A DNA stretch of 64,000 bases, taken from Paludibacter sp. GTDB taxonomy: Bacteria > Bacteroidota > Bacteroidia > Bacteroidales > Paludibacteraceae. Positions 1 through 64,000 of this stretch are shown here, piece by piece; position 1 is the first letter of the stretch, and the number at the start of each line of letters is the position of its first letter. A program made the translations under genes and the position numbers. The stretch lies in NCBI GenBank assembly GCA_031292575.1, contig JARLGX010000017.1, positions 62,001 to 126,000 of the forward strand, in the 5' to 3' direction. Below the pieces are notes generated by a model. That model was not told the origin of the DNA. It ran no database searches and saw only the letters and a program-made list of their open reading frames with translations.

Positions 1-380
1 AATTCCATCCATTGGATACGGCGGTGCAGGTCGATACCTGTTTTCATAGTATAAATTCTGCAGACTTCATTGCCTGCTTCACGAACATAAGCAAAATCCC
101 AAATCAAACTTTCGGGAAATTGTTTTTCCATAATGGTTTTGTATTGTTCAAACTGCTCGTATTTTTCTAATCGTTCTTTGGGGTTATGCAGGTTAATTTC
201 AAGAATTACAAAAGCACCTTCGCGGGTGGCATCGAATTTCAATTCAACGCCTTTCATTTTGGTATTGTATAACATGAACTTACTTTTTCGCCGCTTTAAA
301 GCCGGAACATGACTGCAATACACGCCAAAACCTTCCCAAAATTCTTTCTTTAACTGTTTTAATTCTTCTTTGCTATACAT
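1..380 (-). CDS. DUF4268 domain-containing protein (partial, 3' end outside window)
   Basis: The open frame starts at the ATG whose complement lies at 378-380 and runs without a stop off the left edge, giving about 126 residues. The protein begins MYSKEELKQLKKEFWEGFG and contains KFDATREGAFVILEI and ESLIWDFAYVREAGNEVCRI. This resembles the small DUF4268 proteins of Bacteroidota, which are often annotated as PD-(D/E)XK-like and have no settled function. It lies 54 bp downstream of dprA on the same strand, so it may be the last gene of a vanZ-dprA unit. The family call is from recognition of the sequence pattern only. Confidence 0.75.
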   Translation of the reverse strand, partial: MYSKEELKQLKKEFWEGFGVYCSHVPALKRRKSKFMLYNTKMKGVELKFDATREGAFVILEINLHNPKERLEKYEQFEQYKTIMEKQFPESLIWDFAYVREAGNEVCRIYTMKTGIDLHRRIQWME

Positions 381-434
381 GATTTTTTAGGCGTAAGAGG
401 TAAAAACCGCATCTCAATCCATTAAACAAATCAA

Positions 435-1553
435 CTATTTTATAATTCTATACAAGTTACCGGGTAAGCATTTTACAATTCCCTTAAATTCCAGTCCCAA
501 TAAAAGAGATGAAATTTTGCTGATTGGTTTTTCCAATTGGATGGCAATTTCGTTTAGCTGCAAACCGTCCATATTTTGTCGCAATGTGCTGACAATAGTT
601 TGTTCTTCGTCCGAAAGGTCAAGAAACATGGCAGTTTGTATAATCGGAGCTTTAGCAAAATCTTGCTTTTCCCAATTCATAAAATTCAAGATATCATCGG
701 CCGATTCAATTAGAGATGCTTTGTTTGTTTTAATTAGAGCATTGCATCCCGCCGACCATTCATCGGTTACCCTGCCGGGGAAAGCAAATACATCGCGATT
801 ATAATCGTTGGCAACCTCAGCAGTTATCAAAGCACCACCACGAGCTGCCGATTCGACCACCACGATGGCATCGCATAGTCCAGCAATAATGCGGTTTCGC
901 TGCACAAAGTTTTGCCTGTCGGGATTTGTCAAACTCAGGTATTCGGTAACTAAAGCCCCATTTTGCAACATTTTTACAGCTGTAGGACGATGTGTTGCCG
1001 GATAGATCCTGTCAAGTCCATGACCAATTACGCCAATGGTTGGAAGTCCTGCATCGAGTGCGGCTTTGTGGGCACAAATATCCACGCCATAAGCTAATCC
1101 ACTGACAATAATAGTATTTGGTTGCGATAATGCCAAGTCAGTAATTAATTTTTTACAATTTTCTTTGCCTGTTTCAGTGGCATTGCGTGTACCGACAATT
1201 CCAACAAACTTTCCGTTATTGAAGTCACAATTTCCCTTTGTATAAATCATGATGGGTGAATCAGCACATTCTTTCAGTCGGAAAGGATAGGCGCGATCAG
1301 TAAAATAGGTAGTTTGAATTTTATTTTTTTCAATAAATTCAATTTCCTGTTCGGCTCGGGTCAAAACATTATGTGATACAATTTCTCTGGAAAGGACATC
1401 TCCGATCCCGGGAATTTTAGCCAGATTCTGTTGTTTTTCTTTAAAAACACCTTCTGCGCTGCCAATGTAAGCAATCAGGTTTTTAGCCAGATTATTTCCA
1501 ATGCCTTTAATCAGCGTAATACCTATTTTGTATTTCAGTGTTTCGTCGGTCAT
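435..1553 (-). CDS. dprA: DNA-processing protein DprA
   Basis: DprA (Smf) binds incoming single-stranded DNA during natural transformation and loads RecA on it. The 372-residue protein has the expected layout. Residues about 1-65 form a helix-hairpin-helix region (LIKGIGNNLAK and IPGIGDVLSREI). A Rossmann-like core at about 75-285 carries the family motifs GTRNATETGKE, SGLAYGVDICAHKAAL, RNRIIAGLCDAIVVVE and GGALITAE. A small winged-helix C-terminus follows (SSLLLGLEFKGIVK). Length is normal for the family. The gene starts 8 bp after the vanZ-like gene, suggesting co-transcription. Competence has not been shown for most Bacteroidota, so the cellular role is inferred. Confidence 0.95.
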   Translation of the reverse strand: MTDETLKYKIGITLIKGIGNNLAKNLIAYIGSAEGVFKEKQQNLAKIPGIGDVLSREIVSHNVLTRAEQEIEFIEKNKIQTTYFTDRAYPFRLKECADSPIMIYTKGNCDFNNGKFVGIVGTRNATETGKENCKKLITDLALSQPNTIIVSGLAYGVDICAHKAALDAGLPTIGVIGHGLDRIYPATHRPTAVKMLQNGALVTEYLSLTNPDRQNFVQRNRIIAGLCDAIVVVESAARGGALITAEVANDYNRDVFAFPGRVTDEWSAGCNALIKTNKASLIESADDILNFMNWEKQDFAKAPIIQTAMFLDLSDEEQTIVSTLRQNMDGLQLNEIAIQLEKPISKISSLLLGLEFKGIVKCLPGNLYRIIK

Positions 1554-1561
1554 TTGAGAGA

Positions 1562-1954
1562 TTAAATCCTAATGTTCAGTTTCCGTAATAATTTTGTTGC
1601 AGTCCAACCCATAAATACACCGGTAATGTCGCTAAACCAGTCGAGCCATTCGGCAGTTCGGGGTGCAAAATACATGGGTTGCAGAATTTCAACCAATCCG
1701 CCAAGAATAACTGGGAGGAGAAGGCAAAACAAAATATAAGAAAGTTTATTATCAGTTGATTTTTTGTATCTTATAAAATCAAATATTAGTAATATTGTCA
1801 AACAAGTGTACAGAAAAATGTGTACCAACTTGTCTTCATTCGGAAATGAAGGAACACCATTGAATGTTGACGGTGGTGCAAAGGATAAATAGAGTATGAT
1901 TGCTGTAAAAACAATTGATTTCCAGTAGGATCGAATAAAAGAAATGAATTTCAT
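1562..1954 (-). CDS. VanZ-like family membrane protein
   Basis: A 130-residue protein predicted to span the inner membrane about four times: roughly residues 13-27, 45-62, 73-90 and a weaker segment near 108-120. It carries the VanZ-like signature of an FPNEDKLVHIFLY segment followed by a hydrophobic helix and an acidic EWLDWFSDITGVFMGW motif. The biochemical role of chromosomal VanZ-like proteins is not established, although the name comes from teicoplanin resistance. It lies immediately upstream of dprA. A TATCTTTG promoter -7 element lies 35 bp before the start. Confidence 0.85.
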   Translation of the reverse strand: MKFISFIRSYWKSIVFTAIILYLSFAPPSTFNGVPSFPNEDKLVHIFLYTCLTILLIFDFIRYKKSTDNKLSYILFCLLLPVILGGLVEILQPMYFAPRTAEWLDWFSDITGVFMGWTATKLLRKLNIRI

Positions 1955-1988
1955 GTTGATGGATTGTTATTTGTGCTGAAATTGTGGA

Positions 1989-1996
1989 CAAAGATA
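1989..1996 (-). promoter_or_regulatory. Candidate -7 element for the vanZ-like/dprA unit
   Basis: The minus strand reads TATCTTTG, a full match to the Bacteroidota sigma-ABfr -7 consensus TAnnTTTG, 35 bp upstream of the vanZ-like start codon. No matching TTTG was found 19-21 bp further upstream, so support is partial. Confidence 0.35.
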
Positions 1997-2099
1997 AAAT
2001 TTTACATTCAAATATTTAAAGTTCAACCAAAAATTTATCAATTCTGCGTTGTAATTTGGATTAATTCAGCAAGAAAATATATAATTAAAAGAGACAGAA

Positions 2100-2168
2100 T
2101 TCCCACAGATAGCACAGATAGCCGCAGATTAAGAAATTCTGCGTAAATCTGCGTAATCTGCGGGAAAC
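2100..2168. repeat. Palindromic intergenic repeat built of CAGAT/ATCTG units
   Basis: The left half has three tandem units related to CACAGATAG/CGCAGATT. The right half has three inverted units related to AATCTGCGT. The outer arms TTCCC-A-CAGAT (2100-2110) and ATCTG-C-GGGAA (2156-2166) pair with a single mismatch, and the inner arms CGCAGA (2123-2128) and TCTGCG (2138-2143) pair perfectly. The last 15 bases, TAATCTGCGGGAAAC, recur exactly at 34355-34369 in another palindrome. It lies between upp and the vanZ-like gene and could act as a transcript 3' end. Confidence 0.7.
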
Positions 2169-2186
2169 TCCTAATATAAATCGTTA

Positions 2187-2840
2187 TTACAATTTCTCTC
2201 CAAATGCCAAATCGCCGGCATCGCCCAGTCCGGGGATGATATAAGAATGTTCGTTCAGTTCCGGGTCGATTGCTGCGGCCCAAACGGTGGTTTTTACTTC
2301 GGGGAAATGCGAAGCCACATAATCAATGGCCACCTGGCTCGAAATAACGGTGGCAATATGGATGTGAGCAGGCTTTCCTTTGGTGAGTAATGCGCCGTAA
2401 GCCAATTCCATGGAACCACCGGTTGCCAACATAGGGTCAGTGATAATCAGGGTTTTCCCATCCAGGTTTGGCGAAGCAATATATTCTATAAAAATATCGA
2501 ATTTCAGAGCATCTTTATATTTACGGTAAGCAGAAACGAAAGCATTTTCGGCACCATCGAAATAATTGAGGAAACCTGTGTGAAAAGGCAATCCGGCACG
2601 AAGAATCGTTGCCACAACTATCTTTTCTTCAATAATCCCAATCGTAGCAGTACCAAGCGGAGTTTTCACATCTTCCGTTTTGAAGCGCATGGTTTTACTA
2701 ATCTCATAAGCCATTATTTCACCAATGCGTTCCATATTTCGGCGAAAACGCATCGGGTCTTTTTGTATTTTTACCGAGCGTATTTCTTTCAGGTAATGAT
2801 TTAGCACGGAGTTATTGTCCGATAAATTTATGATCTTCAT
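2187..2840 (-). CDS. upp: Uracil phosphoribosyltransferase
   Basis: This enzyme converts uracil and PRPP into UMP in the pyrimidine salvage pathway. The 217-residue length fits. The PRPP-binding loop is visible as LIITDPMLATGGSMELA at about residues 135-151, and the C-terminal uracil-binding segment reads AAIDPELNEHSYIIPGLGDAGD. The start codon comes only 2 bp after the stop of the upstream acyl-CoA ligase, so both are almost certainly on one transcript. The pairing of a ligase with pyrimidine salvage has no obvious metabolic logic. An out-of-frame ORF across its 3' end was rejected. Confidence 0.95.
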   Translation of the reverse strand: MKIINLSDNNSVLNHYLKEIRSVKIQKDPMRFRRNMERIGEIMAYEISKTMRFKTEDVKTPLGTATIGIIEEKIVVATILRAGLPFHTGFLNYFDGAENAFVSAYRKYKDALKFDIFIEYIASPNLDGKTLIITDPMLATGGSMELAYGALLTKGKPAHIHIATVISSQVAIDYVASHFPEVKTTVWAAAIDPELNEHSYIIPGLGDAGDLAFGEKL

Positions 2841-2842
2841 AA

Positions 2843-4510
2843 TTATAAATTCTTATTGTCATTCTCACGAATTTCAGTACGGCGAATCTTTCCGCTGATT
2901 GTTTTAGGTAATGTTTCCACAAATTCAATAATACGGGGATATTTATAAGGAGCAGTAACGTTTTTCACGTGTTCCTGAATTTCCTTAATCAATTTGTCGC
3001 CCGCTTTGTCTTTGTATTCTTTAGAAAGGATGATGGTAGCCTTTACCACTTGCCCGCGTATTTCGTCGGGAACTCCGGTAATGGCACATTCCACCACGGC
3101 AGGATGAGTCATCAAAGCACTTTCTACTTCAAACGGGCCAATGCGGTACCCAGAACTTTTAATCACATCGTCGGCACGACCAACAAACCAAAAATAGCCA
3201 TCTTCATCTCGCCAGGCCACATCACCGGTATAATACACATCGTCGTGAAATGCTTCGTTAGTCAGTTCGGCGTTTCTATAGTAGCCTTTGAATAGTCCTT
3301 CGGGATAGCGTTTATCGGTGCGAATTACAATTTGTCCTTGTTCGCCTACTTCTGCCACACGACCTTCCGGTGTCAGCAAGTCCACATCATAATGCGGATT
3401 AATCAATCCCATCGAACCCGGTTTTGGTTCCACCCAGGGAGCTGTAAAGAGTGACAAGGTAGTTTCGCTCTGTCCGTAACCTTCTTTTAATTTGATACCG
3501 GTTAGTTTCAAAAATTGATCATAAACAGCCGGATTCAACGCTTCGCCGGCAATGGTGCAATACTCAAGCGATGACAAATCGTATTTGGTAATGTCTTCAC
3601 GAATTAAAAAGCGGAAAATAGTAGGAGGTGCGCAAAGCGATGTTATTTTGTGTGTCTGAATCATTTCCAGCATGGCTGCCGGTGTGAATTTCTCGTGATC
3701 GTATACAAAAACACAAGCACCAACAATCCATTGCCCGTAAAGTTTTCCCCAAACGGCTTTCAGCCAACCAGTGTCGGCAATCGTCAGGTGAATGCTCTCT
3801 TCGTGTAAATTTTGCCAGTACTTTGCAGTAATAATGTGTGCCAATGGGTAAACACAATCGAGCAATACCATTTTAGGATTACCAGTAGTGCCCGAAGTAA
3901 AGCTGATAATGAGTGGATCATCATTTTTATTGACGTTGGCAATGGGAATAAATGGTGCCGCAGTTTCAATTCCTTTGTGGAAATCGAGCCAGCCTTCCGG
4001 TACAATGTGTCCAACCGAAATCAGCATCTTCACACTGGGTGATTCGGGCATCGAGTCGTTAATATGAGTGATAATCGGTTCTTCGCCTACGGCAATAATG
4101 GCTTTAATGTCTGCTGCATTATTGCGGTAAACCAGGTCTTTTTTTGTCAATAAGTGGGTGGCAGGAATAATGACGGCACCAATTTTGTGCAATGCAACAA
4201 TGGTAAACCAAAATTCGTAACGACGTTTAAGAATAGCCATCACGATGTCGCCCTTTTTGATTCCGAGTGATTGGAAATACGAAGCCGTTTGATCGGTGTG
4301 TTTTTTTATTTCGCCAAAGGTAAATTCACGGCATTCACCTAAGTCGTTAGTCCAGAGAAGTGCACGTTTATTTGGTTCTTTAGCTGCCCAGGCATCTACA
4401 ATGTCGTAGCCAAAATTAAAGTTATCTGGAACTATAAGTTTGTAATTTGCTTTGAAATCTTCAAAGTCTTTAAATTCTGTTTGTTGAAGAAACTTTTCTA
4501 ACATAAGCAT
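2843..4510 (-). CDS. AMP-dependent acyl-CoA synthetase (acetyl/medium-chain acyl-CoA ligase type)
   Basis: A 555-residue member of the ANL superfamily, which activates a carboxylate with ATP and joins it to CoA. The phosphate-binding loop is SFTSGTTGNPK near residue 203. The adenylate motif YGQSETT lies near 343 and the hinge motif YTGDVAWRDEDGYFWFVGRADD near 427-448. The catalytic lysine lies in the C-terminal PKTISGKIRR. The N-terminal region (LKRRYEFWFTIVALHKIGAVIIPATHLL) resembles medium-chain ligases more than Acs, but the acyl substrate cannot be set from sequence. The gene follows a divergently shaped but same-strand XRE-cupin regulator gene, with a well-formed promoter and three phased direct repeats in the 140 bp gap. 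It is cytoplasmic. Confidence 0.92.
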   Translation of the reverse strand: MLMLEKFLQQTEFKDFEDFKANYKLIVPDNFNFGYDIVDAWAAKEPNKRALLWTNDLGECREFTFGEIKKHTDQTASYFQSLGIKKGDIVMAILKRRYEFWFTIVALHKIGAVIIPATHLLTKKDLVYRNNAADIKAIIAVGEEPIITHINDSMPESPSVKMLISVGHIVPEGWLDFHKGIETAAPFIPIANVNKNDDPLIISFTSGTTGNPKMVLLDCVYPLAHIITAKYWQNLHEESIHLTIADTGWLKAVWGKLYGQWIVGACVFVYDHEKFTPAAMLEMIQTHKITSLCAPPTIFRFLIREDITKYDLSSLEYCTIAGEALNPAVYDQFLKLTGIKLKEGYGQSETTLSLFTAPWVEPKPGSMGLINPHYDVDLLTPEGRVAEVGEQGQIVIRTDKRYPEGLFKGYYRNAELTNEAFHDDVYYTGDVAWRDEDGYFWFVGRADDVIKSSGYRIGPFEVESALMTHPAVVECAITGVPDEIRGQVVKATIILSKEYKDKAGDKLIKEIQEHVKNVTAPYKYPRIIEFVETLPKTISGKIRRTEIRENDNKNL

Positions 4511-4541
4511 TATTTTGTTTTAAAGCATTTGATTTGCGTTG

Positions 4542-4573
4542 CAAAGTAATACCAAAAGCTTTAGTGAGACAAA
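4542..4573 (-). promoter_or_regulatory. Bacteroidota promoter of the acyl-CoA ligase-upp operon
   Basis: On the minus strand a TTTG -33 box (complement of 4570-4573) is followed by exactly 20 bp and then TTACTTTG (complement of 4542-4549), which contains the TAnTTTG core. The start codon lies 31 bp further on. The same TTTG-N20-TTACTTTG arrangement occurs upstream of PUL 2 at 58406-58437, which strengthens both. Confidence 0.65.
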
Positions 4574-4578
4574 AAACA

Positions 4579-4627
4579 GGGATAAAACCTATCTATTTGG
4601 GATTAAAACTCAAATTATGGGATAAAG
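4579..4627. promoter_or_regulatory. Three 20-bp-phased direct repeats (candidate activator/repressor sites)
   Basis: Plus-strand copies GGGATAAAAC (4579), GGGATTAAAAC (4599) and GGGATAAAG (4619) begin exactly 20 bp apart, that is, on the same face of the helix. On the minus strand they sit directly upstream of the -33 box of the ligase promoter, at roughly -40 to -90. The XRE-cupin regulator encoded just upstream is the natural candidate ligand, but this is inference. Confidence 0.6.
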
Positions 4628-4650
4628 AGATATTGCTTTTTGCAAGGAAA

Positions 4651-5199
4651 CTATATAATCACTGCCAGGAATTTCACTTTTTTCCCGTTCAGTGCTTTCA
4701 TGCCATGAGGATTAGTGGCATCAAAATAAATGCTGTCGCCTTCGTACAGTGTAATATCATTGCCTGCTATCTGAACTTGCATGGTTCCTTCGAGTATCAG
4801 GTTAAACTCCTGGCCTGAATGAGAATTCAGATTGAATGGATGATCGTTCGGCTCTACAGTCACTTCGAATGGTTCTGCTTCAGCGTTGCGAAAACCATGT
4901 GCCAATGATTGATATTTGTAAGCTTTGGTGCGTTCAACACTTGTCCCTGTTCCTTTACGGGTAACAGAGAAAGCCAGTGAATGTGGATCATTACCCGAAA
5001 TTAAAGCGGTAGTTTCCACATCAAAAGTTTGGGCAACTTCGCAAATAAAACTCATCGGGATGTCAGAAGTTCCCGATTCGTAACGGGCGTAATCCGTTTC
5101 GGAAACACCACATTTTTCAGCTGCCTGAGGGATAGTCAGATCAAGCGCATCGCGTAATCCGCGAAGGCGTTCGGCAATTTGTTTAATTTGTGTGTTCAT
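4651..5199 (-). CDS. XRE-family transcriptional regulator with C-terminal cupin domain
   Basis: A 182-residue one-component regulator. Residues about 5-60 form an XRE/Cro helix-turn-helix (LTIPQAAEKCGVSETDYARYESG). Residues about 110-180 form a cupin_2 barrel (SHSGQEFNLILEGTMQVQI, LYEGDSIYFDATNPHGMKA), which in this family senses a small ligand. It lies 140 bp upstream of the acyl-CoA ligase on the same strand. Pairing of an XRE-cupin gene with an AMP-forming ligase recurs in Bacteroidota, so it probably regulates that operon in response to an acyl or related metabolite. Repressor or activator role is not determined. Confidence 0.9.
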   Translation of the reverse strand: MNTQIKQIAERLRGLRDALDLTIPQAAEKCGVSETDYARYESGTSDIPMSFICEVAQTFDVETTALISGNDPHSLAFSVTRKGTGTSVERTKAYKYQSLAHGFRNAEAEPFEVTVEPNDHPFNLNSHSGQEFNLILEGTMQVQIAGNDITLYEGDSIYFDATNPHGMKALNGKKVKFLAVII

Positions 5200-5279
5200 G
5201 GTGAATTAAGGGTTTGATTGTATTATTTGCAACCCACTTCCTGCAATGTAGCAAGTGAGTCGCAATTTTTTGAATGGAC

Positions 5280-6263
5280 TTAGTCTTTTACACAACGAAT
5301 TGAAAATCCACTTTGCTTAGCTACATTTACATTAACTGCCTGTGCCGAATTATTAGATAATGACCAACTATAAGCGCTGTTCGAATCGGCTTCAGAAGAT
5401 GACCACCATTGTCCGGTAGTTCCAATGTTATAAAATCCATAATTGCTATTCTGCAATACTATACTGCCACCCGGTAATGCTGTAAAGCCACTTGTGTTGG
5501 TTGCACTGGCATAACTTCCTGTCCAATGTGTATTGCCGGTTTCTTTTAATATATCACCGGCAACACTCGCTCCACCCAAATAATTTATCAATGTAGTCCA
5601 CTCTGCTTGTGTGGGCACATGCCAACCAGTTGGAGCAATATCCCTGATGTCGTTCACCGCACTCCAGTTATAAAGATTTCCGTAGGTTGTTTTATTCGCA
5701 GCGCTATTGTCGTAACTGCAATAAGATGGTGAAGTAAGGTTTGCCCAGGTTGTAGGATCTAGATTATTTGTAATAGTGTTTCCATTACGGAACTTCGTAA
5801 CTTTTAAATTTTCAGCCATCCATACTTGTGTCCCAATTGTTACAGTATTATATGTATTCCCATCATAATCAACTAATAATGTTGTAAATGTTAGCTGATT
5901 TCCATAAGCAGTCCCAGTTTTGTTTGTAGCATAACATCGAATATAATACTTTGTTCCCATTGTTAGACCTGACATGGCAACTGAGAAATTTCCTGTACCG
6001 GCAATTGTGGTTGCTTTGCTGTTCGAAGTTGTAGGATTAGGTTTTGTGCTCCAACATACTCCACGGGCACTAATTGCAGAACCCGGATCAGAAGGAATAT
6101 TTCCCCAACAGGTTGCGGTTCCGGAGCCTATAGCGGTTATACTTTTTGTTTCTACAACTGGAAGCAAGGCTGTATTAACACAACTATTTGTTAGGACAAA
6201 GAGTAAACCGATTATTATGAATAATGGAAGACGGAATTTAGTTGTTCTGTTCATAATCTTCAA
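5280..6263 (-). CDS. FISUMP-domain lipoprotein
   Basis: A 327-residue exported lipoprotein whose lipobox VLTNSC places the acylated cysteine near residue 28. After a fibronectin-like stretch at about 40-130 (SGSGTATCWGNI..., YIRCYATNKTGTAYGNQLTF), residues about 133-327 match the Fibrobacter succinogenes major paralogous domain: DYDGNTYNTVTIGTQVWMAE, GWHVPTQAEWTTL, GFTALPGGS, WWSSSE and FSIRCVKD. The function of this domain is unknown; it is usual in cell-surface proteins. The gene is 42 bp downstream of proC on the same strand but has no evident functional link to it. Confidence 0.9.
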   Translation of the reverse strand: MKIMNRTTKFRLPLFIIIGLLFVLTNSCVNTALLPVVETKSITAIGSGTATCWGNIPSDPGSAISARGVCWSTKPNPTTSNSKATTIAGTGNFSVAMSGLTMGTKYYIRCYATNKTGTAYGNQLTFTTLLVDYDGNTYNTVTIGTQVWMAENLKVTKFRNGNTITNNLDPTTWANLTSPSYCSYDNSAANKTTYGNLYNWSAVNDIRDIAPTGWHVPTQAEWTTLINYLGGASVAGDILKETGNTHWTGSYASATNTSGFTALPGGSIVLQNSNYGFYNIGTTGQWWSSSEADSNSAYSWSLSNNSAQAVNVNVAKQSGFSIRCVKD

Positions 6264-6305
6264 AGAATTTGATTCTTGTTTAATTTAATTAGTTTGTAGA
6301 GTTGG

Positions 6306-7106
6306 CTATTTTATATGCGAAGCTTTTAATCCTTTAATCACTGCATTGGTAAAGCCGTGGGCTTCCATTTCATTGAGTCCTTTGATAGTTGTGCCACCAG
6401 CCGTAGTTACTTTATCAATCTCCACTTCGGGATGTGTTCCGTTTGTTTCCAAAAGTTCAATTGCACCACGCAAGGTTTGAATAATAACTTCTTTGGCTAC
6501 ATTGGGATAAATACCCATTTCTACACCGCCTTCGGTGGCTGCACGTATATAACGAAAAGCATAAGCAATTCCACACGACGACAGCGACATAAAGGCATTC
6601 AACTGAGATTCGGGAACAAGAAAAGCTTTGCCCAATTCGGCAAATAGCGAAACAATAAGATTCTCCTGTTCTTTATTTGCATTAAAAGATGATATAGTTG
6701 AAACGCTTTGCATCAATTCGATAGCTGTGTTTGGAATAATCCGAAATATAGTGGCATCGGTGCTAAATAATTTAGCTAATTGTGAAAAATCAATTCCGGC
6801 AGCGATGGATACAATGATTTGCTTTTTGTAGTCAACCATGTTTTCAATTTCCTCCGAAATTATTTCGACTAACCAGGGTTTAACTGCCAGCACTATAATG
6901 TCGGCATCTTTTATAATGTCGCGATTGGAAATACTCACAGTTACTTCGGGGGCAAAAGCTTTAATAGCCTCCAAATTAGCTTGATTAACGTCACTTACCC
7001 GAATGTTTTTAGAGTTTATTAATTTGCCTTTTGATAATCCGCGGGCAATGGCACCACCCATGTTTCCTGCACCAATTATGGCAATTTGAATGTTAGTTGT
7101 TTCCAT
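6306..7106 (-). CDS. proC: Pyrroline-5-carboxylate reductase
   Basis: This enzyme catalyses the last step of proline biosynthesis, reducing 1-pyrroline-5-carboxylate with NAD(P)H. The 266-residue protein opens with the dinucleotide-binding motif IGAGNMGGAIARGL and has IIVLAVKPWLVEII, RIIPNTAIEL and the C-terminal family signature (VTTAGGTTIKGLNEMEAHG). Length is standard. A TATCTTTG -7 promoter element lies 49 bp before the start codon. Confidence 0.95.
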   Translation of the reverse strand: METTNIQIAIIGAGNMGGAIARGLSKGKLINSKNIRVSDVNQANLEAIKAFAPEVTVSISNRDIIKDADIIVLAVKPWLVEIISEEIENMVDYKKQIIVSIAAGIDFSQLAKLFSTDATIFRIIPNTAIELMQSVSTISSFNANKEQENLIVSLFAELGKAFLVPESQLNAFMSLSSCGIAYAFRYIRAATEGGVEMGIYPNVAKEVIIQTLRGAIELLETNGTHPEVEIDKVTTAGGTTIKGLNEMEAHGFTNAVIKGLKASHIK

Positions 7107-7155
7107 ATTTTTTAGTTTAATAAAACGATAAGTCTTCTAATTAGGTTTTAAATGA

Positions 7156-7163
7156 CAAAGATA
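7156..7163 (-). promoter_or_regulatory. Candidate -7 element for proC
   Basis: The minus strand reads TATCTTTG, an exact TAnnTTTG match 49 bp upstream of the proC start. No TTTG -33 box sits at the expected spacing, so this is a partial promoter call. Confidence 0.35.
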
Positions 7164-7283
7164 GAATTTTTTGCGATTTCTTGTGTTTTTTGTATAAATA
7201 TATTTAACTATTTATACACAGAAAACACAAAGATTCACTAAGATTGGACTTCAAAAGCCTACAGTTTAAAATTGAAACGAGGT

Positions 7284-9698
7284 TTAAAAACTCAAATTCA
7301 AACATCCCCTAATTCCCCATGGAATAACTCCGGCATGATTCAGGTCGGTTAGTCGCCAAACCGATTGTAAGGTAAATATATGCAAGATATTTGTTAGTCC
7401 AACACCTACCTCCATATAGGGTTTGTTCAGCGGATTCATGAAAGTAGGATAATCGAGCTGAAGCCGATGTGAATCACTTAAACTCCCGTAGGTCATATGA
7501 AATGAAAACATCTCGCGCAGATTGAGGTATTTTATTAATGGAATTTGATTCATAATCAATCCATTAAGCATTAATTCGCTGTGTAGATTCACGTACTTAT
7601 CCGCTGCATATTCCATGTAATTCATCATATTGAATTGATAGGTACTATAACCGCCGGTTTCGCTTCCGGGTGGAACTTCGAGCAAAGGGTAAGGTACATT
7701 TCCAAAAATCCAACCGGCTTCAGCAACATAATTTAATTGTCCAAAATCGAGTCTGACATTTTGTTTTATTGATTCAATAATTTTTCCGTATTTTCCTGAT
7801 TTATTTCCTAATTGAAAATTCCCAAGTTCTACTGTGCTGTAAATATCGGGGTTTGAGTTGGTAATATAAATCCGTTGCATCTGGTCATCATAGGTTCTCT
7901 CGTTGAAAGAAAAACGTGTTGAAAAAGTGGCGGATTGTTGCTTAAGAAATGATGCCACATTTGTACCATTTATCGCCATTGGCATGGAAGCATTGGCATA
8001 TAATTGATTGGCACGCAGGTAAATATTACTCTCAATATCTGAGTTCCAATCGGTTGCAAAGGTAACCGAATATTCTTTTCGTTCGCTCATTTTTCCAACA
8101 GATTTCATTGCAAATACTGAACTGGAAATGTCTTCATCACCTGTAACCAAAGGGTTTTCGCGGAACATAAAATCGTTATAATTATAGTCGATGCGACGAT
8201 AATCGTTGGTGTAACTCAGACTCAAAATATGTCGTTTCTCACCAGGTATTTTGAATTGTGCCAAACCTGAATATTTCACCGCGTTGTTTTTAAACCCATA
8301 ACCTACAAAACCGCCAAGCGAAATGTTTTTCATCAGTTTTTCACTTGTTTTTAAAGGCAGTGTCAGGCGTAAACCTTCAATATCGGTTATGCGCATAAAT
8401 TGTTGAATTTTACCAATATCAAATATGCCGGCCGGAATATAACCTGTCAGCGCAATTTCAGCAATCCATTTGGCCGTGCGAAGTAATGGGGTGTTATTTA
8501 AATCTTTGAGTTTTTCATCCAAGGTTTCCGGAGTATAATTGCTTTGTGCAAAATTCTTGTTTCCCACAGCCATTGGGGCTGAATGATATATGGCAGTGCG
8601 TTTTATAAAAATTTCGGGAAATGGATGCAGACTGTCAGCAATAAGTGCGTAATTCATATTTAACGCCAAATCTTCCGATTTACAAGTCCAGCGTTTGTTT
8701 GATTGAGGAATAAAATTTTCTGAAATACTCAGGTTATGAATGAAATTGATGTTGGCTTGCAAGGGCAATTCGGCTTCAATTTTTGTCAAAGCAAAAGTTG
8801 CAGAGTCAATCCATAGTTTTCCGTTGAAAGCTAAGTTTTTGGAGTTTTTGGTTCTGAAATGAATTTCGTATTGTTTGCCGGTTTCACTTTTAATACTGTC
8901 GGCCAGATAATAATCGTAAAAAGCATTTCCTACATTTGCAAGTGGGCTAATCATGCTTTTCCCAAAGACTGAAACGGCATTGTCGTAAAAATTTAATTCC
9001 GTTGACATTTCTCCAACTAACTTTTCTATTAATTTTTCAACACTTTCGGGAGATGAAAATATATTTTTAGAAACTTGGTTTTTTTCAGTGGCTGTAAGCT
9101 GATACTTATTTTCAGCCATATACAGTGGAATAACTAAGGATGAGTCAGTTTTTGATAGGTTTCCTTTTTTTAGTTGATCAAAGATTCGTTTACTTAGCGA
9201 GTGTTGATTAATTTTGCTTAGCAACACCAAATTTTGCTCGGTACTTTGTGCGCTAAATCCTGTTTGCCGGCTAAGGTCATTTGCTTTTCGTAACATTCGT
9301 ACTTTTCGCATTATGTCTGCTGCCGGATTAACTCCCGGTACAACAAATGCTTCTTGAAGTAAAGTGTTTTCTTCAACCATTTCCACTTGCATTCCTACAC
9401 TTTGGCCTGGTTTTATCTTAATTTCCTTTTTTTGGTATCCAATTGACGAAAAAATCAGAGCCGATTCTTTGCCACGATATCGAATTAAAAAATATCCATC
9501 TTCGTTAGATTGAACAACATTCTGCGAATTTTTAAATTGGATATTCACATTCGGAATTGGATTTTTATCGGCTATGTTTAGCACCTGACCAACCACCACA
9601 GTTTCTTGTGCAGACAAGGTTCCGGTAGCAGACAATATTATTAAGAGAAATAATTTATATACAATTTTTTGTAAATTCAATTTTGGGGTAAAATTCAT
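7284..9698 (-). CDS. DUF5686 family outer-membrane protein with N-terminal carboxypeptidase-regulatory-like domain
   Basis: An 804-residue protein with a signal peptide ending near SAQE at residue 31. A CarboxypepD_reg-like beta-sandwich follows at about 32-110 (VVVGQVLNIADKNPIPNVNI and DGYFLIRYRG). The remaining 690 residues are the DUF5686 region, which alternates short beta strands ending in a C-terminal aromatic-rich strand finishing in LNLSF, as expected for a barrel. The family is widespread in Bacteroidota and its role is unknown. It starts 17 bp after xerD on the same strand, so the two may share a transcript. Confidence 0.85.
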   Translation of the reverse strand: MNFTPKLNLQKIVYKLFLLIILSATGTLSAQETVVVGQVLNIADKNPIPNVNIQFKNSQNVVQSNEDGYFLIRYRGKESALIFSSIGYQKKEIKIKPGQSVGMQVEMVEENTLLQEAFVVPGVNPAADIMRKVRMLRKANDLSRQTGFSAQSTEQNLVLLSKINQHSLSKRIFDQLKKGNLSKTDSSLVIPLYMAENKYQLTATEKNQVSKNIFSSPESVEKLIEKLVGEMSTELNFYDNAVSVFGKSMISPLANVGNAFYDYYLADSIKSETGKQYEIHFRTKNSKNLAFNGKLWIDSATFALTKIEAELPLQANINFIHNLSISENFIPQSNKRWTCKSEDLALNMNYALIADSLHPFPEIFIKRTAIYHSAPMAVGNKNFAQSNYTPETLDEKLKDLNNTPLLRTAKWIAEIALTGYIPAGIFDIGKIQQFMRITDIEGLRLTLPLKTSEKLMKNISLGGFVGYGFKNNAVKYSGLAQFKIPGEKRHILSLSYTNDYRRIDYNYNDFMFRENPLVTGDEDISSSVFAMKSVGKMSERKEYSVTFATDWNSDIESNIYLRANQLYANASMPMAINGTNVASFLKQQSATFSTRFSFNERTYDDQMQRIYITNSNPDIYSTVELGNFQLGNKSGKYGKIIESIKQNVRLDFGQLNYVAEAGWIFGNVPYPLLEVPPGSETGGYSTYQFNMMNYMEYAADKYVNLHSELMLNGLIMNQIPLIKYLNLREMFSFHMTYGSLSDSHRLQLDYPTFMNPLNKPYMEVGVGLTNILHIFTLQSVWRLTDLNHAGVIPWGIRGCLNLSF

Positions 9699-9715
9699 TA
9701 GTTGAATATGGTTCT

Positions 9716-10615
9716 TTAATTATTCTTTTTTCTATAAAATGGATGACAGTCTATCACGGTTTTCCGCAGATAATGCACATCAATATGGGTATAAAGTTCT
9801 GTTGTTGTGATAGATTCATGACCAAGCAATTGCTGGATAGCCCGAAGGTTGGCACCATTTTCCAATAGATGAGTTGCAAATGAATGTCGGAAAGTATGCG
9901 GACTTACGTTTTTACGAATTCCGGCTAAAGCGGCTAATTCTTTTACTATTTTAAAAATCATATCGCGGGTCAGTTTACTTCCACGCCGATTAAGAAAAAC
10001 AAAATCTTCGTTTCCTTTTTTAATATTGAGTAAATTACGATCAATTTTCCAAAGTTCAATTTGTTTTAATGCCTGAGGCGACATGGGCACGAGCCGTTGT
10101 TTGCTCCCCTTCCCATCTACCAGCATATAACCTTCGTTAATATATAATTTTGAAAGTTGAAGGCCAATTAATTCCGAAACCCGCAATCCTGAGCCATAAA
10201 GTATTTCGATAATTGCTTTGTTTCGTTGTCCTTCCGGCCTTGAAAGATCAATTGATGCCACTATTTCATCAATTTCTTTCAAAGAAAGTATTTCGGGCAA
10301 TCGCAACCCAATTTTCGGACTTTCGAGCAATTCAGTAGGGTCATTATCGAGGATATTCCTGTAAATCAGAAAATGATAAAACGATTTCATGCTTGACAAA
10401 ATGCGTGCTTGCGAGCGGGGATGAATCCCCAAACTACTTATTTCAATAAGGAAATCACGTAAAATTTCGGTAGTTGCTTTTTCCAACCTAACGTGGGCAT
10501 CCGATAAATATCCTGACATTTTTTGCAAATCACTTTCATAGGCCTCTATCGTGTTGTCCGACAAGCTTTTTTCAAGTTTCAGATATAGGTGATAATCATC
10601 AAGAATTGGAAGCAT
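9716..10615 (-). CDS. xerD: Tyrosine recombinase XerD
   Basis: A 299-residue site-specific recombinase of the kind that resolves chromosome dimers at dif. It has the N-terminal SAM-like core-binding domain (about 1-90) and the catalytic domain (about 105-295). The catalytic set is visible: Arg in GSGLRVSELIGLQ, the HxxR pair in SPHTFRHSFATHLLENG, His in LLGHESITTTELY and the nucleophilic Tyr in ELYTHID. Length and housekeeping neighbours favour chromosomal XerD over a phage or transposon integrase. No dif site was identified in the window. Confidence 0.9.
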   Translation of the reverse strand: MLPILDDYHLYLKLEKSLSDNTIEAYESDLQKMSGYLSDAHVRLEKATTEILRDFLIEISSLGIHPRSQARILSSMKSFYHFLIYRNILDNDPTELLESPKIGLRLPEILSLKEIDEIVASIDLSRPEGQRNKAIIEILYGSGLRVSELIGLQLSKLYINEGYMLVDGKGSKQRLVPMSPQALKQIELWKIDRNLLNIKKGNEDFVFLNRRGSKLTRDMIFKIVKELAALAGIRKNVSPHTFRHSFATHLLENGANLRAIQQLLGHESITTTELYTHIDVHYLRKTVIDCHPFYRKKNN

Positions 10616-10768
10616 AGCCAGTGGTAGTTTTGAAACGGTTCAAACAGTTTTGCCTGAAACGATTTGCAAAGATATAAAAGAATGTTGAACTGTTACTTTT
10701 TCAATTTTACACAATGGTTATTATTCGGGATGAAAGAAAATTTAAACTCAATATTTGAATAAATATTC

Positions 10769-10776
10769 TATCTTTG
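10769..10776 (+). promoter_or_regulatory. Candidate -7 element for the S1/P1 nuclease gene
   Basis: TATCTTTG matches TAnnTTTG exactly, 43 bp before the ATG at 10820, in the 204-bp divergent gap with xerD. A TTTG box at standard spacing is not present. Confidence 0.4.
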
Positions 10777-10819
10777 CTCGTCAAAAATTGAAACAAATAA
10801 TTATTAAAAGATATATCGT

Positions 10820-11596
10820 ATGAAAATCAACAAACTCTTTGTTACGCTATTTTTTTTGGCATTAACCCTATCACTTTCAGCTTATGATGCTGTTGGGCAT
10901 AGAATTATTGCAGACATTGCTTATCAAAATTTAACCGAGAAGGTCCGTACTCAGGTTGATAAAGTGCTTGGAAAACGTGGTATTGTATATGATGCATCCT
11001 GGGCAGATGAAGTGCGCAGCGATAAAAAATATGCATACAGTTATCAGTGGCATTTTCAGGATTTGGATGATAACATGACTTCGGGAGATTTAAAAAAGTT
11101 ACTTGACAATCCTACGGCCGAAGGGGAACATTTGTTTTTTGCCATCGATTCAATGACTGCTCGCCTGCGAAAAAACAAAAACGATGCTGAAGCTTTAAAG
11201 TTTTTAGTTCATTTCATTGGCGATTTACACCAACCGCTGCATTTAGGACGTAAAGATGATTTGGGCGGGAATAAAATAGAAGTGAATTGGTTTGGTCGTA
11301 AAATGAAACTACATGCCGTATGGGATAGTGGGCTGATTGAAAGTGAAAGAATGTCTTATACTGAATTCAGTCAATTTTTGCAAGACAAATATGAACCACG
11401 TAAAGCTGAATTCAAAAAGCACAATATTCTTCAGTCGGTTGAAGCAGTGTATGCCGTTCGGAATATGATTTATAGCTATGATACTACTGATACTAATGAT
11501 TATCATTACGTTTTTTTCTTTGCCGACAAATTGGACGAAATGCTTTACCGCGGTGGCATACAACTTGCTAATGTCCTGAATGCCATATATAAATAG
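10820..11596 (+). CDS. S1/P1-type zinc-dependent nuclease
   Basis: A secreted 258-residue nuclease expected to degrade single-stranded DNA/RNA or 3'-nucleotides in the periplasm, using three zinc ions. The signal peptide ends near SLSA at residue 21. Zinc-ligand motifs include AVGHRIIADIA, ASWADEVRSD, WHFQDLDD, HFIGDLHQPLH and LHAVWDSGLIE. Family members usually begin the mature chain with a Trp whose backbone binds zinc. Here the aligned residue appears to be Tyr22 (YDAVGH where WGxxGH is expected), a small departure. The gene is monocistronic, with a hairpin terminator 44 bp downstream. Confidence 0.9.
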   Translation: MKINKLFVTLFFLALTLSLSAYDAVGHRIIADIAYQNLTEKVRTQVDKVLGKRGIVYDASWADEVRSDKKYAYSYQWHFQDLDDNMTSGDLKKLLDNPTAEGEHLFFAIDSMTARLRKNKNDAEALKFLVHFIGDLHQPLHLGRKDDLGGNKIEVNWFGRKMKLHAVWDSGLIESERMSYTEFSQFLQDKYEPRKAEFKKHNILQSVEAVYAVRNMIYSYDTTDTNDYHYVFFFADKLDEMLYRGGIQLANVLNAIYK

Positions 11597-11639
11597 ACTT
11601 TTTTTTTAAAATAGATTCAATAATCTAACAATAGGTAAG

Positions 11640-11666
11640 ACCTCCGAAACATCGGGGGTTTTTTTA
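11640..11666 (+). terminator. Rho-independent terminator after the S1/P1 nuclease gene
   Basis: An 8-bp stem ACCTCCGA / TCGGGGGT (one U-G pair) closes an AACA loop and runs into a T tract (TTTTTTTATTTTT). The rest of the gap up to 11919 holds only AT-rich sequence and a possible promoter at 11832. Confidence 0.85.
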
Positions 11667-11831
11667 TTTTTCACCTCAACCGGTTATTTTATTCAAATTT
11701 AATGTTTTTGAAATTGTATTTTTAATTAAAAAGCTATAAATGAAATATTTGAAGTATGATAGACAACTATCAAAGTCATGTCTGTTTGATTAATTTATAT
11801 AGTTTAACAATAAAAAACCAAAATTTATTTA

Positions 11832-11839
11832 TAGTTTTG
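11832..11839 (+). promoter_or_regulatory. Candidate -7 element for the ECF sigma/FecR pair
   Basis: TAGTTTTG fits TAnnTTTG, 80 bp before the chosen sigma-factor start. No clear TTTG -33 box at 19-21 bp, so confidence is low. It lies after the nuclease terminator, in a 323-bp gap otherwise without genes. Confidence 0.3.
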
Positions 11840-11919
11840 TGCCATGACTTGAAAGTTTGAATTCAATATTTTTAAGAAAAGTATTAATAATTTGCCCTTT
11901 TGAAATTATAAACTTTATC

Positions 11920-12486
11920 ATGAAAGAGGATTACTTTTTGCTTGTAGAACTTAAGCTTGGAAATAAAGAGGCTTTCTCGTTATTATTCCAACGATATTAC
12001 AAGGATTTAGTGTTATTTGGAGGTAATTACCTTCGTGATAAGGTTCGTTGTGAAGATATAGTTCAATCAGTTTTTTTGAAATTATGGTTGGATAAGGAGG
12101 AGTTAGATATAGAAATTTCATTGAAAGCATTTTTACTTAGATCAGTAAGAAATGGATGCCTGGATGAGATACGACACCGGCAGGTAGTTCGTGAGCACGA
12201 GTCATACGCAGAGTTATTTGGAAATCTAGATGATATGGCAACTGAGAACTATGTACTATATTCAGATTTAGAAAGTCATTTGACGGATGCACTGAATAAA
12301 TTGCCGATAACCTGCCGTGAAGCATTTGAAATGAATCGTTTTGATGGATTGAAATATAAAGAAATTGCAGAAAAGCTCGAAGTTTCAGAACGTACAATTG
12401 AAGTTCGTATTGGAAAGGCTATCGGGTTGCTCCGTCATTACCTGAAAGAGTTCTTCATTACTATTTTAGCTCTCATAATAGCTTAA
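11920..12486 (+). CDS. RNA polymerase ECF sigma-70 factor, Bacteroidetes family 1
   Basis: A 188-residue extracytoplasmic-function sigma factor. Region 2 appears at about residues 14-80 (ALLFQRYYKDL-type segment reading SLLFQRYYKDLVLFG, then RCEDIVQSVFLKLW). Region 4 lies at about 120-170 (NKLPITCREAFEMNR, KYKEIAEKLEVSERTIEVRIGKA). An in-frame TTG 63 bp upstream would lengthen the protein, but the ATG giving MKEDYFLLVE matches family N-termini better. The next gene encodes its likely anti-sigma factor, and the following SusC has the STN domain that contacts FecR. All of this fits trans-envelope induction of PUL 1 by its own substrate. Confidence 0.92.
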   Translation: MKEDYFLLVELKLGNKEAFSLLFQRYYKDLVLFGGNYLRDKVRCEDIVQSVFLKLWLDKEELDIEISLKAFLLRSVRNGCLDEIRHRQVVREHESYAELFGNLDDMATENYVLYSDLESHLTDALNKLPITCREAFEMNRFDGLKYKEIAEKLEVSERTIEVRIGKAIGLLRHYLKEFFITILALIIA

Positions 12487-12551
12487 TAATTCTAAAATTG
12501 TTGTGGTAAAAACCATGTAAAACGTCATATTGGAAGTAAGGAAAAAAAGAA

Positions 12552-13577
12552 ATGCAAAAAAAACAACAAATAGAAGAGTTAATTGCCAAACTTTTTTCGG
12601 AGAATATTACTTCGGAAGAAAAAAATACGGTAGTTTCATGGTTGAATGAAAGTGAGGAAAATAAATTATATTTTACTCAATTGAGGAATATTTGGCAAAA
12701 TTCACACCCGGCGTTTGATCCCAAAGAAATTGATGTAATAGCTGCCCATGAAAAGGTAATGAGTAAGATCAGAGGCAGAAGATGGACTCATGCTCCCGTA
12801 GTAATTTGGTGGCAACGGGTTGCGGCTATTATGATTTTGCCGGTAATAATGTTCACGGGTTATTTACTGTTAAATAAAATCCCACACACAGCAGTTACAG
12901 CATATCAGGAAATTACTTCACCCTACGGCATAAGTTCAAAAGTGGATTTACCCGATGGCTCTACAGTTTGGCTGAACTCAGGAAGTAAGTTAAGATATCC
13001 TGTTGTATTCGCATCTCGTGAGCGCAATGTATATTTATCGGGTGAAGCATTTTTTAAGGTTTATTCCGACAAATGCCATCCATTTATAGTAACTACTAAT
13101 AATGTAAAAGTAAGAGCAACCGGAACCCAATTTAATGTTGAGGCTTATAAATCCGATACTATAACTGCTGTTACATTGGTAGAAGGTAAAGTAGTTGTTG
13201 ATTTTAACAATGATGCCAAGGAGGAACTTTTGCCTAATCAACGTATTGTTTTGAATTCTAAAATAAATAAGTATCAATTATTTGAAACAGATGCAAAAAG
13301 ATGGGGATTGTGGAAGGATGGCATTTTGGCTTTCAGAAATGAGCCATTAGAAAATGTATTTAAACGTATAGGACGAACATATAATGTTGATATTCAAGTT
13401 AAAGATCCAATTGTTGCCCGCCAATTATATAGAGCTACGTTTGAAAGAGAATCGTTTGAAGAAATTTTAAGGTTACTAAAAATGTCAGCACCAATTCAAT
13501 ATAAGCGCATTGGGCGAGAGAAACAAGCCGATAATGAGTTTAATAAAGATAAAATAGAAGTATTTCGAGCAAAATAA
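12552..13577 (+). CDS. FecR-family anti-sigma factor
   Basis: A 341-residue inner-membrane protein. A cytoplasmic N-terminal segment at about 1-75 (EELIAKLFSENITSEEKNTV...) precedes one transmembrane helix near 87-107. The periplasmic FecR domain at about 120-215 contains SKVDLPDGSTVWLNSGSKLRYP, RNVYLSGEAFFKV and VKVRATGTQFNVEAY. A C-terminal DUF4974-like domain follows at about 255-325 (FRNEPLENVFKRIGRTYNVDI). In known systems the periplasmic part receives the signal from the STN domain of a TonB-dependent transporter and releases the sigma factor. It lies 65 bp after the sigma gene and is followed by a hairpin terminator. Confidence 0.93.
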   Translation: MQKKQQIEELIAKLFSENITSEEKNTVVSWLNESEENKLYFTQLRNIWQNSHPAFDPKEIDVIAAHEKVMSKIRGRRWTHAPVVIWWQRVAAIMILPVIMFTGYLLLNKIPHTAVTAYQEITSPYGISSKVDLPDGSTVWLNSGSKLRYPVVFASRERNVYLSGEAFFKVYSDKCHPFIVTTNNVKVRATGTQFNVEAYKSDTITAVTLVEGKVVVDFNNDAKEELLPNQRIVLNSKINKYQLFETDAKRWGLWKDGILAFRNEPLENVFKRIGRTYNVDIQVKDPIVARQLYRATFERESFEEILRLLKMSAPIQYKRIGREKQADNEFNKDKIEVFRAK

Positions 13578-13603
13578 ATTCAGTTAAATAATAGATTATC
13601 TTT

Positions 13604-13657
13604 CCCCACAAAAGAATTACAAAATTAAAGTGATTTCTTATGTGGGGTTTCTTTTTT
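13604..13657 (+). terminator. Hairpin terminator between fecR and susC of PUL 1
   Basis: CCCCACA (13604-13610) pairs with TGTGGGG (13640-13646). An additional inner AAGAA/TTCTT pairing follows, and TTTCTTTTTT comes directly after the stem. It should separate the regulator transcript from the susC operon, leaving susC to its own sigma-dependent promoter in the remaining 200 bp. Confidence 0.75.
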
Positions 13658-13856
13658 GAAACGTCTTAATAGAAGAAAAGAGATAAATTGCATTCCATTT
13701 AATTGAAATGCAGGTGTCATTTTTTAACCCTTAAATCAAATCAAAAAATGGAAAATCACTTAAACTCCCCTCCGTAATTATGTATCTGCTGTACACTCAA
13801 CAGCATTGTTACACTTTTCTGAATTACAATCTATAAATTCTAAAATTAACCCTCTA

Positions 13857-16800
13857 ATGAGTATGAAATCATTTCTAAAAAACGAAAATTATTTAAAACC
13901 TGAAAAAAAAAATAGGGCTTATAAATGTCGTATTTGCTTGGTTTTAATTGTGTGCTTGCTTGTACAATTGACAAATTCAAAAGTACTTTCCCAAACAGCT
14001 GGAATTACTGTGAATTTGAAAAACGCTTCTATTGAAGAAGTCTTGAATGTGATTGAATCCAAAACCGTTTATCGCTTTGTATATAACAAACAATTGGTCG
14101 ATGTCACTAAAAAAGTATCCATTGAAAGCACAAATCAAGATGTTTCTAAAGTGCTATCGGAAATTTTTAAAAATACCGATATTTCATTCAGTATCAATGG
14201 AATACAAATTGTATTATTTAAGAATAAAAACGACTCATCTCAACCTGTAATTAAAATAACAGGGAGTGTCACTGATTTAACAGGAGAAGCAATTATTGGA
14301 GCAACAATAATTGTCAGAGGAACTAAAATTGCAACGATAACGAATTCTGAAGGTATTTTTAATTTAGAAGTTCCTGCAAATTCAGTTATAACTATCTCTT
14401 ACGTTGGATATAAACCTCAGGATATACGAATTGGCAATGTAAGAAATTTAGCAGTAAAATTAGAAGAGAATGTTGAAAACCTTGATGAAGTGGTTGTAAC
14501 TGCTTTAGGCATAAAACGGGAACAAAAAGCGCTTGGTTACTCGGTTCAGACTATCAGTGGCGAAAATTTACAAAAAGTTTCGGGTGTTGATGTGGGTACC
14601 TCACTTACCGGAAAAATAGCAGGTCTTTTAGTTGAAAACTCAACGGATTTTGGAACTGCGCCGGTGCTTGCAATTCGGGGTGAGACTGATATTTTATTGG
14701 TTGTAGATGGAGTTCCCTATGCAAATAAAACAATAAGCGATATATCTTCGGAAGATATCGAATCGATGAGTGTTTTAAAAGGAGCAACAGCCTCTGCTTT
14801 GTACGGCTTTCGTGGGAGCAACGGTGCAATTTTAATAACAACCAAAAATGGCTCCGGAAACAAATCGGGAGTAGTAACCGTTGAAGCTACAACAAATACA
14901 ATGTTTTCAGCAGGATTTTTAGCTATTCCTCAGACTCAAAGTGTTTATGGCCGTGGTGATGGTGGCATTTATGATAAATACAATGATAGTTCATGGGGAC
15001 CAAAAATAAGCGGACAAATACTAAATCAATGGGATCCTATTTTGAAGGAATATAGAGATTATCCATATTTACCTATTGGGAAAAACAACTTCCAGAATTT
15101 TTTGGAACAAGGTTATGTAACAAATAATAATATAAACGTTGGATACAAAAGTGATATCGTATCGCTAAGAAGTTCGGTTAACTGGACGGAAAATAAAGGA
15201 CAATATCCTAATTCCACGTTGGATAAATATACATACACTTTAGGCGGCGATATCAATTTGAAAAAATTCAAATTGAGTTCAAACGTATCGTATGCAAGAA
15301 AATACAGTCCTAATTTGGGTTCTAACGGTTATACTTCGTACGATCCTATGTATTCATTACTAATTTGGTCATCTCCTGATTATAATATTTTGGACTACAA
15401 GAATAATTATTGGGTTAATAAAGGACAAACACAGAACTGGACTTATGCATGGGGTTCAAACGATCCTTATTTCGACAGATACCAACGAACAAATGAGGTT
15501 AGCCGTGATATCTTTAATGCTGATTTAACAATGAGTTATGATTTAACCGATTGGTTGAAAGCGAGTGTTCGTTCAGGGCTCGACTTTTATATAGATCGAG
15601 GACAGTTAAGAACCTCTTGGGGCTCGTATTTATATACCGGTAATACTGGTGTACCTGGCAACCAATATACCTGGAACGGTTATATGACAGGTGGATATAA
15701 TATTGGTCAAACTCAGGGATCAAGTATAAATAGTGATTTTCTACTAACTGGTAATAGATCGTTTAGTGATTTTACAGTAGATTATCTTGCCGGAGGTTCC
15801 ATTTTCTATCAAGATGATTATAATATGAACGCCAATACTCAAGGCGGCATCTCAGTACCTGAATTTTTCTCACTGGCTGCATCAGTAAATACTGCAGCAG
15901 TAGCACAAATTACAACACGCCGACAAGTAAATTCGCTCTATGGTCGCGTAGCTTTATCCTGGAATAAATTGATATATGCAGATGTCACCGGACGTAATGA
16001 CTGGAGTTCAACATTGCCAGCCAAAACTCAATCATACTTTTATCCATCGGTTTCGGGGAGTTTTGTGATTTCAGAACTTTTGCCGGATACAAAGAATTGG
16101 CTTGACTTATGGAAGCTTAGAAGTTCCTGGACAATGTCAAAAAAACCGGCTGATGTTTATGCAGTTAAAAGTGTATATTCAATTTCGAGCGCTACATGGG
16201 GAACCTTGAATGGAGCATCAGCGCCACATACGCTATATGCGCCCACTCTCCTTCCACAAAGTGCTAACACATTTGAGATAGGAACGCAAGGAACAATGTT
16301 CAAAAATCGGTTGATGGTTGATTTTTCTTATTATAATAAATTTATGTATGACGCTTTGACAAATGCGCCACTATCAACAGCTACCGGCTACTCTACCACA
16401 TTTATTAACACTAAAGAACAACAATCTCGCAGGGGATGGGAGTTCGAATTATCAGGTACACCAATAAAGGATAAAGACTGGCAATTGGATTTGGGAGTTA
16501 ACCTGTCCGGTTATGCGACCTACTACGTAAAGTTAGACTCAATTAATTCACCAAAAGGTCCGTGGGTAAAAGTAGGAAATCGGGTAGATGCGTTTGTAAG
16601 TAAAGATTATGTGCGCGATCCATCCGGAAATCTTATATTCAACAATGGTAGGCTTCAATATAGCCAGTATGATTCAAATTTTGGCTGGACCGATCCTGAT
16701 TTTGTTTGGGGTATACATACTACATTGAGATATAAAAGCTTTAGCTTATATGTGTCCGTTGATGGCGCATTTGGAGGAATTATGGATACACGGACAGAAA

Positions 16801-17282
16801 GTTATATGTGGCAGGCGGGAATTCATCCCAATTCTGTTACAGCAGCCAGGGCATTGGATGTAGCCACACCTGGCTCTAAGAATTTCATAGGAAAAGGAGT
16901 AAAAGTCGTATCAGGTACGGTAACTTACGATCAGTATGGTAATATTACCAGTGATACCCGTGTTTTTGCACCGAATGATATACCCAGCACCTATGAACAA
17001 TACATAACAGATTTGCACAGCAGTAGTGCCTGGGGAGGTGCAGGAAGCCCCGCTGATACTTATTCTAAGACTTTTTTGAAATTGCGTGAAATCTCCTTGA
17101 CGTACACTGTTCCGGTTAAATTCCTACATGGTTGGGCAAAGGCTGCATCGGTAAGTTTTGTAGGGCAAAATGTACTGTTGTGGGCAAAGCAATTCAAATA
17201 TTCCGATCCAGACGGCGGAGTTGAAGACTTTTCAGATCCATCAATACGATATCTTGGAGGTAATATAAAAGTAACATTTTAA
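13857..17282 (+). CDS. SusC/RagA-family TonB-dependent transporter with STN signalling domain (PUL 1)
   Basis: A 1141-residue outer-membrane transporter for oligosaccharide import energised by TonB. After the signal peptide (about 20-50, VLIVCLLVQLTNS...) comes an STN domain at about 52-120 (VNLKNASIEEVLNVIESK, YRFVYNKQLV). A CarboxypepD_reg-like domain lies at about 130-210 (GSVTDLTGEAIIGATIIVRG), followed by the conserved DEVVVTALG and the plug (GKIAGLLVEN, ILLVVDGVPY, VLKGATASALYGFRGSNG). The 22-strand barrel fills the rest and ends KVTF. The STN domain marks it as sigma/anti-sigma regulated. The ATG at 13857 was chosen over an upstream in-frame TTG; the ATG at 13863 is also possible. SusD follows 11 bp later. 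Confidence 0.95.
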   Translation: MSMKSFLKNENYLKPEKKNRAYKCRICLVLIVCLLVQLTNSKVLSQTAGITVNLKNASIEEVLNVIESKTVYRFVYNKQLVDVTKKVSIESTNQDVSKVLSEIFKNTDISFSINGIQIVLFKNKNDSSQPVIKITGSVTDLTGEAIIGATIIVRGTKIATITNSEGIFNLEVPANSVITISYVGYKPQDIRIGNVRNLAVKLEENVENLDEVVVTALGIKREQKALGYSVQTISGENLQKVSGVDVGTSLTGKIAGLLVENSTDFGTAPVLAIRGETDILLVVDGVPYANKTISDISSEDIESMSVLKGATASALYGFRGSNGAILITTKNGSGNKSGVVTVEATTNTMFSAGFLAIPQTQSVYGRGDGGIYDKYNDSSWGPKISGQILNQWDPILKEYRDYPYLPIGKNNFQNFLEQGYVTNNNINVGYKSDIVSLRSSVNWTENKGQYPNSTLDKYTYTLGGDINLKKFKLSSNVSYARKYSPNLGSNGYTSYDPMYSLLIWSSPDYNILDYKNNYWVNKGQTQNWTYAWGSNDPYFDRYQRTNEVSRDIFNADLTMSYDLTDWLKASVRSGLDFYIDRGQLRTSWGSYLYTGNTGVPGNQYTWNGYMTGGYNIGQTQGSSINSDFLLTGNRSFSDFTVDYLAGGSIFYQDDYNMNANTQGGISVPEFFSLAASVNTAAVAQITTRRQVNSLYGRVALSWNKLIYADVTGRNDWSSTLPAKTQSYFYPSVSGSFVISELLPDTKNWLDLWKLRSSWTMSKKPADVYAVKSVYSISSATWGTLNGASAPHTLYAPTLLPQSANTFEIGTQGTMFKNRLMVDFSYYNKFMYDALTNAPLSTATGYSTTFINTKEQQSRRGWEFELSGTPIKDKDWQLDLGVNLSGYATYYVKLDSINSPKGPWVKVGNRVDAFVSKDYVRDPSGNLIFNNGRLQYSQYDSNFGWTDPDFVWGIHTTLRYKSFSLYVSVDGAFGGIMDTRTESYMWQAGIHPNSVTAARALDVATPGSKNFIGKGVKVVSGTVTYDQYGNITSDTRVFAPNDIPSTYEQYITDLHSSSAWGGAGSPADTYSKTFLKLREISLTYTVPVKFLHGWAKAASVSFVGQNVLLWAKQFKYSDPDGGVEDFSDPSIRYLGGNIKVTF

Positions 17283-17293
17283 TAAAAAAGGCA

Positions 17294-18826
17294 ATGAAAA
17301 AAATATATTATATAATTTCAGCAATAATCTCACTTACTATTGCAAGTTCGTGTAGTAATTTTGATGCATTAAACACTGACCCGAACACAGTAACAAGTGT
17401 TTCTCCTGGAATGCTCGCTACTCAGATAATGAAAAGTTCATTTAGATTTTGGAATGTAGATGGTCCTGATTTCGCTTCGGGAAACTTATTTTGCAAGCAT
17501 ACTGCGTGGCTCCAGTCAAACCCCAATCCTTACCAGTATTATTATTCCTATTGGCCTTACGGTAGTTTTGGTGCAGATCTTAACTTAACTGATCTCAAAC
17601 GAATGGTTGAGTTCGCCAAAGGGTCTCCAACAGAATCGTCGTATGAAGGATTGGAATTATTTCTCAAGGCTTGGTATGGTTATTCAATGACTACACAGAT
17701 GGGCGATATACCCTATTCTGAGGCTGGAATGGGAGAACAAGGAAATTTTCAACCAAAGTATGATAAACAAGCTGATGTGTTTGTGGAAATATTAAATGAT
17801 TTAAAAGCAGCCGAGTTAGATTTTGCTTCAGGGCAAAATTTTGATGGTGATATCATGTACAATGGTGATGTGACCAAGTGGCGAAAGCTTTGCAATACTA
17901 TGCAGTTAAAAGTTATACAGACAATTAGTAAAAAAGTTACTGCTGATCAAAAAGCCCGCTTTGCGGAAATAGTAACTGCAAATAATTTGATGACTGACAA
18001 TAGTGATAATTTTCAATTAGTATATACCGGAGATCCAAATTCAGTTCATCCTTTCTGGAATGGAGAAGACACACGGCTTTATGATGCTGTTTCAAACCTA
18101 GTAGTTGACGCGTTGAAAAACACGAATGACCGCAGGCTGTTCATTTTTGCAGAACCTGCATCAGCATTGATTGCAAGTGGCAAACTGGAGAATGATTATG
18201 CTGCTTATGCAGGTGCACCTACGGAATTATCTCCCAATCTATTAGCCACTAATAATGGTTTGGGCATGTATTCTTTGGTAAATAAACGCTATGTAGCAAT
18301 TAAAGCAGGAGACCCAATGCTTTATCTTACTTACTCCGAACAATGTTTCATAATAGCAGAAGCAATTGAAGAAGGGTGGGTTACCGGAAATGCACAGAGT
18401 TACTACGAAAACGGGGTAAAATCAATACTTGGTTATTATATGACCTTGCCTTCTGCTCCAGCTTCCTACACGCATGGAATGGCTATTGACCAAACCTATA
18501 TCGATAATTATTTTACAGGTGCAGCAGCTTATGCAACATCTGGAACTAAAACAGATCGTGAACATCAGATATGGATGCAAAGATGGCTTTTAGATTTCTT
18601 CCAGGGTAATGGGGGAAATTACCCTCAATTTCTTCGTACAGGCTATCCTAACTTTCCGCTGGATCCAACCACTAGTATGAATCCCGATGATAAAACAGTA
18701 TACCCAAAACGTTGGAAATACGATCCGAATGAACTAATAACTAACCTCGTAAATTATAAAAAGGCAGTTCAAGATCAGTATAATGGATATGATGGGATTA
18801 ACGGAACTCCTTGGTATTTACAATAA
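17294..18826 (+). CDS. SusD-like nutrient-binding outer-membrane lipoprotein (SusD-like_2 type, PUL 1)
   Basis: A 510-residue surface lipoprotein that forms the lid of the neighbouring SusC and binds glycan. The lipobox is TIASSC with the lipidated Cys near residue 20. The protein continues SNFDALNTDPNTVTSVSPG and contains helical TPR-like segments (ELFLKAWYGYSMTTQMGDIPYSEA, QADVFVEILNDLKAAE). This pattern belongs to the SusD/RagB group usually assigned to PF12771 rather than to classic SusD. It lies 11 bp after susC and before a strong hairpin at 18926. Confidence 0.92.
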   Translation: MKKIYYIISAIISLTIASSCSNFDALNTDPNTVTSVSPGMLATQIMKSSFRFWNVDGPDFASGNLFCKHTAWLQSNPNPYQYYYSYWPYGSFGADLNLTDLKRMVEFAKGSPTESSYEGLELFLKAWYGYSMTTQMGDIPYSEAGMGEQGNFQPKYDKQADVFVEILNDLKAAELDFASGQNFDGDIMYNGDVTKWRKLCNTMQLKVIQTISKKVTADQKARFAEIVTANNLMTDNSDNFQLVYTGDPNSVHPFWNGEDTRLYDAVSNLVVDALKNTNDRRLFIFAEPASALIASGKLENDYAAYAGAPTELSPNLLATNNGLGMYSLVNKRYVAIKAGDPMLYLTYSEQCFIIAEAIEEGWVTGNAQSYYENGVKSILGYYMTLPSAPASYTHGMAIDQTYIDNYFTGAAAYATSGTKTDREHQIWMQRWLLDFFQGNGGNYPQFLRTGYPNFPLDPTTSMNPDDKTVYPKRWKYDPNELITNLVNYKKAVQDQYNGYDGINGTPWYLQ

Positions 18827-18925
18827 TAGATAAAATATGTAAATCAGTTTAAATTAATAATATAGCGTTTGATTTAGAAAAGGTTGATGTTGTTTGGATA
18901 AGAAGGATTGTGTAATCTTGTTTTT

Positions 18926-18954
18926 GAGGGCACTTCACATTTTGAAGTGTCCTC
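18926..18954 (+). terminator. Strong hairpin after susD of PUL 1 (partial terminator)
   Basis: A 12-bp stem GAGGGCACTTCA / TGAAGTGTCCTC (one G-T pair) with a CATTT loop. The following sequence AATTATTG is a poor T tract, so it may only reduce read-through into the phosphoesterase and GH16 genes, or stabilise the susCD message. Confidence 0.55.
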
Positions 18955-19020
18955 AATTATTGAAAAATATATCCACTCATCGATGCTATTTTTATCAGTG
19001 TCAAAATAAAACAATTAAAG

Positions 19021-20469
19021 ATGAAAAATAAATTTAAAGTTCTTTTCCTGTTATTACTTGGGACAAGTATTTCGCTATTCGGGCTGACTAACGATCAACA
19101 AATTTTGGTTCAGGGTGAAGTACTTTGCAATGGCAAAGGTGTTCCTTCGGTTTCTGTAACCGATGGTTCTTCTGTTGTACAAACAAATGTCGATGGCAAG
19201 TATATTTTACATACCTGTTCAGTGAATGACTTTGTTTACTACTCGCTTCCGGCAGGATATGAAACTCCAATTCAGGATGGTGTACCATTATTTTATGCGA
19301 AATTAGATAAAAACAAGGTGGAGCAACAAATCAATTTTGACCTTAAAGCTTGCAATAAATCGCAAGTAAAACATGCTTTTATTCTATGGACCGATACCCA
19401 CCTGAAAGATACTGAAGACTATAATTTAATGAAAAAAGTAGTTGAGGATGTAAATAAGACGGTTGCTCATTTGGCCATTAAGCTCCCGGTTCATGGCATT
19501 AGTTGTGGTGATAATGTTTTCGATCAATTAGATTATTTTGAAAAGTACAAACAAATTGTTGCATTAACAGGTCTTCCCTTTTATCAGGTAATCGGGAATC
19601 ATGATATGGATTACAATAACCGCTCAAATGAGTTATCAGATAAATCGTTTTCTGAAAAATTTGGTCCGACGCATTATTCATTCACTATTGGGAAAATTCA
19701 TTACGTTGTGTTGAAAGATGTCTTTTATTACGGATATTCATACCGCTACATTGGATATATTGATGAAAAACAATTATCGTGGTTGGAGAAAGATTTATCG
19801 GGAATAAAACCCGGAAGTACCGTTATAGTTGCGTTACACATTCCTACTATTTATGGTGAATCGAAGGAAGCTGACAGTTACTCCACTTTAATGTCGAATT
19901 CGGTAATGAATCGTTCAGCTTTGTTCAAAATATTATCTCCATTCAACGTTCATATTTTGTCCGGTCACAGCCATACCCAGTGGAACACTGTAATTTCGCC
20001 ATCTTTGTTTGAGCATACACACGTGGCAGCTTGTGCTACATGGTGGCAGGGAGAAATAGGAGTTGATGGAACTCCGAAAGGGTACACAGTTTATTTGGTC
20101 AACGGCGATAGTTTGTCCTGGTATTTCAAAGGTGTAAATTTAGATAAAAACGATCAGTTTAGACTTTATTCTGTTGGTTCAGATTTGAAGTATCCGGGTT
20201 ACATCATTGCCAATGTGTATAATTACGATCCAGCATGGACTGTAAATTGGTATGAGAATGGTGTTTTGATGGGAAAAATGGAACGATACTGGGGAGATGA
20301 TCCATTGGCAAAATCATTATACCCACCCGGCAAAAACAAAAAATACAGTTGGCTGGAAGTAGAAGAAACCCACCATCTTTTTAAAGCAAAAATTCAAAAT
20401 CTGAAATCTAAGATTACTGTTAAAGTGACAGATCGGTTTGGTTATGTTTATGAAAAAGGAATTAATTAA
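19021..20469 (+). CDS. Calcineurin-like metallophosphoesterase with N-terminal MetallophosN-type domain (PUL 1)
   Basis: A 482-residue exported enzyme. The signal peptide ends near residue 21 (FGLTN). A beta-sandwich N-domain lies at about 27-85 (VQGEVLCNGKGVPSVSVTDG, DGKYILHT). The dimetal phosphoesterase core at about 112-345 carries TDTHLKD, SCGDNVFDQ, IGNHDMDY, ALHIPT and SGHSHTQW, the standard D-x-H / GD / GNHD / H / GHxH ligand set. A C-terminal domain follows. It lies between SusD and GH16 in PUL 1. A role in removing phosphate, phosphoglycerol or similar groups from the imported glycan is inferred from context only. Confidence 0.88.
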   Translation: MKNKFKVLFLLLLGTSISLFGLTNDQQILVQGEVLCNGKGVPSVSVTDGSSVVQTNVDGKYILHTCSVNDFVYYSLPAGYETPIQDGVPLFYAKLDKNKVEQQINFDLKACNKSQVKHAFILWTDTHLKDTEDYNLMKKVVEDVNKTVAHLAIKLPVHGISCGDNVFDQLDYFEKYKQIVALTGLPFYQVIGNHDMDYNNRSNELSDKSFSEKFGPTHYSFTIGKIHYVVLKDVFYYGYSYRYIGYIDEKQLSWLEKDLSGIKPGSTVIVALHIPTIYGESKEADSYSTLMSNSVMNRSALFKILSPFNVHILSGHSHTQWNTVISPSLFEHTHVAACATWWQGEIGVDGTPKGYTVYLVNGDSLSWYFKGVNLDKNDQFRLYSVGSDLKYPGYIIANVYNYDPAWTVNWYENGVLMGKMERYWGDDPLAKSLYPPGKNKKYSWLEVEETHHLFKAKIQNLKSKITVKVTDRFGYVYEKGIN

Positions 20470-20499
20470 TTATTTTTGCAAATCATTAAAATCATAAAA

Positions 20500-21267
20500 A
20501 TGAAACACACGAAAGAATTTTTTACAGTCATTTTATTTCTCCTTACTTTAAATCTATTAGCTCAATCTACAAAAGGGTATAAATTAGTTTGGCAGGATAA
20601 TTTCAATGGAAATAAGCTTGATACAACATCATGGAATAATCAGGTTGCTAAACCGGGTTGGGTAAATAATGAATTACAACGTTATACCAATGGAGAAAAT
20701 GTAAAACAAAAAGACGGAAAGCTTTATATAGAAGCACGAAATGAAAATGGAGAATACACTTCCGGCCGAATTAACACCCAAGGGAAAAGGACTTTCACCT
20801 ATGGTATCGTAGAAATGAAAGCAAAACTACCTAAAGGAACCGGTACCTGGCCGGCCTTATGGATGTTGGGTCAAAACATAAAGGAAGTTGGCTGGCCGGA
20901 ATGTGGCGAACTGGATATTATGGAACATGTAGGTAAACAGCCTGGTTTTATACACTGCACCATTCATAATCCTTCTGGCTATGGAGCAACACCTTATACC
21001 GGAGTAATAGAGGTAAAAGATCTTTTTGAAAAATTTCATATTTACAGCATGGAATGGACAAAAGATTTTATCACGTTTTATGTTGATGGTAAATCCGTTT
21101 ATCATTATCAGCCGGAAATTAAGAATAAAAATAACTGGCCCTTTGACAAGCCTTTTTTCTTGATATTTAACGTTGCAGTTGGTGGCGATTGGGGTGGACC
21201 GATTGTGGATAAGGGTTGTTTTCCCGCTATTATGGAGGTTGATTGGGTAAAGGTTTATCAAAAATAG
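20500..21267 (+). CDS. Glycoside hydrolase family 16 endo-beta-glucanase (laminarinase type)
   Basis: A 255-residue secreted enzyme whose signal peptide ends near LLAQS (residue 23). The GH16 catalytic motif ELDIMEHVG near residue 136 has the ExDxxE form (with the beta-bulge) found in laminarinases and other beta-1,3-active members. Flanking motifs LVWQDNFNGNKLDTTSWN, GRINTQGKRTFTYGIVEMKAKLPKG, WPALWMLG and IFNVAVGGDWGGP agree with this. There is no extra carbohydrate-binding module. The ATG at 20500 replaces an upstream in-frame TTG because it gives a compact signal peptide. As the only glycosidase in PUL 1, it suggests a beta-1,3 or mixed-linkage glucan as the target. Confidence 0.93.
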   Translation: MKHTKEFFTVILFLLTLNLLAQSTKGYKLVWQDNFNGNKLDTTSWNNQVAKPGWVNNELQRYTNGENVKQKDGKLYIEARNENGEYTSGRINTQGKRTFTYGIVEMKAKLPKGTGTWPALWMLGQNIKEVGWPECGELDIMEHVGKQPGFIHCTIHNPSGYGATPYTGVIEVKDLFEKFHIYSMEWTKDFITFYVDGKSVYHYQPEIKNKNNWPFDKPFFLIFNVAVGGDWGGPIVDKGCFPAIMEVDWVKVYQK

Positions 21268-21314
21268 ATTTTGTATTGCAAAATTCAGATTTAATGCAAT
21301 ATAGCTTGAGTATT

Positions 21315-21364
21315 AAACTAATTGTGAAAAACATCCATACTCAGAGGTTTTTCGCAATTAGTTT
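21315..21364. terminator. Bidirectional terminator hairpin between convergent GH16 and OYE genes
   Basis: AAACTAATTGTGAAAAAC (21315-21332) is inverted at 21347-21364 as GTTTTTCGCAATTAGTTT: 18 bp with a single G-T pair and a 14-base loop. It lies exactly between the 3' ends of two convergent genes. Confidence 0.75.
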
Positions 21365-21373
21365 ACATATTAA

Positions 21374-22417
21374 TTATTTCGCTCTTAAATATTGATTCGG
21401 CCAGGTTGTATTTTCTATCTTTAACGCAAAATACGGATTTCGTAAAAGTTCTCTGGCTAATAAAATCATATCTGCTTTTCCTTCCTCTAGTATGTTATTT
21501 GCCTGTTCAATAGAAGTTATTAGTCCAACAGCAGAAGTCATAACGCCTATTTTTTTGATTTCTTCTGAAAAATGAACCTGATAACCCGGAGCTACTGGTA
21601 CTTTAGCCGTGGCAATATTTCCGCCCGATGAACAATCAATTAAATCGACACCTTGTTTATGTAATAACTTGCTTAGCTCTGCTGTTTGATTTAAATCCCA
21701 CCCTCCTTCAGTCCAATCTGAAGCAGAGAGCCTCACAAATAAAGGATATTCCTTTGGCCAAACAGACTGAACAGCTGCCGTTATTTCTAACAATAAACGG
21801 ATTCTGTTTTCAAAACTTCCTCCATATTTATCCGTTCTTTTATTGCTAAGTGGAGAATAGAACTGATGAATTAAATATCCGTGTGCTGCATGTATTTCCA
21901 TCACTTTGAATCCGGCTACTTTAGCTCGAGAGGCTGTATCTTTAAACTGCTCAATTATAGTATTAATTTCTGCTTGATTAAGCTCGTTAGGCGCAATTTC
22001 ACTTGTTTCGAAAGGGATTGACGACGGAGCAACTGTTTGCCATCCACCTTCAGACGCTGCAAGTTGCTTTCCTCCATTTGAAGGAGAATCGTGCGAAGCT
22101 TTTCGTCCGGCATGAGCAATTTGAATTCCTGCAATTGATCCATGATTACGAATAAACTCAGTTATTTTTTTTAGCTCAGTAATTTGATCATCGTTCCACA
22201 GCCCTAAATCATAAGGTGTTATTCGTCCTTCGGGAACTATAGCTGTAGCTTCGAGTATAATTAATCCCACTCCACCAACAGCTCTGGTTCCGTAATGTAC
22301 ATTATGCCAGTTGTTTGCAAAACCATTAATTGATGAATACTGACACATTGGCGACATGCCAATTCTATTTCTGAAAGTCACAGATTTAATTGTAAGTGGA
22401 TCGTTGATTTTATACAT
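21374..22417 (-). CDS. NADH:flavin oxidoreductase, Old Yellow Enzyme family (NamA/YqjM-like)
   Basis: A 347-residue FMN-dependent ene-reductase with a TIM-barrel fold. Family features are FRNRIGMSPMCQYSS near residue 16, including the redox-tuning Cys typical of the YqjM subgroup, and the active-site pair HAGRKAS. EIHAAHGYLIHQFYSP, SNKRTDKYGGSFENR, LFVRLSASDW and MILLARELLRNP are also present. It probably reduces alpha,beta-unsaturated carbonyl compounds; the physiological substrate is not known. The upstream region carries a -7 element overlapped by an inverted repeat. No neighbour suggests a pathway. Confidence 0.92.
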   Translation of the reverse strand: MYKINDPLTIKSVTFRNRIGMSPMCQYSSINGFANNWHNVHYGTRAVGGVGLIILEATAIVPEGRITPYDLGLWNDDQITELKKITEFIRNHGSIAGIQIAHAGRKASHDSPSNGGKQLAASEGGWQTVAPSSIPFETSEIAPNELNQAEINTIIEQFKDTASRAKVAGFKVMEIHAAHGYLIHQFYSPLSNKRTDKYGGSFENRIRLLLEITAAVQSVWPKEYPLFVRLSASDWTEGGWDLNQTAELSKLLHKQGVDLIDCSSGGNIATAKVPVAPGYQVHFSEEIKKIGVMTSAVGLITSIEQANNILEEGKADMILLARELLRNPYFALKIENTTWPNQYLRAK

Positions 22418-22446
22418 ATAATTTTAATTGTTATTTGGCATTGGAA

Positions 22447-22475
22447 CAAAATTAGGGTTAAAAAAGTTTTACCCT
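22447..22475 (-). promoter_or_regulatory. -7 element and adjoining inverted repeat (candidate operator) upstream of the OYE gene
   Basis: The minus strand has TAATTTTG (complement of 22447-22454), a TAnnTTTG match 29 bp before the start codon. Plus-strand 22454-22475 reads AGGGTTAAAA-AAG-TTTTACCCT, an imperfect palindrome (one extra T) occupying the space between the -7 and the expected -33 position. That is where a repressor would block RNA polymerase. Confidence 0.45.
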
Positions 22476-22490
22476 GTACTTATTTTAAAT

Positions 22491-22526
22491 AAAAAGCGAC
22501 TAAGAATAAGATCTTAACCGCTTTTA
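22491..22526 (-). terminator. Terminator of the repeat-protein gene
   Basis: On the minus strand AAAAGCG-G-TTAAGA pairs with TCTTA(G)-T-CGCTTTT around a short loop and is followed by TTTTTATTT. It lies 24 bp after the stop codon at 22550. Confidence 0.65.
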
Positions 22527-22549
22527 TCAAAAAATCAGAAGTTTATTTA

Positions 22550-23059
22550 TTATTTTGCAACTTTATTTTCTTTGTAGCGCTTGTCAGGTGTTCCGTCTTT
22601 TTTTACATGAATTCCATTAACCACTTTGGCTTTGTATTTATCCGAATTTGTTTTGGCATTAGTAACCTCGGTTTTAGCTGTACTTTGTGCTTTTTTTACA
22701 TCAGTATTCACAGCTGCTTTGTTTTCTTTGAAACGTTTGTCAACCGTGCCGTCTTTTTTCAATTTGTCACCTGCTGCGTTTACTTTTGAAACAGCGTCAG
22801 CCTTTTTTGCATCAGCCTTTTTTACTCCATTATCAACAGCCGTTTTGTTTTCTTTGAAACGTTTGTCAACAGTTCCATCCTTTTTCAATTTGTCTCCAGC
22901 AGCATTTACTTTTGTAACAGCTTCAGTTTTTTTCTTGTCAATTTTTGAAGCTTCAGTTCTCACTTTTTTCTTAGTGGTTTCTACAGTAGGAGTCTGAGCA
23001 ACTACTGCTGTGGCTGTAAGAAACAAAGCAGCCATAAATACAGTCCAAAATTTTTTCAT
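22550..23059 (-). CDS. Secreted lysine-rich protein with internal repeats, function unknown
   Basis: A 169-residue protein with a signal peptide ending near VVAQ (residue 22), then a mature chain extremely rich in Lys, Ala, Asp and Thr. Residues about 50-72 and 92-114 are near-identical copies starting KVNAAGDKLKKDGTVDKRF, separated by 42 residues. A third, shorter copy near the C-terminus reads VKKDGTPDKRYKENK. Most of the chain looks helical and very basic. I do not recognise a function. The KKDGTPDKRYKENK-like ending occurs in other small Bacteroidota proteins, as far as I recall. A DNA-, LPS- or peptidoglycan-binding structural role is possible but not shown. It is monocistronic with its own terminator. 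Confidence 0.75.
   Translation of the reverse strand: MKKFWTVFMAALFLTATAVVAQTPTVETTKKKVRTEASKIDKKKTEAVTKVNAAGDKLKKDGTVDKRFKENKTAVDNGVKKADAKKADAVSKVNAAGDKLKKDGTVDKRFKENKAAVNTDVKKAQSTAKTEVTNAKTNSDKYKAKVVNGIHVKKDGTPDKRYKENKVAK
22721..22916. repeat. Two 126-bp-spaced direct repeats inside the lysine-rich protein gene
   Basis: The segments beginning at 22721 and 22847 both start GTTTTCTTTGAAACGTTTGTC and encode the repeated KVNAAGDKLKKDGTVDKRF unit. The spacing is exactly 42 codons. Third-position differences show the duplication is not very recent. Confidence 0.7.
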
Positions 23060-23160
23060 TGATGTTTTTTTTAGATTTTAAACAATCTGCATATTAATTG
23101 TTTAGTTGTTTAATTATAAACGTATATGCCCGTTTAGAATGTATTAAGTTGAAATCGATA

Positions 23161-23190
23161 CAAATATAGAAAGAATTTAAATAAAACAAA
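23161..23190 (-). promoter_or_regulatory. Candidate promoter of the lysine-rich protein gene
   Basis: Minus strand: TTTG (complement of 23187-23190), 18 bp, then TATATTTG (complement of 23161-23168). The -7 element is a full match and the spacer is slightly short. The start codon is about 100 bp downstream. Confidence 0.45.
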
Positions 23191-23678
23191 ATATTTTGAT
23201 TGTTTTTTTAAAGGAGGTAATATATATTAACATTAATTTTAATTCAATAGTAATTGTGCAAATATAAATTGGTAAAAGAATGATATTTAAAGCTTTTAAT
23301 TATTCGATGTAAATTTCGTGGATTTGTTTATTTACATATTTCAATATCAAATTGCCAAATAAATTTGAGTAATTTCTAATTCACAATTAAAAAATTTGAG
23401 ATGGACATTAGATTGAATTTATAAAGTAAATTTTGAAAAAATCATATTTTTCAATGATTCATAATCAAGGGTATTGATTAAATTTGTATTTTTGTGGCAA
23501 AGAGCATAATGATTTAACATTTAACAATTAATGATAAAAATGCAAACTTCTCACCAATTTTGTATCAAATCAGAAATCATAATTATGTGCAACGAGCGTG
23601 AATATAATTATCTACAAATATTTATAAAATGCTGATATACAAGTTCAATGTTACAATTTTAAAAATAGTTATTTACGT
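23191..23678. other. AT-rich intergenic region upstream of dut, no clear gene
   Basis: About 490 bp of very AT-rich sequence. It includes a TATTTTTG element at 23487-23494 that could be the -7 box of a dut operon promoter with a leader of about 180 bases. It also includes a possible 34-codon ORF (23531-23635, beginning MIKMQTSHQFC), which lacks supporting evidence. An AAAGGAGG at 23213 has no start codon nearby. Confidence 0.5.
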
Positions 23679-24113
23679 ATGAAAATCAACATTGTCAATC
23701 AATCAAAACATTCATTACCTGAATATGCAACATCTTTGTCGGCTGGTATGGATTTACGGGCAAATATCGAAGAGCCGGTTGTTTTAAAATCATTGGAACG
23801 AAAATTGATACCAACAGGATTGTATATTGAATTGCCGGCAGGTTTTGAAGCGCAGATTCGTCCTAGGAGTGGATTGGCAATTAAAAAGGGAATTACAGTT
23901 CTTAATTCTCCCGGAACAATTGATGCCGATTACAGGGGAGAAATTTGTGTTATCTTAATAAATCTTTCGGCTGAAGATTTTGTTATAAACGATGGTGAAC
24001 GAATTTGTCAGATGGTAATTTCAGCTCATTCGCAGGCAGAATGGATTGAAGTTGCCGAGTTAAACGAAACTGAACGTGGTGCAGGAGGATTTGGCCATAC
24101 AGGTAAACATTAA
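23679..24113 (+). CDS. dut: Deoxyuridine 5'-triphosphate nucleotidohydrolase
   Basis: dUTPase hydrolyses dUTP to dUMP and pyrophosphate, keeping uracil out of DNA and feeding thymidylate synthesis. The 144-residue protein shows all five motifs of the trimeric family in order: [41 protein letters not shown] and [11 protein letters not shown]. It is the first gene of a same-strand run with a TPR lipoprotein, a DUF4292 lipoprotein and an EnvC-like protein, an order I recall as conserved in Bacteroidota. Confidence 0.97.
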
Positions 24114-24115
24114 AT

Positions 24116-24145
24116 CAGTTGACATTTATCGGAAAATGGCAACTG
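24116..24145 (+). other. Intercistronic hairpin between dut and the TPR gene
   Basis: CAGTTG-A-CATTT pairs with AAATG-G-CAACTG (6 + 5 bp, one A/G mismatch) around ATCGGA. There is no T tract, so it is more likely an RNA-processing or mild attenuation element than a terminator. It starts 2 bp after the dut stop codon. Confidence 0.45.
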
Positions 24146-24157
24146 TGAATTTTAATT

Positions 24158-25924
24158 ATGAAATTTCAACCTATGCGAAATAATTTTTTTACGTTTGTAC
24201 TTCTCGCTTTTACTCTTATTTCTTGCTCAACTACAAAGAAATTAGTTGAGAAAAATCTGGATGAAAGGCCTTTGAGCAATTCTGTACGACGACAGTTTGA
24301 CTATTATTTTTTTGAAGGATTAAATCAGAAAGATAATCAAAAGTATGATCAGGCCTTAGAGTCATTTCGTATGTGCCTGGCCATTGATTCGTTGGATGCC
24401 GGTGCTCAATCGGAAACGGGAATGCTTTATGCGATGATTGGATTCACCGATCAGGCAGTTAAAAGTATGGAGAAGGCGGTTAAATTAAATCCATCGAACT
24501 GGTGGTACAGTATAAGGTTAATTTCTATGTATTCCGATTTAAAAAACTGGAAACGTGCAATTGAACTTACTAACAGCCTCCAAAAAATTTATCCTCAAAA
24601 GGAAGAGGTTTATACCATGCTTGCAACCTTTTACAAGGAAACAAAAGAATACGATAAAGCCATAGCGGCTTTTGATAAACTTGAAGAGTTGAATGGTATT
24701 CAGGAATCCACCTCTTTTGAAAAATATCAGTTATATTATTTGTTAAATAAACCACAAAAAGGCATAGCCGAAATAGATAAACTGGTAAATAAATTTCCTA
24801 CCGATTCGCGCTATAAGGTTTTACGTGGTGACATTTTTATGCAACAAAAAATGCCGGATAAAGCTTTTGAAATTTACCAGAATGTTTTAAAAGATGATCC
24901 ACAAAATGCGTATGTGTATATATCTCTTTCTGAATACTATAAATCTAAAAATCAACCTGATAAAGCAATGGAATCAATTGTCACTGCCCTTAAAAGTGAT
25001 CAATTGGATGTAGACACAAAAATTAGTGTGTTAGGTCAGTACGTTGAAAAGCTGGCACATGATTCCACAAAATTAGTAGAAACCGAAAGTCTGTTTAAAC
25101 TTTTAGTAGATAGGTATCCAATGGAAGAGCAGGTACATGGTTACTACGCTGTATTTCTGCAATATCAGAAACGGAATGCTGAAGCAATTTCGGAGCTTGA
25201 AACGATGATTAATATCAATCCGAAAAATGATCAAACATGGATGAGATTGATTCAAATTTACATTTCAGAAAAAAAATTTGATCAGATATTAACTGTGACG
25301 AATAGAGCTATTGGTTATTTGCCGAAACTCCCGGGTTGGTATTTTTATAAAGGTATTGCGCAATTTCAACTTGCAGATTATCAGGGATCATTAATTTCGT
25401 ACCAGAAAGGATTACCGTTGGTTCCGGTAGATCAAATGGCATTAAAAAGTGATTTTTATGCACAAATAGCTGATAATTATTACAAATTACAATTGAAAGA
25501 TTCTGCATTTGTTGCTTATCAACAATCATTGGCAGCAAATCCACAAAATAATATGGTAATGAATAATTATGCTTACTATCTTTCGTTAGATAAAAAAGAT
25601 TTAAGGAAAGCTGAAAAGATGAGTGCAAAAACCGTAGAGATGGAACCCAAAAACAGTACATACCTTGATACGTATGCCTGGATTTTATATCAGGAAGGAA
25701 ACTATACTCTCGCAAAATTTTACATTGAACGAGCCGTTGATAATCTTACAAAAGAGGAAGATCCGGGAGTAGTTCTTGAACATTATGGCGATATTTTATG
25801 GATGACAAACAATGATGCAAAAGCACTGAAAATTTGGCAAAAATCATACGATTCGGGTAATAAAACAGAGGAGATGAAACAAAAAATAGAAAATAAAGGC
25901 TGGAAAAGAGAAACTGACAAATGA
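24158..25924 (+). CDS. Tetratricopeptide-repeat lipoprotein
   Basis: A 588-residue envelope lipoprotein. The lipobox LISCS places the acylated Cys near residue 23. The rest is made of TPR helical pairs: QKYDQALESFRMCLAIDSLD, DQAVKSMEKAVKLNPSN, KEYDKAIAAFDKLEEL, PDKAFEIYQNVLKDDPQN and, near the C-terminus, YTLAKFYIERAVDN. TPR arrays act as protein-binding scaffolds; the partner is unknown. A downstream ATG at 24173 (MRNNFFTFV) gives a more usual signal peptide and may be the true start. It sits between dut and the DUF4292 gene, which starts 23 bp later. An envelope-assembly role is suggested by its neighbours only. Confidence 0.88.
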   Translation: MKFQPMRNNFFTFVLLAFTLISCSTTKKLVEKNLDERPLSNSVRRQFDYYFFEGLNQKDNQKYDQALESFRMCLAIDSLDAGAQSETGMLYAMIGFTDQAVKSMEKAVKLNPSNWWYSIRLISMYSDLKNWKRAIELTNSLQKIYPQKEEVYTMLATFYKETKEYDKAIAAFDKLEELNGIQESTSFEKYQLYYLLNKPQKGIAEIDKLVNKFPTDSRYKVLRGDIFMQQKMPDKAFEIYQNVLKDDPQNAYVYISLSEYYKSKNQPDKAMESIVTALKSDQLDVDTKISVLGQYVEKLAHDSTKLVETESLFKLLVDRYPMEEQVHGYYAVFLQYQKRNAEAISELETMININPKNDQTWMRLIQIYISEKKFDQILTVTNRAIGYLPKLPGWYFYKGIAQFQLADYQGSLISYQKGLPLVPVDQMALKSDFYAQIADNYYKLQLKDSAFVAYQQSLAANPQNNMVMNNYAYYLSLDKKDLRKAEKMSAKTVEMEPKNSTYLDTYAWILYQEGNYTLAKFYIERAVDNLTKEEDPGVVLEHYGDILWMTNNDAKALKIWQKSYDSGNKTEEMKQKIENKGWKRETDK

Positions 25925-25947
25925 ACCAAGAAATTCCAAATATATAA

Positions 25948-26754
25948 ATGAAACAAAAAATAGCAATAATTTTCGTGTTTGCAATGCTCATTTTTTCAGC
26001 ATGTAAAACCACTCGTACCTTAACTAAATCAACACCTGTAATAACTAACGCACTAAGTCAGGAAATTGAGCAGGTACAAAAAATGCAGCCTCATTTTAAT
26101 ACCGCCAATATAAATAAATTATCGATGGCATTTAATTTGAAAGAGCGCAAATTAAACGTGTCGGCAACTTGTAAAATAAAAAAAGACTCGGTAATTTATC
26201 TTTCGATTCAACCATTTTTAGGGATTGAAATGTTCAAAGCCGAGCTGACAGTTGACAGCATGCGCGTTTTTGATAAAATGAATCATAAGTTTTATGTGGT
26301 TGGCTACAATTATTTTAGCAAAATGTTTGGCGTAAATGTTGATTTTTATAGTTTACAATCCTTGCTAACTGCTCAGTTTTTCTGCGTAGGAAAAAGAGAA
26401 ATACAGATTGATAGCTGTAAACTAACTGCCTTAGATGCAGGTAAAAGCAAGATAGATTTCGAAAACAACAATATGTTGCAAAGCACCGAAATATCATCGC
26501 TCAAAACAATTGACAACGTAATTTTAAATGCAAAAAACAGCAATTATAAATTAGAAACCAAATATTCTGATTTTACAGTTATTGATGGAGTCAATTTCCC
26601 TCAAACCATATCTTTGCAAGCAAGCAATCAGAATTCTAATGCAACATGCGATTTCTCCATTTTGAGAGTGGAATTCAACAAAGATTTGAAATTCTATCCT
26701 ACCAATGCTGAACGATTTACACGTGGCGACTTAGACCAATTATTAAAAAAATAA
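25948..26754 (+). CDS. DUF4292 lipoprotein
   Basis: A 268-residue lipoprotein with lipobox IFSAC (Cys near residue 19). The DUF4292 region follows: NKLSMAFNLKERKLNVSATCKIKKD, YLSIQPFLGIEMFKAELTVDS and FPQTISLQAS. The beta-rich, amphipathic layout resembles LolB/LolA-like or outer-membrane carrier folds, which is inference. It starts 23 bp after the TPR gene and ends 49 bp before the chosen EnvC-like start, so the three are probably co-transcribed. Confidence 0.88.
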   Translation: MKQKIAIIFVFAMLIFSACKTTRTLTKSTPVITNALSQEIEQVQKMQPHFNTANINKLSMAFNLKERKLNVSATCKIKKDSVIYLSIQPFLGIEMFKAELTVDSMRVFDKMNHKFYVVGYNYFSKMFGVNVDFYSLQSLLTAQFFCVGKREIQIDSCKLTALDAGKSKIDFENNNMLQSTEISSLKTIDNVILNAKNSNYKLETKYSDFTVIDGVNFPQTISLQASNQNSNATCDFSILRVEFNKDLKFYPTNAERFTRGDLDQLLKK

Positions 26755-26803
26755 CTGATTAATGATACACCAAATTCTAAAAATCAAATTGAAGCCCGTT
26801 ATT

Positions 26804-28105
26804 ATGCCTAATCGATTGTTGATTATTTTAATATCAATTTTCTGTATTGTTCTCACTCTGCCGGCTCAAAATGTAAAAGAGTTGGAAAGACAACGCAAAC
26901 AGACACTTAAAACGCTCGAAACAACCAGCAAAATGCTGAATGAAACAAAAAAATCGCAGCGTAGTTCACTGAACAAGTTGACAATTATCAACAAAAATAT
27001 TACTGAACGAAAAGTATTAATTAAAAATATAAGTTCAGAAATTTCACAAATGGATGTCAAAATCGATCAATTGAATCAAGAAAAAAGCAAACTTGAGAAT
27101 CGATTAAAGTCTTTGAAATTAGATTATGCCAACTTAATTCAGGAAGAACACTACAACCGAAGCTTGTATGCGAAGGTCATGTTTGTCCTTTCGTCAAAAA
27201 GTTTTGATCAATCTTTGCGCCGACTTCGATATTTGCAAGAATACAGCGATTACCGAAAAGATCAGGTACATGAAATTGAAGATGTGAAAACTCAGATTCT
27301 ACGAAAAAATGATAGTATTCAGTCACACAAAACCACGAAAGTAAAGGTTGTAAAACAAAAAGAAACTGAAGCCAAAACCTTATCCAAAGACGAACAAAAA
27401 GAAAAAGGCTTGCTTACCGATCTGCAAAAGAAAGAAAAGAAATTAAGAGAAGCTCAAAAGATTCAACAAAAAAAAGCTGACGAATTAAACAATAAAATTG
27501 AACAAATAATTGCCCGGGAAATTCGCAAGGCTGAAGCCAAAAGAGAAGCTGCTGAGAAAAAACGAATTGCTGATGAAAACAGGTCTAAAAGTGTTACATC
27601 TACAGGTTCAAAAACCGCTTCAAAGAAAAATACTCCTTCAACATCAGCCTCATCAGTTTCAGTTCTTACAAAAGAAGAAACGTTAATTTCAGGAAACTTC
27701 GAACGAAATATCGGACGTTTACCATGGCCAACTTCCAATGGATTTATAAGCGGACATTATGGAATTCAACAACATCCGGTTTTAAAACATGTAACTATCA
27801 ATAATAAAGGAATTTACATTCAAACCCCAGTAGGAAGTACGGCACGCGCAGTTTTCGAAGGCGTTGTCACTCAGCGGTTCTCCATTCCCGGAAGCAATAA
27901 TGGTGTAATTATTCAACATGGGAATTACCGAACTGTTTATGCAAATCTTACACAAATATATGTTAAGGAAGGAGAGCATGTAAGTGCAAAACAAGCCATA
28001 GGCAAAATCTATACGGATGATGAAAATGATAATAAAACCGAATTATATTTTCAGATTTATAACGGTAGAAACGTACAAAATCCTGAAAGTTGGATTGCAA
28101 GATAA
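26804..28105 (+). CDS. EnvC-like murein hydrolase activator (coiled coil plus degenerate LytM/M23 domain)
   Basis: About 433 residues. The signal peptide ends near LPAQN. A long coiled coil at about 25-245 (VKELERQRKQTLKTLETTSK... and KKEKKLREAQKIQQKKADEL...) is followed by a low-complexity linker. The LytM (peptidase M23) domain lies at about 310-433. The zinc-binding residues are missing: the HxxxD position reads NKGIY, the YAHL His is Asn (VYANL) and the final HxH position reads ELYF. As in EnvC, this indicates an activator of amidases rather than a peptidase. I chose the ATG at 26804 because it gives a short n-region; an in-frame ATG at 26762 is the alternative. Confidence 0.88.
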   Translation: MPNRLLIILISIFCIVLTLPAQNVKELERQRKQTLKTLETTSKMLNETKKSQRSSLNKLTIINKNITERKVLIKNISSEISQMDVKIDQLNQEKSKLENRLKSLKLDYANLIQEEHYNRSLYAKVMFVLSSKSFDQSLRRLRYLQEYSDYRKDQVHEIEDVKTQILRKNDSIQSHKTTKVKVVKQKETEAKTLSKDEQKEKGLLTDLQKKEKKLREAQKIQQKKADELNNKIEQIIAREIRKAEAKREAAEKKRIADENRSKSVTSTGSKTASKKNTPSTSASSVSVLTKEETLISGNFERNIGRLPWPTSNGFISGHYGIQQHPVLKHVTINNKGIYIQTPVGSTARAVFEGVVTQRFSIPGSNNGVIIQHGNYRTVYANLTQIYVKEGEHVSAKQAIGKIYTDDENDNKTELYFQIYNGRNVQNPESWIAR

Positions 28106-28124
28106 ATTATGCATTATTTGAATT

Positions 28125-29978
28125 ATGGAAGAATTTGTAAATGAGTCGCTATTAGTCGACTATGGCGATAGTAACATTATTACACTTGAAGGTCTCGAAC
28201 ATGTTCGTCGTCGTCCGGGCATGTACATTGGTAAATTGGGAGATGGAACGCATGTTGACGACGGAATTTATGTGTTGCTCAAAGAAGTGCTCGATAACTG
28301 TATTGATGAATATCGTATGGGAGCCGGAAAAGCCATTGATGTACTTGTTCAGGATGGTCATGTGGAAGTGCGCGATTACGGTCGTGGAATTCCACTCGGC
28401 AAAATGATTGAAGCAGTCTCCATAATGAATACCGGTGGTAAATATGACTCCAAAGCATTTAAAAAATCTGTCGGGTTAAATGGTGTTGGAACAAAAGCGG
28501 TGAATGCTCTTTCGTCGAAATTTATTGTTCAAAGTTTCCGCGACGGTCAAAGTCGTAAAGCGGAATTTGAAAAAGGGAAGCTCATAAATGATTCAGAAAT
28601 TTTTGCTGATAATACCGATCGAGGAACGTTGATTTACTTTGTTCCAGACGATTCAATGTTTGAGAACTATGTTTACAAAGAAGAATACATCGAAACCATG
28701 TTACGCAATTATGCGTACCTCAATACAGGTCTGACCATTAATTTCAACGGAAAGAAAATTTTGTCGAAAAATGGGTTAACCGATTTGTTGAATGAAAACA
28801 TTACCGCGCAACCGCTTTATCCGATTATTCACCTGAAAGGCGAAGACATTGAAATCGCTTTTACACACAGCGATCAATATGGTGAAGAATATTACTCATT
28901 TGTAAACGGACAACATACCACACAAGGAGGAACACATCAAAGTGCTTTTCGTGAGGCAGTGGCTCGTACCATCAAGGAATTCTATTCCAAAAATATGGAA
29001 TTGGCCGATATTCGCAACGGAATAATTGCTGCTGTAGCCATCAGCGTGGAAGAACCAATTTTTGAATCGCAAACCAAAACTAAACTTGGTTCGCGCGACA
29101 TGGCCAAAGATGGGATTTCGGTAAATAAATTTATTTCCGATTTTTTAAAAAAGGAGTTGGACAATTACCTGCACCGCAACAGTGAAACAGCCGGAATTTT
29201 ACTTCAGAAAATTCAGGATTCTGAAAAAGAACGCAAAGCCATTGCAGGTGTAACCAAGCTGGCTCGTGAACGTGCAAAGAAAGTGAACCTGCACAACAAA
29301 AAACTCCGCGATTGCCGCATTCATTACAACGATTCGAAAGGAGATACTGATAATTCCTGTCTTTTTATTACCGAGGGTGATTCGGCCAGTGGGTCGATAA
29401 CTAAAAGTCGTGATGTAAATACACAAGCCGTGTTCAGTTTGCGTGGAAAGCCCCTCAACAGCTACGGATTGACAAAAAAAATTGTTTATGAAAACGAAGA
29501 ATTCAACTTGTTGCAAGCAGCCCTAAATATCGAAGATGGTATTGAAGGATTGCGCTACAACAAAGTGATTGTGTCGACCGATGCTGACGTGGACGGAATG
29601 CACATTCGCCTGCTCTTGATTACTTTTTTTCTGCAATTTTTCCCCGATTTAATTAAAAAAGGACACGTTTATATTTTGCAAACACCACTTTTCAGGGTGC
29701 GAAACAAGAAAGATACATTCTATTGTTATTCCGAAGAAGAACGGCTTGCTGCTATGGCTAAGGTAGGAACAAATCCCGAAATTACCCGATTTAAAGGATT
29801 AGGCGAAATCTCTCCTGACGAGTTCAAACATTTTATTGGCAAAGATATGCGTCTTGACCAGGTGAGTTTGAAAAAGGAAGATGCCGTGCAGGATTTATTG
29901 TCATTTTACATGGGGAAAAATACTTCCGAACGTCAGAATTTTATTATTGATAATCTGGTGGTGGAAGAAGATGTGTAA
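28125..29978 (+). CDS. parE: DNA topoisomerase IV subunit B (type IIA, GyrB/ParE family)
   Basis: The 617-residue ATPase subunit of a type IIA topoisomerase, which unlinks daughter chromosomes together with ParC. The GHKL ATPase motifs are [19 protein letters not shown] and [14 protein letters not shown]. The transducer domain follows. The TOPRIM residues appear as [11 protein letters not shown] and [15 protein letters not shown], and the C-terminal segment reads [18 protein letters not shown]. Length fits ParE rather than the longer GyrB. A partner parC gene is not next to it; tadA follows 16 bp later. Confidence 0.92.
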
Positions 29979-29994
29979 TTCAATTCATAATTAA

Positions 29995-30468
29995 ATGTCC
30001 ATTTCCTATTACTCCGAAGACGATTCCAAAGACATCAATCCTGATGTTTACTTTATGAAGCAAGCACTTGCTGAAGCAAAGCGAGCGGGTGAGCGCGACG
30101 AAGTGCCTATTGGAGCGGTAATTGTATGTCAGGGACGAATTATTGCTCGTGGGCACAATCTTACCGAAACACTAATAGATGTTACTGCCCATGCCGAAAT
30201 GCAGGCAATAACTGCGGCTGCACAGTTTTTGGGTGGAAAATATCTTACTGATTGTTCGCTGTATGTTACTGTGGAGCCATGCGTAATGTGTGCCGGGGCA
30301 TTGGGTTGGTCGCAAATTACCCGAATTGTATATGGAACATCCGACGAAAAACGAGGTTTTATGCGTTTCGCGCCCAATGCACTTCATCCTAAAACTGAAA
30401 TTGTTTCGGGTGTTTTGGAAGAAGAATGCAGTAAATTGATTAAAGATTTTTTTAAAAAGAAAAGATAA
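29995..30468 (+). CDS. tadA: tRNA-specific adenosine deaminase (TadA-type nucleoside deaminase)
   Basis: A 157-residue zinc-dependent deaminase that converts A34 to inosine in tRNA-Arg(ACG). The active-site motifs are THAE-type TAHAEMQAI and PCVMCAGAL, with DEVPIGAVIV near the start. These belong to the TadA group rather than to cytidine or guanine deaminases, although the latter cannot be excluded. It lies 16 bp after the topoisomerase gene and ends before a strong bidirectional hairpin. Confidence 0.88.
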   Translation: MSISYYSEDDSKDINPDVYFMKQALAEAKRAGERDEVPIGAVIVCQGRIIARGHNLTETLIDVTAHAEMQAITAAAQFLGGKYLTDCSLYVTVEPCVMCAGALGWSQITRIVYGTSDEKRGFMRFAPNALHPKTEIVSGVLEEECSKLIKDFFKKKR

Positions 30469-30494
30469 ACAATAAGCCAGTTTTCCACTAAAAC

Positions 30495-30537
30495 AATGTG
30501 CCAATGAAAGGAATCATGAATCTTTCATTGGCACATT
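30495..30537. terminator. Bidirectional terminator hairpin after tadA
   Basis: AATGTGCCAATGAAAG (30495-30510) and CTTTCATTGGCACATT (30522-30537) form a perfect 16-bp stem with an 11-base loop, placed between convergent genes. Confidence 0.8.
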
Positions 30538-30565
30538 TGCATATTAAATCATTAGCAGATTGCCC

Positions 30566-31681
30566 TTAGTATTTCAAATTAATTACAACAATTTCCGACT
30601 GAGTACCAATTCTGTATTGTGGTCCCCAAATTCCAAGTCCGGACGAAATATAATAATTTGTTTTGCCTTTTTTTATGTAACCGTATCCTTTTTCGTACAT
30701 GCGCTTGACAAGTAAGTTTCCCGGGAAAAATTGTCCATTATGTGTATGCCCCGAAATTTGGAGGTCAATTCCATTTTGTTCGGCTTCTTCAAGCTTAAAT
30801 GGCTGATGATCCATAAGTATTCGTGGATAGTTAGCATCTAATCCATTCACTAATTCTTTGAGTGATTTACGGTTTGCATTGCTCCTGTCATCACGCCCAA
30901 TCACATAAAAACTACTATCAACAAGGCAAACGGAATCACGTAAGTCAATAATACCTGCATCTTTAAGATAATTTGCAGTGGCATTGGAAGTTTCGGCATA
31001 ATGTTCATGATTTCCGTTTATAGCATAAACCCCGAGTGGAGCTTTGATGGCGCGAAACTCTTCTGCCATATTTTGTTTAACTACCGGAATCATTGATCTA
31101 TCGGATACATCGCCAGCTAATAAAACTATGTCGGGATGTTGATCATTTATAAGCTTTACATAACTTTGAAGGCGTTTTTTATCTATCGAAATTCCCAAAT
31201 GTATATCGCTTGCCGCTACAATTTTGAGTTTTTTATGTTGCGTTGGATGGTCGGTTGTCAAGTTCAATGTAACAACCGAGGGGTGATTAAATTTATAATT
31301 CCCAATAATCATTGCAATTCCCGTAACTGCGAGTGTAATTATCATAGTCCAAAGTCTGAATGTGGCCATTCCTGCTGGGAGAAAATGAATGAAATAATTA
31401 GCTATGCGGACAATATCTACTATCAGAAAGGAGAGAAAAAGGTAAATAAATACCACAATGTAACTAAATCCAATGAAACTTACTGTTTTAGCAACTAGTT
31501 GGGGCATGGCATTCCCAAAAATCATACTGCCCATTAAAGCTAAAAACAGCAAAATTGTTGTTATTAAATAAGCCTGACGAACATTATAAACGGATGGTAA
31601 AGCTTGCCATCCGCGTAAAATAACATAACTATTCAGAGAAAAAAGTATAGCTAATGCAATAATAATAAACCCAATTTTCAT
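30566..31681 (-). CDS. Membrane-anchored calcineurin-like metallophosphoesterase
   Basis: A 371-residue protein with four N-terminal hydrophobic segments (about 3-21, 38-58, 67-88 and 105-128), followed by a phosphoesterase domain at about 150-371. The metal-ligand motifs are AASDIHLG, LAGDVSDR, NGNHEHY and ISGHTHNGQFFPG. The layout matches the YkuE/YaeI-like integral membrane phosphoesterases, some of which hydrolyse UDP-2,3-diacylglucosamine or related lipids. The true substrate here is not known. It is divergent from the patatin gene across 329 bp. Confidence 0.88.
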   Translation of the reverse strand: MKIGFIIIALAILFSLNSYVILRGWQALPSVYNVRQAYLITTILLFLALMGSMIFGNAMPQLVAKTVSFIGFSYIVVFIYLFLSFLIVDIVRIANYFIHFLPAGMATFRLWTMIITLAVTGIAMIIGNYKFNHPSVVTLNLTTDHPTQHKKLKIVAASDIHLGISIDKKRLQSYVKLINDQHPDIVLLAGDVSDRSMIPVVKQNMAEEFRAIKAPLGVYAINGNHEHYAETSNATANYLKDAGIIDLRDSVCLVDSSFYVIGRDDRSNANRKSLKELVNGLDANYPRILMDHQPFKLEEAEQNGIDLQISGHTHNGQFFPGNLLVKRMYEKGYGYIKKGKTNYYISSGLGIWGPQYRIGTQSEIVVINLKY

Positions 31682-31808
31682 ATAAAAGCTTCCTGTCTTT
31701 AATTGTTAATTAATTTCAAAATAAAATACAAATTTACCACAATCTGCCATAATATCTTGTTTTTACTTTGGTTGTTTCGTAATTTTTAATGTTATATCTT
31801 AACTAAGA

Positions 31809-31824
31809 ATTTAAACGTTTAAAT
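31809..31824. promoter_or_regulatory. 16-bp perfect palindrome in the phosphoesterase-patatin divergent gap
   Basis: ATTTAAACGTTTAAAT is its own reverse complement and has the central CG step seen in LacI-type operators, but no such regulator gene is nearby. The rest of the 31682-32010 gap is AT-rich, with isolated TAnnTTTG-like boxes (for example TATTTTTG at 31900) and no gene. Confidence 0.35.
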
Positions 31825-32010
31825 ATGATTATTGTTTGAAGTATGTATTTTTAATATTTAAATTTTGTTTCTTTTGTATGAAGTTTATAACTGACCCAAT
31901 ATTTTTGACATTTATGCGTTTTATTTTAATAATTCAATTTGATTTAGCGAGGTAATAAATAGCTTGAATTTTTTTTGTAATTTTACAGTGTTTAATCAAC
32001 CAATCTCCCA

Positions 32011-34308
32011 ATGAGAAGAATAGTCCTCATATTCATCGTTTTAATTTCTACTTTTCCGATTTTAAATGCTCAAAAGGTTGGACTTGTATTGAGTGGCGGA
32101 GGTGCCAAGGGAATTTCTCATATAGGAGTTATCAAAGCTTTGGAAGAAAATGGTATTCCAATTGATTATATTGCCGGTACTTCTATGGGAGCGATTGTTG
32201 GCGGGATGTACGCCATGGGTTATAGTCCTGATGAAATGATTGCGATAATTAAATCAAAGGATTTTAAGCTTTGGACCACAGGCGAAGTGGAATCGAACTA
32301 CAAATATTATTATCGCAATGCCGACCCAAAGCCTAGTTTTGTGGAAATTCCATTTAATGTGCACAATATTGATTCCATCAATTTAAAATCTGCCATTTTG
32401 CCAACAAATATAATATCACCACGGCAAATGAATTATGCTTTTGTACCGCTTACAGCTCAAGCCAATGCAGTTGCCGGAGGCGATTTCGATAAACTTTTTG
32501 TACCATTTCGTTGCGTGGCTTCGGATATCTACAATAAAGAAGCTGTTATTTTTCGTTACGGCGTATTGGGTGATGCCATTCGGGCTTCCATGTCATATCC
32601 ATTCATGTTTAAACCTGTTATGATAGACAATCGGCTTCTGTTTGATGGCGGAATTTATAATAATTTCCCCGTGGACGTGATGCGTTCCGATTTCAATCCT
32701 GATTTTATGATCGGAAGTGTGGTTGCTAACAATCCTCGTAAACCCGATGAACGAGACATAGTTATGCAAATTGAAAACATGATTATGACACGTACCGATT
32801 ATTCTATTCCCAAGAAGGAAGGCATGTTATTTAAATTTTCAGCTCCAAGTGTCAAACTTTTTGATTTCTCAAAAGTAGATGAATTGGTACAGATGGGATA
32901 TGATTCGGTGATGAAACACATGGATGAAATTAAAGCACGTGTTTCCCGTAGAATTCCGTTTGAAGAAACAATTAAAAGAAGGAAAGCTTTCAGGGACCGT
33001 TATCCTGAACTAAAATTTCAAAATGTTATAGTTGAGGGAGTTGATAGTCTTCAAAAGAAATATGTAGAGCAAGTGTTCCACTATCATAACAATGTTTTTA
33101 CATTGAAAGACTTTAAAGAGGCCTATTTTAAATTAATTTCGGACGATAAGATTCTGGAAGTTATTCCGCATGCGGTTTACAATTCTGCAACTGGTAATTT
33201 TGATTTACATTTGAAAGTGAAGACTCAAAACCATCTAAAAGTATCGCTCGGAGGAAATGTTTCATCATCAACTTCAAATCAGGCTTATTTCGGACTAACT
33301 TACCAAAACCTGACTGAATATGCCCAATCAGCCTATATTGATGCTCAGTTTGGAAAAGTGTATAATGGATTGGGGATAGGTACACGAATTGAAATACCCG
33401 CTCAAAAAACCTGGTATATGAAATTAGGTGTAATTCTCCATAGCTTTGATTATTTTGCTGGCGATCAGGTATTCTATAATGACACCAGAACTGCTGATTT
33501 TACTGAAAATGAGGTTTATACAAAACTAAGTGCAGGTTTCCCACTGTCAATGAAAGGTAGGATGGAATTTGGAATTGGTTACGGTTATTTGAAAGATAAT
33601 TATTACCTTAACAGGGCTTTAATCACTTCGAATACGAGGGAAGATGAGAGCGCGTTTTCGCTGGGTAGTTTATTTGGAAGGTTAGAAAGTTATACCCTAA
33701 ATGATGTGATGTATCCAACAAAAGGTTATAGTCATTCAACTTCGTTGCAAATGATTGGTGGCGAACAAACATATAGATCAGAAAATAACCCTGCTAAAAA
33801 TGTGAATGATATATTTGATCTATGGGTACAATGGCGGGCAAAATTAGATCAATATATTCAGTTTACTCCTAAATTTACATTGGGAACTTACGGTGAAATT
33901 GCACTTTCAAGCAGGAAACTTCTTGAAAATTACACTATTAGTGTTATTCAGGCTCCGGCATTTCAACCTACACCTTACACACGAACGGTTTTTAACGAAG
34001 CATTTTGTGCCAACCAGTTTGCAGCTATCGGTTTGAAACCAATTTATAAGCTTACCAAATCATTACATATACGGGGGGAAGCATATTGGTTTGTACCTTA
34101 TCAAACTATTTATCGGGCTGCAGATAATACGGCCTATTATACTAAACCATTTTATTCTTCACAGTTTATGGCAGAAACGTCGTTGGTATATAATTTTAAA
34201 ATTGCTTCGGCGGGCATGTTTTTAAATTACTTTAGTACTGCATCCAGTCAGTGGAATTTCGGAATCAATATTGGGTTCCTGCTATTTAATCCAAAATTCA
34301 CAGAATAA
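32011..34308 (+). CDS. Patatin-like phospholipase fused to a BamA/Omp85-type outer-membrane barrel
   Basis: A 765-residue exported protein. The signal peptide ends near LNAQK. The patatin domain at about 22-300 has the oxyanion loop SGGGAKGISHIG, the nucleophilic serine in AGTSMGAIVGG (near residue 61) and the catalytic aspartate in DGGIYNNFPVDVM. After a short POTRA-like region (KFQNVIVEGVDSLQKKYVEQ...), residues about 410-765 form alternating strands ending NPKFTE, as in Omp85 barrels. This is the PlpD-like (type Vd secretion) architecture. In Bacteroidota the patatin domain often stays attached, presumably acting on outer-membrane phospholipids. Confidence 0.9.
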   Translation: MRRIVLIFIVLISTFPILNAQKVGLVLSGGGAKGISHIGVIKALEENGIPIDYIAGTSMGAIVGGMYAMGYSPDEMIAIIKSKDFKLWTTGEVESNYKYYYRNADPKPSFVEIPFNVHNIDSINLKSAILPTNIISPRQMNYAFVPLTAQANAVAGGDFDKLFVPFRCVASDIYNKEAVIFRYGVLGDAIRASMSYPFMFKPVMIDNRLLFDGGIYNNFPVDVMRSDFNPDFMIGSVVANNPRKPDERDIVMQIENMIMTRTDYSIPKKEGMLFKFSAPSVKLFDFSKVDELVQMGYDSVMKHMDEIKARVSRRIPFEETIKRRKAFRDRYPELKFQNVIVEGVDSLQKKYVEQVFHYHNNVFTLKDFKEAYFKLISDDKILEVIPHAVYNSATGNFDLHLKVKTQNHLKVSLGGNVSSSTSNQAYFGLTYQNLTEYAQSAYIDAQFGKVYNGLGIGTRIEIPAQKTWYMKLGVILHSFDYFAGDQVFYNDTRTADFTENEVYTKLSAGFPLSMKGRMEFGIGYGYLKDNYYLNRALITSNTREDESAFSLGSLFGRLESYTLNDVMYPTKGYSHSTSLQMIGGEQTYRSENNPAKNVNDIFDLWVQWRAKLDQYIQFTPKFTLGTYGEIALSSRKLLENYTISVIQAPAFQPTPYTRTVFNEAFCANQFAAIGLKPIYKLTKSLHIRGEAYWFVPYQTIYRAADNTAYYTKPFYSSQFMAETSLVYNFKIASAGMFLNYFSTASSQWNFGINIGFLLFNPKFTE

Positions 34309-34311
34309 AAA

Positions 34312-34367
34312 TTCCCCGCAGAGCAATTTTTCGTATTTTTCCGAAATGGTTGCTTAATCTGCGGGAA
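34312..34367. repeat. Inverted-repeat element / terminator between convergent patatin and GH144 genes
   Basis: TTCCCCGCAGA (34312-34322) pairs with TCTGCGGGAA (34358-34367) with one bulged C, and GCAA/TTGC extends the stem inside. The 15 bases TAATCTGCGGGAAAC at 34355-34369 are identical to 2154-2168 in the other palindrome. Its position between convergent genes suggests transcription termination in both directions. Confidence 0.65.
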
Positions 34368-34374
34368 ACCCCTT

Positions 34375-36033
34375 CTAATAACTAAATCCTAACTTAGTCA
34401 ATCCAGCTTGTATGTAAGTATTTTGCATAAACAAGTTCCAAAGTAACCCCGTGCGGTAATTTTCAATCATGACCACGATAGGACCTTCGTCGATGGCTAA
34501 ATACGAATTTGCAAACCAACCCTGATTCAGGTTAAATGAATCGTTAAATCCGTAAGTTCCCCAAATTTTATCGCCTAATTTATAATAAAAGAAATGCAGT
34601 GCCTGCATACTTTGCGCCGGAGTATATGGAAAAGATGACAAGGCGGCGGTAGGTGCAATCACCCCAACATCGTTAGTAGGCGATGAAGCAGTGTAACTGT
34701 TTTGAATATCGCTGGCTGTTAATCCCCAGCAATTTGCACTATAACCATAATAACCTTTTGGATTTGCCACACAATAATCGTAATTAATCAGTGCATGGGC
34801 TGTGTTTTGTGTCCAGTAATTGGCGTACGAATCCGATAATTTTCGTGGGTCTAAACCCAAAAAGGAATAATGAGCAAAAAACATCGGACCGCCATAATCT
34901 GGACCCAATGGCAAAGAAACTCCATAAAAAGATTTGCCGTTTTTGATTCCTCCGTTCAGTGCCCAACCGTTGTCGTAAACGGCTTTGGTAATCGGGAAAG
35001 TAGGTGAAGAAGCCGCTAATACATAAACAATTAAAGCTTCGTCCCATCCAGAAATTTGCATATTAATTGCCCAACCATAATCGGGTGACCAATGCCAAAA
35101 AAGTTTTTGCTGCGAGTTCTGTTGAAACCAACTCCAGTCAACGTTTTCCCACAAGGTTTCAATGTTCGCGCACATGGCTTTCTCAGCTGTGTTTCCGGTT
35201 TTAAAATAAGATTGAACAGTGAGCAATCCTTCCATTAAAAAAGCTGTTTCCACCAAATCTGCTCCATCGTCTTGCGTTCCGAAAGGTATAACTTTACCGG
35301 TAGTTCCGTTCATCCAGTGTGGAAAAGCACCGTGAAACTTATCGGTATTAGGGAGACTCAGAAAGTTTACGATTTGATTCATCCGGTCAAGGCCTTGTTG
35401 GCGTGTTATAAAACCCCGTTCGATGGCAACAGGAATACCCATGATGCCAAAACCGGAACCTCCCATGGTTACTGTTTCTCCTGAATTAAGGCGCTCGCGT
35501 GCTAGACCTGATGTTGGATGTGCATAACTCCAAAAGTAATCGAATGTTCTTTTTTGTACAAGAGTTAATAAACTGTCATCAGAAATAGCCGGAAACTTGG
35601 CAGTTGTATCTAATTGAGTCATAAATTTGGAAGAAAAGCTATTATAAACAGTTCCTCCTAAATTGTTCCCTGAATCAAAATTGAAAGTATATTCAGTTAA
35701 TGATTTAGGGGAAACTGTTGTAGTTAAGAGTAAGGTTTTATTGTCAGTTCCAATGGAAGCTGTAAAATTTGCTCCAATATCCCCACTAAAAGTTACTTTC
35801 GAAGTTAAAAACTTTGATACATTTATAGAATCATCAAATACAATCTTTACTATTGGTTTTGTTGCTAAACTTATATTATAAAGCTCAGTGTTACTTACCC
35901 AATTATAATCATTGATTTGAACGCTTTGTATTCTTAAAGTACGAAGTACTGGATTTTTAGGAGTAGGTTCTTCTACTTTACATGATGTCCAAACCAATAA
36001 ACCTAAAAATAAAAAGATAATGATTTTTTTCAT
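34375..36033 (-). CDS. GH144 beta-1,2-glucanase-type lipoprotein (PUL 2, distal copy)
   Basis: A 552-residue lipoprotein with lipobox LVWTSC. Residues about 25-145 are an extra beta-sandwich domain (a Bacteroidota SGL-associated Ig-like region). Residues about 150-552 are the (alpha/alpha)6 catalytic domain formerly called putative glucoamylase: RTFDYFWSYAHPTSGLARER, GFGIMGIPVAIERGF, FPHWMNGTTGK, WSPDYGWAINMQISGWDEAL, IDEGPIVVMIENYRTGLLWNLF. As I recall, characterised GH144 enzymes include an endo-beta-1,2-glucanase (Chitinophaga) and an exo-type sophorose-releasing enzyme (Parabacteroides). Which mode this copy has is not clear. A strong hairpin ends 10 bp before its start codon. Confidence 0.9.
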   Translation of the reverse strand: MKKIIIFLFLGLLVWTSCKVEEPTPKNPVLRTLRIQSVQINDYNWVSNTELYNISLATKPIVKIVFDDSINVSKFLTSKVTFSGDIGANFTASIGTDNKTLLLTTTVSPKSLTEYTFNFDSGNNLGGTVYNSFSSKFMTQLDTTAKFPAISDDSLLTLVQKRTFDYFWSYAHPTSGLARERLNSGETVTMGGSGFGIMGIPVAIERGFITRQQGLDRMNQIVNFLSLPNTDKFHGAFPHWMNGTTGKVIPFGTQDDGADLVETAFLMEGLLTVQSYFKTGNTAEKAMCANIETLWENVDWSWFQQNSQQKLFWHWSPDYGWAINMQISGWDEALIVYVLAASSPTFPITKAVYDNGWALNGGIKNGKSFYGVSLPLGPDYGGPMFFAHYSFLGLDPRKLSDSYANYWTQNTAHALINYDYCVANPKGYYGYSANCWGLTASDIQNSYTASSPTNDVGVIAPTAALSSFPYTPAQSMQALHFFYYKLGDKIWGTYGFNDSFNLNQGWFANSYLAIDEGPIVVMIENYRTGLLWNLFMQNTYIQAGLTKLGFSY

Positions 36034-36043
36034 GATTTTGGTT

Positions 36044-36081
36044 ACTTGCAGTGTTTGAGTGAAAACTCAAAAACTGCAAGT
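36044..36081 (-). other. Strong intercistronic hairpin directly before the distal GH144 gene
   Basis: ACTTGCAGT (36044-36052) and TTTGAGT (36054-36060) pair with ACTCAAA (36065-36071) and ACTGCAAGT (36073-36081): 9 + 7 bp with one mismatch and a four-base loop. On the coding (minus) strand it ends 10 bp before the GH144 ATG and has no T tract after it. An mRNA-stabilising 3' end for the upstream GH3 message, or masking of the start region, is more likely than simple termination. Confidence 0.7.
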
Positions 36082-36134
36082 CTTTATATGGTTAATTTTA
36101 AATTAAATTACTTATATACAAAGATTAATCCACA

Positions 36135-38432
36135 TTATTTTGTCCAGTTTATTGTAGCTGTTTTTAAGTCTTTGGAGTTTCCTCCGATTTTTATTTCAAA
36201 GTCGCCACTTTCCCAATCATATTTTAAATCGTTGTTGTAAAATTTCAGATCTTCGGGTGTAATATCAAATGTAATTGTTTTGCTTTCGCCCACTTTCAAA
36301 AATACTTTTTGGAAACCTTTTAATTCTTTTACAGGCCTTGTAATGCTTCCCACCACATCACGAATATAAAGTTGTACCACTTCTGCTCCATCGTATTTCC
36401 CAGTATTTGATAGAGTTACAGATGCTTTTAGAGTTTCATTTCCGCTCAGTTGGGTTTTATTCAACCTAAAATTATCATAATTAAAAGTAGTATAGCTTAA
36501 ACCATATCCAAACGGATACAATGGGTCATTAGAAACATCGAGATAATTTGAGCGGTATTTTTTAAACCATTCCCCTTCTTTTAGTGGTCGCCCTGTATTT
36601 TTGTGGTTGTAATAAATTGGAATTTGTCCTACGTTTTGCGGAAAGGTCATAGGTAATTTTCCGGAAGGATTTACATCTCCGAAAACAACATCGGCAACAG
36701 CATTTCCCGATTGCGAACCTCCAAACCAAACATTCAGAATTGCAGGGATATTTTCATTTTCCCAATTAATTGTGAGTGGGCGACCTGTGAAAAGAACCAT
36801 CACCACAGGTTTTCCTGTTTTAATTAAGTCTTTCAAAAATGCTTCTTGATTTCCGGGGAGTGAAATATCTGAGCGGCTTGAACATTCGCCGGACATTTCA
36901 GCACCTTCACCCATAACGGCAATAACCACGTCACTTTTTTTTGCAATTTTCAATGCTTCGTTTTTCAATTGCTCAGGAGTTTTTGTAGAGTCAATAGAAG
37001 TTCCATCCCAATGTGTCCATTTGTCTAAATTTTTATCTTCTACCATATTGCATCCTTTAGCAAATTGGATTTTGGCATCTTTTCCCAAATAGTTTTTGAA
37101 CCCTTGCAATACAGTTACCGATTTAGAACGATCAGCTCCTACAGCCCAGGTTCCTACCATATCGTATTTTGAATCTGCCAATGGGCCAACTATAGCATAT
37201 TTCAGATTCTTCTTCAATGGCAGAAGTTGGTTTTGATTTTTTAGAAGTACAAACGTTTGAGATGCAATTTCACGAGCCACTTTCATATGCTCAGGAGTTC
37301 CAAGTTCGGTTTTGGCACGCTTCACATCACAGTATTTATACGGATCATCAAAAAGTCCTAAATCGTATTTTGCCTCTAAAATTCTACGACAAGCCTGATT
37401 GATTTCTTCTTCCGTAACTTTTCCTTCCTGTAACGATTTTTTTAATGTAGTCAGAAAGGTTTCACCCACCATATCCATATCAATTCCTGCGTGAAGTGCT
37501 AGAGCTGCAACGGTTTGTTTATCACCCAATCCGTGCTGAACTAATTCTTCAATAGCCGTAAAATCAGTTACAACAAAACCTTTAAATCCCCACTGATTGC
37601 GAAGTAAATCGGTCATCAACCAACGATTAGCAGTTGCCGGAAGACCATTTATATCATTAAAAGAACTCATTGCACTTCCTGCTCCGGCGTCAAAAGCTGC
37701 TTTGTAAGGTGGCAGATATTCGTTGTACATTCTGTTCAAACTCATATCGGTACTATTGTAATCGCGTCCTGCTTCTGCAGCTCCATACAGCGCAAAATGC
37801 TTCACACAAGCCATGATAGTATTATTTTTCGTCAAATCATCGCCTTGATAACCACGTACGTAAGCTTCTGCTGCTTTGGAACCTAAAAACACATCTTCAC
37901 CCGAACTTTCAGCAACTCGCCCCCAACGAGGATCGCGTGAAATATCTACCATTGGAGAATATGTCCAGCAGATTCCATCTGCACTTGCTTCTTGCGCTGA
38001 AATTCGAGCCATTTTTTCAATTAGACCCATATCCCAACTGCTAGCTAATGCAAGTGGAATAGGAAACGTTGTTTTATATCCGTGAATTACGTCCATTCCA
38101 AAAATCAATGGAATTTTCAATCTGCTTTTAGTTACAGCAACTTCTTGAACAGCTTTAATCCTTTCTGCTGAATCTAAATTTAAAATTCCACCCACTTTTC
38201 CATCTATAATTTTTTGTCCGATATCACTACTAGTTGCTTCGCCGGTATGAATATATCCTGCCGTTGCGAGATTCAATTGTCCAATTTTTTCATCAATAGT
38301 CATTTTCGACATTAAATCGTTGATAAATGCTTCTTTTGCTGCAACTTTAGTCGTTGATAATTTTTGTTGCGACTGTGTTTGTAAGTTGAAAATAAGCAGT
38401 ACAAACAGTAAAGTTCTGAATTTCTTACACAT
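36135..38432 (-). CDS. GH3 beta-glucosidase, periplasmic (PUL 2)
   Basis: A 765-residue exported GH3 enzyme (signal peptide ends near residue 22, TQSQQ). The (beta/alpha)8 domain carries the catalytic nucleophile Asp in GFKGFVVTDFTAI near residue 288, and the substrate-binding DPRWGRVAESSGED and VKHFALYGAAEAGRD. The alpha/beta sandwich (VVMVLFTGRPLTI) and C-terminal Fn3-like domain (VVQLYIRDVVGSITRPVKELKG) follow. This is the BglX-like layout. In this GH144 locus its probable job is to remove glucose from sophorose and short beta-1,2-glucans, as reported for the Bacteroides thetaiotaomicron GH3 enzyme I know as BT_3567. Linkage specificity is inferred from context. Confidence 0.92.
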   Translation of the reverse strand: MCKKFRTLLFVLLIFNLQTQSQQKLSTTKVAAKEAFINDLMSKMTIDEKIGQLNLATAGYIHTGEATSSDIGQKIIDGKVGGILNLDSAERIKAVQEVAVTKSRLKIPLIFGMDVIHGYKTTFPIPLALASSWDMGLIEKMARISAQEASADGICWTYSPMVDISRDPRWGRVAESSGEDVFLGSKAAEAYVRGYQGDDLTKNNTIMACVKHFALYGAAEAGRDYNSTDMSLNRMYNEYLPPYKAAFDAGAGSAMSSFNDINGLPATANRWLMTDLLRNQWGFKGFVVTDFTAIEELVQHGLGDKQTVAALALHAGIDMDMVGETFLTTLKKSLQEGKVTEEEINQACRRILEAKYDLGLFDDPYKYCDVKRAKTELGTPEHMKVAREIASQTFVLLKNQNQLLPLKKNLKYAIVGPLADSKYDMVGTWAVGADRSKSVTVLQGFKNYLGKDAKIQFAKGCNMVEDKNLDKWTHWDGTSIDSTKTPEQLKNEALKIAKKSDVVIAVMGEGAEMSGECSSRSDISLPGNQEAFLKDLIKTGKPVVMVLFTGRPLTINWENENIPAILNVWFGGSQSGNAVADVVFGDVNPSGKLPMTFPQNVGQIPIYYNHKNTGRPLKEGEWFKKYRSNYLDVSNDPLYPFGYGLSYTTFNYDNFRLNKTQLSGNETLKASVTLSNTGKYDGAEVVQLYIRDVVGSITRPVKELKGFQKVFLKVGESKTITFDITPEDLKFYNNDLKYDWESGDFEIKIGGNSKDLKTATINWTK

Positions 38433-38448
38433 TTTATTAATATTTTTG

Positions 38449-41400
38449 TTATATTTCTACAATAATTTTATTTTCATTTAATTTCAAGTAATCCAAAAAT
38501 ACTTTCATACTTATAAGCGCTCCGCCTATTCTGTAAGGATTATCTTCTGTGTCAAAAGTAATATTCAATCCATTAACAATAATGCTTTTTGGGGTAAAAT
38601 TTCCAGATTTTACCTTAAAATTCCAATTTAAATGATGTCCTTTAAACTTAAATGATGCTGAAAATCCGTCCATTTCGTTTGTCAAAACAGGATCAATTAC
38701 CACATAATCGTTGAAAGCACGGAAACCGATTAGTTTTTTGATAATCAAGCTCACGTAAATTCCGGGACCGCTTGAGTAAACTCTCCAGCCACCATCAACC
38801 CGCATTTTTCCTGATAATACATCTGCATATTTTTCATCTGCTTCATAACGCGTTTTGAAAGTCACGTCACTGCTTGAATAGTAACAATTTACCTGACGTA
38901 AATTGCTGTTTGGAACAATATCCTTATAGTTTACAGGAATTGCCTGACGCAATGCTTTTACAAATTCATCGGCTTTTCCCAAAACAGCCTGAGATTCAGC
39001 ATAACGAATATGTTCGTGAATGTACATCAAACCAATTTCACGACCGAAAAACGTACTGCTTTCGGCACGTTGGAAAATTTCCTGAATACCACCTTTGTAT
39101 TTCATAGGTTTATCCATCAAACGTGCTCCATCCGGTCCTTTTAAATGTTTATCAATTAGAGTTTGATGATATTCGGCTTGTTCTTTGGTGAAAATTCCAC
39201 TCAAAATTCCTCTATCCATTGGAAGCAGACTGTAACTTATTCCAGTGTGTGTGTCGGTTGGATGAAGTAATACGCTGATGTCTCCATTGTCTTCCACATA
39301 ACCGTAACCGGCAACCACATTATTTTTCACCAAATATTTATTGAAATCTGATTTTATTTTTTTTACAACTTCTTTCAACTTTTTGGCGCGTTCCTGATTT
39401 CCGGCTTTTTCATATACTTCCACATAATCGTTGAATGCTTCATAATTCATTTCCACTGTCCAGCTCGAAATCAGGCGTTTTGCCAAATCTTCATTTTTAG
39501 GTTGAAGCGAATCGTTCCAATCGCCTCCACCAAACGGAACCAACGCAGTTTCACCGATGTACGAATCTTCAATCATTTGGATTAAACGTTCAGTATGTTC
39601 ATTTATGGTAAACAATTCGCTTCCACCAAAATATGGTACTTTTTCATTCAAAACAGCTACATCACCCGTAGCTTTCACGTAACTTGCCAACGAAATTATC
39701 ACCCAATAATAAATATCACCGTGGCAATCGCTGGCACGAATGTGGCTGTAACTGTCAAACATCCACCATTGAGGCCAATCTCCAACGGAGTTTTGGTTAG
39801 TAAAAATGGTCAGTAATACTTTGCGAGCAGCATCAAATTTTTCCAATGAAAGTAAAAACTCAATTGGTCCTTGCGAAACATCGCGCGTTCCCCAGGCAGC
39901 TCCACTAAATTGTTCCAAACCATACGGAGTAAGGTAATGTGTAATGGCATTCATTCCATACCAGGGAAGAATTTCATTGATGGCAGAAAGATTTTTCTCA
40001 GAAGATTTTAAGGTAAGATAATTGCTTAATTCACCCCAAAATTCAGTTCCGGTGATATTTGATTCTTGATTTTTAAGATTTTTCAAATCAAATTTTTCTT
40101 TTACTTCACCCACAAATTGCATTGTAAAATGTGAAATAGAAGAAGTTTCAAGAACAAACAAATCATCTAACCCGTAAGGTGATTTTTCTTTCAATGAATT
40201 TTTCAATTCAATAGGATTTTCAACCACCATTCTAAAATCAGCGTTAGAAAATTTTTCGGAAATCATCGAATCCAGTGTAGGTTTCGCTTCAAATTCTCCA
40301 TTTCCTGTTTGAAATAAATTCCACGTGTTTACTTTGTCCCAATCGTGTGTAATAATAAGTTTAACTGCATTTCCATTTAATACATTGAATGTCAACTGAA
40401 CAACAGGCGATTTTATGTAAGTTTCGGTTTTCACTTCCAAAACGGTTTCGTCCCATTTATAAATCCAGCGACATATATTCAATCCCATTTCAAAAGCAGA
40501 AGGAATACCGAGCAAGTATTTTTTATCGTTAATTTCAACAAAAATGCGTTGTCCTGAATTCAGATTTGCATTAAACTGACTGGTGTTAATAGACAAAAAC
40601 ACGTTGAAATTGGTATTTCCCTGCGAAATATGCGAATTGAAAACACCCGTTGCAAAGCAAGTGGTGGAAAGTGTTTCCTCTCTTGGAACTTCCGCCAGAT
40701 TTGCCTGCATTATGTGCGCGTGCGGGCGATCAACCAAGACTTCTTTTGCTTTAAGTATAACGTGCTTGTTATCTGAAGAAAAGAATGAAAGTAATTGTTT
40801 GCCGTTTTGTTCTTTTAAACGCAAATCTTTTCCAAAAAACTTTTCTATTTCACTTCCAGTTAAATCAGAAGAAGGAAAAAACGGAGCAGTTTGAAATAAG
40901 TTTTGTTTGGTTTTTGTCCAATCAGTTGGAGTTGATGATTTTATATCTTTAAATTCAGCAATTACATCATCTAAAATTGATAAATCTTTATCAGAAGTAG
41001 CTTCAGAATGATGTGATAAATAAGCAGAAACGAACTTAACTGATTTATTTTCATTGCTTTTCAATTCAAAAGGTTTCTCCTGCAAAGCGATAATTGGCGA
41101 TTCTCCCGCTATATTTCCTGAAAGTTCCGATTGTAATAATCCTTCGGGAATTCCGGTAGAACGGTATGAATTTCCATAAAATTGCATTCCGTCTGTTAAA
41201 CCAGAAATGGCTTTTCCTACACTCGCCATCATTAACCAGGGATATCCTGTGGCTTCTTTTGTATTCTGACGGCAAACGGCAACTGTTCCATGTTTTGCAT
41301 CATCTAAAAGAATTCGTTCCAGATATTGTGCTACGTAATATTCATTTACCAATCCATCATTCAGGTTTTTCAACCCAACTTCCTGCATCAAAACCACGTC

Positions 41401-41739
41401 TAATTCTATTTTTTCAGATGTTGTATTTGTAACGTCAATTTTCCATTGCCAGAAATTGCTTTTATCTGAAAGCTGAAGCGAACAAACATATTTTAAACCT
41501 TTCCACTCTCCTTTTGAGTAATATTGATTATTGGAATGGGCCATTTCATTATCAAAACCGAGCAGCGAAGTAAATTCAATCTGATTTTCATTTCTTTTGC
41601 GTAAATAAATCTGTGTTCCGGACTGTACGAAAGGATTACCCGATTTTAGATTAATCCTTATTTTATCCGCATCGATATTTTGAACATTACCGTTTTCTAA
41701 AAAGCTGAATGTTAATCCCTTATTGTTCGTTAGTTTCAT
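38449..41739 (-). CDS. GH94 phosphorylase, probably 1,2-beta-oligoglucan phosphorylase (PUL 2)
   Basis: A 1096-residue cytoplasmic protein with no signal peptide. It has an N-terminal beta-sandwich region and a C-terminal (alpha/alpha)6 domain with GH94 motifs: AAWGTRDVSQGPIEFLLSLEKF, HIRASDCHGDIYYW, VPFGGGDWNDSL near residue 740, which includes the general-acid Asp, and SSSDVTFKTRYEAD. The ~1,100-residue length and these motifs match the 1,2-beta-oligoglucan phosphorylases (SOGP) rather than cellobiose (about 810 residues) or chitobiose phosphorylases. The expected reaction is beta-1,2-glucan(n) + Pi giving beta-1,2-glucan(n-1) + glucose 1-phosphate, which spares ATP. It lies 16 bp upstream of GH3 and 11 bp downstream of GH35. 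Confidence 0.88.
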   Translation of the reverse strand: MKLTNNKGLTFSFLENGNVQNIDADKIRINLKSGNPFVQSGTQIYLRKRNENQIEFTSLLGFDNEMAHSNNQYYSKGEWKGLKYVCSLQLSDKSNFWQWKIDVTNTTSEKIELDVVLMQEVGLKNLNDGLVNEYYVAQYLERILLDDAKHGTVAVCRQNTKEATGYPWLMMASVGKAISGLTDGMQFYGNSYRSTGIPEGLLQSELSGNIAGESPIIALQEKPFELKSNENKSVKFVSAYLSHHSEATSDKDLSILDDVIAEFKDIKSSTPTDWTKTKQNLFQTAPFFPSSDLTGSEIEKFFGKDLRLKEQNGKQLLSFFSSDNKHVILKAKEVLVDRPHAHIMQANLAEVPREETLSTTCFATGVFNSHISQGNTNFNVFLSINTSQFNANLNSGQRIFVEINDKKYLLGIPSAFEMGLNICRWIYKWDETVLEVKTETYIKSPVVQLTFNVLNGNAVKLIITHDWDKVNTWNLFQTGNGEFEAKPTLDSMISEKFSNADFRMVVENPIELKNSLKEKSPYGLDDLFVLETSSISHFTMQFVGEVKEKFDLKNLKNQESNITGTEFWGELSNYLTLKSSEKNLSAINEILPWYGMNAITHYLTPYGLEQFSGAAWGTRDVSQGPIEFLLSLEKFDAARKVLLTIFTNQNSVGDWPQWWMFDSYSHIRASDCHGDIYYWVIISLASYVKATGDVAVLNEKVPYFGGSELFTINEHTERLIQMIEDSYIGETALVPFGGGDWNDSLQPKNEDLAKRLISSWTVEMNYEAFNDYVEVYEKAGNQERAKKLKEVVKKIKSDFNKYLVKNNVVAGYGYVEDNGDISVLLHPTDTHTGISYSLLPMDRGILSGIFTKEQAEYHQTLIDKHLKGPDGARLMDKPMKYKGGIQEIFQRAESSTFFGREIGLMYIHEHIRYAESQAVLGKADEFVKALRQAIPVNYKDIVPNSNLRQVNCYYSSSDVTFKTRYEADEKYADVLSGKMRVDGGWRVYSSGPGIYVSLIIKKLIGFRAFNDYVVIDPVLTNEMDGFSASFKFKGHHLNWNFKVKSGNFTPKSIIVNGLNITFDTEDNPYRIGGALISMKVFLDYLKLNENKIIVEI

Positions 41740-41750
41740 CGCTGTAATTT

Positions 41751-44177
41751 TTATTTTCCAACTATTTTCAACTTGAAATCTTGTTTGTGTAAATGGCTGT
41801 AAGTTACAACCAATTTTCCCTCAAGTATCCGAAATCCGGGAGAAACTTCATCACTATAAACCGAGCTAATATTTTGAATATCATTCCCTTCCAAAACAAG
41901 TTCGCCCAGCAAATCACGGTGTCCAAAAAGTTGAATTGACCACTCATTTTCTGATTTATCTATATTCAATATATCAGAAGTTGTATGTAGAAGTTTTAAG
42001 TTTTCATTCAACTTCAATCCGATAGGAGATAAAATTGCATACAGATTTGGTATTTCCATTTTCTCTTTACTTAAAGGCATTTTAATAGTTTCTCCTGTTT
42101 GAGGATGCGTGTATGAAACTGAGGTTGAATGTTCCTCGTTGTAATAATTGCCTACAAATAACATGGCTTCTCCAGAAGGAGTAAAGCGTTCACGAACATT
42201 TACAAAATAATTATCCGATTCAGAGTTGTATAATTTGGCATCCGAAAGTTCCAGTAGTTTTTGATAAATATCTTTGTGTGCTTCGGTATCAAAGCCCCAC
42301 CAAGTTCCAATGTGTAAAAATGTTCCTTTTCCAATATCTTTCATAAAACCGACAATTTTTCCTCTGATATTTTGAGCAATAATTTCGGCATCTTTCAAAT
42401 CGGAAGCATCAAAAATCATCTGCGGATTGGCACATTTAATGTCTTTTGAACCCAAAACATCAATTAATGCAGAATCAAACGTGTCTGTTCCAAGAGGTTT
42501 CACACCTACAGCATCACGAATAATGGTGCAAGGTTGTCCGTTCATTTCACGAACCGGCATAGCTGGAAAAAGGACAATATTTCCACCATTTTGAATGTAA
42601 TCAACAATTTTTTGTTGTTCCGGCGCATTCATTTCGTCAGTACTGAAAGCCCAGATTTGTTTGTATTTTGTCCATTCAATTGCCGGTTTATTTAAGTCCA
42701 GCATATCATAATCAACATTCAGCACTTGTAACGCTTTCAATAATCCATCGAAATAAGCACTTCTGCGGATGGCTGAAAAGTTGAAAATAAGTTCGCTTGC
42801 ACTATCAACAGGTCTTTCGAGTTCGGTAGCGTAATAAGGTGGATAAAACAGTACAGCCACTTCTGATTTGCGTTTTGCATTTACAATAATATCTTCAGAA
42901 GTATTGATTATTTTACTCATTCTTTGCACCAATGGAAACGCCGATGTTTTTTCAGCTTCAGGAGTCAGTGGATTAAACCAATAGAAAGTAGAACCGCTGT
43001 ATCCTTTTCGTTCAGGATTTCGTCCTTGCGAAAACATGTAATAGTTCCATCCCGTAAGACCATTTGCCACACTTGCTTTGTAGAAAAGTTCCATTTCCAC
43101 AGGATTAGTAACCACATGATATTCGCGCGAACCACTTTGAAACTCTGCAGCAAAAAGCGGTTTATTTCCCTGCATTGCGGAAGTAATATCGTTGATTATA
43201 CGGTCGTCGTGCAAGTTACGATACGACATAAACTCAGGAATGTGATCCACGCCAAAGATAATATCGCTGCGGTCTTCAAATAAATCTTCGTACATGGTGA
43301 TATTGACAGGGAATTCGTATCCGTTACCGTAAATCCATCCAGGAAGATTGTGAAAAAATGGCAGCGAAACCCCTAAATCGCGAGCCATTTTTGACAGCAT
43401 CCTCAAATAATCGGCATAATAACGCCTCCAGAACATGGTCCATTCATAATCTCTACCTCTATCAGCAACAGATTTGTAAGGTTCTTTTCCATCAGGAGGA
43501 AGTTGTATGTCTTCAAAGGTTACATAATTAGTTTCCCATAGGTTATTCCAATGATTTATATCGCTGTTTTTTTCTTTCAGATAGGATATAAATCTTCTTC
43601 TGGTTTCTTCGTTATAATCTGCCTGATGCGCTAACCAGGAGAATACACCAATTTCATTGCATATCTGCATCAAAATCACCGGACCGCCTTTTCCGTATTC
43701 ATGTGAACTGATCAAAGGCATTATTTGATTGTACCAACATTGAACTTTTTCCAGATATGCAGGATGAAACAAACTTGCACCATCACTGCTTACGGGTTCA
43801 CCCTTGCTGTTGTGTATTTTTATTTCAGGAATGTATCTGTCTAAAAACCAATCGGGTAATCCTGCTCCACGATATTCTGCCAAGATAAAAGGACCCGGTT
43901 TCAGCGTACAAAACAAATCGTGCTCTTTGCATTTTCTGATCCATCCCAATAAATCGCGCTCTGCACACGAATGACCGTCAAAATCAAAATGACCTTCTTC
44001 CGGTTCGTGCCACGCCCAAGGTACATAAGTGCTTACCGTTGTTAATCCGGCTTCCTTTGCCAATTTTAAATGGTCATCCCAATGTTCTTTTTTTATTCTG
44101 AAATAATGAATTTCACCCGAATTCAAAAAAACTTTTTTGCCATCTAAAACAAAATTTTCATCTTTAATTTCAAACAT
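41751..44177 (-). CDS. GH35 protein, probable beta-1,2-glucosyl-active enzyme (PUL 2)
   Basis: An 808-residue protein without signal peptide, hence cytoplasmic. The N-terminal TIM barrel is GH35 (SGEIHYFRIKKEHWDDHLKL, STYVPWAWHEPEEG, LKPGPFILAEYRGAGLPDW). The acid/base Glu lies in LMQICNEIGVF near residue 174 and the nucleophile Glu in FAAEFQSGSREY near 345. A GATase-like beta-galactosidase trimerisation-type domain follows. Most GH35 enzymes are beta-galactosidases, but the locus has no galactan enzyme. A GH35 protein from an Ignavibacterium GH144 cluster was reported to be a beta-1,2-glucosyltransferase, so transfer or hydrolysis of beta-1,2-glucosides is the better guess. Confidence 0.82.
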   Translation of the reverse strand: MFEIKDENFVLDGKKVFLNSGEIHYFRIKKEHWDDHLKLAKEAGLTTVSTYVPWAWHEPEEGHFDFDGHSCAERDLLGWIRKCKEHDLFCTLKPGPFILAEYRGAGLPDWFLDRYIPEIKIHNSKGEPVSSDGASLFHPAYLEKVQCWYNQIMPLISSHEYGKGGPVILMQICNEIGVFSWLAHQADYNEETRRRFISYLKEKNSDINHWNNLWETNYVTFEDIQLPPDGKEPYKSVADRGRDYEWTMFWRRYYADYLRMLSKMARDLGVSLPFFHNLPGWIYGNGYEFPVNITMYEDLFEDRSDIIFGVDHIPEFMSYRNLHDDRIINDITSAMQGNKPLFAAEFQSGSREYHVVTNPVEMELFYKASVANGLTGWNYYMFSQGRNPERKGYSGSTFYWFNPLTPEAEKTSAFPLVQRMSKIINTSEDIIVNAKRKSEVAVLFYPPYYATELERPVDSASELIFNFSAIRRSAYFDGLLKALQVLNVDYDMLDLNKPAIEWTKYKQIWAFSTDEMNAPEQQKIVDYIQNGGNIVLFPAMPVREMNGQPCTIIRDAVGVKPLGTDTFDSALIDVLGSKDIKCANPQMIFDASDLKDAEIIAQNIRGKIVGFMKDIGKGTFLHIGTWWGFDTEAHKDIYQKLLELSDAKLYNSESDNYFVNVRERFTPSGEAMLFVGNYYNEEHSTSVSYTHPQTGETIKMPLSKEKMEIPNLYAILSPIGLKLNENLKLLHTTSDILNIDKSENEWSIQLFGHRDLLGELVLEGNDIQNISSVYSDEVSPGFRILEGKLVVTYSHLHKQDFKLKIVGK

Positions 44178-44206
44178 AAATCTCGTCTATAATTTATATA
44201 ACTTTA

Positions 44207-46243
44207 CTATTTGTGTTCAGTTTCAAGCACCGCGTTTCTTGCTTTCAATAATTCTTTAATTTCCAACGAACGCTTTTCTGTAAGTGTGTATCGGAAAATA
44301 AGAAATAATGCAATAATACTCAAAAGAATTGGAAGTCCGATTTCTACAACACGCATCATAAGTAATGTGTACGGAGTTTGTTTTTTTAATTCTACAATTT
44401 GTTGTTCCATTGATTTTACATTGGCTTGTAATTTTGATAAATTAGTTATATTCAAAGTACTAATTAGCATTATTTGAACATGCTCCATTTTCTTATTTAG
44501 TTCTGAATAATGCTCTTTATTTTTGGTTTTAGGGTCCAGCGATTTATCTTTAAGATATGCTTTAAGTTCCAAAATTGAAGTTGCCAGTTTATTTAATTTT
44601 GTCTGTATTAATGCTACTGGCAGATACTGATTGTTTTTCAAAACAGTGTCGACATTCAACTTTTCGCCGGATAATACATCAATGGTATTCTGCACAGAAA
44701 TTAAATTTTGTTTTATTGCAGTTTCGCGTTGTGCGGTATATTCCGGTATATATTCAAAAGTATTTTCAAACTTTTTATCGAGTTCTTTTTTCAATAATTC
44801 CTTATACGCTGTGGCTTCAGTAAGTGCATCACTTTGCAATGTTTTGAATGCTTCCGAATTTAATTTATTATCTTTAATTGATTGCTTCCAGTTTTTTGTC
44901 CAAGTAGTGATTTCTTCAATAGTACCTTCATATTTATCCACTTTTGTTACTTGCGCCTGGTCAAACATTGTTAAAACGATTAATGCGCCGGCAACAAAAC
45001 TTGCTAAAGCGGTACCCAGTTTAATAAACCACCAAAAGATGGCGTAATAACTACCTTCAGTACGCTTACCTGTTTTCAGTTCTTCTTCATCGCAAATATC
45101 ACCAACCATTGACGATCCCAACGTGAAAAAGAACAACATACCGGCAGAAAGCAAAGCGGTAGGAATGAAAACTAAGTAAGGATGATGAGGATTATAACAA
45201 ATAATTTTGGAAAGCTGGGCTAAAATCATCATTATCATTGCCAGCATTAATGTTTTACGTTTTCCAAATTTCGTACTAATTATATTCAGAGGAAATACAG
45301 CCAATACGCCTACTATAGCCCACAACGTTCCGTTTAAACCTAAAATATATGCTCCCTGTACTTTGTCTCCTCCAAAAACATAAAAAATTGGAATGTATGA
45401 GCCTAATAAAGATACGAAATTAAATCCCATTGCCAATGTGAATACACTGATGGTAAGAATCACAAAATTTCTGTTTGTGATGACCATTTTCATATCTTTC
45501 CAGAAATTGGTTTTTTCTTGTTTTTTTGCTATGTATTTGAATTTAGGCTCTCTCAATTTTATAAACCACCAAAATGATAACGGAATTAGCACCGCTGCAA
45601 TCATCAATGAAACATAGCGCATACCATCCATTTCGGTGCCTCCAACGCCTTTGAAAACTTTTTGATTCGCTAACCAGAAAAGCCATGGCGTACTCATTGC
45701 AAAAAGATTTCCAACAAAGCTCTTTGCGCTGAAAAGGCGCGTACGTTCGTGGTAATCGGTTGTCATTTCCATACCAAGAGCTCCGTGAGGAATTTCAAAT
45801 AAATTTACAGCCGTGAAAAATAGCAACAACGTAACTAAAATATATACCAATTGGAATGCCTGATAACCGCTATCTGTCGGGAACCATTGTTGAACTGTTT
45901 CACCCTTGGGAATAAACCAAATTAAAACAAAAAATAGTGCCGATAGAATTCCTCCAATCAAAAGGAACGGCCGTCTTCTGCCCCAACGCGAACGTGTATT
46001 ATCTGAAAAGTGTCCTATGATTGGATCAGAAAACGAGTCCCATAATCGAGGAATTATCAAAATTGCGCCAAGCCAAAATGCACTCAATCCTAAACTAATA
46101 TTTCCCATTAATCCGACCAGAATTCCGGCAATATTAAACAATGCGATGGGGATAATTCCTCCTGCACCATACGCGGCAAGTTGTGCAAAGCCTATCTTGT
46201 CCGTTTTCGGAGCGTTGCTTGTTGTGATTTCTTTTTCTTCCAT
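44207..46243 (-). CDS. GPH-type sugar:cation symporter with a large insertion before the last helix (PUL 2)
   Basis: A 678-residue MFS protein of the glycoside-pentoside-hexuronide:cation symporter group (MelB-like). It has the signature DSFSDPIIGHFSDNTRSRWGRRRPFLL and MEMTTDYHERTRLFSAKSFVG. About eleven transmembrane helices fall within residues 20-430. An insertion of roughly 195 residues then occurs (about 430-625: EITTWTKNWKQSIKDNKL..., LSKLQANVKSMEQQIVELK), predicted as helical coiled coil, and a last helix follows (LLMMRVVEIGLPILLSIIALFLIF). Usual family members are 450-500 residues. It should carry beta-1,2-gluco-oligosaccharides into the cytoplasm for GH94 and GH35. Confidence 0.88.
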   Translation of the reverse strand: MEEKEITTSNAPKTDKIGFAQLAAYGAGGIIPIALFNIAGILVGLMGNISLGLSAFWLGAILIIPRLWDSFSDPIIGHFSDNTRSRWGRRRPFLLIGGILSALFFVLIWFIPKGETVQQWFPTDSGYQAFQLVYILVTLLLFFTAVNLFEIPHGALGMEMTTDYHERTRLFSAKSFVGNLFAMSTPWLFWLANQKVFKGVGGTEMDGMRYVSLMIAAVLIPLSFWWFIKLREPKFKYIAKKQEKTNFWKDMKMVITNRNFVILTISVFTLAMGFNFVSLLGSYIPIFYVFGGDKVQGAYILGLNGTLWAIVGVLAVFPLNIISTKFGKRKTLMLAMIMMILAQLSKIICYNPHHPYLVFIPTALLSAGMLFFFTLGSSMVGDICDEEELKTGKRTEGSYYAIFWWFIKLGTALASFVAGALIVLTMFDQAQVTKVDKYEGTIEEITTWTKNWKQSIKDNKLNSEAFKTLQSDALTEATAYKELLKKELDKKFENTFEYIPEYTAQRETAIKQNLISVQNTIDVLSGEKLNVDTVLKNNQYLPVALIQTKLNKLATSILELKAYLKDKSLDPKTKNKEHYSELNKKMEHVQIMLISTLNITNLSKLQANVKSMEQQIVELKKQTPYTLLMMRVVEIGLPILLSIIALFLIFRYTLTEKRSLEIKELLKARNAVLETEHK

Positions 46244-46299
46244 TTTTTTGGATATTTGTTTTCAAGTATTATTGGAAATCTGCGTTAAGAATTAAAGTG

Positions 46300-49200
46300 C
46301 TAATAATCTATCACTACGTTTGCAGGCGATAGCATTATTTGAATGTATTTATCTGTAAATGTTTTTATTTCTTTTCCGTTTACTGTAACTTTCTTAGGCA
46401 TTTTTGAATCATTGAAATTTTGAATTTTAATGCCGTTTGCAGGTAATTTCAAATCTCCTGAAATATTGAAATGATAACTGTTTCCATCCTTTTTAATGCT
46501 GTATGAAACCTCTCCATAATAAGTTGGCAAATGGTTTACCGACATTCCTTCCGGTGCGTCAATCCAGTCCTGATACAATGCTGAAGCTAAAACCAACGAA
46601 GCATCGTATTCATTTTCATACACAAACATAGTGCGGATGGCATTAACAAAGTCTGAACCTACCCATGTATGAGGCATATCGCCAATATAACCAGGATATC
46701 TGTAATCTTTCCATACCACTTCGGCCCAGTGATTCCACGCTTGCGGACGCTGGTCGTGAAGGAAATATGCAATCAAATCGTGCGCTCTTTCTGGTTCGTT
46801 CAAAATTATAAATGAACCGATTACACGGTTTTCATACGGAGTGTAATTTACCCAGTTGATAGTATTATTTTTACGTTTAGTGAAATAATCGTAATACTTA
46901 TCAAATGTATTGAGAATCTGAGGTTTAGGAAGATTTATAAATTCATTGCAGGGAGTTAATGAAATAGTAGTTGAAGTTGCGTCAAAATCACCTAATTCAG
47001 CACAGCCGGGAATGTAATTTATCCCTTTGTTTTTCATTGCCAGATTGATGGAATTGTACAGATTTTTAGTAAACGTATCACGAATATCACCAATGCGCTT
47101 TTCTTCTGCCGTATTTCCCAAAATATGCTGAATATCTGTAGCATCTTTCAATCCTTTGATGGTAAAGAAATCATCCCAATAAGAATGCATAGGCTTTGCA
47201 GAATATCCTTCGTGACTAATGGATTCAGGTACTAAACCATATTGCGCTTTAAGACTATCGTTTCCATTTTTGAATTTATCAGTGCTACATTCAGCAATCA
47301 TTTTTTCAATATAACTTACATCCAACAAAATTTTATCGTTCTTGCTTTTCAGAAAATCAATATCTTTTGTAAAGTTGTAATACTCTCTGATTGCGTAGAT
47401 AAATTCGCCTTCACTGTCGTTTTCAGGAACCGGATCGGGACCGCGTTTGTCAACCACGCAAGGTACTTTTCCGTTTTCATACAAATAATTAGCATACCAA
47501 TTGAGATAATCTTTCACTTCAGGTACGATTCCGTTTTTTAACAATGCAGATGAAGTCAACGCACCATCGCGAATCCAACTACGCTCATAACTTCTCGATC
47601 CGGGTTGAAATCCGGCATTATCTCTGTTTATTAGAATATAAACCAATTGAGATTTATAGGTATCAATCATTTTATCAGCAGAAGCTGGCAAGTTAAATTC
47701 AACATGGTTGATTTTCTGCGACCAAAAATTCACTGCTTCATCAAATTCTTTAGAAACAGCATCATTTGTAATTTGTGCAGAACTGGATTTCGTATTATAG
47801 TAAGGAGATTTTACAAACATTACTTTTGTTTCGTTAGGTTGCAAAGTCATGGCATATCGCAAAACACCTGTTGATAAACTTGAAGCATCGGTAACTGAAG
47901 TTTCACGGTTGAATTTTTGTTTTTTCAAAAGTGAAACTACATCACCATCGATCATGCTGTAAGTAGATAAATTCTGATAAGGTAGAGTGGAATAGATTGT
48001 TTTTCCATCTACATCAACAGATTTATTATCAACACCTTGAATGTTTTTAATTTTACCAACTCCACCTTCTAAATTCAAAAACTGATAATATGGATTTACC
48101 TGATATGGTCGTAAAAGCACTAAAAAATCAAAGTTTTGGGCTTGTGACGTAGTATTTATAAAAGTATATTTGATGTAAAGATTTGAACTTTTATTTGCTT
48201 CACCACCAGAAGTTACTTCAGTAGCAAAGTTCAAATTATCCATTTTCCATTTCACACCCGGAACAAACTGAAAATCTTGTGGTTTAGTGGATTTTCCCAT
48301 TGTTTGAGATACTTCCACATTGCTCCAGTTATACAATTTTCCGTTTTGCATAATCATTGGTTCCAACGAAAACGCTCCTTTTTCGGCTTCCACCATTCCG
48401 TTTTCGCTTAAAAGACCTTCCTGAACATCATTATTCATACCTGTAATGGTGAAAAACGATGCTTGTTTGAGGAAATAACTTGGATAATCGCCTTTTTCGG
48501 AATTCAGTGCATTGTAAATCATGAATTTATTTCGTCCGTCAACATCATTTGCCTCAATAAATTTAAGTTCAGTTATACCAAAAACATTATTGTTTGATTG
48601 ATTTAAATCAATTCGTATGTATCTCGGTTCGGCATCTTCAAAAGGGATGATGTTGTTCTGGTTGTCATTTTTTGTATTGACAAAAACGTTTTCCCATGTT
48701 TTTCCATCATCAGATAATGCAATGGCAAAATTCGATGCAAACTGGTCTTTAGTCCATTCTATATTCAATCCGCCAATTTCTCTTTTTTGTTTTAAATCGA
48801 TAAGAATTGATTGTTTTTTGCAGTTCTTTGAAGTCCAAAAAGTTTCCGATTTTCTATCAAACATTGCATCGGCACTTGTTTTCATTTTAGGAATAAATGT
48901 AACCGAAGGCTGAGGATAATTTGCAGTTTCGGATGGAAGTTGCTCAAATTTCAAATCGTCAACCCATATCGTGCCTTTTCCACCAACCATAGAAGCGATG
49001 GTAAATTCAATACGGTCAATTCTTGGAGGTTTTGGACTGGGATTTGGTCCCCAGGCGAATTCTAAATTTCTTTTTTTGATTTTGATTTTTTTCCATTCGG
49101 TAGGAAAATTAAAATTTCGGTGGTTTACAAACCAAACATTATCGCCTGACGCATCAATTACTTTGAATTCGAAATTATTTGATGGAGAATTGGCTTTCAT

Positions 49201-49482
49201 CCAAAACGTAATTTCGTAATTATCGGGAAGATTCAATGGGAAAAGCTTTTGAAATCCACTATATCCGGTACCTTTTGTAAAATCATAATCCAACCGGATG
49301 GCTGTTCCGGTATGTCCTTGATCTGTTGAAATGTTCATTTTCACATCGCCACCTTCAGATTTTATATATTGCCAACCGTCGGTGGAATTAAAATCGTCAA
49401 GTACGGTCATTTGAGCGGAAACGAGATTACTAATTAATAAACTAATTATCAGCAATATAATAGACTTAAAAAATGTTTTCAT
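46300..49482 (-). CDS. Multidomain secreted protein: CBM-like + discoidin (F5/8C) + six-hairpin glycosidase-like domain, family not assigned (PUL 2)
   Basis: A 1060-residue exported protein. The signal peptide ends near SAQ (residue 24). Residues about 26-180 are a CBM11/CIA30-like jelly roll (VLDDFNSTDGWQYIKSEGG, EITFWMKANSPSNNFEF, IWVDDLKFEQLP). Residues about 195-310 are an F5/8 type C domain (MFDRKSETFWTSKNC, GGLNIEWTKDQ, EPRYIRIDLNQ). Residues about 320-600 are a beta-sandwich. Residues about 610-1000 look like an (alpha/alpha)6 catalytic barrel with GSRSYERSWIRDGALTSSALL, DSEGEFIYAIREYYNF, MHSYWDDFFTIKGL and WVNYTPYENRVIGSFI. I cannot assign it to a named GH family. Position between GH144 and the symporter suggests action on the imported polymer or its branches. 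Confidence 0.72.
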   Translation of the reverse strand: MKTFFKSIILLIISLLISNLVSAQMTVLDDFNSTDGWQYIKSEGGDVKMNISTDQGHTGTAIRLDYDFTKGTGYSGFQKLFPLNLPDNYEITFWMKANSPSNNFEFKVIDASGDNVWFVNHRNFNFPTEWKKIKIKKRNLEFAWGPNPSPKPPRIDRIEFTIASMVGGKGTIWVDDLKFEQLPSETANYPQPSVTFIPKMKTSADAMFDRKSETFWTSKNCKKQSILIDLKQKREIGGLNIEWTKDQFASNFAIALSDDGKTWENVFVNTKNDNQNNIIPFEDAEPRYIRIDLNQSNNNVFGITELKFIEANDVDGRNKFMIYNALNSEKGDYPSYFLKQASFFTITGMNNDVQEGLLSENGMVEAEKGAFSLEPMIMQNGKLYNWSNVEVSQTMGKSTKPQDFQFVPGVKWKMDNLNFATEVTSGGEANKSSNLYIKYTFINTTSQAQNFDFLVLLRPYQVNPYYQFLNLEGGVGKIKNIQGVDNKSVDVDGKTIYSTLPYQNLSTYSMIDGDVVSLLKKQKFNRETSVTDASSLSTGVLRYAMTLQPNETKVMFVKSPYYNTKSSSAQITNDAVSKEFDEAVNFWSQKINHVEFNLPASADKMIDTYKSQLVYILINRDNAGFQPGSRSYERSWIRDGALTSSALLKNGIVPEVKDYLNWYANYLYENGKVPCVVDKRGPDPVPENDSEGEFIYAIREYYNFTKDIDFLKSKNDKILLDVSYIEKMIAECSTDKFKNGNDSLKAQYGLVPESISHEGYSAKPMHSYWDDFFTIKGLKDATDIQHILGNTAEEKRIGDIRDTFTKNLYNSINLAMKNKGINYIPGCAELGDFDATSTTISLTPCNEFINLPKPQILNTFDKYYDYFTKRKNNTINWVNYTPYENRVIGSFIILNEPERAHDLIAYFLHDQRPQAWNHWAEVVWKDYRYPGYIGDMPHTWVGSDFVNAIRTMFVYENEYDASLVLASALYQDWIDAPEGMSVNHLPTYYGEVSYSIKKDGNSYHFNISGDLKLPANGIKIQNFNDSKMPKKVTVNGKEIKTFTDKYIQIMLSPANVVIDY

Positions 49483-49534
49483 CCTTTGAATTTTATTTAT
49501 ATTTAATCAAATTTTCAATAAAACTTTTGTCTTT

Positions 49535-50935
49535 CTACTTTTTAATATATTCAAAATTAAGTCGTTGTAATCCTTTTTGAATAATTGGATCTTTCATCAT
49601 ATATTTCCAGATTAATCCGGAGCGGAAATTTTCAATCATTAAGATGGTAGGTCCCTGGTCGATACCTACAAAATCATTATCAACCCAATTGGCTGTTTGA
49701 TTGAATGAGTCGTAAAAACCATATTTTCCCCAAAGTTTGCTTCCCATTTTAGATTGAATATTCTTAATGGTTTTTAACGATAAATCGGGAGTAAAAGGTA
49801 ACGAACAAATAGATCCATAGATACCAATTGTACCATCCTCAGCCACTACATCGTCTTTACCGGTAGCACCTCTGCCAGCATAACCTTCAAATTTTTTATC
49901 TCCGGAATTATAGTTTGGTCCGGGCCCATCGGTTGCAGTAAACCCCCAAGTTAAAGAATCATATCCTACCCATCCTTTTGGATTTTCGATGGCATATTGT
50001 TGCTGTGCAAGCGTTGCCCGGCGGGAATTTTCAAAATATGAAATCCCTTTTTCTTTAAGATATTTATCGGCAAGTCCGCGGAAATCAATAAAGATTTCAG
50101 AGAACTGATGCCCGAAAAGTGGAGGAAATGCCACGTGAGAAAGACCTGGATAAGGTGTTTTCCATTCATAACCTTTCAACCAGGCGTTGTAATGTTGAAT
50201 AGGATTGTCGATGCCTGTTCCTGCTGCTAAAACGTACAAAAATAAACCTTCGGTATAGCCGTGCCATCCCCAGTTTGTAGTCCCTTTTTCGGGATGCCAG
50301 GCCATAGAAATGGTGTAAGGTTGCTTTGAATTAGCATCCATATTGAATACAGTCCAGTCCATACTGCTTAACAATATACCGGCATATTCCCTGATTTCTT
50401 TTTCAGCTTGATTATTTTTATTGTAATAATTTCTTGCGAAAATAACACCCATCATCAAAATTCCGGTATCTATTGATGACAATTCTACCCACGAATCCAC
50501 ACGATTTCCTTCGTCAATATCCAGAAAATGGTAATAAAATCCTTTGTAACTTCTTCGTGAATTATTTTCGGATGTTGCAAAAAATTTCAAAATTTTTAAT
50601 GTTCTGTCTACTGCCTCATTCCGGGTTATCCATTTTCTTTCAGCTGCAATGGCATAAGTTGGTAAACCAAAACCCGTTGCCGCAATACTTGCAAATGCAC
50701 CTTTTGCAGCTCTGTCTTTTATAATTCCGATTTCTGGATTATTTTCGTGTAAAAAATATTCAAACGTTTTGCGTTGAATAGAATCTAACATTAACTCATC
50801 CGATTTTGACAAATTATAGTCAATTTTTCCTTTATACACATATTTACTTGCATTTTTTAGCGCATTACAGTTCGAAAAAGTAAATATCAACAAGCAGGCG
50901 ACAATGATGCTGTGTATTAAAAATTTGTTTTTCAT
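49535..50935 (-). CDS. GH144 beta-1,2-glucanase-type lipoprotein (PUL 2, proximal copy)
   Basis: A 466-residue lipoprotein (lipobox TFSNC, Cys near residue 23) consisting almost only of the GH144 (alpha/alpha)6 domain: DSIQRKTFEYFLHENNPE, GFGLPTYAIAAERKW, SWVELSSIDTGILMMGVIFA, WGWHGYTEGLFLYVLAAGTG, WGKYGFYDSFNQTANW, IDQGPTILMIENFRSGLIW. It lacks the extra N-terminal domain of the distal copy and is close to the length of the characterised stand-alone enzymes. Two divergent GH144 proteins in one locus suggest an endo/exo division of labour. It is 24 bp from the GH43-like gene. Confidence 0.9.
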   Translation of the reverse strand: MKNKFLIHSIIVACLLIFTFSNCNALKNASKYVYKGKIDYNLSKSDELMLDSIQRKTFEYFLHENNPEIGIIKDRAAKGAFASIAATGFGLPTYAIAAERKWITRNEAVDRTLKILKFFATSENNSRRSYKGFYYHFLDIDEGNRVDSWVELSSIDTGILMMGVIFARNYYNKNNQAEKEIREYAGILLSSMDWTVFNMDANSKQPYTISMAWHPEKGTTNWGWHGYTEGLFLYVLAAGTGIDNPIQHYNAWLKGYEWKTPYPGLSHVAFPPLFGHQFSEIFIDFRGLADKYLKEKGISYFENSRRATLAQQQYAIENPKGWVGYDSLTWGFTATDGPGPNYNSGDKKFEGYAGRGATGKDDVVAEDGTIGIYGSICSLPFTPDLSLKTIKNIQSKMGSKLWGKYGFYDSFNQTANWVDNDFVGIDQGPTILMIENFRSGLIWKYMMKDPIIQKGLQRLNFEYIKK

Positions 50936-50959
50936 ATATTATTATTGATTATATGTCTG

Positions 50960-53041
50960 TTATTTCACAAAAATTGGTTTCGATTTTTCAGAAATACCGG
51001 TTTCGCTTAACGATTGAATTGAAAAAAAATATTGTGTATTTTTATCCAATCCACGCATAGTGTATTTTGTATCTTTGTAAACGGTAATGCAATTGTACAT
51101 TTTATCGGGAGCAATTCCGTAGTAAATATTGTATCCATAGCAATCTTTCTGCAGTTTCCACGAAATCATAGCGTTTCGTTCATCGTTTTTTTCTCTATCA
51201 ATTTTTAATTTTTCGGCAGGGTGTGGCAAGGCTCCATTCGCTTTTCCAAATACTCTGAAATCCATCAATGCAAAGTTTCCACTTGCCGTATGAATATTTT
51301 CAATTTTCAAATAGCGGGTTTGGATTGGTTGCAATAGTTCTACGTAATCATGAGGTACATCCTGATCATTATCGCTTTTATCTACTAACAATTCCCAGTT
51401 GATACCGTCGGTAGAGCTGTAAATTTTGTATTGATGATACATGTCCATGGCTTTTCCAAACTGATTGGCCTTATGCTCGTAATAATTTACCTGAATGGCA
51501 TTCACTTGTTTTATATTGTCCAAATCCATGGCAAACCATTCACCAGCTCGTCCGGATTTTGCAGCCCAATATGTACGCATGTTTTCATCTGAACCATTTT
51601 CTGGAGTAAAAATGCTATCGGACGAAGATGCCCATGTTTTTTTGTTTAATGACAACAGCATCCAACCTGTAAAATTCCCTTTCTGGTGGTCTTCGGTGCT
51701 TTGAGGAATAGTTGTCGGATAATCACCAAAGGCTGTATTTGAATACATCACTCCATCTTTGTCAAATCCTGCCGGATAAAGCCCGATTCTTCTTTCGAAA
51801 GTCTCACGCAACGAAAGCATACAGGTAGAAATATGCCAGTAATTGTTGAAATTATCTTTAAATGTTCCACCATGTCCGGCTCCTTGTACAAACCCACCCG
51901 GTTTATAAGAAAAAGGATTATGTTGTTGATAAACAAACGGACCGAATGGATTATCCGCCACATAGACACCATCTGCATACACTTTGAATTCTGTTCCTGG
52001 TGCACCGTATTGCAGATAATATTTATTATCGTGTTTCGTCATGTAAGCTCCTTCAATGAAAGGTTTCAATGAAACCGAATCGTCGTTATTCATTCCAAAC
52101 CGTTCCCAACCATGTATTTCAGGTTTCAGCCCAAATAAATCGTGAACAACGCTTTTTGGACGAAAAGTAGAACGGTCGTATTCGGCCACTTTGATTGGAA
52201 ATTCATTGCTCGAGCCGTAATAAAGATAAAGTCGTCCATCATCGTTCAAAAATAAATCCGGATCCCAATGTGGCAATATAGCTGTTTCGGTTAGTCTTTT
52301 CCAACGCCCCTCTTTTGGATTGGTAGTGTACCAAACCGGCAATTCTTTATAAGTAGAACCAATCATAATGATGGTGTCGCCCGATACTTCTACGGCCGGA
52401 GCACATTGATCGTCGTCGGTTGGTTTGCGTTGAAATCCGCTAAAAACGTATTTCCATTTCGAAAGATCTTTCGAAACATAAAAACCATCCTGATTGGTAC
52501 AGAAAAGGTAGTATTCGCCTTTGTATGGAACAATCAGCGGATCGGCTGTAGACCGGCAGGATATTTTATTTTCCTTGTTGTAGGGCTCAAAGTTATAATC
52601 AATATTTATTGGATTGCAATAAGTCTTTGGATGATCGTTTTTAGGATCGAACCATTTAGTTTTTTGAGCTGTGTGTTTAGGTAATGAGTGATCAGAAAGG
52701 TCTTTTTTCAATGTGCAATTAATCCTTAAGTTTTGTATGCTAAGGGGTACCTCTGTAATGGTCATTCCAGGATAATAAAACCACAATGCTTTATCATTTG
52801 AACCTATAGTTATGGTATATTCTCCCTTCAAATTAGTAGTTCCTGAGCCCACGCCATCTTTTATCATCACTTTTACCTGACTAATGGGTTTTCCCTGCTC
52901 ATCCGAAACGATTCCGCTAACCTGATAGGTTTTTTCGGTTGAAACGTTGTATTCAGTTATTTGACCTTTTACTATCTTTGATTGAGCAAAAAATGACATA
53001 AATATTGAAAGACTACAGATAATTGTCAATATTTTTTTCAT
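50960..53041 (-). CDS. GH43-like five-bladed propeller enzyme with CarboxypepD_reg-like, discoidin and Fn3 domains (PUL 2)
   Basis: A 693-residue exported protein. After the signal peptide (MSFFAQS) a CarboxypepD_reg-like domain spans about 38-110 (YQVSGIVSDEQGKPISQVKV). A GH43-type five-bladed propeller spans about 150-450, with candidate catalytic acids in STADPLIVPYKGEYYLF (Asp), HWDPDLFLNDDGRLYLYYG (Asp) and LKPFIEGAYMTKHDNKYYL (Glu). A discoidin domain lies at about 470-600 (RAGEWFAMDLDNIKQVNAIQV, TRYLKIENIHTASGN) and Fn3 at about 615-690. GH43 enzymes usually act on arabinosides, xylosides or galactosides, which is unexpected in a beta-1,2-glucan locus. It is the first gene after the susD terminator. 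Confidence 0.82.
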   Translation of the reverse strand: MKKILTIICSLSIFMSFFAQSKIVKGQITEYNVSTEKTYQVSGIVSDEQGKPISQVKVMIKDGVGSGTTNLKGEYTITIGSNDKALWFYYPGMTITEVPLSIQNLRINCTLKKDLSDHSLPKHTAQKTKWFDPKNDHPKTYCNPINIDYNFEPYNKENKISCRSTADPLIVPYKGEYYLFCTNQDGFYVSKDLSKWKYVFSGFQRKPTDDDQCAPAVEVSGDTIIMIGSTYKELPVWYTTNPKEGRWKRLTETAILPHWDPDLFLNDDGRLYLYYGSSNEFPIKVAEYDRSTFRPKSVVHDLFGLKPEIHGWERFGMNNDDSVSLKPFIEGAYMTKHDNKYYLQYGAPGTEFKVYADGVYVADNPFGPFVYQQHNPFSYKPGGFVQGAGHGGTFKDNFNNYWHISTCMLSLRETFERRIGLYPAGFDKDGVMYSNTAFGDYPTTIPQSTEDHQKGNFTGWMLLSLNKKTWASSSDSIFTPENGSDENMRTYWAAKSGRAGEWFAMDLDNIKQVNAIQVNYYEHKANQFGKAMDMYHQYKIYSSTDGINWELLVDKSDNDQDVPHDYVELLQPIQTRYLKIENIHTASGNFALMDFRVFGKANGALPHPAEKLKIDREKNDERNAMISWKLQKDCYGYNIYYGIAPDKMYNCITVYKDTKYTMRGLDKNTQYFFSIQSLSETGISEKSKPIFVK

Positions 53042-53126
53042 TAGTTTATTTTTTAAATATTTGATAATTAGAGTAATTTATAATGGGATTTCAAATTTAT
53101 AAGGCTAAGTAGTTTCTAAAGGTAAA

Positions 53127-53156
53127 AAAAGGGGAAGTATAAAACCCTCCCCTTTT
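53127..53156 (-). terminator. Terminator/attenuator between susD and the enzyme genes of PUL 2
   Basis: On the minus strand AAAAGGGGA pairs with TCCCCTTTT (9 bp) and is followed by further Ts (CTTTTTTTACC). A TAAATTTG box at 53092-53099 lies between this terminator and the GH43-like start, so the enzyme genes may have partial independent expression. Such hairpins explain the common excess of susCD transcript over enzyme transcript. Confidence 0.75.
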
Positions 53157-53172
53157 CAATTAAATGGTTATT

Positions 53173-54705
53173 TTATTTGCCTAAGTTTGTGTTTAAATCA
53201 ATTTGAGTCTGTGGAATAGGAATGTATTCACTTGTTCCTACAACAAATCCTGAAAGCGTAGTAGCAGCTTGTCCTGTACGAATCAAATCATTGAAACGAT
53301 CGCCCCACCATTCGCAAGCAAACTCAGCTCTACGTTCGTCGAGTACATTTTGCAAAGTGGCTCCAGTTATAGAGGCTAATTTTGCACGATTACGAACAAG
53401 ATTGAATGGAGTATCTCCACTTTGCCCTTTACGTACTTTTGCTTCAGCATTTAACAATAAGGCATCTGCATAGCGAAGTATCCGAATATTGTTGTTTTCA
53501 CCGTAGTCAGTCCTGCCTGCTGTCATTTGCGAAGATGGAAGATAAGCTTTTCCATTGAAGTATTTCACTCCATCAGAATTTGCCCAAATAGTATCGTTAC
53601 TAGGTGTGACGGCATATTTATTGGTTCCTTTGGTTTTTGTATCAGTGAACAAAACTGTAGTCTTTAATCTGACAGAATCATTACGAGAATTCAGATAATC
53701 AACAATAGTCTGAGAAGGTGTCATAAAACCCCAACCAGAAATAGGACTACCATGTTGATCACCACGTGGACCCTGAAATGCCCAAAAAGCATCTGGTTCA
53801 ACGATGTCTCCTGAACTTGTTCCAAAATCGGTAAACTGAAGTTCAAAAAGTGATTCATTACACATTTTGCCTGGCTTTTTGAACAGTTGATAATAATCGG
53901 GATAAAGAGAGAATTTACCACTATTGATGATTTGGTCAGTTGCAGAAATAACTTGATCCCAATATGTACTTGTATTGTCACTTCCAGCTAAATCAGCACA
54001 GATTTTGGCTTTTAACATTAATGCAGAATACTTAGTAACTGCCCCAACATGAATTGATTGATTTGGTCGTGCATCTTCCAGATTGGCAATACAGAAATCC
54101 ATTTCGCTATTAATAAATGCTCTAACATCTGCCACAGGACTTTTGCCAATTGTTCGAATAGTTGAATTATCAGTTAAAATTGGAATATTTCCAAATACGC
54201 GTGCAAGCATTAAATGAGCAAATGATCTCAAAAAGCGAAGTTCAGCCTTGTACTGTAGATTCAGTTTTAAGTTAGTAGCATCAGTTGAAGGAATATTAGC
54301 TGCAAACTTGTCCAATTCAGCCAACGCACTGTTTGCATCGATAATCATACCGTAATAATCATTCCAGCAGTTATTTGTTCCCCAAAAGCTTTGTATAGAG
54401 GCATAATTATAATGGAATAACTTAATATCGGTCAATTGAGATTGATCACTGGCTGAAGAACCCTTATCTAAATCGTCGCCGCGGACGCCTCTGATACCAT
54501 AGTCCATCCAATGGACTAACCCCGGATTAGCACTTTCGGCAATCCGATATACTCCTGATACAGGTGCATACATATTACTGAGTTGAGTATAATTAATTGC
54601 TGAAGAAGGGATAGTGTTTTCAGGGAGTTTGTTCAAAAAATCAGAACAACTGCTAACTGTAAAGGAGATTAGCAGTATTAATGGAATATATTTTAATCGT
54701 TTCAT
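53173..54705 (-). CDS. SusD/RagB-family outer-membrane lipoprotein (PUL 2)
   Basis: A 510-residue glycan-binding lipoprotein. The lipobox TVSSC puts the lipidated Cys near residue 20, followed by SDFLNKLPENTIPSSA. SusD-type TPR segments appear (YKAELRFLRSFAHLMLARVFGNIP and YSALMLKAKICADLAG). The C-terminal RagB/SusD domain includes NNIRILRYADALLLNAEAKVRKGQ and LDERRAEFACEWWGDRFNDLIRTG. This is the classic PF07980/PF14322 type, unlike the PF12771 type in PUL 1. It follows susC by 21 bp and precedes a terminator. Confidence 0.95.
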   Translation of the reverse strand: MKRLKYIPLILLISFTVSSCSDFLNKLPENTIPSSAINYTQLSNMYAPVSGVYRIAESANPGLVHWMDYGIRGVRGDDLDKGSSASDQSQLTDIKLFHYNYASIQSFWGTNNCWNDYYGMIIDANSALAELDKFAANIPSTDATNLKLNLQYKAELRFLRSFAHLMLARVFGNIPILTDNSTIRTIGKSPVADVRAFINSEMDFCIANLEDARPNQSIHVGAVTKYSALMLKAKICADLAGSDNTSTYWDQVISATDQIINSGKFSLYPDYYQLFKKPGKMCNESLFELQFTDFGTSSGDIVEPDAFWAFQGPRGDQHGSPISGWGFMTPSQTIVDYLNSRNDSVRLKTTVLFTDTKTKGTNKYAVTPSNDTIWANSDGVKYFNGKAYLPSSQMTAGRTDYGENNNIRILRYADALLLNAEAKVRKGQSGDTPFNLVRNRAKLASITGATLQNVLDERRAEFACEWWGDRFNDLIRTGQAATTLSGFVVGTSEYIPIPQTQIDLNTNLGK

Positions 54706-54726
54706 AATAATTTTATTTTTTATGGA

Positions 54727-57700
54727 TTAATAACTAATTCTGCAACCAATGCTGTAAGTAGCCGATGTTGGATATACATTGTTGTCATATCCTGTATTGC
54801 TCAGGTCAGTAGTTGCACCGCCTATTTCAGGTGTAAAGCCACTATATTTGGTAAAGATAAGCGGACGGTCAGCTGTTACGAAAATACGCATAAATGGAGC
54901 ATTAGCAGTCTTAGCAAGCTTAAATGAATAGGCAAGTTGGATGTTTTGAATTCGCATATAAGAACCATCTTCTACGAAGAAAGAGCTTGCCATGTTGTTC
55001 CAGCCTTTTGTAGTACCTAATGCCGAAGGATATTCATTTGTTGAGCCTGCGCCAGTCCACAAATGTGTAATCATTTGGGCATCTCCGTTCATGTCGCTAT
55101 ACCAAAGGCGACGGGCACGATTCATATTCAAAATTTTATTTCCACCTTGTCCCTGGAACATTACATTAAGTTCCAGTTTTTTATAGTTTAATCCAACGTT
55201 AAACCCATAAGTTACTGTAGGTAAATAATTGCCTAAAATTACTCTATCTTTAGAGTCGAGCACTTTATCCCCATTTTGATCTTTGTATTTAAAATCGCCC
55301 GGAACCAAGCCATTGGCTACAGCTATTGGGTCAGCATTAATCTCAGCTTGTGTTTGATAAACGCCAGCTACCTGATATCCATAAAAAGAATTTACGGGTT
55401 GACCAACTTGCATTATAGTTGGGAATTCAGAAATACCTGTCATTTTATAAGCTAACCCTCCCAGATTATCTACTTTGTTTTTCAATGTTGAGATATTTCC
55501 ACCAATGGTGTAACCTATTTCACCAATTTTATCTGACCAATTAAGAGTAAGTTCTAATCCCTGGTTAGTAACTTTGCCATAATTACCTAACATATCAGGG
55601 TTACCCATTGGTTGCGGTGCCATAAAAACTAAGTTATTAGTTTGGCGGTTGTAATAGTCGATAGAACCGTTTAACCGCTGTTTCAACAATGAAAAGTCAA
55701 AACCTCCATCCCATTCATTAACAACTTCCCATTTCAAATAACTGAATAAATTTACGTTTGTGTAACCCGGAACATAAGCTCCTGCTGAAGATGAAGTACT
55801 TCCGAAAATTCCAGAAGCTGGATCTCCTGTTTTTATAAAGCTAAATCCGTTATTGGCAGGGACAGCATCATTTCCCAACATACCCCAACTTAAGCGGGCC
55901 TTTAAATAATCGAACAGGTGTTGATCCTTCATAAATCCTTCTTCACTCAGTACCCAACCGGCACCTACGGATGGGAAATAACCCCATTTTTGTTGATATT
56001 TTGAGCTCCCATCTGCTCTGAATGTAGCCGTTAACAGGTATTTTGAAGCAAAGTCATAAGTGGCTCTTCCAAAGAATGATAAACCATGATAATCGGTTCC
56101 ATTTTCTAAAACCTGACTCGCAACGGGATGTCCATTGCTAACGTACAAATATTCTTCTTGAAATCCTGCACCATTAAAGTTTAAGTTGGTTGCCGTTGCT
56201 TTAAGTTGCCTCCAGCTTTCATTTCTGGTTGATTGTCCAATCATAGCTGACCAATGGTGGTTACCAATACCATCTTTGTAGGTTAAAGTATTATCAACAA
56301 TATAGTTTTGATATTTTTCCTGATAGCTGGTTAATGAATTTAATTGATTAGGAGACAATTGAAATGCATCTACGTAATATGCAGGAGTATAATTCAAATC
56401 TTGATTAACAGTATATTTCTGACTATATTGAGTTTTAAACAATAATTTGTCTTTCCACAACTTAATTTCAGCAAAAACAGTAGGAGATATTTGAACTCCA
56501 TTTGTCTTGTCATAATAGTATTGTGCGGCCGCTACAGGATTTGCAAACGCTCCATTAGAAAACCCAATGCTGGTTGAAGATGCATAATCTGTTGGTGTAG
56601 CATTTGTATTAGTTGCATCAAACACTGGATACAATGGCGAAGCATAGTATGCATTTGCGAATGCTGTTTTATTTGGTGAAAATAATGTAGAATTCGAAAC
56701 CAAAATCTTATAACCTATTTTCAACCAATCGTAGGCTTGAAAATCGGTTTGTGCAAGTAAATTAAAACGCGAGTAATTATTTTGGGCTTTCATAATACCG
56801 TCCTGGTATAGATAACTCAGTGCAACATTATAAGTCGCTTTTTCACTACCACCAGAAATACCAATACTGTGGCTATGTGTCAATGCAGATTGGTTCAACA
56901 ACTCGTTGTACCAATTTGTGTTAGTTGTAGGATTAGTACCGCTACCACCAAATTTTTGAGATGAAAGAGTGACATGGGCTAAATCAGAAGTTGTACCTTT
57001 TGCTATTTCCATAGCTGCGTATTCACTTCCACTGGCCATTTTTAGCATATTAACCGGAGTTTGAAATCCTACATAACCATCATAGGTAATTTGAGTTTTG
57101 GAATTTAGTTTACCTTTTTTTGTTGTAATTAATACAACTCCGTTTGCGGCACGCACGCCATAAATGGCTGCAGCTGAGGCATCTTTCAAAATGGTCATTT
57201 CTGCAATATCATTTGTGTTCAAAAAATCGATATTATCGAAAAACATACCATCAACCACATATAACGGGTTTTCATTGTTAAGCGAACCTACACCACGAAT
57301 ATGAACGGTTGGACTTGAACCAGGCGAACCATTTGTGACTACCTGAACTCCAGCTACACTACCTTGTAAGGATCCCATAGCAGATCCGGTTGTGCGCCTT
57401 TGCAAATCTTCTGTCTTGACAACAGAGATTGGAGCTGTTAAATCTTTGACCTTACTTGTGCCATAACCAACAACTACCACTTCATCCAATGCTTGGTTTT
57501 CTTCTTCCAATTGAATTTTTAGCGGAGAATTGCTGTTAGCTTTAATTTCCTGTGAAACATATCCAACATAGGATACCACTAAAACTGAATTTTGAGGTAC
57601 CGTAATGGAAAATTCACCGTTGGAATTTGTTGTTGTTCCGTTCGTCGCTGCTCCTTTTTGAACAACGGTTGAACCAATTAATGCCTCCCCTGTTTTTTTA

Positions 57701-57795
57701 TCGACGATCACTCCTTGCACCTGAATATTTTGGGCAAAAAGTGAACCTGCACTCATAAGTGCAACCAATAGGAGTAAAATGCTTTTTTTTCTCAT
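54727..57795 (-). CDS. SusC/RagA-family TonB-dependent transporter (PUL 2)
   Basis: A 1022-residue outer-membrane transporter. The signal peptide ends near SLFAQ (residue 22). A CarboxypepD_reg-like domain spans about 26-100 (VQGVIVDKKTGEALIGSTVV). The conserved DEVVVVGYGTSKVKDLTAPIS leads into the plug (GSVAGVQVVTNGSPGSSPTVHIRGVGSL, PLYVVDGMF, ILKDASAAAIYGVRAANGVVLITTKKG), and the barrel ends GCRISY. It has no STN domain, so unlike the PUL 1 transporter it is not set up for sigma/anti-sigma signalling. It lies 35 bp downstream of the GH144 remnant. Confidence 0.95.
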   Translation of the reverse strand: MRKKSILLLLVALMSAGSLFAQNIQVQGVIVDKKTGEALIGSTVVQKGAATNGTTTNSNGEFSITVPQNSVLVVSYVGYVSQEIKANSNSPLKIQLEEENQALDEVVVVGYGTSKVKDLTAPISVVKTEDLQRRTTGSAMGSLQGSVAGVQVVTNGSPGSSPTVHIRGVGSLNNENPLYVVDGMFFDNIDFLNTNDIAEMTILKDASAAAIYGVRAANGVVLITTKKGKLNSKTQITYDGYVGFQTPVNMLKMASGSEYAAMEIAKGTTSDLAHVTLSSQKFGGSGTNPTTNTNWYNELLNQSALTHSHSIGISGGSEKATYNVALSYLYQDGIMKAQNNYSRFNLLAQTDFQAYDWLKIGYKILVSNSTLFSPNKTAFANAYYASPLYPVFDATNTNATPTDYASSTSIGFSNGAFANPVAAAQYYYDKTNGVQISPTVFAEIKLWKDKLLFKTQYSQKYTVNQDLNYTPAYYVDAFQLSPNQLNSLTSYQEKYQNYIVDNTLTYKDGIGNHHWSAMIGQSTRNESWRQLKATATNLNFNGAGFQEEYLYVSNGHPVASQVLENGTDYHGLSFFGRATYDFASKYLLTATFRADGSSKYQQKWGYFPSVGAGWVLSEEGFMKDQHLFDYLKARLSWGMLGNDAVPANNGFSFIKTGDPASGIFGSTSSSAGAYVPGYTNVNLFSYLKWEVVNEWDGGFDFSLLKQRLNGSIDYYNRQTNNLVFMAPQPMGNPDMLGNYGKVTNQGLELTLNWSDKIGEIGYTIGGNISTLKNKVDNLGGLAYKMTGISEFPTIMQVGQPVNSFYGYQVAGVYQTQAEINADPIAVANGLVPGDFKYKDQNGDKVLDSKDRVILGNYLPTVTYGFNVGLNYKKLELNVMFQGQGGNKILNMNRARRLWYSDMNGDAQMITHLWTGAGSTNEYPSALGTTKGWNNMASSFFVEDGSYMRIQNIQLAYSFKLAKTANAPFMRIFVTADRPLIFTKYSGFTPEIGGATTDLSNTGYDNNVYPTSATYSIGCRISY

Positions 57796-57829
57796 GGTTT
57801 TTTTAAATTTAAATGGTTAGTAAATTTAT

Positions 57830-57960
57830 TTAGTTGATTTTAAATCCTAATTTTTGTAATCTTGCTCGGGTGAATTTTGGGATTACTCACAAATATTGAA
57901 CGCATCGTAGAAGCCATATTTCTCAAAAAAATGTTTCAGTATAAACTCTTTGTACTCCAA
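57830..57960 (-). pseudogene. Remnant of a GH144 gene (C-terminal pieces, frameshifted)
   Basis: Translating the minus strand in changing frames gives FILKHFFEKYGFYDAFN, matching WGKYGFYDSFNQT of the intact GH144. After a stop, and after loss of the middle part, it gives FTRARLQKLGFKIN and a stop at 57830, matching the GH144 C-terminal tail (QKGLQRLNFEYIKK in the intact copy). At least one frameshift and one large internal deletion are visible. Confidence 0.8.
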
Positions 57961-57979
57961 TTAATAAGCAAACACATAG

Positions 57980-58368
57980 CCACAAGGCCGATTCCCCCAA
58001 TGAAATCAGGAGAATCGTTTGTGCCATTGAACAACTTCATAACCAAACAACAACGAAATGTTTAACTTTAATTTTTCGACAGCAATTTTTTGTAGTTTGC
58101 CGGTATAAGCTGTCGTATATGCATTAAATGTATTTTCGGAATTTCCTTTTCGGATTTTATATATGTAACCTTTTTCGAGTGCTGGATTGGTTACAGCCCA
58201 ATTGGTGGTATAAAGAAGTATTTGACCGATTTTTTCGTTCAAAGTCATCAACTTCATTTTTAAATCAACTTTTTGATTGATTCTATTTTCATTTGAAATC
58301 GGTGACGAATGTTTACATGCGGTAAGTATAGTTATAGCCGCCATAATCATTACAATAAATCTTTTCAT
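57980..58368 (-). pseudogene. Remnant of a GH3 beta-glucosidase gene (N-terminal part)
   Basis: From the ATG at 58368 the frame encodes a lipoprotein signal (MKRFIVMIMAAITILTACK) and GH3 N-terminal motifs: LMTLNEKIGQILL, NTFNAYTTAYTGKLQKIAV and LNISLLFGYEVVQ. It reaches a stop at 58006. In the next frame the alignment continues with TILLISLGESALW, matching the TIFPISLGES-type stretch of GH3 enzymes, and then homology ends. The intact GH3 in this locus reads MSKMTIDEKIGQL and IPLIFGMDVIHG at the same places. The start and signal sequence are intact, so a short peptide could still be made. Confidence 0.85.
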
Positions 58369-58405
58369 AACGTGTGATTCTTTATCCATAAAAAAGTTAA
58401 CGACG

Positions 58406-58437
58406 CAAAGTAACGCCACTATTTTATTTAAAACAAA
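58406..58437 (-). promoter_or_regulatory. Bacteroidota promoter upstream of PUL 2
   Basis: Minus strand: TTTG (complement of 58434-58437), exactly 20 bp, then TTACTTTG (complement of 58406-58413). It has the same boxes and spacing as the acyl-CoA ligase promoter at 4542-4573. The GH3 remnant begins about 30 bp after the predicted start site, so this promoter transcribes the remnants as a leader of about 600 bases before susC. Confidence 0.65.
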
Positions 58438-58485
58438 TTTTTTGACCCAATAAGAACACTACATTAAAAAATTGTCAAAAACAGA

Positions 58486-58503
58486 AACCCTATTTTAACC
58501 CTA
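58486..58503. promoter_or_regulatory. Tandem AACCCTA boxes upstream of the PUL 2 promoter
   Basis: AACCCTA occurs at 58486-58492 and 58497-58503, an 11-bp (one helical turn) direct repeat about 50 bp upstream of the -33 box. It is a plausible activator site. The LuxR-type regulator at 60959-63823 is a candidate binder. Confidence 0.4.
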
Positions 58504-58894
58504 CAAGTGATCAAAATGCTGTTGTAAATAAATGATTAATAATTGTATATGAAATTTATTTCTTTTGGATAAGTTTACTTAAATTCAATCGAATTAATGT
58601 GTAAATTTCATTTTAAAGGGATACTCCATGTTTGTAAATTCAGAAAACTGATGATTTCTTCACTCAAAACACGATAAAATAAATTAAAAGAAGAAAATAA
58701 TACGCAGATAAGAAGGATGTATTGCTTTGGTTTAAGTTTAGAGCATTGACAATCCGATAGTTTAATACCGGATTTTATCATTTTATGCTGATATATCAAA
58801 CTAATTTATGCTGGAAACTATTATTTAAACAAAACTTTTAAGCCCGTAAGGAGGATAGGATTATATCGTGGATTTCTGGTTTTTTCAATAGATT
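58504..58894. other. Intergenic region between the PUL 2 promoter and the MFS gene
   Basis: About 390 bp of AT-rich sequence. A 63-codon minus-strand ORF (58608-58799) has no recognisable homology and poor composition; I do not consider it a gene. A GTAAGGAGGATAGG stretch near 58847 has no start codon in range. No hairpin with a convincing T tract was seen. Confidence 0.5.
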
Positions 58895-60058
58895 TTATTT
58901 CAGGTTTGTTGCTGTTTTATATTTCCATAACGCAATAAAAAAAGCGAGGCTCACAAAAAATGTGAGAACAATAAAACTCAAGTGAAGCGACTTGAATTCT
59001 GCAATAAAACCCAACAGGACAGGACCAACAAGAAAACCGATATTTGTAGTGGCTGCAATAAACGAAACTCCAACAGCTGTTTTCACGCCATTTACATTTG
59101 AAGCAAGCCGATAAACCTCTGGAACAATGACAGAAAAACCCAATCCGACAATAAAAAAGCCAAGGATTGATATAATCGGATTAAGAACTAATATCAATAA
59201 AAAGCCTGTTATCCCGATTAAGCTTGAATAAGTAATCAATTGCCATGACCCCATCTTTTTACTTAATAAATCGCCCGTAAATCGCCCAATCATCATGGCA
59301 GAAGAAAATGCAGCATAACCAAACCCGATGTATCTTAGGTTCAGAAAAATAATTTTTTTCAGGTACAAGGCACTCCAATCGGCAATAGCACCTTCTGAAA
59401 CCATCATCACCAGACCAACCATCGCAATTACATATAAGGGTGTCAGTTTCGATTGTTTATGTTTTTCTTTAAATTCGTGTGATTCTCCTATACGGTGGTA
59501 ATAATGGTGCTTTAATTTAGTTTGAATAATCAGGATGATGGACACAAGAATTGAGATATGTAATATCGGGTTATTCAGCGTGAAAGCAATTAAGCTGCCG
59601 GTTGATGCACCAATCATTCCTCCCAAACTCCAAAAGCCATGGCTCCCCGACATAATGTACATTTTATCTTGTTTCTCGATAGTTGCGGTGAGTGAGTTTA
59701 TGGCTATGGACAGCGACGAACCAGCCATTCCAAATAGAAACAAAGCGATACATAATGTATCAAAACTATACGCCAGAAAAGGACCAAAGAAGAAAATACA
59801 ATAAGCTATTAAAGCAAAATAAGTATATTTTCCTACACCAATTTTATCAATGATGTGGCGACATATTCGAATCATAACAAAGGCACCCAGTGCAATGAAA
59901 AAAATTGCCTTCCCTATTCCACCTTCGTTAATACCAATCTTTTCTGCAATATGAGGAATGTAAGTTACCCATGTGCTGAAAAGAAGACTGTAGCACGAAT
60001 ACAGAAAAGCTGATGCGAAATACGTAGGATGCTGATAGAAGAATTTGACAGAATTCAT
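58895..60058 (-). CDS. MFS transporter (YbjJ-like/FucP-like 12-helix)
   Basis: A 387-residue inner-membrane protein with about twelve hydrophobic helices (FASAFLYSCYSLLFSTWVTYI, IAIFFIALGAFVMI-type second helix, ALFLFGMAGSSLSIAINSL, SGSHGFWSLGGMIGASTGSL and so on) and a central cytoplasmic loop near 195-215 (HRIGESHEFKEKHKQSK). The HGFWSLGG motif in helix 5 is typical of the YbjJ-like MFS group, some members of which carry sugars or related compounds. The substrate is unknown. It is on the same strand as PUL 2 and ends about 460 bp before the PUL 2 promoter. A TAATTTTG -7-like box lies 21 bp before its start. Confidence 0.85.
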   Translation of the reverse strand: MNSVKFFYQHPTYFASAFLYSCYSLLFSTWVTYIPHIAEKIGINEGGIGKAIFFIALGAFVMIRICRHIIDKIGVGKYTYFALIAYCIFFFGPFLAYSFDTLCIALFLFGMAGSSLSIAINSLTATIEKQDKMYIMSGSHGFWSLGGMIGASTGSLIAFTLNNPILHISILVSIILIIQTKLKHHYYHRIGESHEFKEKHKQSKLTPLYVIAMVGLVMMVSEGAIADWSALYLKKIIFLNLRYIGFGYAAFSSAMMIGRFTGDLLSKKMGSWQLITYSSLIGITGFLLILVLNPIISILGFFIVGLGFSVIVPEVYRLASNVNGVKTAVGVSFIAATTNIGFLVGPVLLGFIAEFKSLHLSFIVLTFFVSLAFFIALWKYKTATNLK

Positions 60059-60137
60059 TGGTTTATTAAAAATGTATGCAAAATTACTTCAATCATTTGA
60101 AATAAACAGGATTTATTTTTCTAAATTTATCCTTGTT

Positions 60138-60169
60138 TTTGAAGGAAAATATATAAATTTGTATGTTTA
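60138..60169 (+). promoter_or_regulatory. Promoter of the tRNA gene
   Basis: TTTG (60138-60141), exactly 20 bp, then TATGTTTA (60162-60169; 7 of 8 to TAnnTTTG). The tRNA begins 17 bp downstream, an expected distance. Confidence 0.6.
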
Positions 60170-60185
60170 TTTACCAAGATTTTCC

Positions 60186-60257
60186 GGTGCGTTCCTCTAA
60201 TGGTTAGGAGATCGGTTCCTCAATCCGAAGATAGCAGTTCGATTCTGCTACGCACTA
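60186..60257 (+). tRNA. tRNA-Glu (anticodon CTC), atypical anticodon loop
   Basis: The cloverleaf folds as follows. Acceptor GGTGCGT pairs with ACGCACT (60250-60256). The D stem is CTCT/GGAG with loop AATGGTTA. The anticodon arm is TCGGT / TCCGA with loop TCCTCAA. The variable loop has 4 bases (AGAT), as in tRNA-Glu. The T arm is AGCAG-TTCGATT-CTGCT and the discriminator is A. The anticodon at 60219-60221 is CTC, reading GAG. Two oddities are C instead of the near-universal U at position 33 and a T-T mismatch closing the anticodon stem. The body resembles Bacteroidota tRNA-Glu. It may be a functional second Glu isoacceptor or a decaying copy. CCA is not encoded. Confidence 0.75.
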
Positions 60258-60334
60258 CTTTTATTTTCTTTATTCTGCCCTGATGTTTCTATTTTACATT
60301 AAGCGAACTTGAAATAAGCGAACTTCCAATTTCT

Positions 60335-60868
60335 TCACTTAACCCTGCCTCCGCAAACAAATACTTTCCGGTAATAATCATTATCCAGATTGCTAACTAC
60401 AACGCCTTTTGATGTAGAGGCATGTAGAAATTTATGGTCTTTGAGATAAATGCCTACATGGTTTACAAACGATTTGGACTTGCCATTCGATTTAAAAAAA
60501 ACTAAATCACCTTCTTTAAGTTTTTCTTCATTTATTATCTCACAGTTTTTCTTCAACATGCTTGCCGAATTCCGCTCAAGAGTTTTGCCATACACAGTTT
60601 TATAAATAGTATATACCAAAAAAGAACAATCTGTTCCATTGTGCGAAGTACCACCATCCACGTGTGGAACGTGTAACCACGCAGCTGCTTCTTTGTAAAG
60701 TGCAGAATTGTCTTTTCTGTCTTTATTCAGTCCTAAAGATTCATATACTTCTTCGTTATGCTGCTTCTCAATATTTCGCGAAGTACTGCACCCTACAGCC
60801 ATCAAAGTAATCATAGCCCAAAGAAGCACATAACGAAACTGAATCAACTTTTTCCTGATCATTTTCAT
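60335..60868 (-). CDS. NlpC/P60 family lipoprotein (putative peptidoglycan endopeptidase)
   Basis: A 177-residue lipoprotein (lipobox AVGCS near residue 27). Its NlpC/P60 cysteine peptidase domain at about 62-175 should cut peptide cross-links in peptidoglycan. The catalytic Cys is in HNGTDCSFLVYTIY near residue 80, the His is in NHVGIYLKDH near 139, and a third polar residue is in FLHASTSKGV near 151. LKEGDLVFFKSNGKS is also typical. The gene lies between a tRNA and a regulator gene on the opposite and the same strand respectively, without obvious functional partners. A 15-bp direct repeat (TAAGCGAACTT twice) lies just after its stop codon. Confidence 0.9.
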   Translation of the reverse strand: MKMIRKKLIQFRYVLLWAMITLMAVGCSTSRNIEKQHNEEVYESLGLNKDRKDNSALYKEAAAWLHVPHVDGGTSHNGTDCSFLVYTIYKTVYGKTLERNSASMLKKNCEIINEEKLKEGDLVFFKSNGKSKSFVNHVGIYLKDHKFLHASTSKGVVVSNLDNDYYRKVFVCGGRVK

Positions 60869-60958
60869 TCTATCAGATGTAGTAATTGTTTTTTTATACA
60901 GATTAGACTTTTTTATTTCTTATTCCAAGTTGAAAACATGATGCCTCGCGCAAACAGC

Positions 60959-63823
60959 TTATTTGAATTCTATCATAAATTCGGTCAAGCTTTTGGTTGA
61001 CTCTAATCCTATTTTTTTACGGATACGGTAACGACCCACTTCCACGCCTTTCAATGAGATATTCATCAAGTGCGCTATGTCTTTGCTCGATAGGTTCAGA
61101 CGCAGGTAAGCACAGAAGCGAAGATCGTTCGATGTTAGATCGGGAAAATTGGTGTGTAGGTTGCGGAAGAAGTTTTCGTGTATCCTGTCGAAGTTTGTCT
61201 GAAAAATAGCCCAGTCATCTTCCGACGACAAATTCTCATCGAGCAAGCGGATAAGTTTGTCGTAATATTTGTTTGGATATTGTGTGCCCAGGGCGTTTTT
61301 TTGGTTTATTACCTCTTCCTTGATTGTTACCAAAATTTCATTTTTCTTGATAATAGTCATGGTTGATTCGGCTAATTCTTTACTCTTTACGGTAAGTTCC
61401 GATTCCAGTTTTTCATTTTGAAGTGCGATAATTTGTTGTTCGCGTTTTTCAATTTCTTTCCGTCGGATTTCTTCCTGTTCCTCGTGGATTTTTTCTTTTT
61501 TTACCTGAAATAAATGATGTATATAATAATAAATACCCAGTCCAAGCAATATAATTAAAAGTGCATAAATAAATTTAGCAAAAAGACTTAAGTAGAATGG
61601 TGGTGCAACTTCGAATGTATAACTTATTCCCGAAAGTTTGATACCACTTTTAGTCAGTACTTCCACTTGCAGCGTGTATTCTCCATGAGGTAAATAGCTG
61701 TATTTTCTTTTAGGATAAGTAGTTGTTTCACTCCACACTTTATCCAATCCTTCGAGTTTGAATCGGAAATTAATATTACTCAGGTTTGTATATTGGGGGT
61801 AAAATACAGTGAAAATGATATTGTTACGTTTGAATGGGGTGATAGGTTTTGATTCGGATGAAAGCGGAAGATAATCCGTTTCCTTTAATTCTGCATCCGA
61901 AGTTTTCACACTTTTCATTTGTAATCCTGTGGTCGAAATTTTCTTTTGTGAGTTGTCGGTATGATATAATGCCAACCCATTCTCGAGTGTAAAAATGCAT
62001 TCTTCATTCGATATCGGAACAATATTCTGATAATCGTCAACTGTTTGATTCAGGAAAAGAGCATACTCAACTACATCCAATAGTTTAATTGCGCCGGATT
62101 TAACCTGTGCCAATGCAGCTTCTCCGTCACGTATAAACCAGTACTGATCTGTTTTAAAATGACATACCCTAAAGGCATGTGAGAAATATCCAAGGCTATT
62201 ATTTAATTCGTTATAGGGTATTATTTTTTTCTGAATATCATCGTAAGTGTAAAATCCGGTATTGTCGGTAAAAACTACCCGATTGTTAATAGAAAATACA
62301 TTGATGGGATATGGATGCTTTTGATCCAATGAATTAAAGGTAGTTATATGATCAATCTTTTTCAAATCGGGTGTTAGCTGAATAGCATACAGACCTTGAT
62401 GCAAATGGCTTGCCCATATAGTTCCGGTATAATCAACCTCCACGTACCGGATTGGATTTAAGAAGTTCTCAACCTGATGGCTGAATTTCCACTCGCCGTT
62501 CTCTTTTTCGTAAATGCAAAGCTCTGTATAGGTGCCTTGTACGAGAACATCTTTACCATGTATAACCCCTTCCTTAATGCAAATTCCTCCTTTTATTTTC
62601 GAAAGAATACTTGTACCATTTTTTGAAACATCATAAGTATCTTCATTATTTCCGCATATCTGTTGATTATCAAATTGATTCACACTCCAAACTTGTCCTT
62701 TAATTTTTGGTTCTAACTGAAGATTTTGAATTTTCTTTTTGTCGGCACTCAGTTGAGCTTTATACAAACCCTGATTTGTTCCGATATATAAATCAGGTTC
62801 ATTATACGAAAGCGAATAGATAGCACCTATTGAAGGATTAAACGAGCGAATGTACCTGATTGTGGAATTGAGTTGTAACAACGCGATCCCCTTGTCCAAC
62901 GCCAGCCAAAGGTTGTTGTTCCGATCGCAAAACATGCCCAGCACGGTGTTATTTTGGAGGACATTCGATGTATTCAATGTCCACAACTCCTGTCCTTGTT
63001 TATTAATAGCGGTAACTCCATTTAAAATGGTTCCCAGCACAATTATTCCATTTGGAGAGATTGTAGCCCGGTTTATATAAGCTTTTTTTAGCTTCTCATC
63101 AGCATTTGTCTTAAAACGAGTGATTGTTGTTCCATCAAACAAAAATAACCCATCTGAATTTGTGACAAGTAATGCTCGGGATTGGTCGAAAGTGAGCACT
63201 GAAAGAACAGGACTTTTCAATATGTTGTTGTTTACAGCAGAAAAAGTATTGTTACTTGAATTAAACAAACTAAAGCCAAACTGATCGGTATGTGTGTAAA
63301 TTTTTTGTTTGTAGATATTAAAGAACAGAAAGTTAAATGGGAAACGGATACTCTTCACCTCTCCATTTTTCAATGTAAAATACGAAGTGAAAGATTGAAA
63401 AATAATGGTTCCATTGAAATCCAGAATGTTCCAGATTTCATCATTTTGCATTTTGTAGTTTTTTAATTTAGCAGATAGCGAAGTATAAAACAGTTGTCCG
63501 TTTTTGTTTCTCTCAAAATATCCAAATTCCTCAAAAGAACCCACATAAATGCGGCTGTCTTTGCCAATTAATAATGACCTGACAATTTTATTCTCAGGAA
63601 TTTTGTGGGTTTCCCACAACGAACCGTCAAACTCAAGTAGACCCTGGTTATTCCCAAAGTACATGATTCCATCATTTCCTTGTGCAACAGCCCAGTTTTG
63701 ATTAGAAGCGTTGTAATCATTTTTATTAAATTGAGTGACTACAGGTGTGAATTCTTGCCCAGATGAAAGTAAAGAGAAGAAAAGGAATATTGGGAATAAA
63801 TATCTTTTTGACATAATATTCAT
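60959..63823 (-). CDS. Membrane-anchored regulator: periplasmic two-component-type propeller + Y_Y_Y + LuxR-type HTH
   Basis: A 954-residue protein. The signal peptide is at about 5-22. The two-component-regulator propeller repeats span about 40-640 (NWAVAQGNDGIMYFGNNQGLLEFDG, NNLWLALDKGIALL, DLYIGTNQGLYKAQ). A Y_Y_Y domain lies at about 675-735 (FRFKLEGLDKVWSETT, SYLPHGEYTLQVEV). One transmembrane helix follows near 745-765, then a coiled coil, then a C-terminal helix-turn-helix of LuxR type (TSNDLRFCAYLRLNLSSKDIAHLMNIS, VGRYRIRKKIGL). It has no histidine kinase or receiver domain, so the DNA-binding domain is tethered to the sensor. It is a plausible sensor for glycan of PUL 2, which lacks other regulators. 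Confidence 0.88.
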   Translation of the reverse strand: MNIMSKRYLFPIFLFFSLLSSGQEFTPVVTQFNKNDYNASNQNWAVAQGNDGIMYFGNNQGLLEFDGSLWETHKIPENKIVRSLLIGKDSRIYVGSFEEFGYFERNKNGQLFYTSLSAKLKNYKMQNDEIWNILDFNGTIIFQSFTSYFTLKNGEVKSIRFPFNFLFFNIYKQKIYTHTDQFGFSLFNSSNNTFSAVNNNILKSPVLSVLTFDQSRALLVTNSDGLFLFDGTTITRFKTNADEKLKKAYINRATISPNGIIVLGTILNGVTAINKQGQELWTLNTSNVLQNNTVLGMFCDRNNNLWLALDKGIALLQLNSTIRYIRSFNPSIGAIYSLSYNEPDLYIGTNQGLYKAQLSADKKKIQNLQLEPKIKGQVWSVNQFDNQQICGNNEDTYDVSKNGTSILSKIKGGICIKEGVIHGKDVLVQGTYTELCIYEKENGEWKFSHQVENFLNPIRYVEVDYTGTIWASHLHQGLYAIQLTPDLKKIDHITTFNSLDQKHPYPINVFSINNRVVFTDNTGFYTYDDIQKKIIPYNELNNSLGYFSHAFRVCHFKTDQYWFIRDGEAALAQVKSGAIKLLDVVEYALFLNQTVDDYQNIVPISNEECIFTLENGLALYHTDNSQKKISTTGLQMKSVKTSDAELKETDYLPLSSESKPITPFKRNNIIFTVFYPQYTNLSNINFRFKLEGLDKVWSETTTYPKRKYSYLPHGEYTLQVEVLTKSGIKLSGISYTFEVAPPFYLSLFAKFIYALLIILLGLGIYYYIHHLFQVKKEKIHEEQEEIRRKEIEKREQQIIALQNEKLESELTVKSKELAESTMTIIKKNEILVTIKEEVINQKNALGTQYPNKYYDKLIRLLDENLSSEDDWAIFQTNFDRIHENFFRNLHTNFPDLTSNDLRFCAYLRLNLSSKDIAHLMNISLKGVEVGRYRIRKKIGLESTKSLTEFMIEFK

Positions 63824-63870
63824 GAAGTGTGACCTAATTTACAGTTTACTTATTTTAGATTTTAGTTTCA

Positions 63871-63901
63871 CAAATTACGGAAAGTTCTTTGACATGACAA
63901 A
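63871..63901 (-). promoter_or_regulatory. Candidate promoter of the propeller/LuxR regulator
   Basis: Minus strand: TTTG (complement of 63898-63901), 20 bp, then TAATTTG (complement of 63871-63877), a near match to the -7 core. The start codon is 48 bp downstream. Nothing else was recognised in the last 177 bases of the window. Confidence 0.4.
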
Positions 63902-64000
63902 ATATTTTGTATTTAATCTGTTTTATCAATGGTATAAGCTTAGTTAAATACTGCTTGAATAAGGATTCCTTTTAAAAAAAAATATAAATAGGAATAGTTT

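Follow-up and report, generated by a model that had tools for sequence, protein, structure and literature searches.

The idea of a bacterial β-1,2-glucan pathway is not new, since two clusters are already in print, one with GH144, GH94 and GH35 proteins from Ignavibacterium album and one with a phosphorylase and a GH3 enzyme from the Gram-positive Listeria innocua. In the available passages of PMC8861115, the I. album cluster encodes two GH144 proteins, a GH94 protein and the GH35 β-1,2-glucosyltransferase IaSGT together, and the speculated route comprises cleavage at the surface, import with a TonB-dependent transporter and transfer in the cytoplasm. Lin1839-1841 of L. innocua encode a 1,2-β-oligoglucan phosphorylase (SOGP) and a GH3 β-glucosidase together, with an ABC transporter; the accessible part of PMC12369401 names no GH144, GH35 or X1060-like protein (see below) there. 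In bacteria, β-1,2-glucans play a part in symbiosis, virulence and osmoregulation (PMC12102758, in the part available), and little is known of their recycling.

We analysed a window of 64,000 nucleotides from Paludibacter sp. (contig JARLGX010000017.1, positions 62,001 to 126,000). Ten genes on the minus strand form an operon at 34375–57795, with intergenic gaps of 11–131 bases (101, 16, 11, 29, 56, 52, 24, 131 and 21) and the transcription order SusC, SusD, GH43-type protein, GH144b, X1060, GPH symporter, GH35, GH94, GH3 and GH144a. Adjacent susC and susD genes together with CAZyme genes on one strand mark it as a polysaccharide utilization locus (Table 1). A first-pass annotation had described a β-1,2-glucan system here, extending to 58437, with susC/susD, two GH144 proteins, a GH3, a GH94 of about 1,100 residues, a GH35 and a GPH symporter on one strand. 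Every gene it named is present, and the operon lies inside that extent, the remainder of which adds only a decayed GH3 fragment; its list left out the GH43-type protein and a 1,060-residue protein, for which we use the working name X1060.

Table 1 Features of the operon and its surroundings (positions in the window).
Feature	Position	Strand	Main evidence
SusC-type TonB-dependent transporter, 1022 aa	54727..57795	-	TIGR04056 816.6 bits vs cut-off 368
SusD-type lipoprotein, 510 aa	53173..54705	-	PF07980 4.5e-23
GH43-type protein, accessory, 693 aa; CarboxypepD_reg + F5/8C + fn3 domains	50960..53041	-	PF04616 2.5e-21
GH144b, XcSGL-like, 466 aa, lipobox-like N-terminus	49535..50935	-	PF10091 2.9e-66; 8xul/XCC2207 E 1e-102
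X1060, secreted; CBM11-like (below cut-off) + F5/8C + supersandwich/(α/α)6-barrel, family unassigned	46300..49482	-	
GPH/MFS symporter, 678 aa	44207..46243	-	PF13347 2.6e-67
GH35, predicted IaSGT-type β-1,2-glucosyltransferase, 808 aa	41751..44177	-	7vkw E 1.1e-153; catalytic E175/E345, R351
GH94, predicted SOGP-type, 1,096 aa	38449..41739	-	PF21958, PF21250, PF21270, PF17167; 5h3z E 3.7e-179
GH3 BglX-type β-glucosidase, 765 aa, signal-peptide-like N-terminus	36135..38432	-	NF011678 943.9 bits vs cut-off 666
GH144a, CpSGL-like, 552 aa, lipobox-like N-terminus	34375..36033	-	PF10091 6.2e-75; 5gzh E 4e-143
Decayed GH3 N-terminal fragment, upstream of susC	58006..58419	-	34% over 80 aa to the operon's GH3, E 5e-9
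Likely cognate regulator, propeller + Y_Y_Y, 954 aa	60959..63823	-	PF07495, PF07494

Several features distinguish this operon from the IaSGT cluster. The latter has an ABC transporter where ours has SusC/SusD and a GPH symporter, and its GH94 resembles the C-terminal domain of cyclic glucan synthase, whereas ours appears to be SOGP-type; our operon includes a GH3 protein, on which the passages of PMC8861115 differ for the IaSGT cluster. The available passages of that paper name no X1060-like protein for the cluster. X1060 relatives do adjoin GH144 genes in MAGs titled Ignavibacterium or Ignavibacteria. Our literature search found no paper on a SusC/SusD/GPH version with a conserved X1060, and recognised none on an X1060-like protein, most papers being judged on less than their full text and supplements and preprints lying outside its scope. 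A 2025 review of known β-1,2-glucan-degrading enzymes likewise names none of this kind in the part available (PMC11842490). What is new here is a conserved secreted protein of unassigned family, whose linkage to the β-1,2-glucan pathway extends from related bacteria to more remote ones.

The Pfam assignments of the operon proteins lie far over the cut-off. The GH94 protein carries the SOGP_N, SOGP_2nd and SOGP_4th domains as well as the GH94 barrel, has a GGGDWND motif at 737, and matches LpSOGP (5h3z) over residues 5–1086, with the next solved chain at E 4e-12. It is predicted to be a 1,2-β-oligoglucan phosphorylase, the type suggested for the long GH94 in the first-pass annotation. For the GH35 protein, the best solved relative is IaSGT (7vkw), and the next GH35 group follows at E 6e-67. 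The subsite −1 and catalytic residues of IaSGT are Y52, E102, N175, E176, N275, E343 and Y378, and R349 is a +1 residue that many homologues do not keep (PMC8861115, available passages). All eight, R349 included, are identical in our GH35 by a hand count on the printed alignment. We ruled out a β-galactosidase because the best solved matches and these residues are those of IaSGT.

The two GH144 proteins score 251.9 and 223.6 bits against PF10091 (gathering score 27). In the alignment of GH144a with the endo-β-1,2-glucanase CpSGL (5gzh), E332 stands opposite CpSGL E211, the counterpart of E239 among the clan residues named in XcSGL as E239, F286 and Y367 (PMC12102758, available part). GH144b has E229, F274 and Y352 at the three XcSGL positions, which we located at 225, 272 and 353 of the 8xul chain by an inferred numbering offset of 14 residues; residue 225 of that chain is Q, presumably through mutation. 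Clan residues are therefore kept where checked, at three positions in GH144b and at the E position in GH144a. The match to XCC2207 had raised the suspicion that GH144b belongs to GH192–194, which we ruled out, as XCC2207 is XcSGL, a GH144 protein (PMC12102758, available part).

The GH3 protein passes the BglX equivalog model and counts 5xxl among its relatives. The GPH symporter misses the TIGR00792 cut-off (166.4 vs 231.35 bits) and passes the broader Pfam MFS_2 model; a hydrophilic insertion of ~195 residues separates its last two membrane segments (hydropathy segments 404–430 and 625–657). From motif positions, we take D167, D260 or D262, and E330 to be the candidate triad of the GH43-type protein. 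Judged by eye, the N-termini of X1060, GH3 and GH43 are signal-peptide-like and those of GH144a, GH144b and SusD are lipobox-like, while none of the signal peptide type was seen in GH94 or GH35.

We propose, with a probability of roughly 85%, that this SusC/SusD-type operon uses β-1,2-glucan from other bacteria by the following route, with X1060 acting in it as a glycosidase. The lipoprotein GH144a would cut the polymer at the cell surface, SusC/SusD would take the pieces in, and their trimming in the periplasm would fall to GH144b, X1060 and optionally GH3. The GPH symporter would move oligosaccharides into the cytoplasm, where SOGP would free glucose 1-phosphate and the IaSGT-type GH35 may use sophorose as glucosyl donor. 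Gene content, domain and residue matches and gene linkage were observed, and from these we infer the locations, the order of transport and the activities. The β-1,2-glucan direction proposed earlier gains from the SOGP domains in GH94, the IaSGT residues in GH35 and the retained GH144 clan residues, which together make it the probable one on sequence grounds. Beyond the two GH144 proteins, the genome itself encodes nothing with a PF10091 domain, for example a cyclic glucan synthase, and a search for MdoG/OpgG found no match, which fits a consumer of β-1,2-glucan. The operon offers a compact, testable pathway.

We compared the surroundings of X1060 in related genomes. Among 295 genomes of the order, 33 had an X1060 match, of which 16, our own included, were full length at 52–100% identity and the remainder short or weak partial matches. 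In all 15 other full-length cases a GH144 gene stands directly before X1060 (a different GH144 in genome G145), and the first recognised gene on its other side is the GPH symporter, in one genome behind a small ORF with no match. GH35 comes next in 14 of the 15 and lies ~14 kb further on in genome G046; GH94 is within the fetched stretch in 13, and outside it in G046 and G075. SusC/SusD are found in 11/15, GH3 in 5/15 and GH43 in 2/15. An ORF of 289–430 aa (two in one genome) lies between susD and GH144a in all 11 SusC/SusD-bearing relatives, at the place after susD where our operon has its GH43 protein.

A scan of public genomes gave at least 562 confirmed X1060 relatives among at least 595 pattern matches, from which we kept the best 80, every one of them titled as a MAG. 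This set shares some contigs with the order relatives and includes Bacteroidetes, Ignavibacteria, Calditrichia and KSB1 records; the closest relatives among the matches listed, at 82–83% identity, come from MAGs whose titles name Paludibacter, Porphyromonas or Bacteroidetes. GH144 occurs in 73 of the best 80 loci, including all 52 with at least 15 kb of DNA, and is absent from the stretch in seven, one of which (L129, 14.7 kb) falls just below that limit. At least one of GH144, GH94 and GH35 is found in 76; the four loci with none of them are L129 and three of 4.1–6.4 kb (L064, L121 and L136). Among the 52 longer loci, GH3 is found in 19 and GH43 in 2. Both genes thus lie outside the conserved core. 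The combination of predicted hydrolytic (GH3) and phosphorolytic (GH94) ends in one operon, as annotated at first, does hold for this locus, but the GH3 is not part of the module's core.

The GH43 protein inside the operon, recurring in the few loci counted above from two overlapping sets, would suit a different or mixed glycan as the target, for example an arabino- or galacto-decorated β-glucan, with GH43 and GH35 removing branches and X1060 acting on the decoration. We consider this quite improbable, since the GH35 keeps the residues of IaSGT and, among solved structures, is best matched by a β-1,2-glucosyltransferase rather than by galactosidases, and since most related loci are without GH43 while GH144, GH35, GH94 and X1060 stay together.

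Because the best 80 loci were ranked by closeness, we extended the search to an even sample of 395 genomes across the phylum. X1060 matches were found in 34, with 20 full length, counting our own. In each of the other 19, the fetched stretch contains GH144 ORFs; 11 have a GH94 ORF at 20–24% identity, one has a GH35 match, and none of the 19 stretches gave a match to our SusC, SusD or GPH symporter. Pfam searches with ten ORFs from three of these loci (G313, G310 and G356) revealed a GH2-like protein of ~690 aa in each, a TonB-dependent receptor in G356, and ABC transporter parts (binding protein, permease and ATPase) in G313, whose GH94 lacks SOGP domains. The remaining genes thus differ between these loci, which indicates that GH144 and X1060 stay together while other parts of the pathway change. 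Five distant relatives at ~20% identity, which we counted as another family, had no GH144 match in the fetched DNA.

Across the 295 genomes, X1060 co-occurs almost one to one with the GH144b, GH35 and GH94 types. All 16 genomes with full-length X1060 are among the 17 with the GH35 type and the 19 with the SOGP type (both at E <= 1e-60), as well as among the 71 with any GH144 domain. The GH144b type (>=57% identity) is found in 15 genomes, all with X1060; forms 57–62% identical to ours occur only with X1060, and other matches at E <= 1e-60 reach at most 43%. Fisher p values, which ignore kinship, are 2e-25 for GH35, 9e-24 for SOGP, 3e-24 for GH144b and 3e-11 for any GH144. Three genomes have SOGP without X1060: one with GH3, one at a contig end, and one on a 5.5 kb contig with GH94 and GH35. 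X1060, GH144, GH35 and SOGP are all absent from three other genomes of the organism's own taxonomic family, so the distribution of the module is patchy. The pairwise distances between X1060 proteins follow those of GH94 (r 0.93) and GH35 (0.89), with 0.78 for GH144b and 0.69 for the GPH symporter, but do not follow those of SusC (0.38), after dropping G145 and GH144b matches below 54% identity. With G145 included, the GH144b value was 0.15, which we set aside as GH144 paralogues were mixed.

X1060 is the sole constant member of the pathway for which we found no characterised relative. Above the Pfam cut-off, the full-length protein matches only F5/8C models, and its C-terminal 750 residues (310–1060) reach the cut-off of no Pfam or NCBIfam model. 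At E <= 1, PF00723 (GH15) does not match X1060 itself but does match 35 of the 57 sequences formed by X1060 and 56 relatives (best 0.0011), while PF17167 (GH94) matches none of the 57. PF00723 is one of several six-hairpin models with weak matches in this set, the others being Bac_rhamnosid6H (28/57, best 1.5e-7), the NCBIfam oligosaccharide amylase TIGR01577 (56/57, best 1.3e-12) and trehalase TreH1 (55/57, best 2.5e-7). An AlphaFold model built with 72 sequences has a pLDDT of 93.5 and a pTM of 0.93; an earlier full-length model with 16 sequences was poor (pLDDT 65.5) and set aside.

The model has a supersandwich and an (α/α)6 barrel, an arrangement shared with the catalytic domains of GH15, GH94, GH65 and GH116, from which it differs in identity (9–13% in the 50 top Foldseek rows) and in reaching no family cut-off. 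Foldseek placed GH94 phosphorylases at the top (TMq to 0.62) and GH15 shortly after them; cyclic glucan synthase, through its GH94 domain, came at rank 14 (0.60). The top VIA-align match was dextran dextrinase 9ju0, which we take to be GH15 (Z 30.6, rmsd 3.7, 556 aligned), followed by chains named 'Glycosidase' (5z3c, Z 29.0); GH116, bacterial glucoamylase (1lf6, Z 28.1, rmsd 3.8, 542 aligned) and GH65 (α-1,2-glucosidase 7fe3, Z 27.9, rmsd 4.5, 553 aligned) came within 3 Z of the top. Six proteins in a viral fold library matched at E <= 0.001, most of them GH65, GH95 or glucoamylase-like proteins of giant viruses, but none offered a lead. Fold likeness alone says nothing on function.

The GH94 matches in Foldseek, the Z score of 28 for GH116 β-glucosidases and the small number of order relatives with GH3 would agree with X1060 being an exo β-glucosidase or a sophorose-releasing hydrolase on a GH94-like frame, which replaces an absent GH3. 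This is possible but doubtful, as our operon has X1060 and GH3 together and the profiles point instead to GH15-type models, with TIGR01577 as above and hhalign probabilities of 92 for GH15 against 43 for GH94 without SOGP domains and 13 for SOGP. Homology to SOGP was dropped on the last value, and a phosphorylase role for the secreted X1060 is unlikely. In the GH15 alignment (E 6e-7), the invariant R638-D639 of SWIRDG falls on WIRDA; the W-x-R-D motif of GH15 binds the −1 glucose. By analogy with GH15, we take E758 as the candidate acid and E921 or D935 as the candidate base; in model numbering, the first is in the loop that joins helices 399–422 and 459–479, and the other two precede the helix at 630–644. 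Families that have lost catalytic activity exist, and the F5/8C and CBM11-like domains would be in keeping with a non-catalytic glycan-binding protein that retains a glycosidase frame. We regard this as very improbable: within residues 310–1060, 31 D/E/H/R positions are kept in >=97% of 72 sequences 37–83% identical to X1060, and most are in the barrel.

Most likely, X1060 is a secreted and catalytically active glycosidase whose family is unassigned and has a distant relationship to GH15, and would most likely act on a part of natural β-1,2-glucans that GH144 and GH3 leave. GH15 relatives act on α-linkages. Natural β-1,2-glucans include an α-1,6-cyclized form that resists an exo β-glucosidase (PMC11228985, in the part available). 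On these two grounds, X1060 is perhaps an α-glucosidase that opens α-1,6-linked natural β-1,2-glucans. The fullest version of this proposal is tentative and, taken whole, unlikely: X1060 would found a new GH15-related family, be the constant β-1,2-glucan partner in bacteria that their record titles place in Bacteroidota, Ignavibacteria and Calditrichia, and be an inverting α-glucosidase on α-1,6-cyclized glucan, such as the Xanthomonas glucohexadecaose, or on the α-linked residue left by GH144. Our literature search found no enzyme with either activity. X1060 turns the opening of cyclic or branched natural β-1,2-glucans into a directly testable question.

Two features lie upstream of the operon. 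The decayed GH3 fragment has no Pfam match at E <= 0.001; a GH144 C-terminal remnant beyond it (FFEKYGFYDAFN) was considered, with E 0.02 too weak to claim. The likely cognate regulator stands past an MFS transporter and an NlpC/P60 gene, and its relatives, 32–36% identical, are directly upstream of susC in 7 of the 15 related loci.

The GPH symporter of the beta-1,2-glucan operon (44207-46243) carries a hydrophilic insertion of about 195 residues, lying after residue 430 and before residue 625, which separates its last two membrane segments. Standard MFS topology would place this insertion on the periplasmic side. The symporter ORFs of the 15 relatives in the module span 596–725 aa, whereas the frames of the genome's two other strong MFS_2 proteins measure only 484 and 507 aa.

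Upstream of susC, a short stretch resembling GH144, FFEKYGFYDAFN, comes after the decayed GH3 fragment; it is a weak match (E 0.02). The arrangement looks as if an older pair of enzymes had once stood at this place and been lost.

Features upstream of susC and in fetched loci (loci numbered L).
Feature	Location	Remark
Decayed GH3 N-terminal fragment	within 57796-58419	immediately upstream of susC
GH2-like protein, ~690 aa	L178 1205-3286	adjoins GH144/X1060
GH2-like protein, ~690 aa	L197 8716-10779	adjoins GH144/X1060
GH2-like protein, ~690 aa	L175 2235-4313	adjoins GH144/X1060
Distant X1060 relative	L225 7728-9854	~20% identity
Distant X1060 relative	L226 8434-11316	~20% identity
Distant X1060 relatives	L204-L206	~20% identity

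No GH35 match was found in the three loci with the GH2-like protein, which is a possible functional replacement for GH35 or GH3. The distant relatives of X1060, the secreted 1,060-aa protein, measure about 700–960 aa, and the fetched DNA around them lacks a GH144 match; they possibly represent a second uncharacterised six-hairpin group.

Five genomes of the order (G080, G133, G138, G222 and G247) also have frames of 2,867–2,912 aa that match PF10091, the GH144 domain model, and in G138 such a frame occurs together with the X1060 module. Cyclic beta-1,2-glucan synthases are of this same size.

The window holds another SusC/SusD pair at 13806-21267 (+), accompanied by a calcineurin-like phosphoesterase and a GH16 protein.
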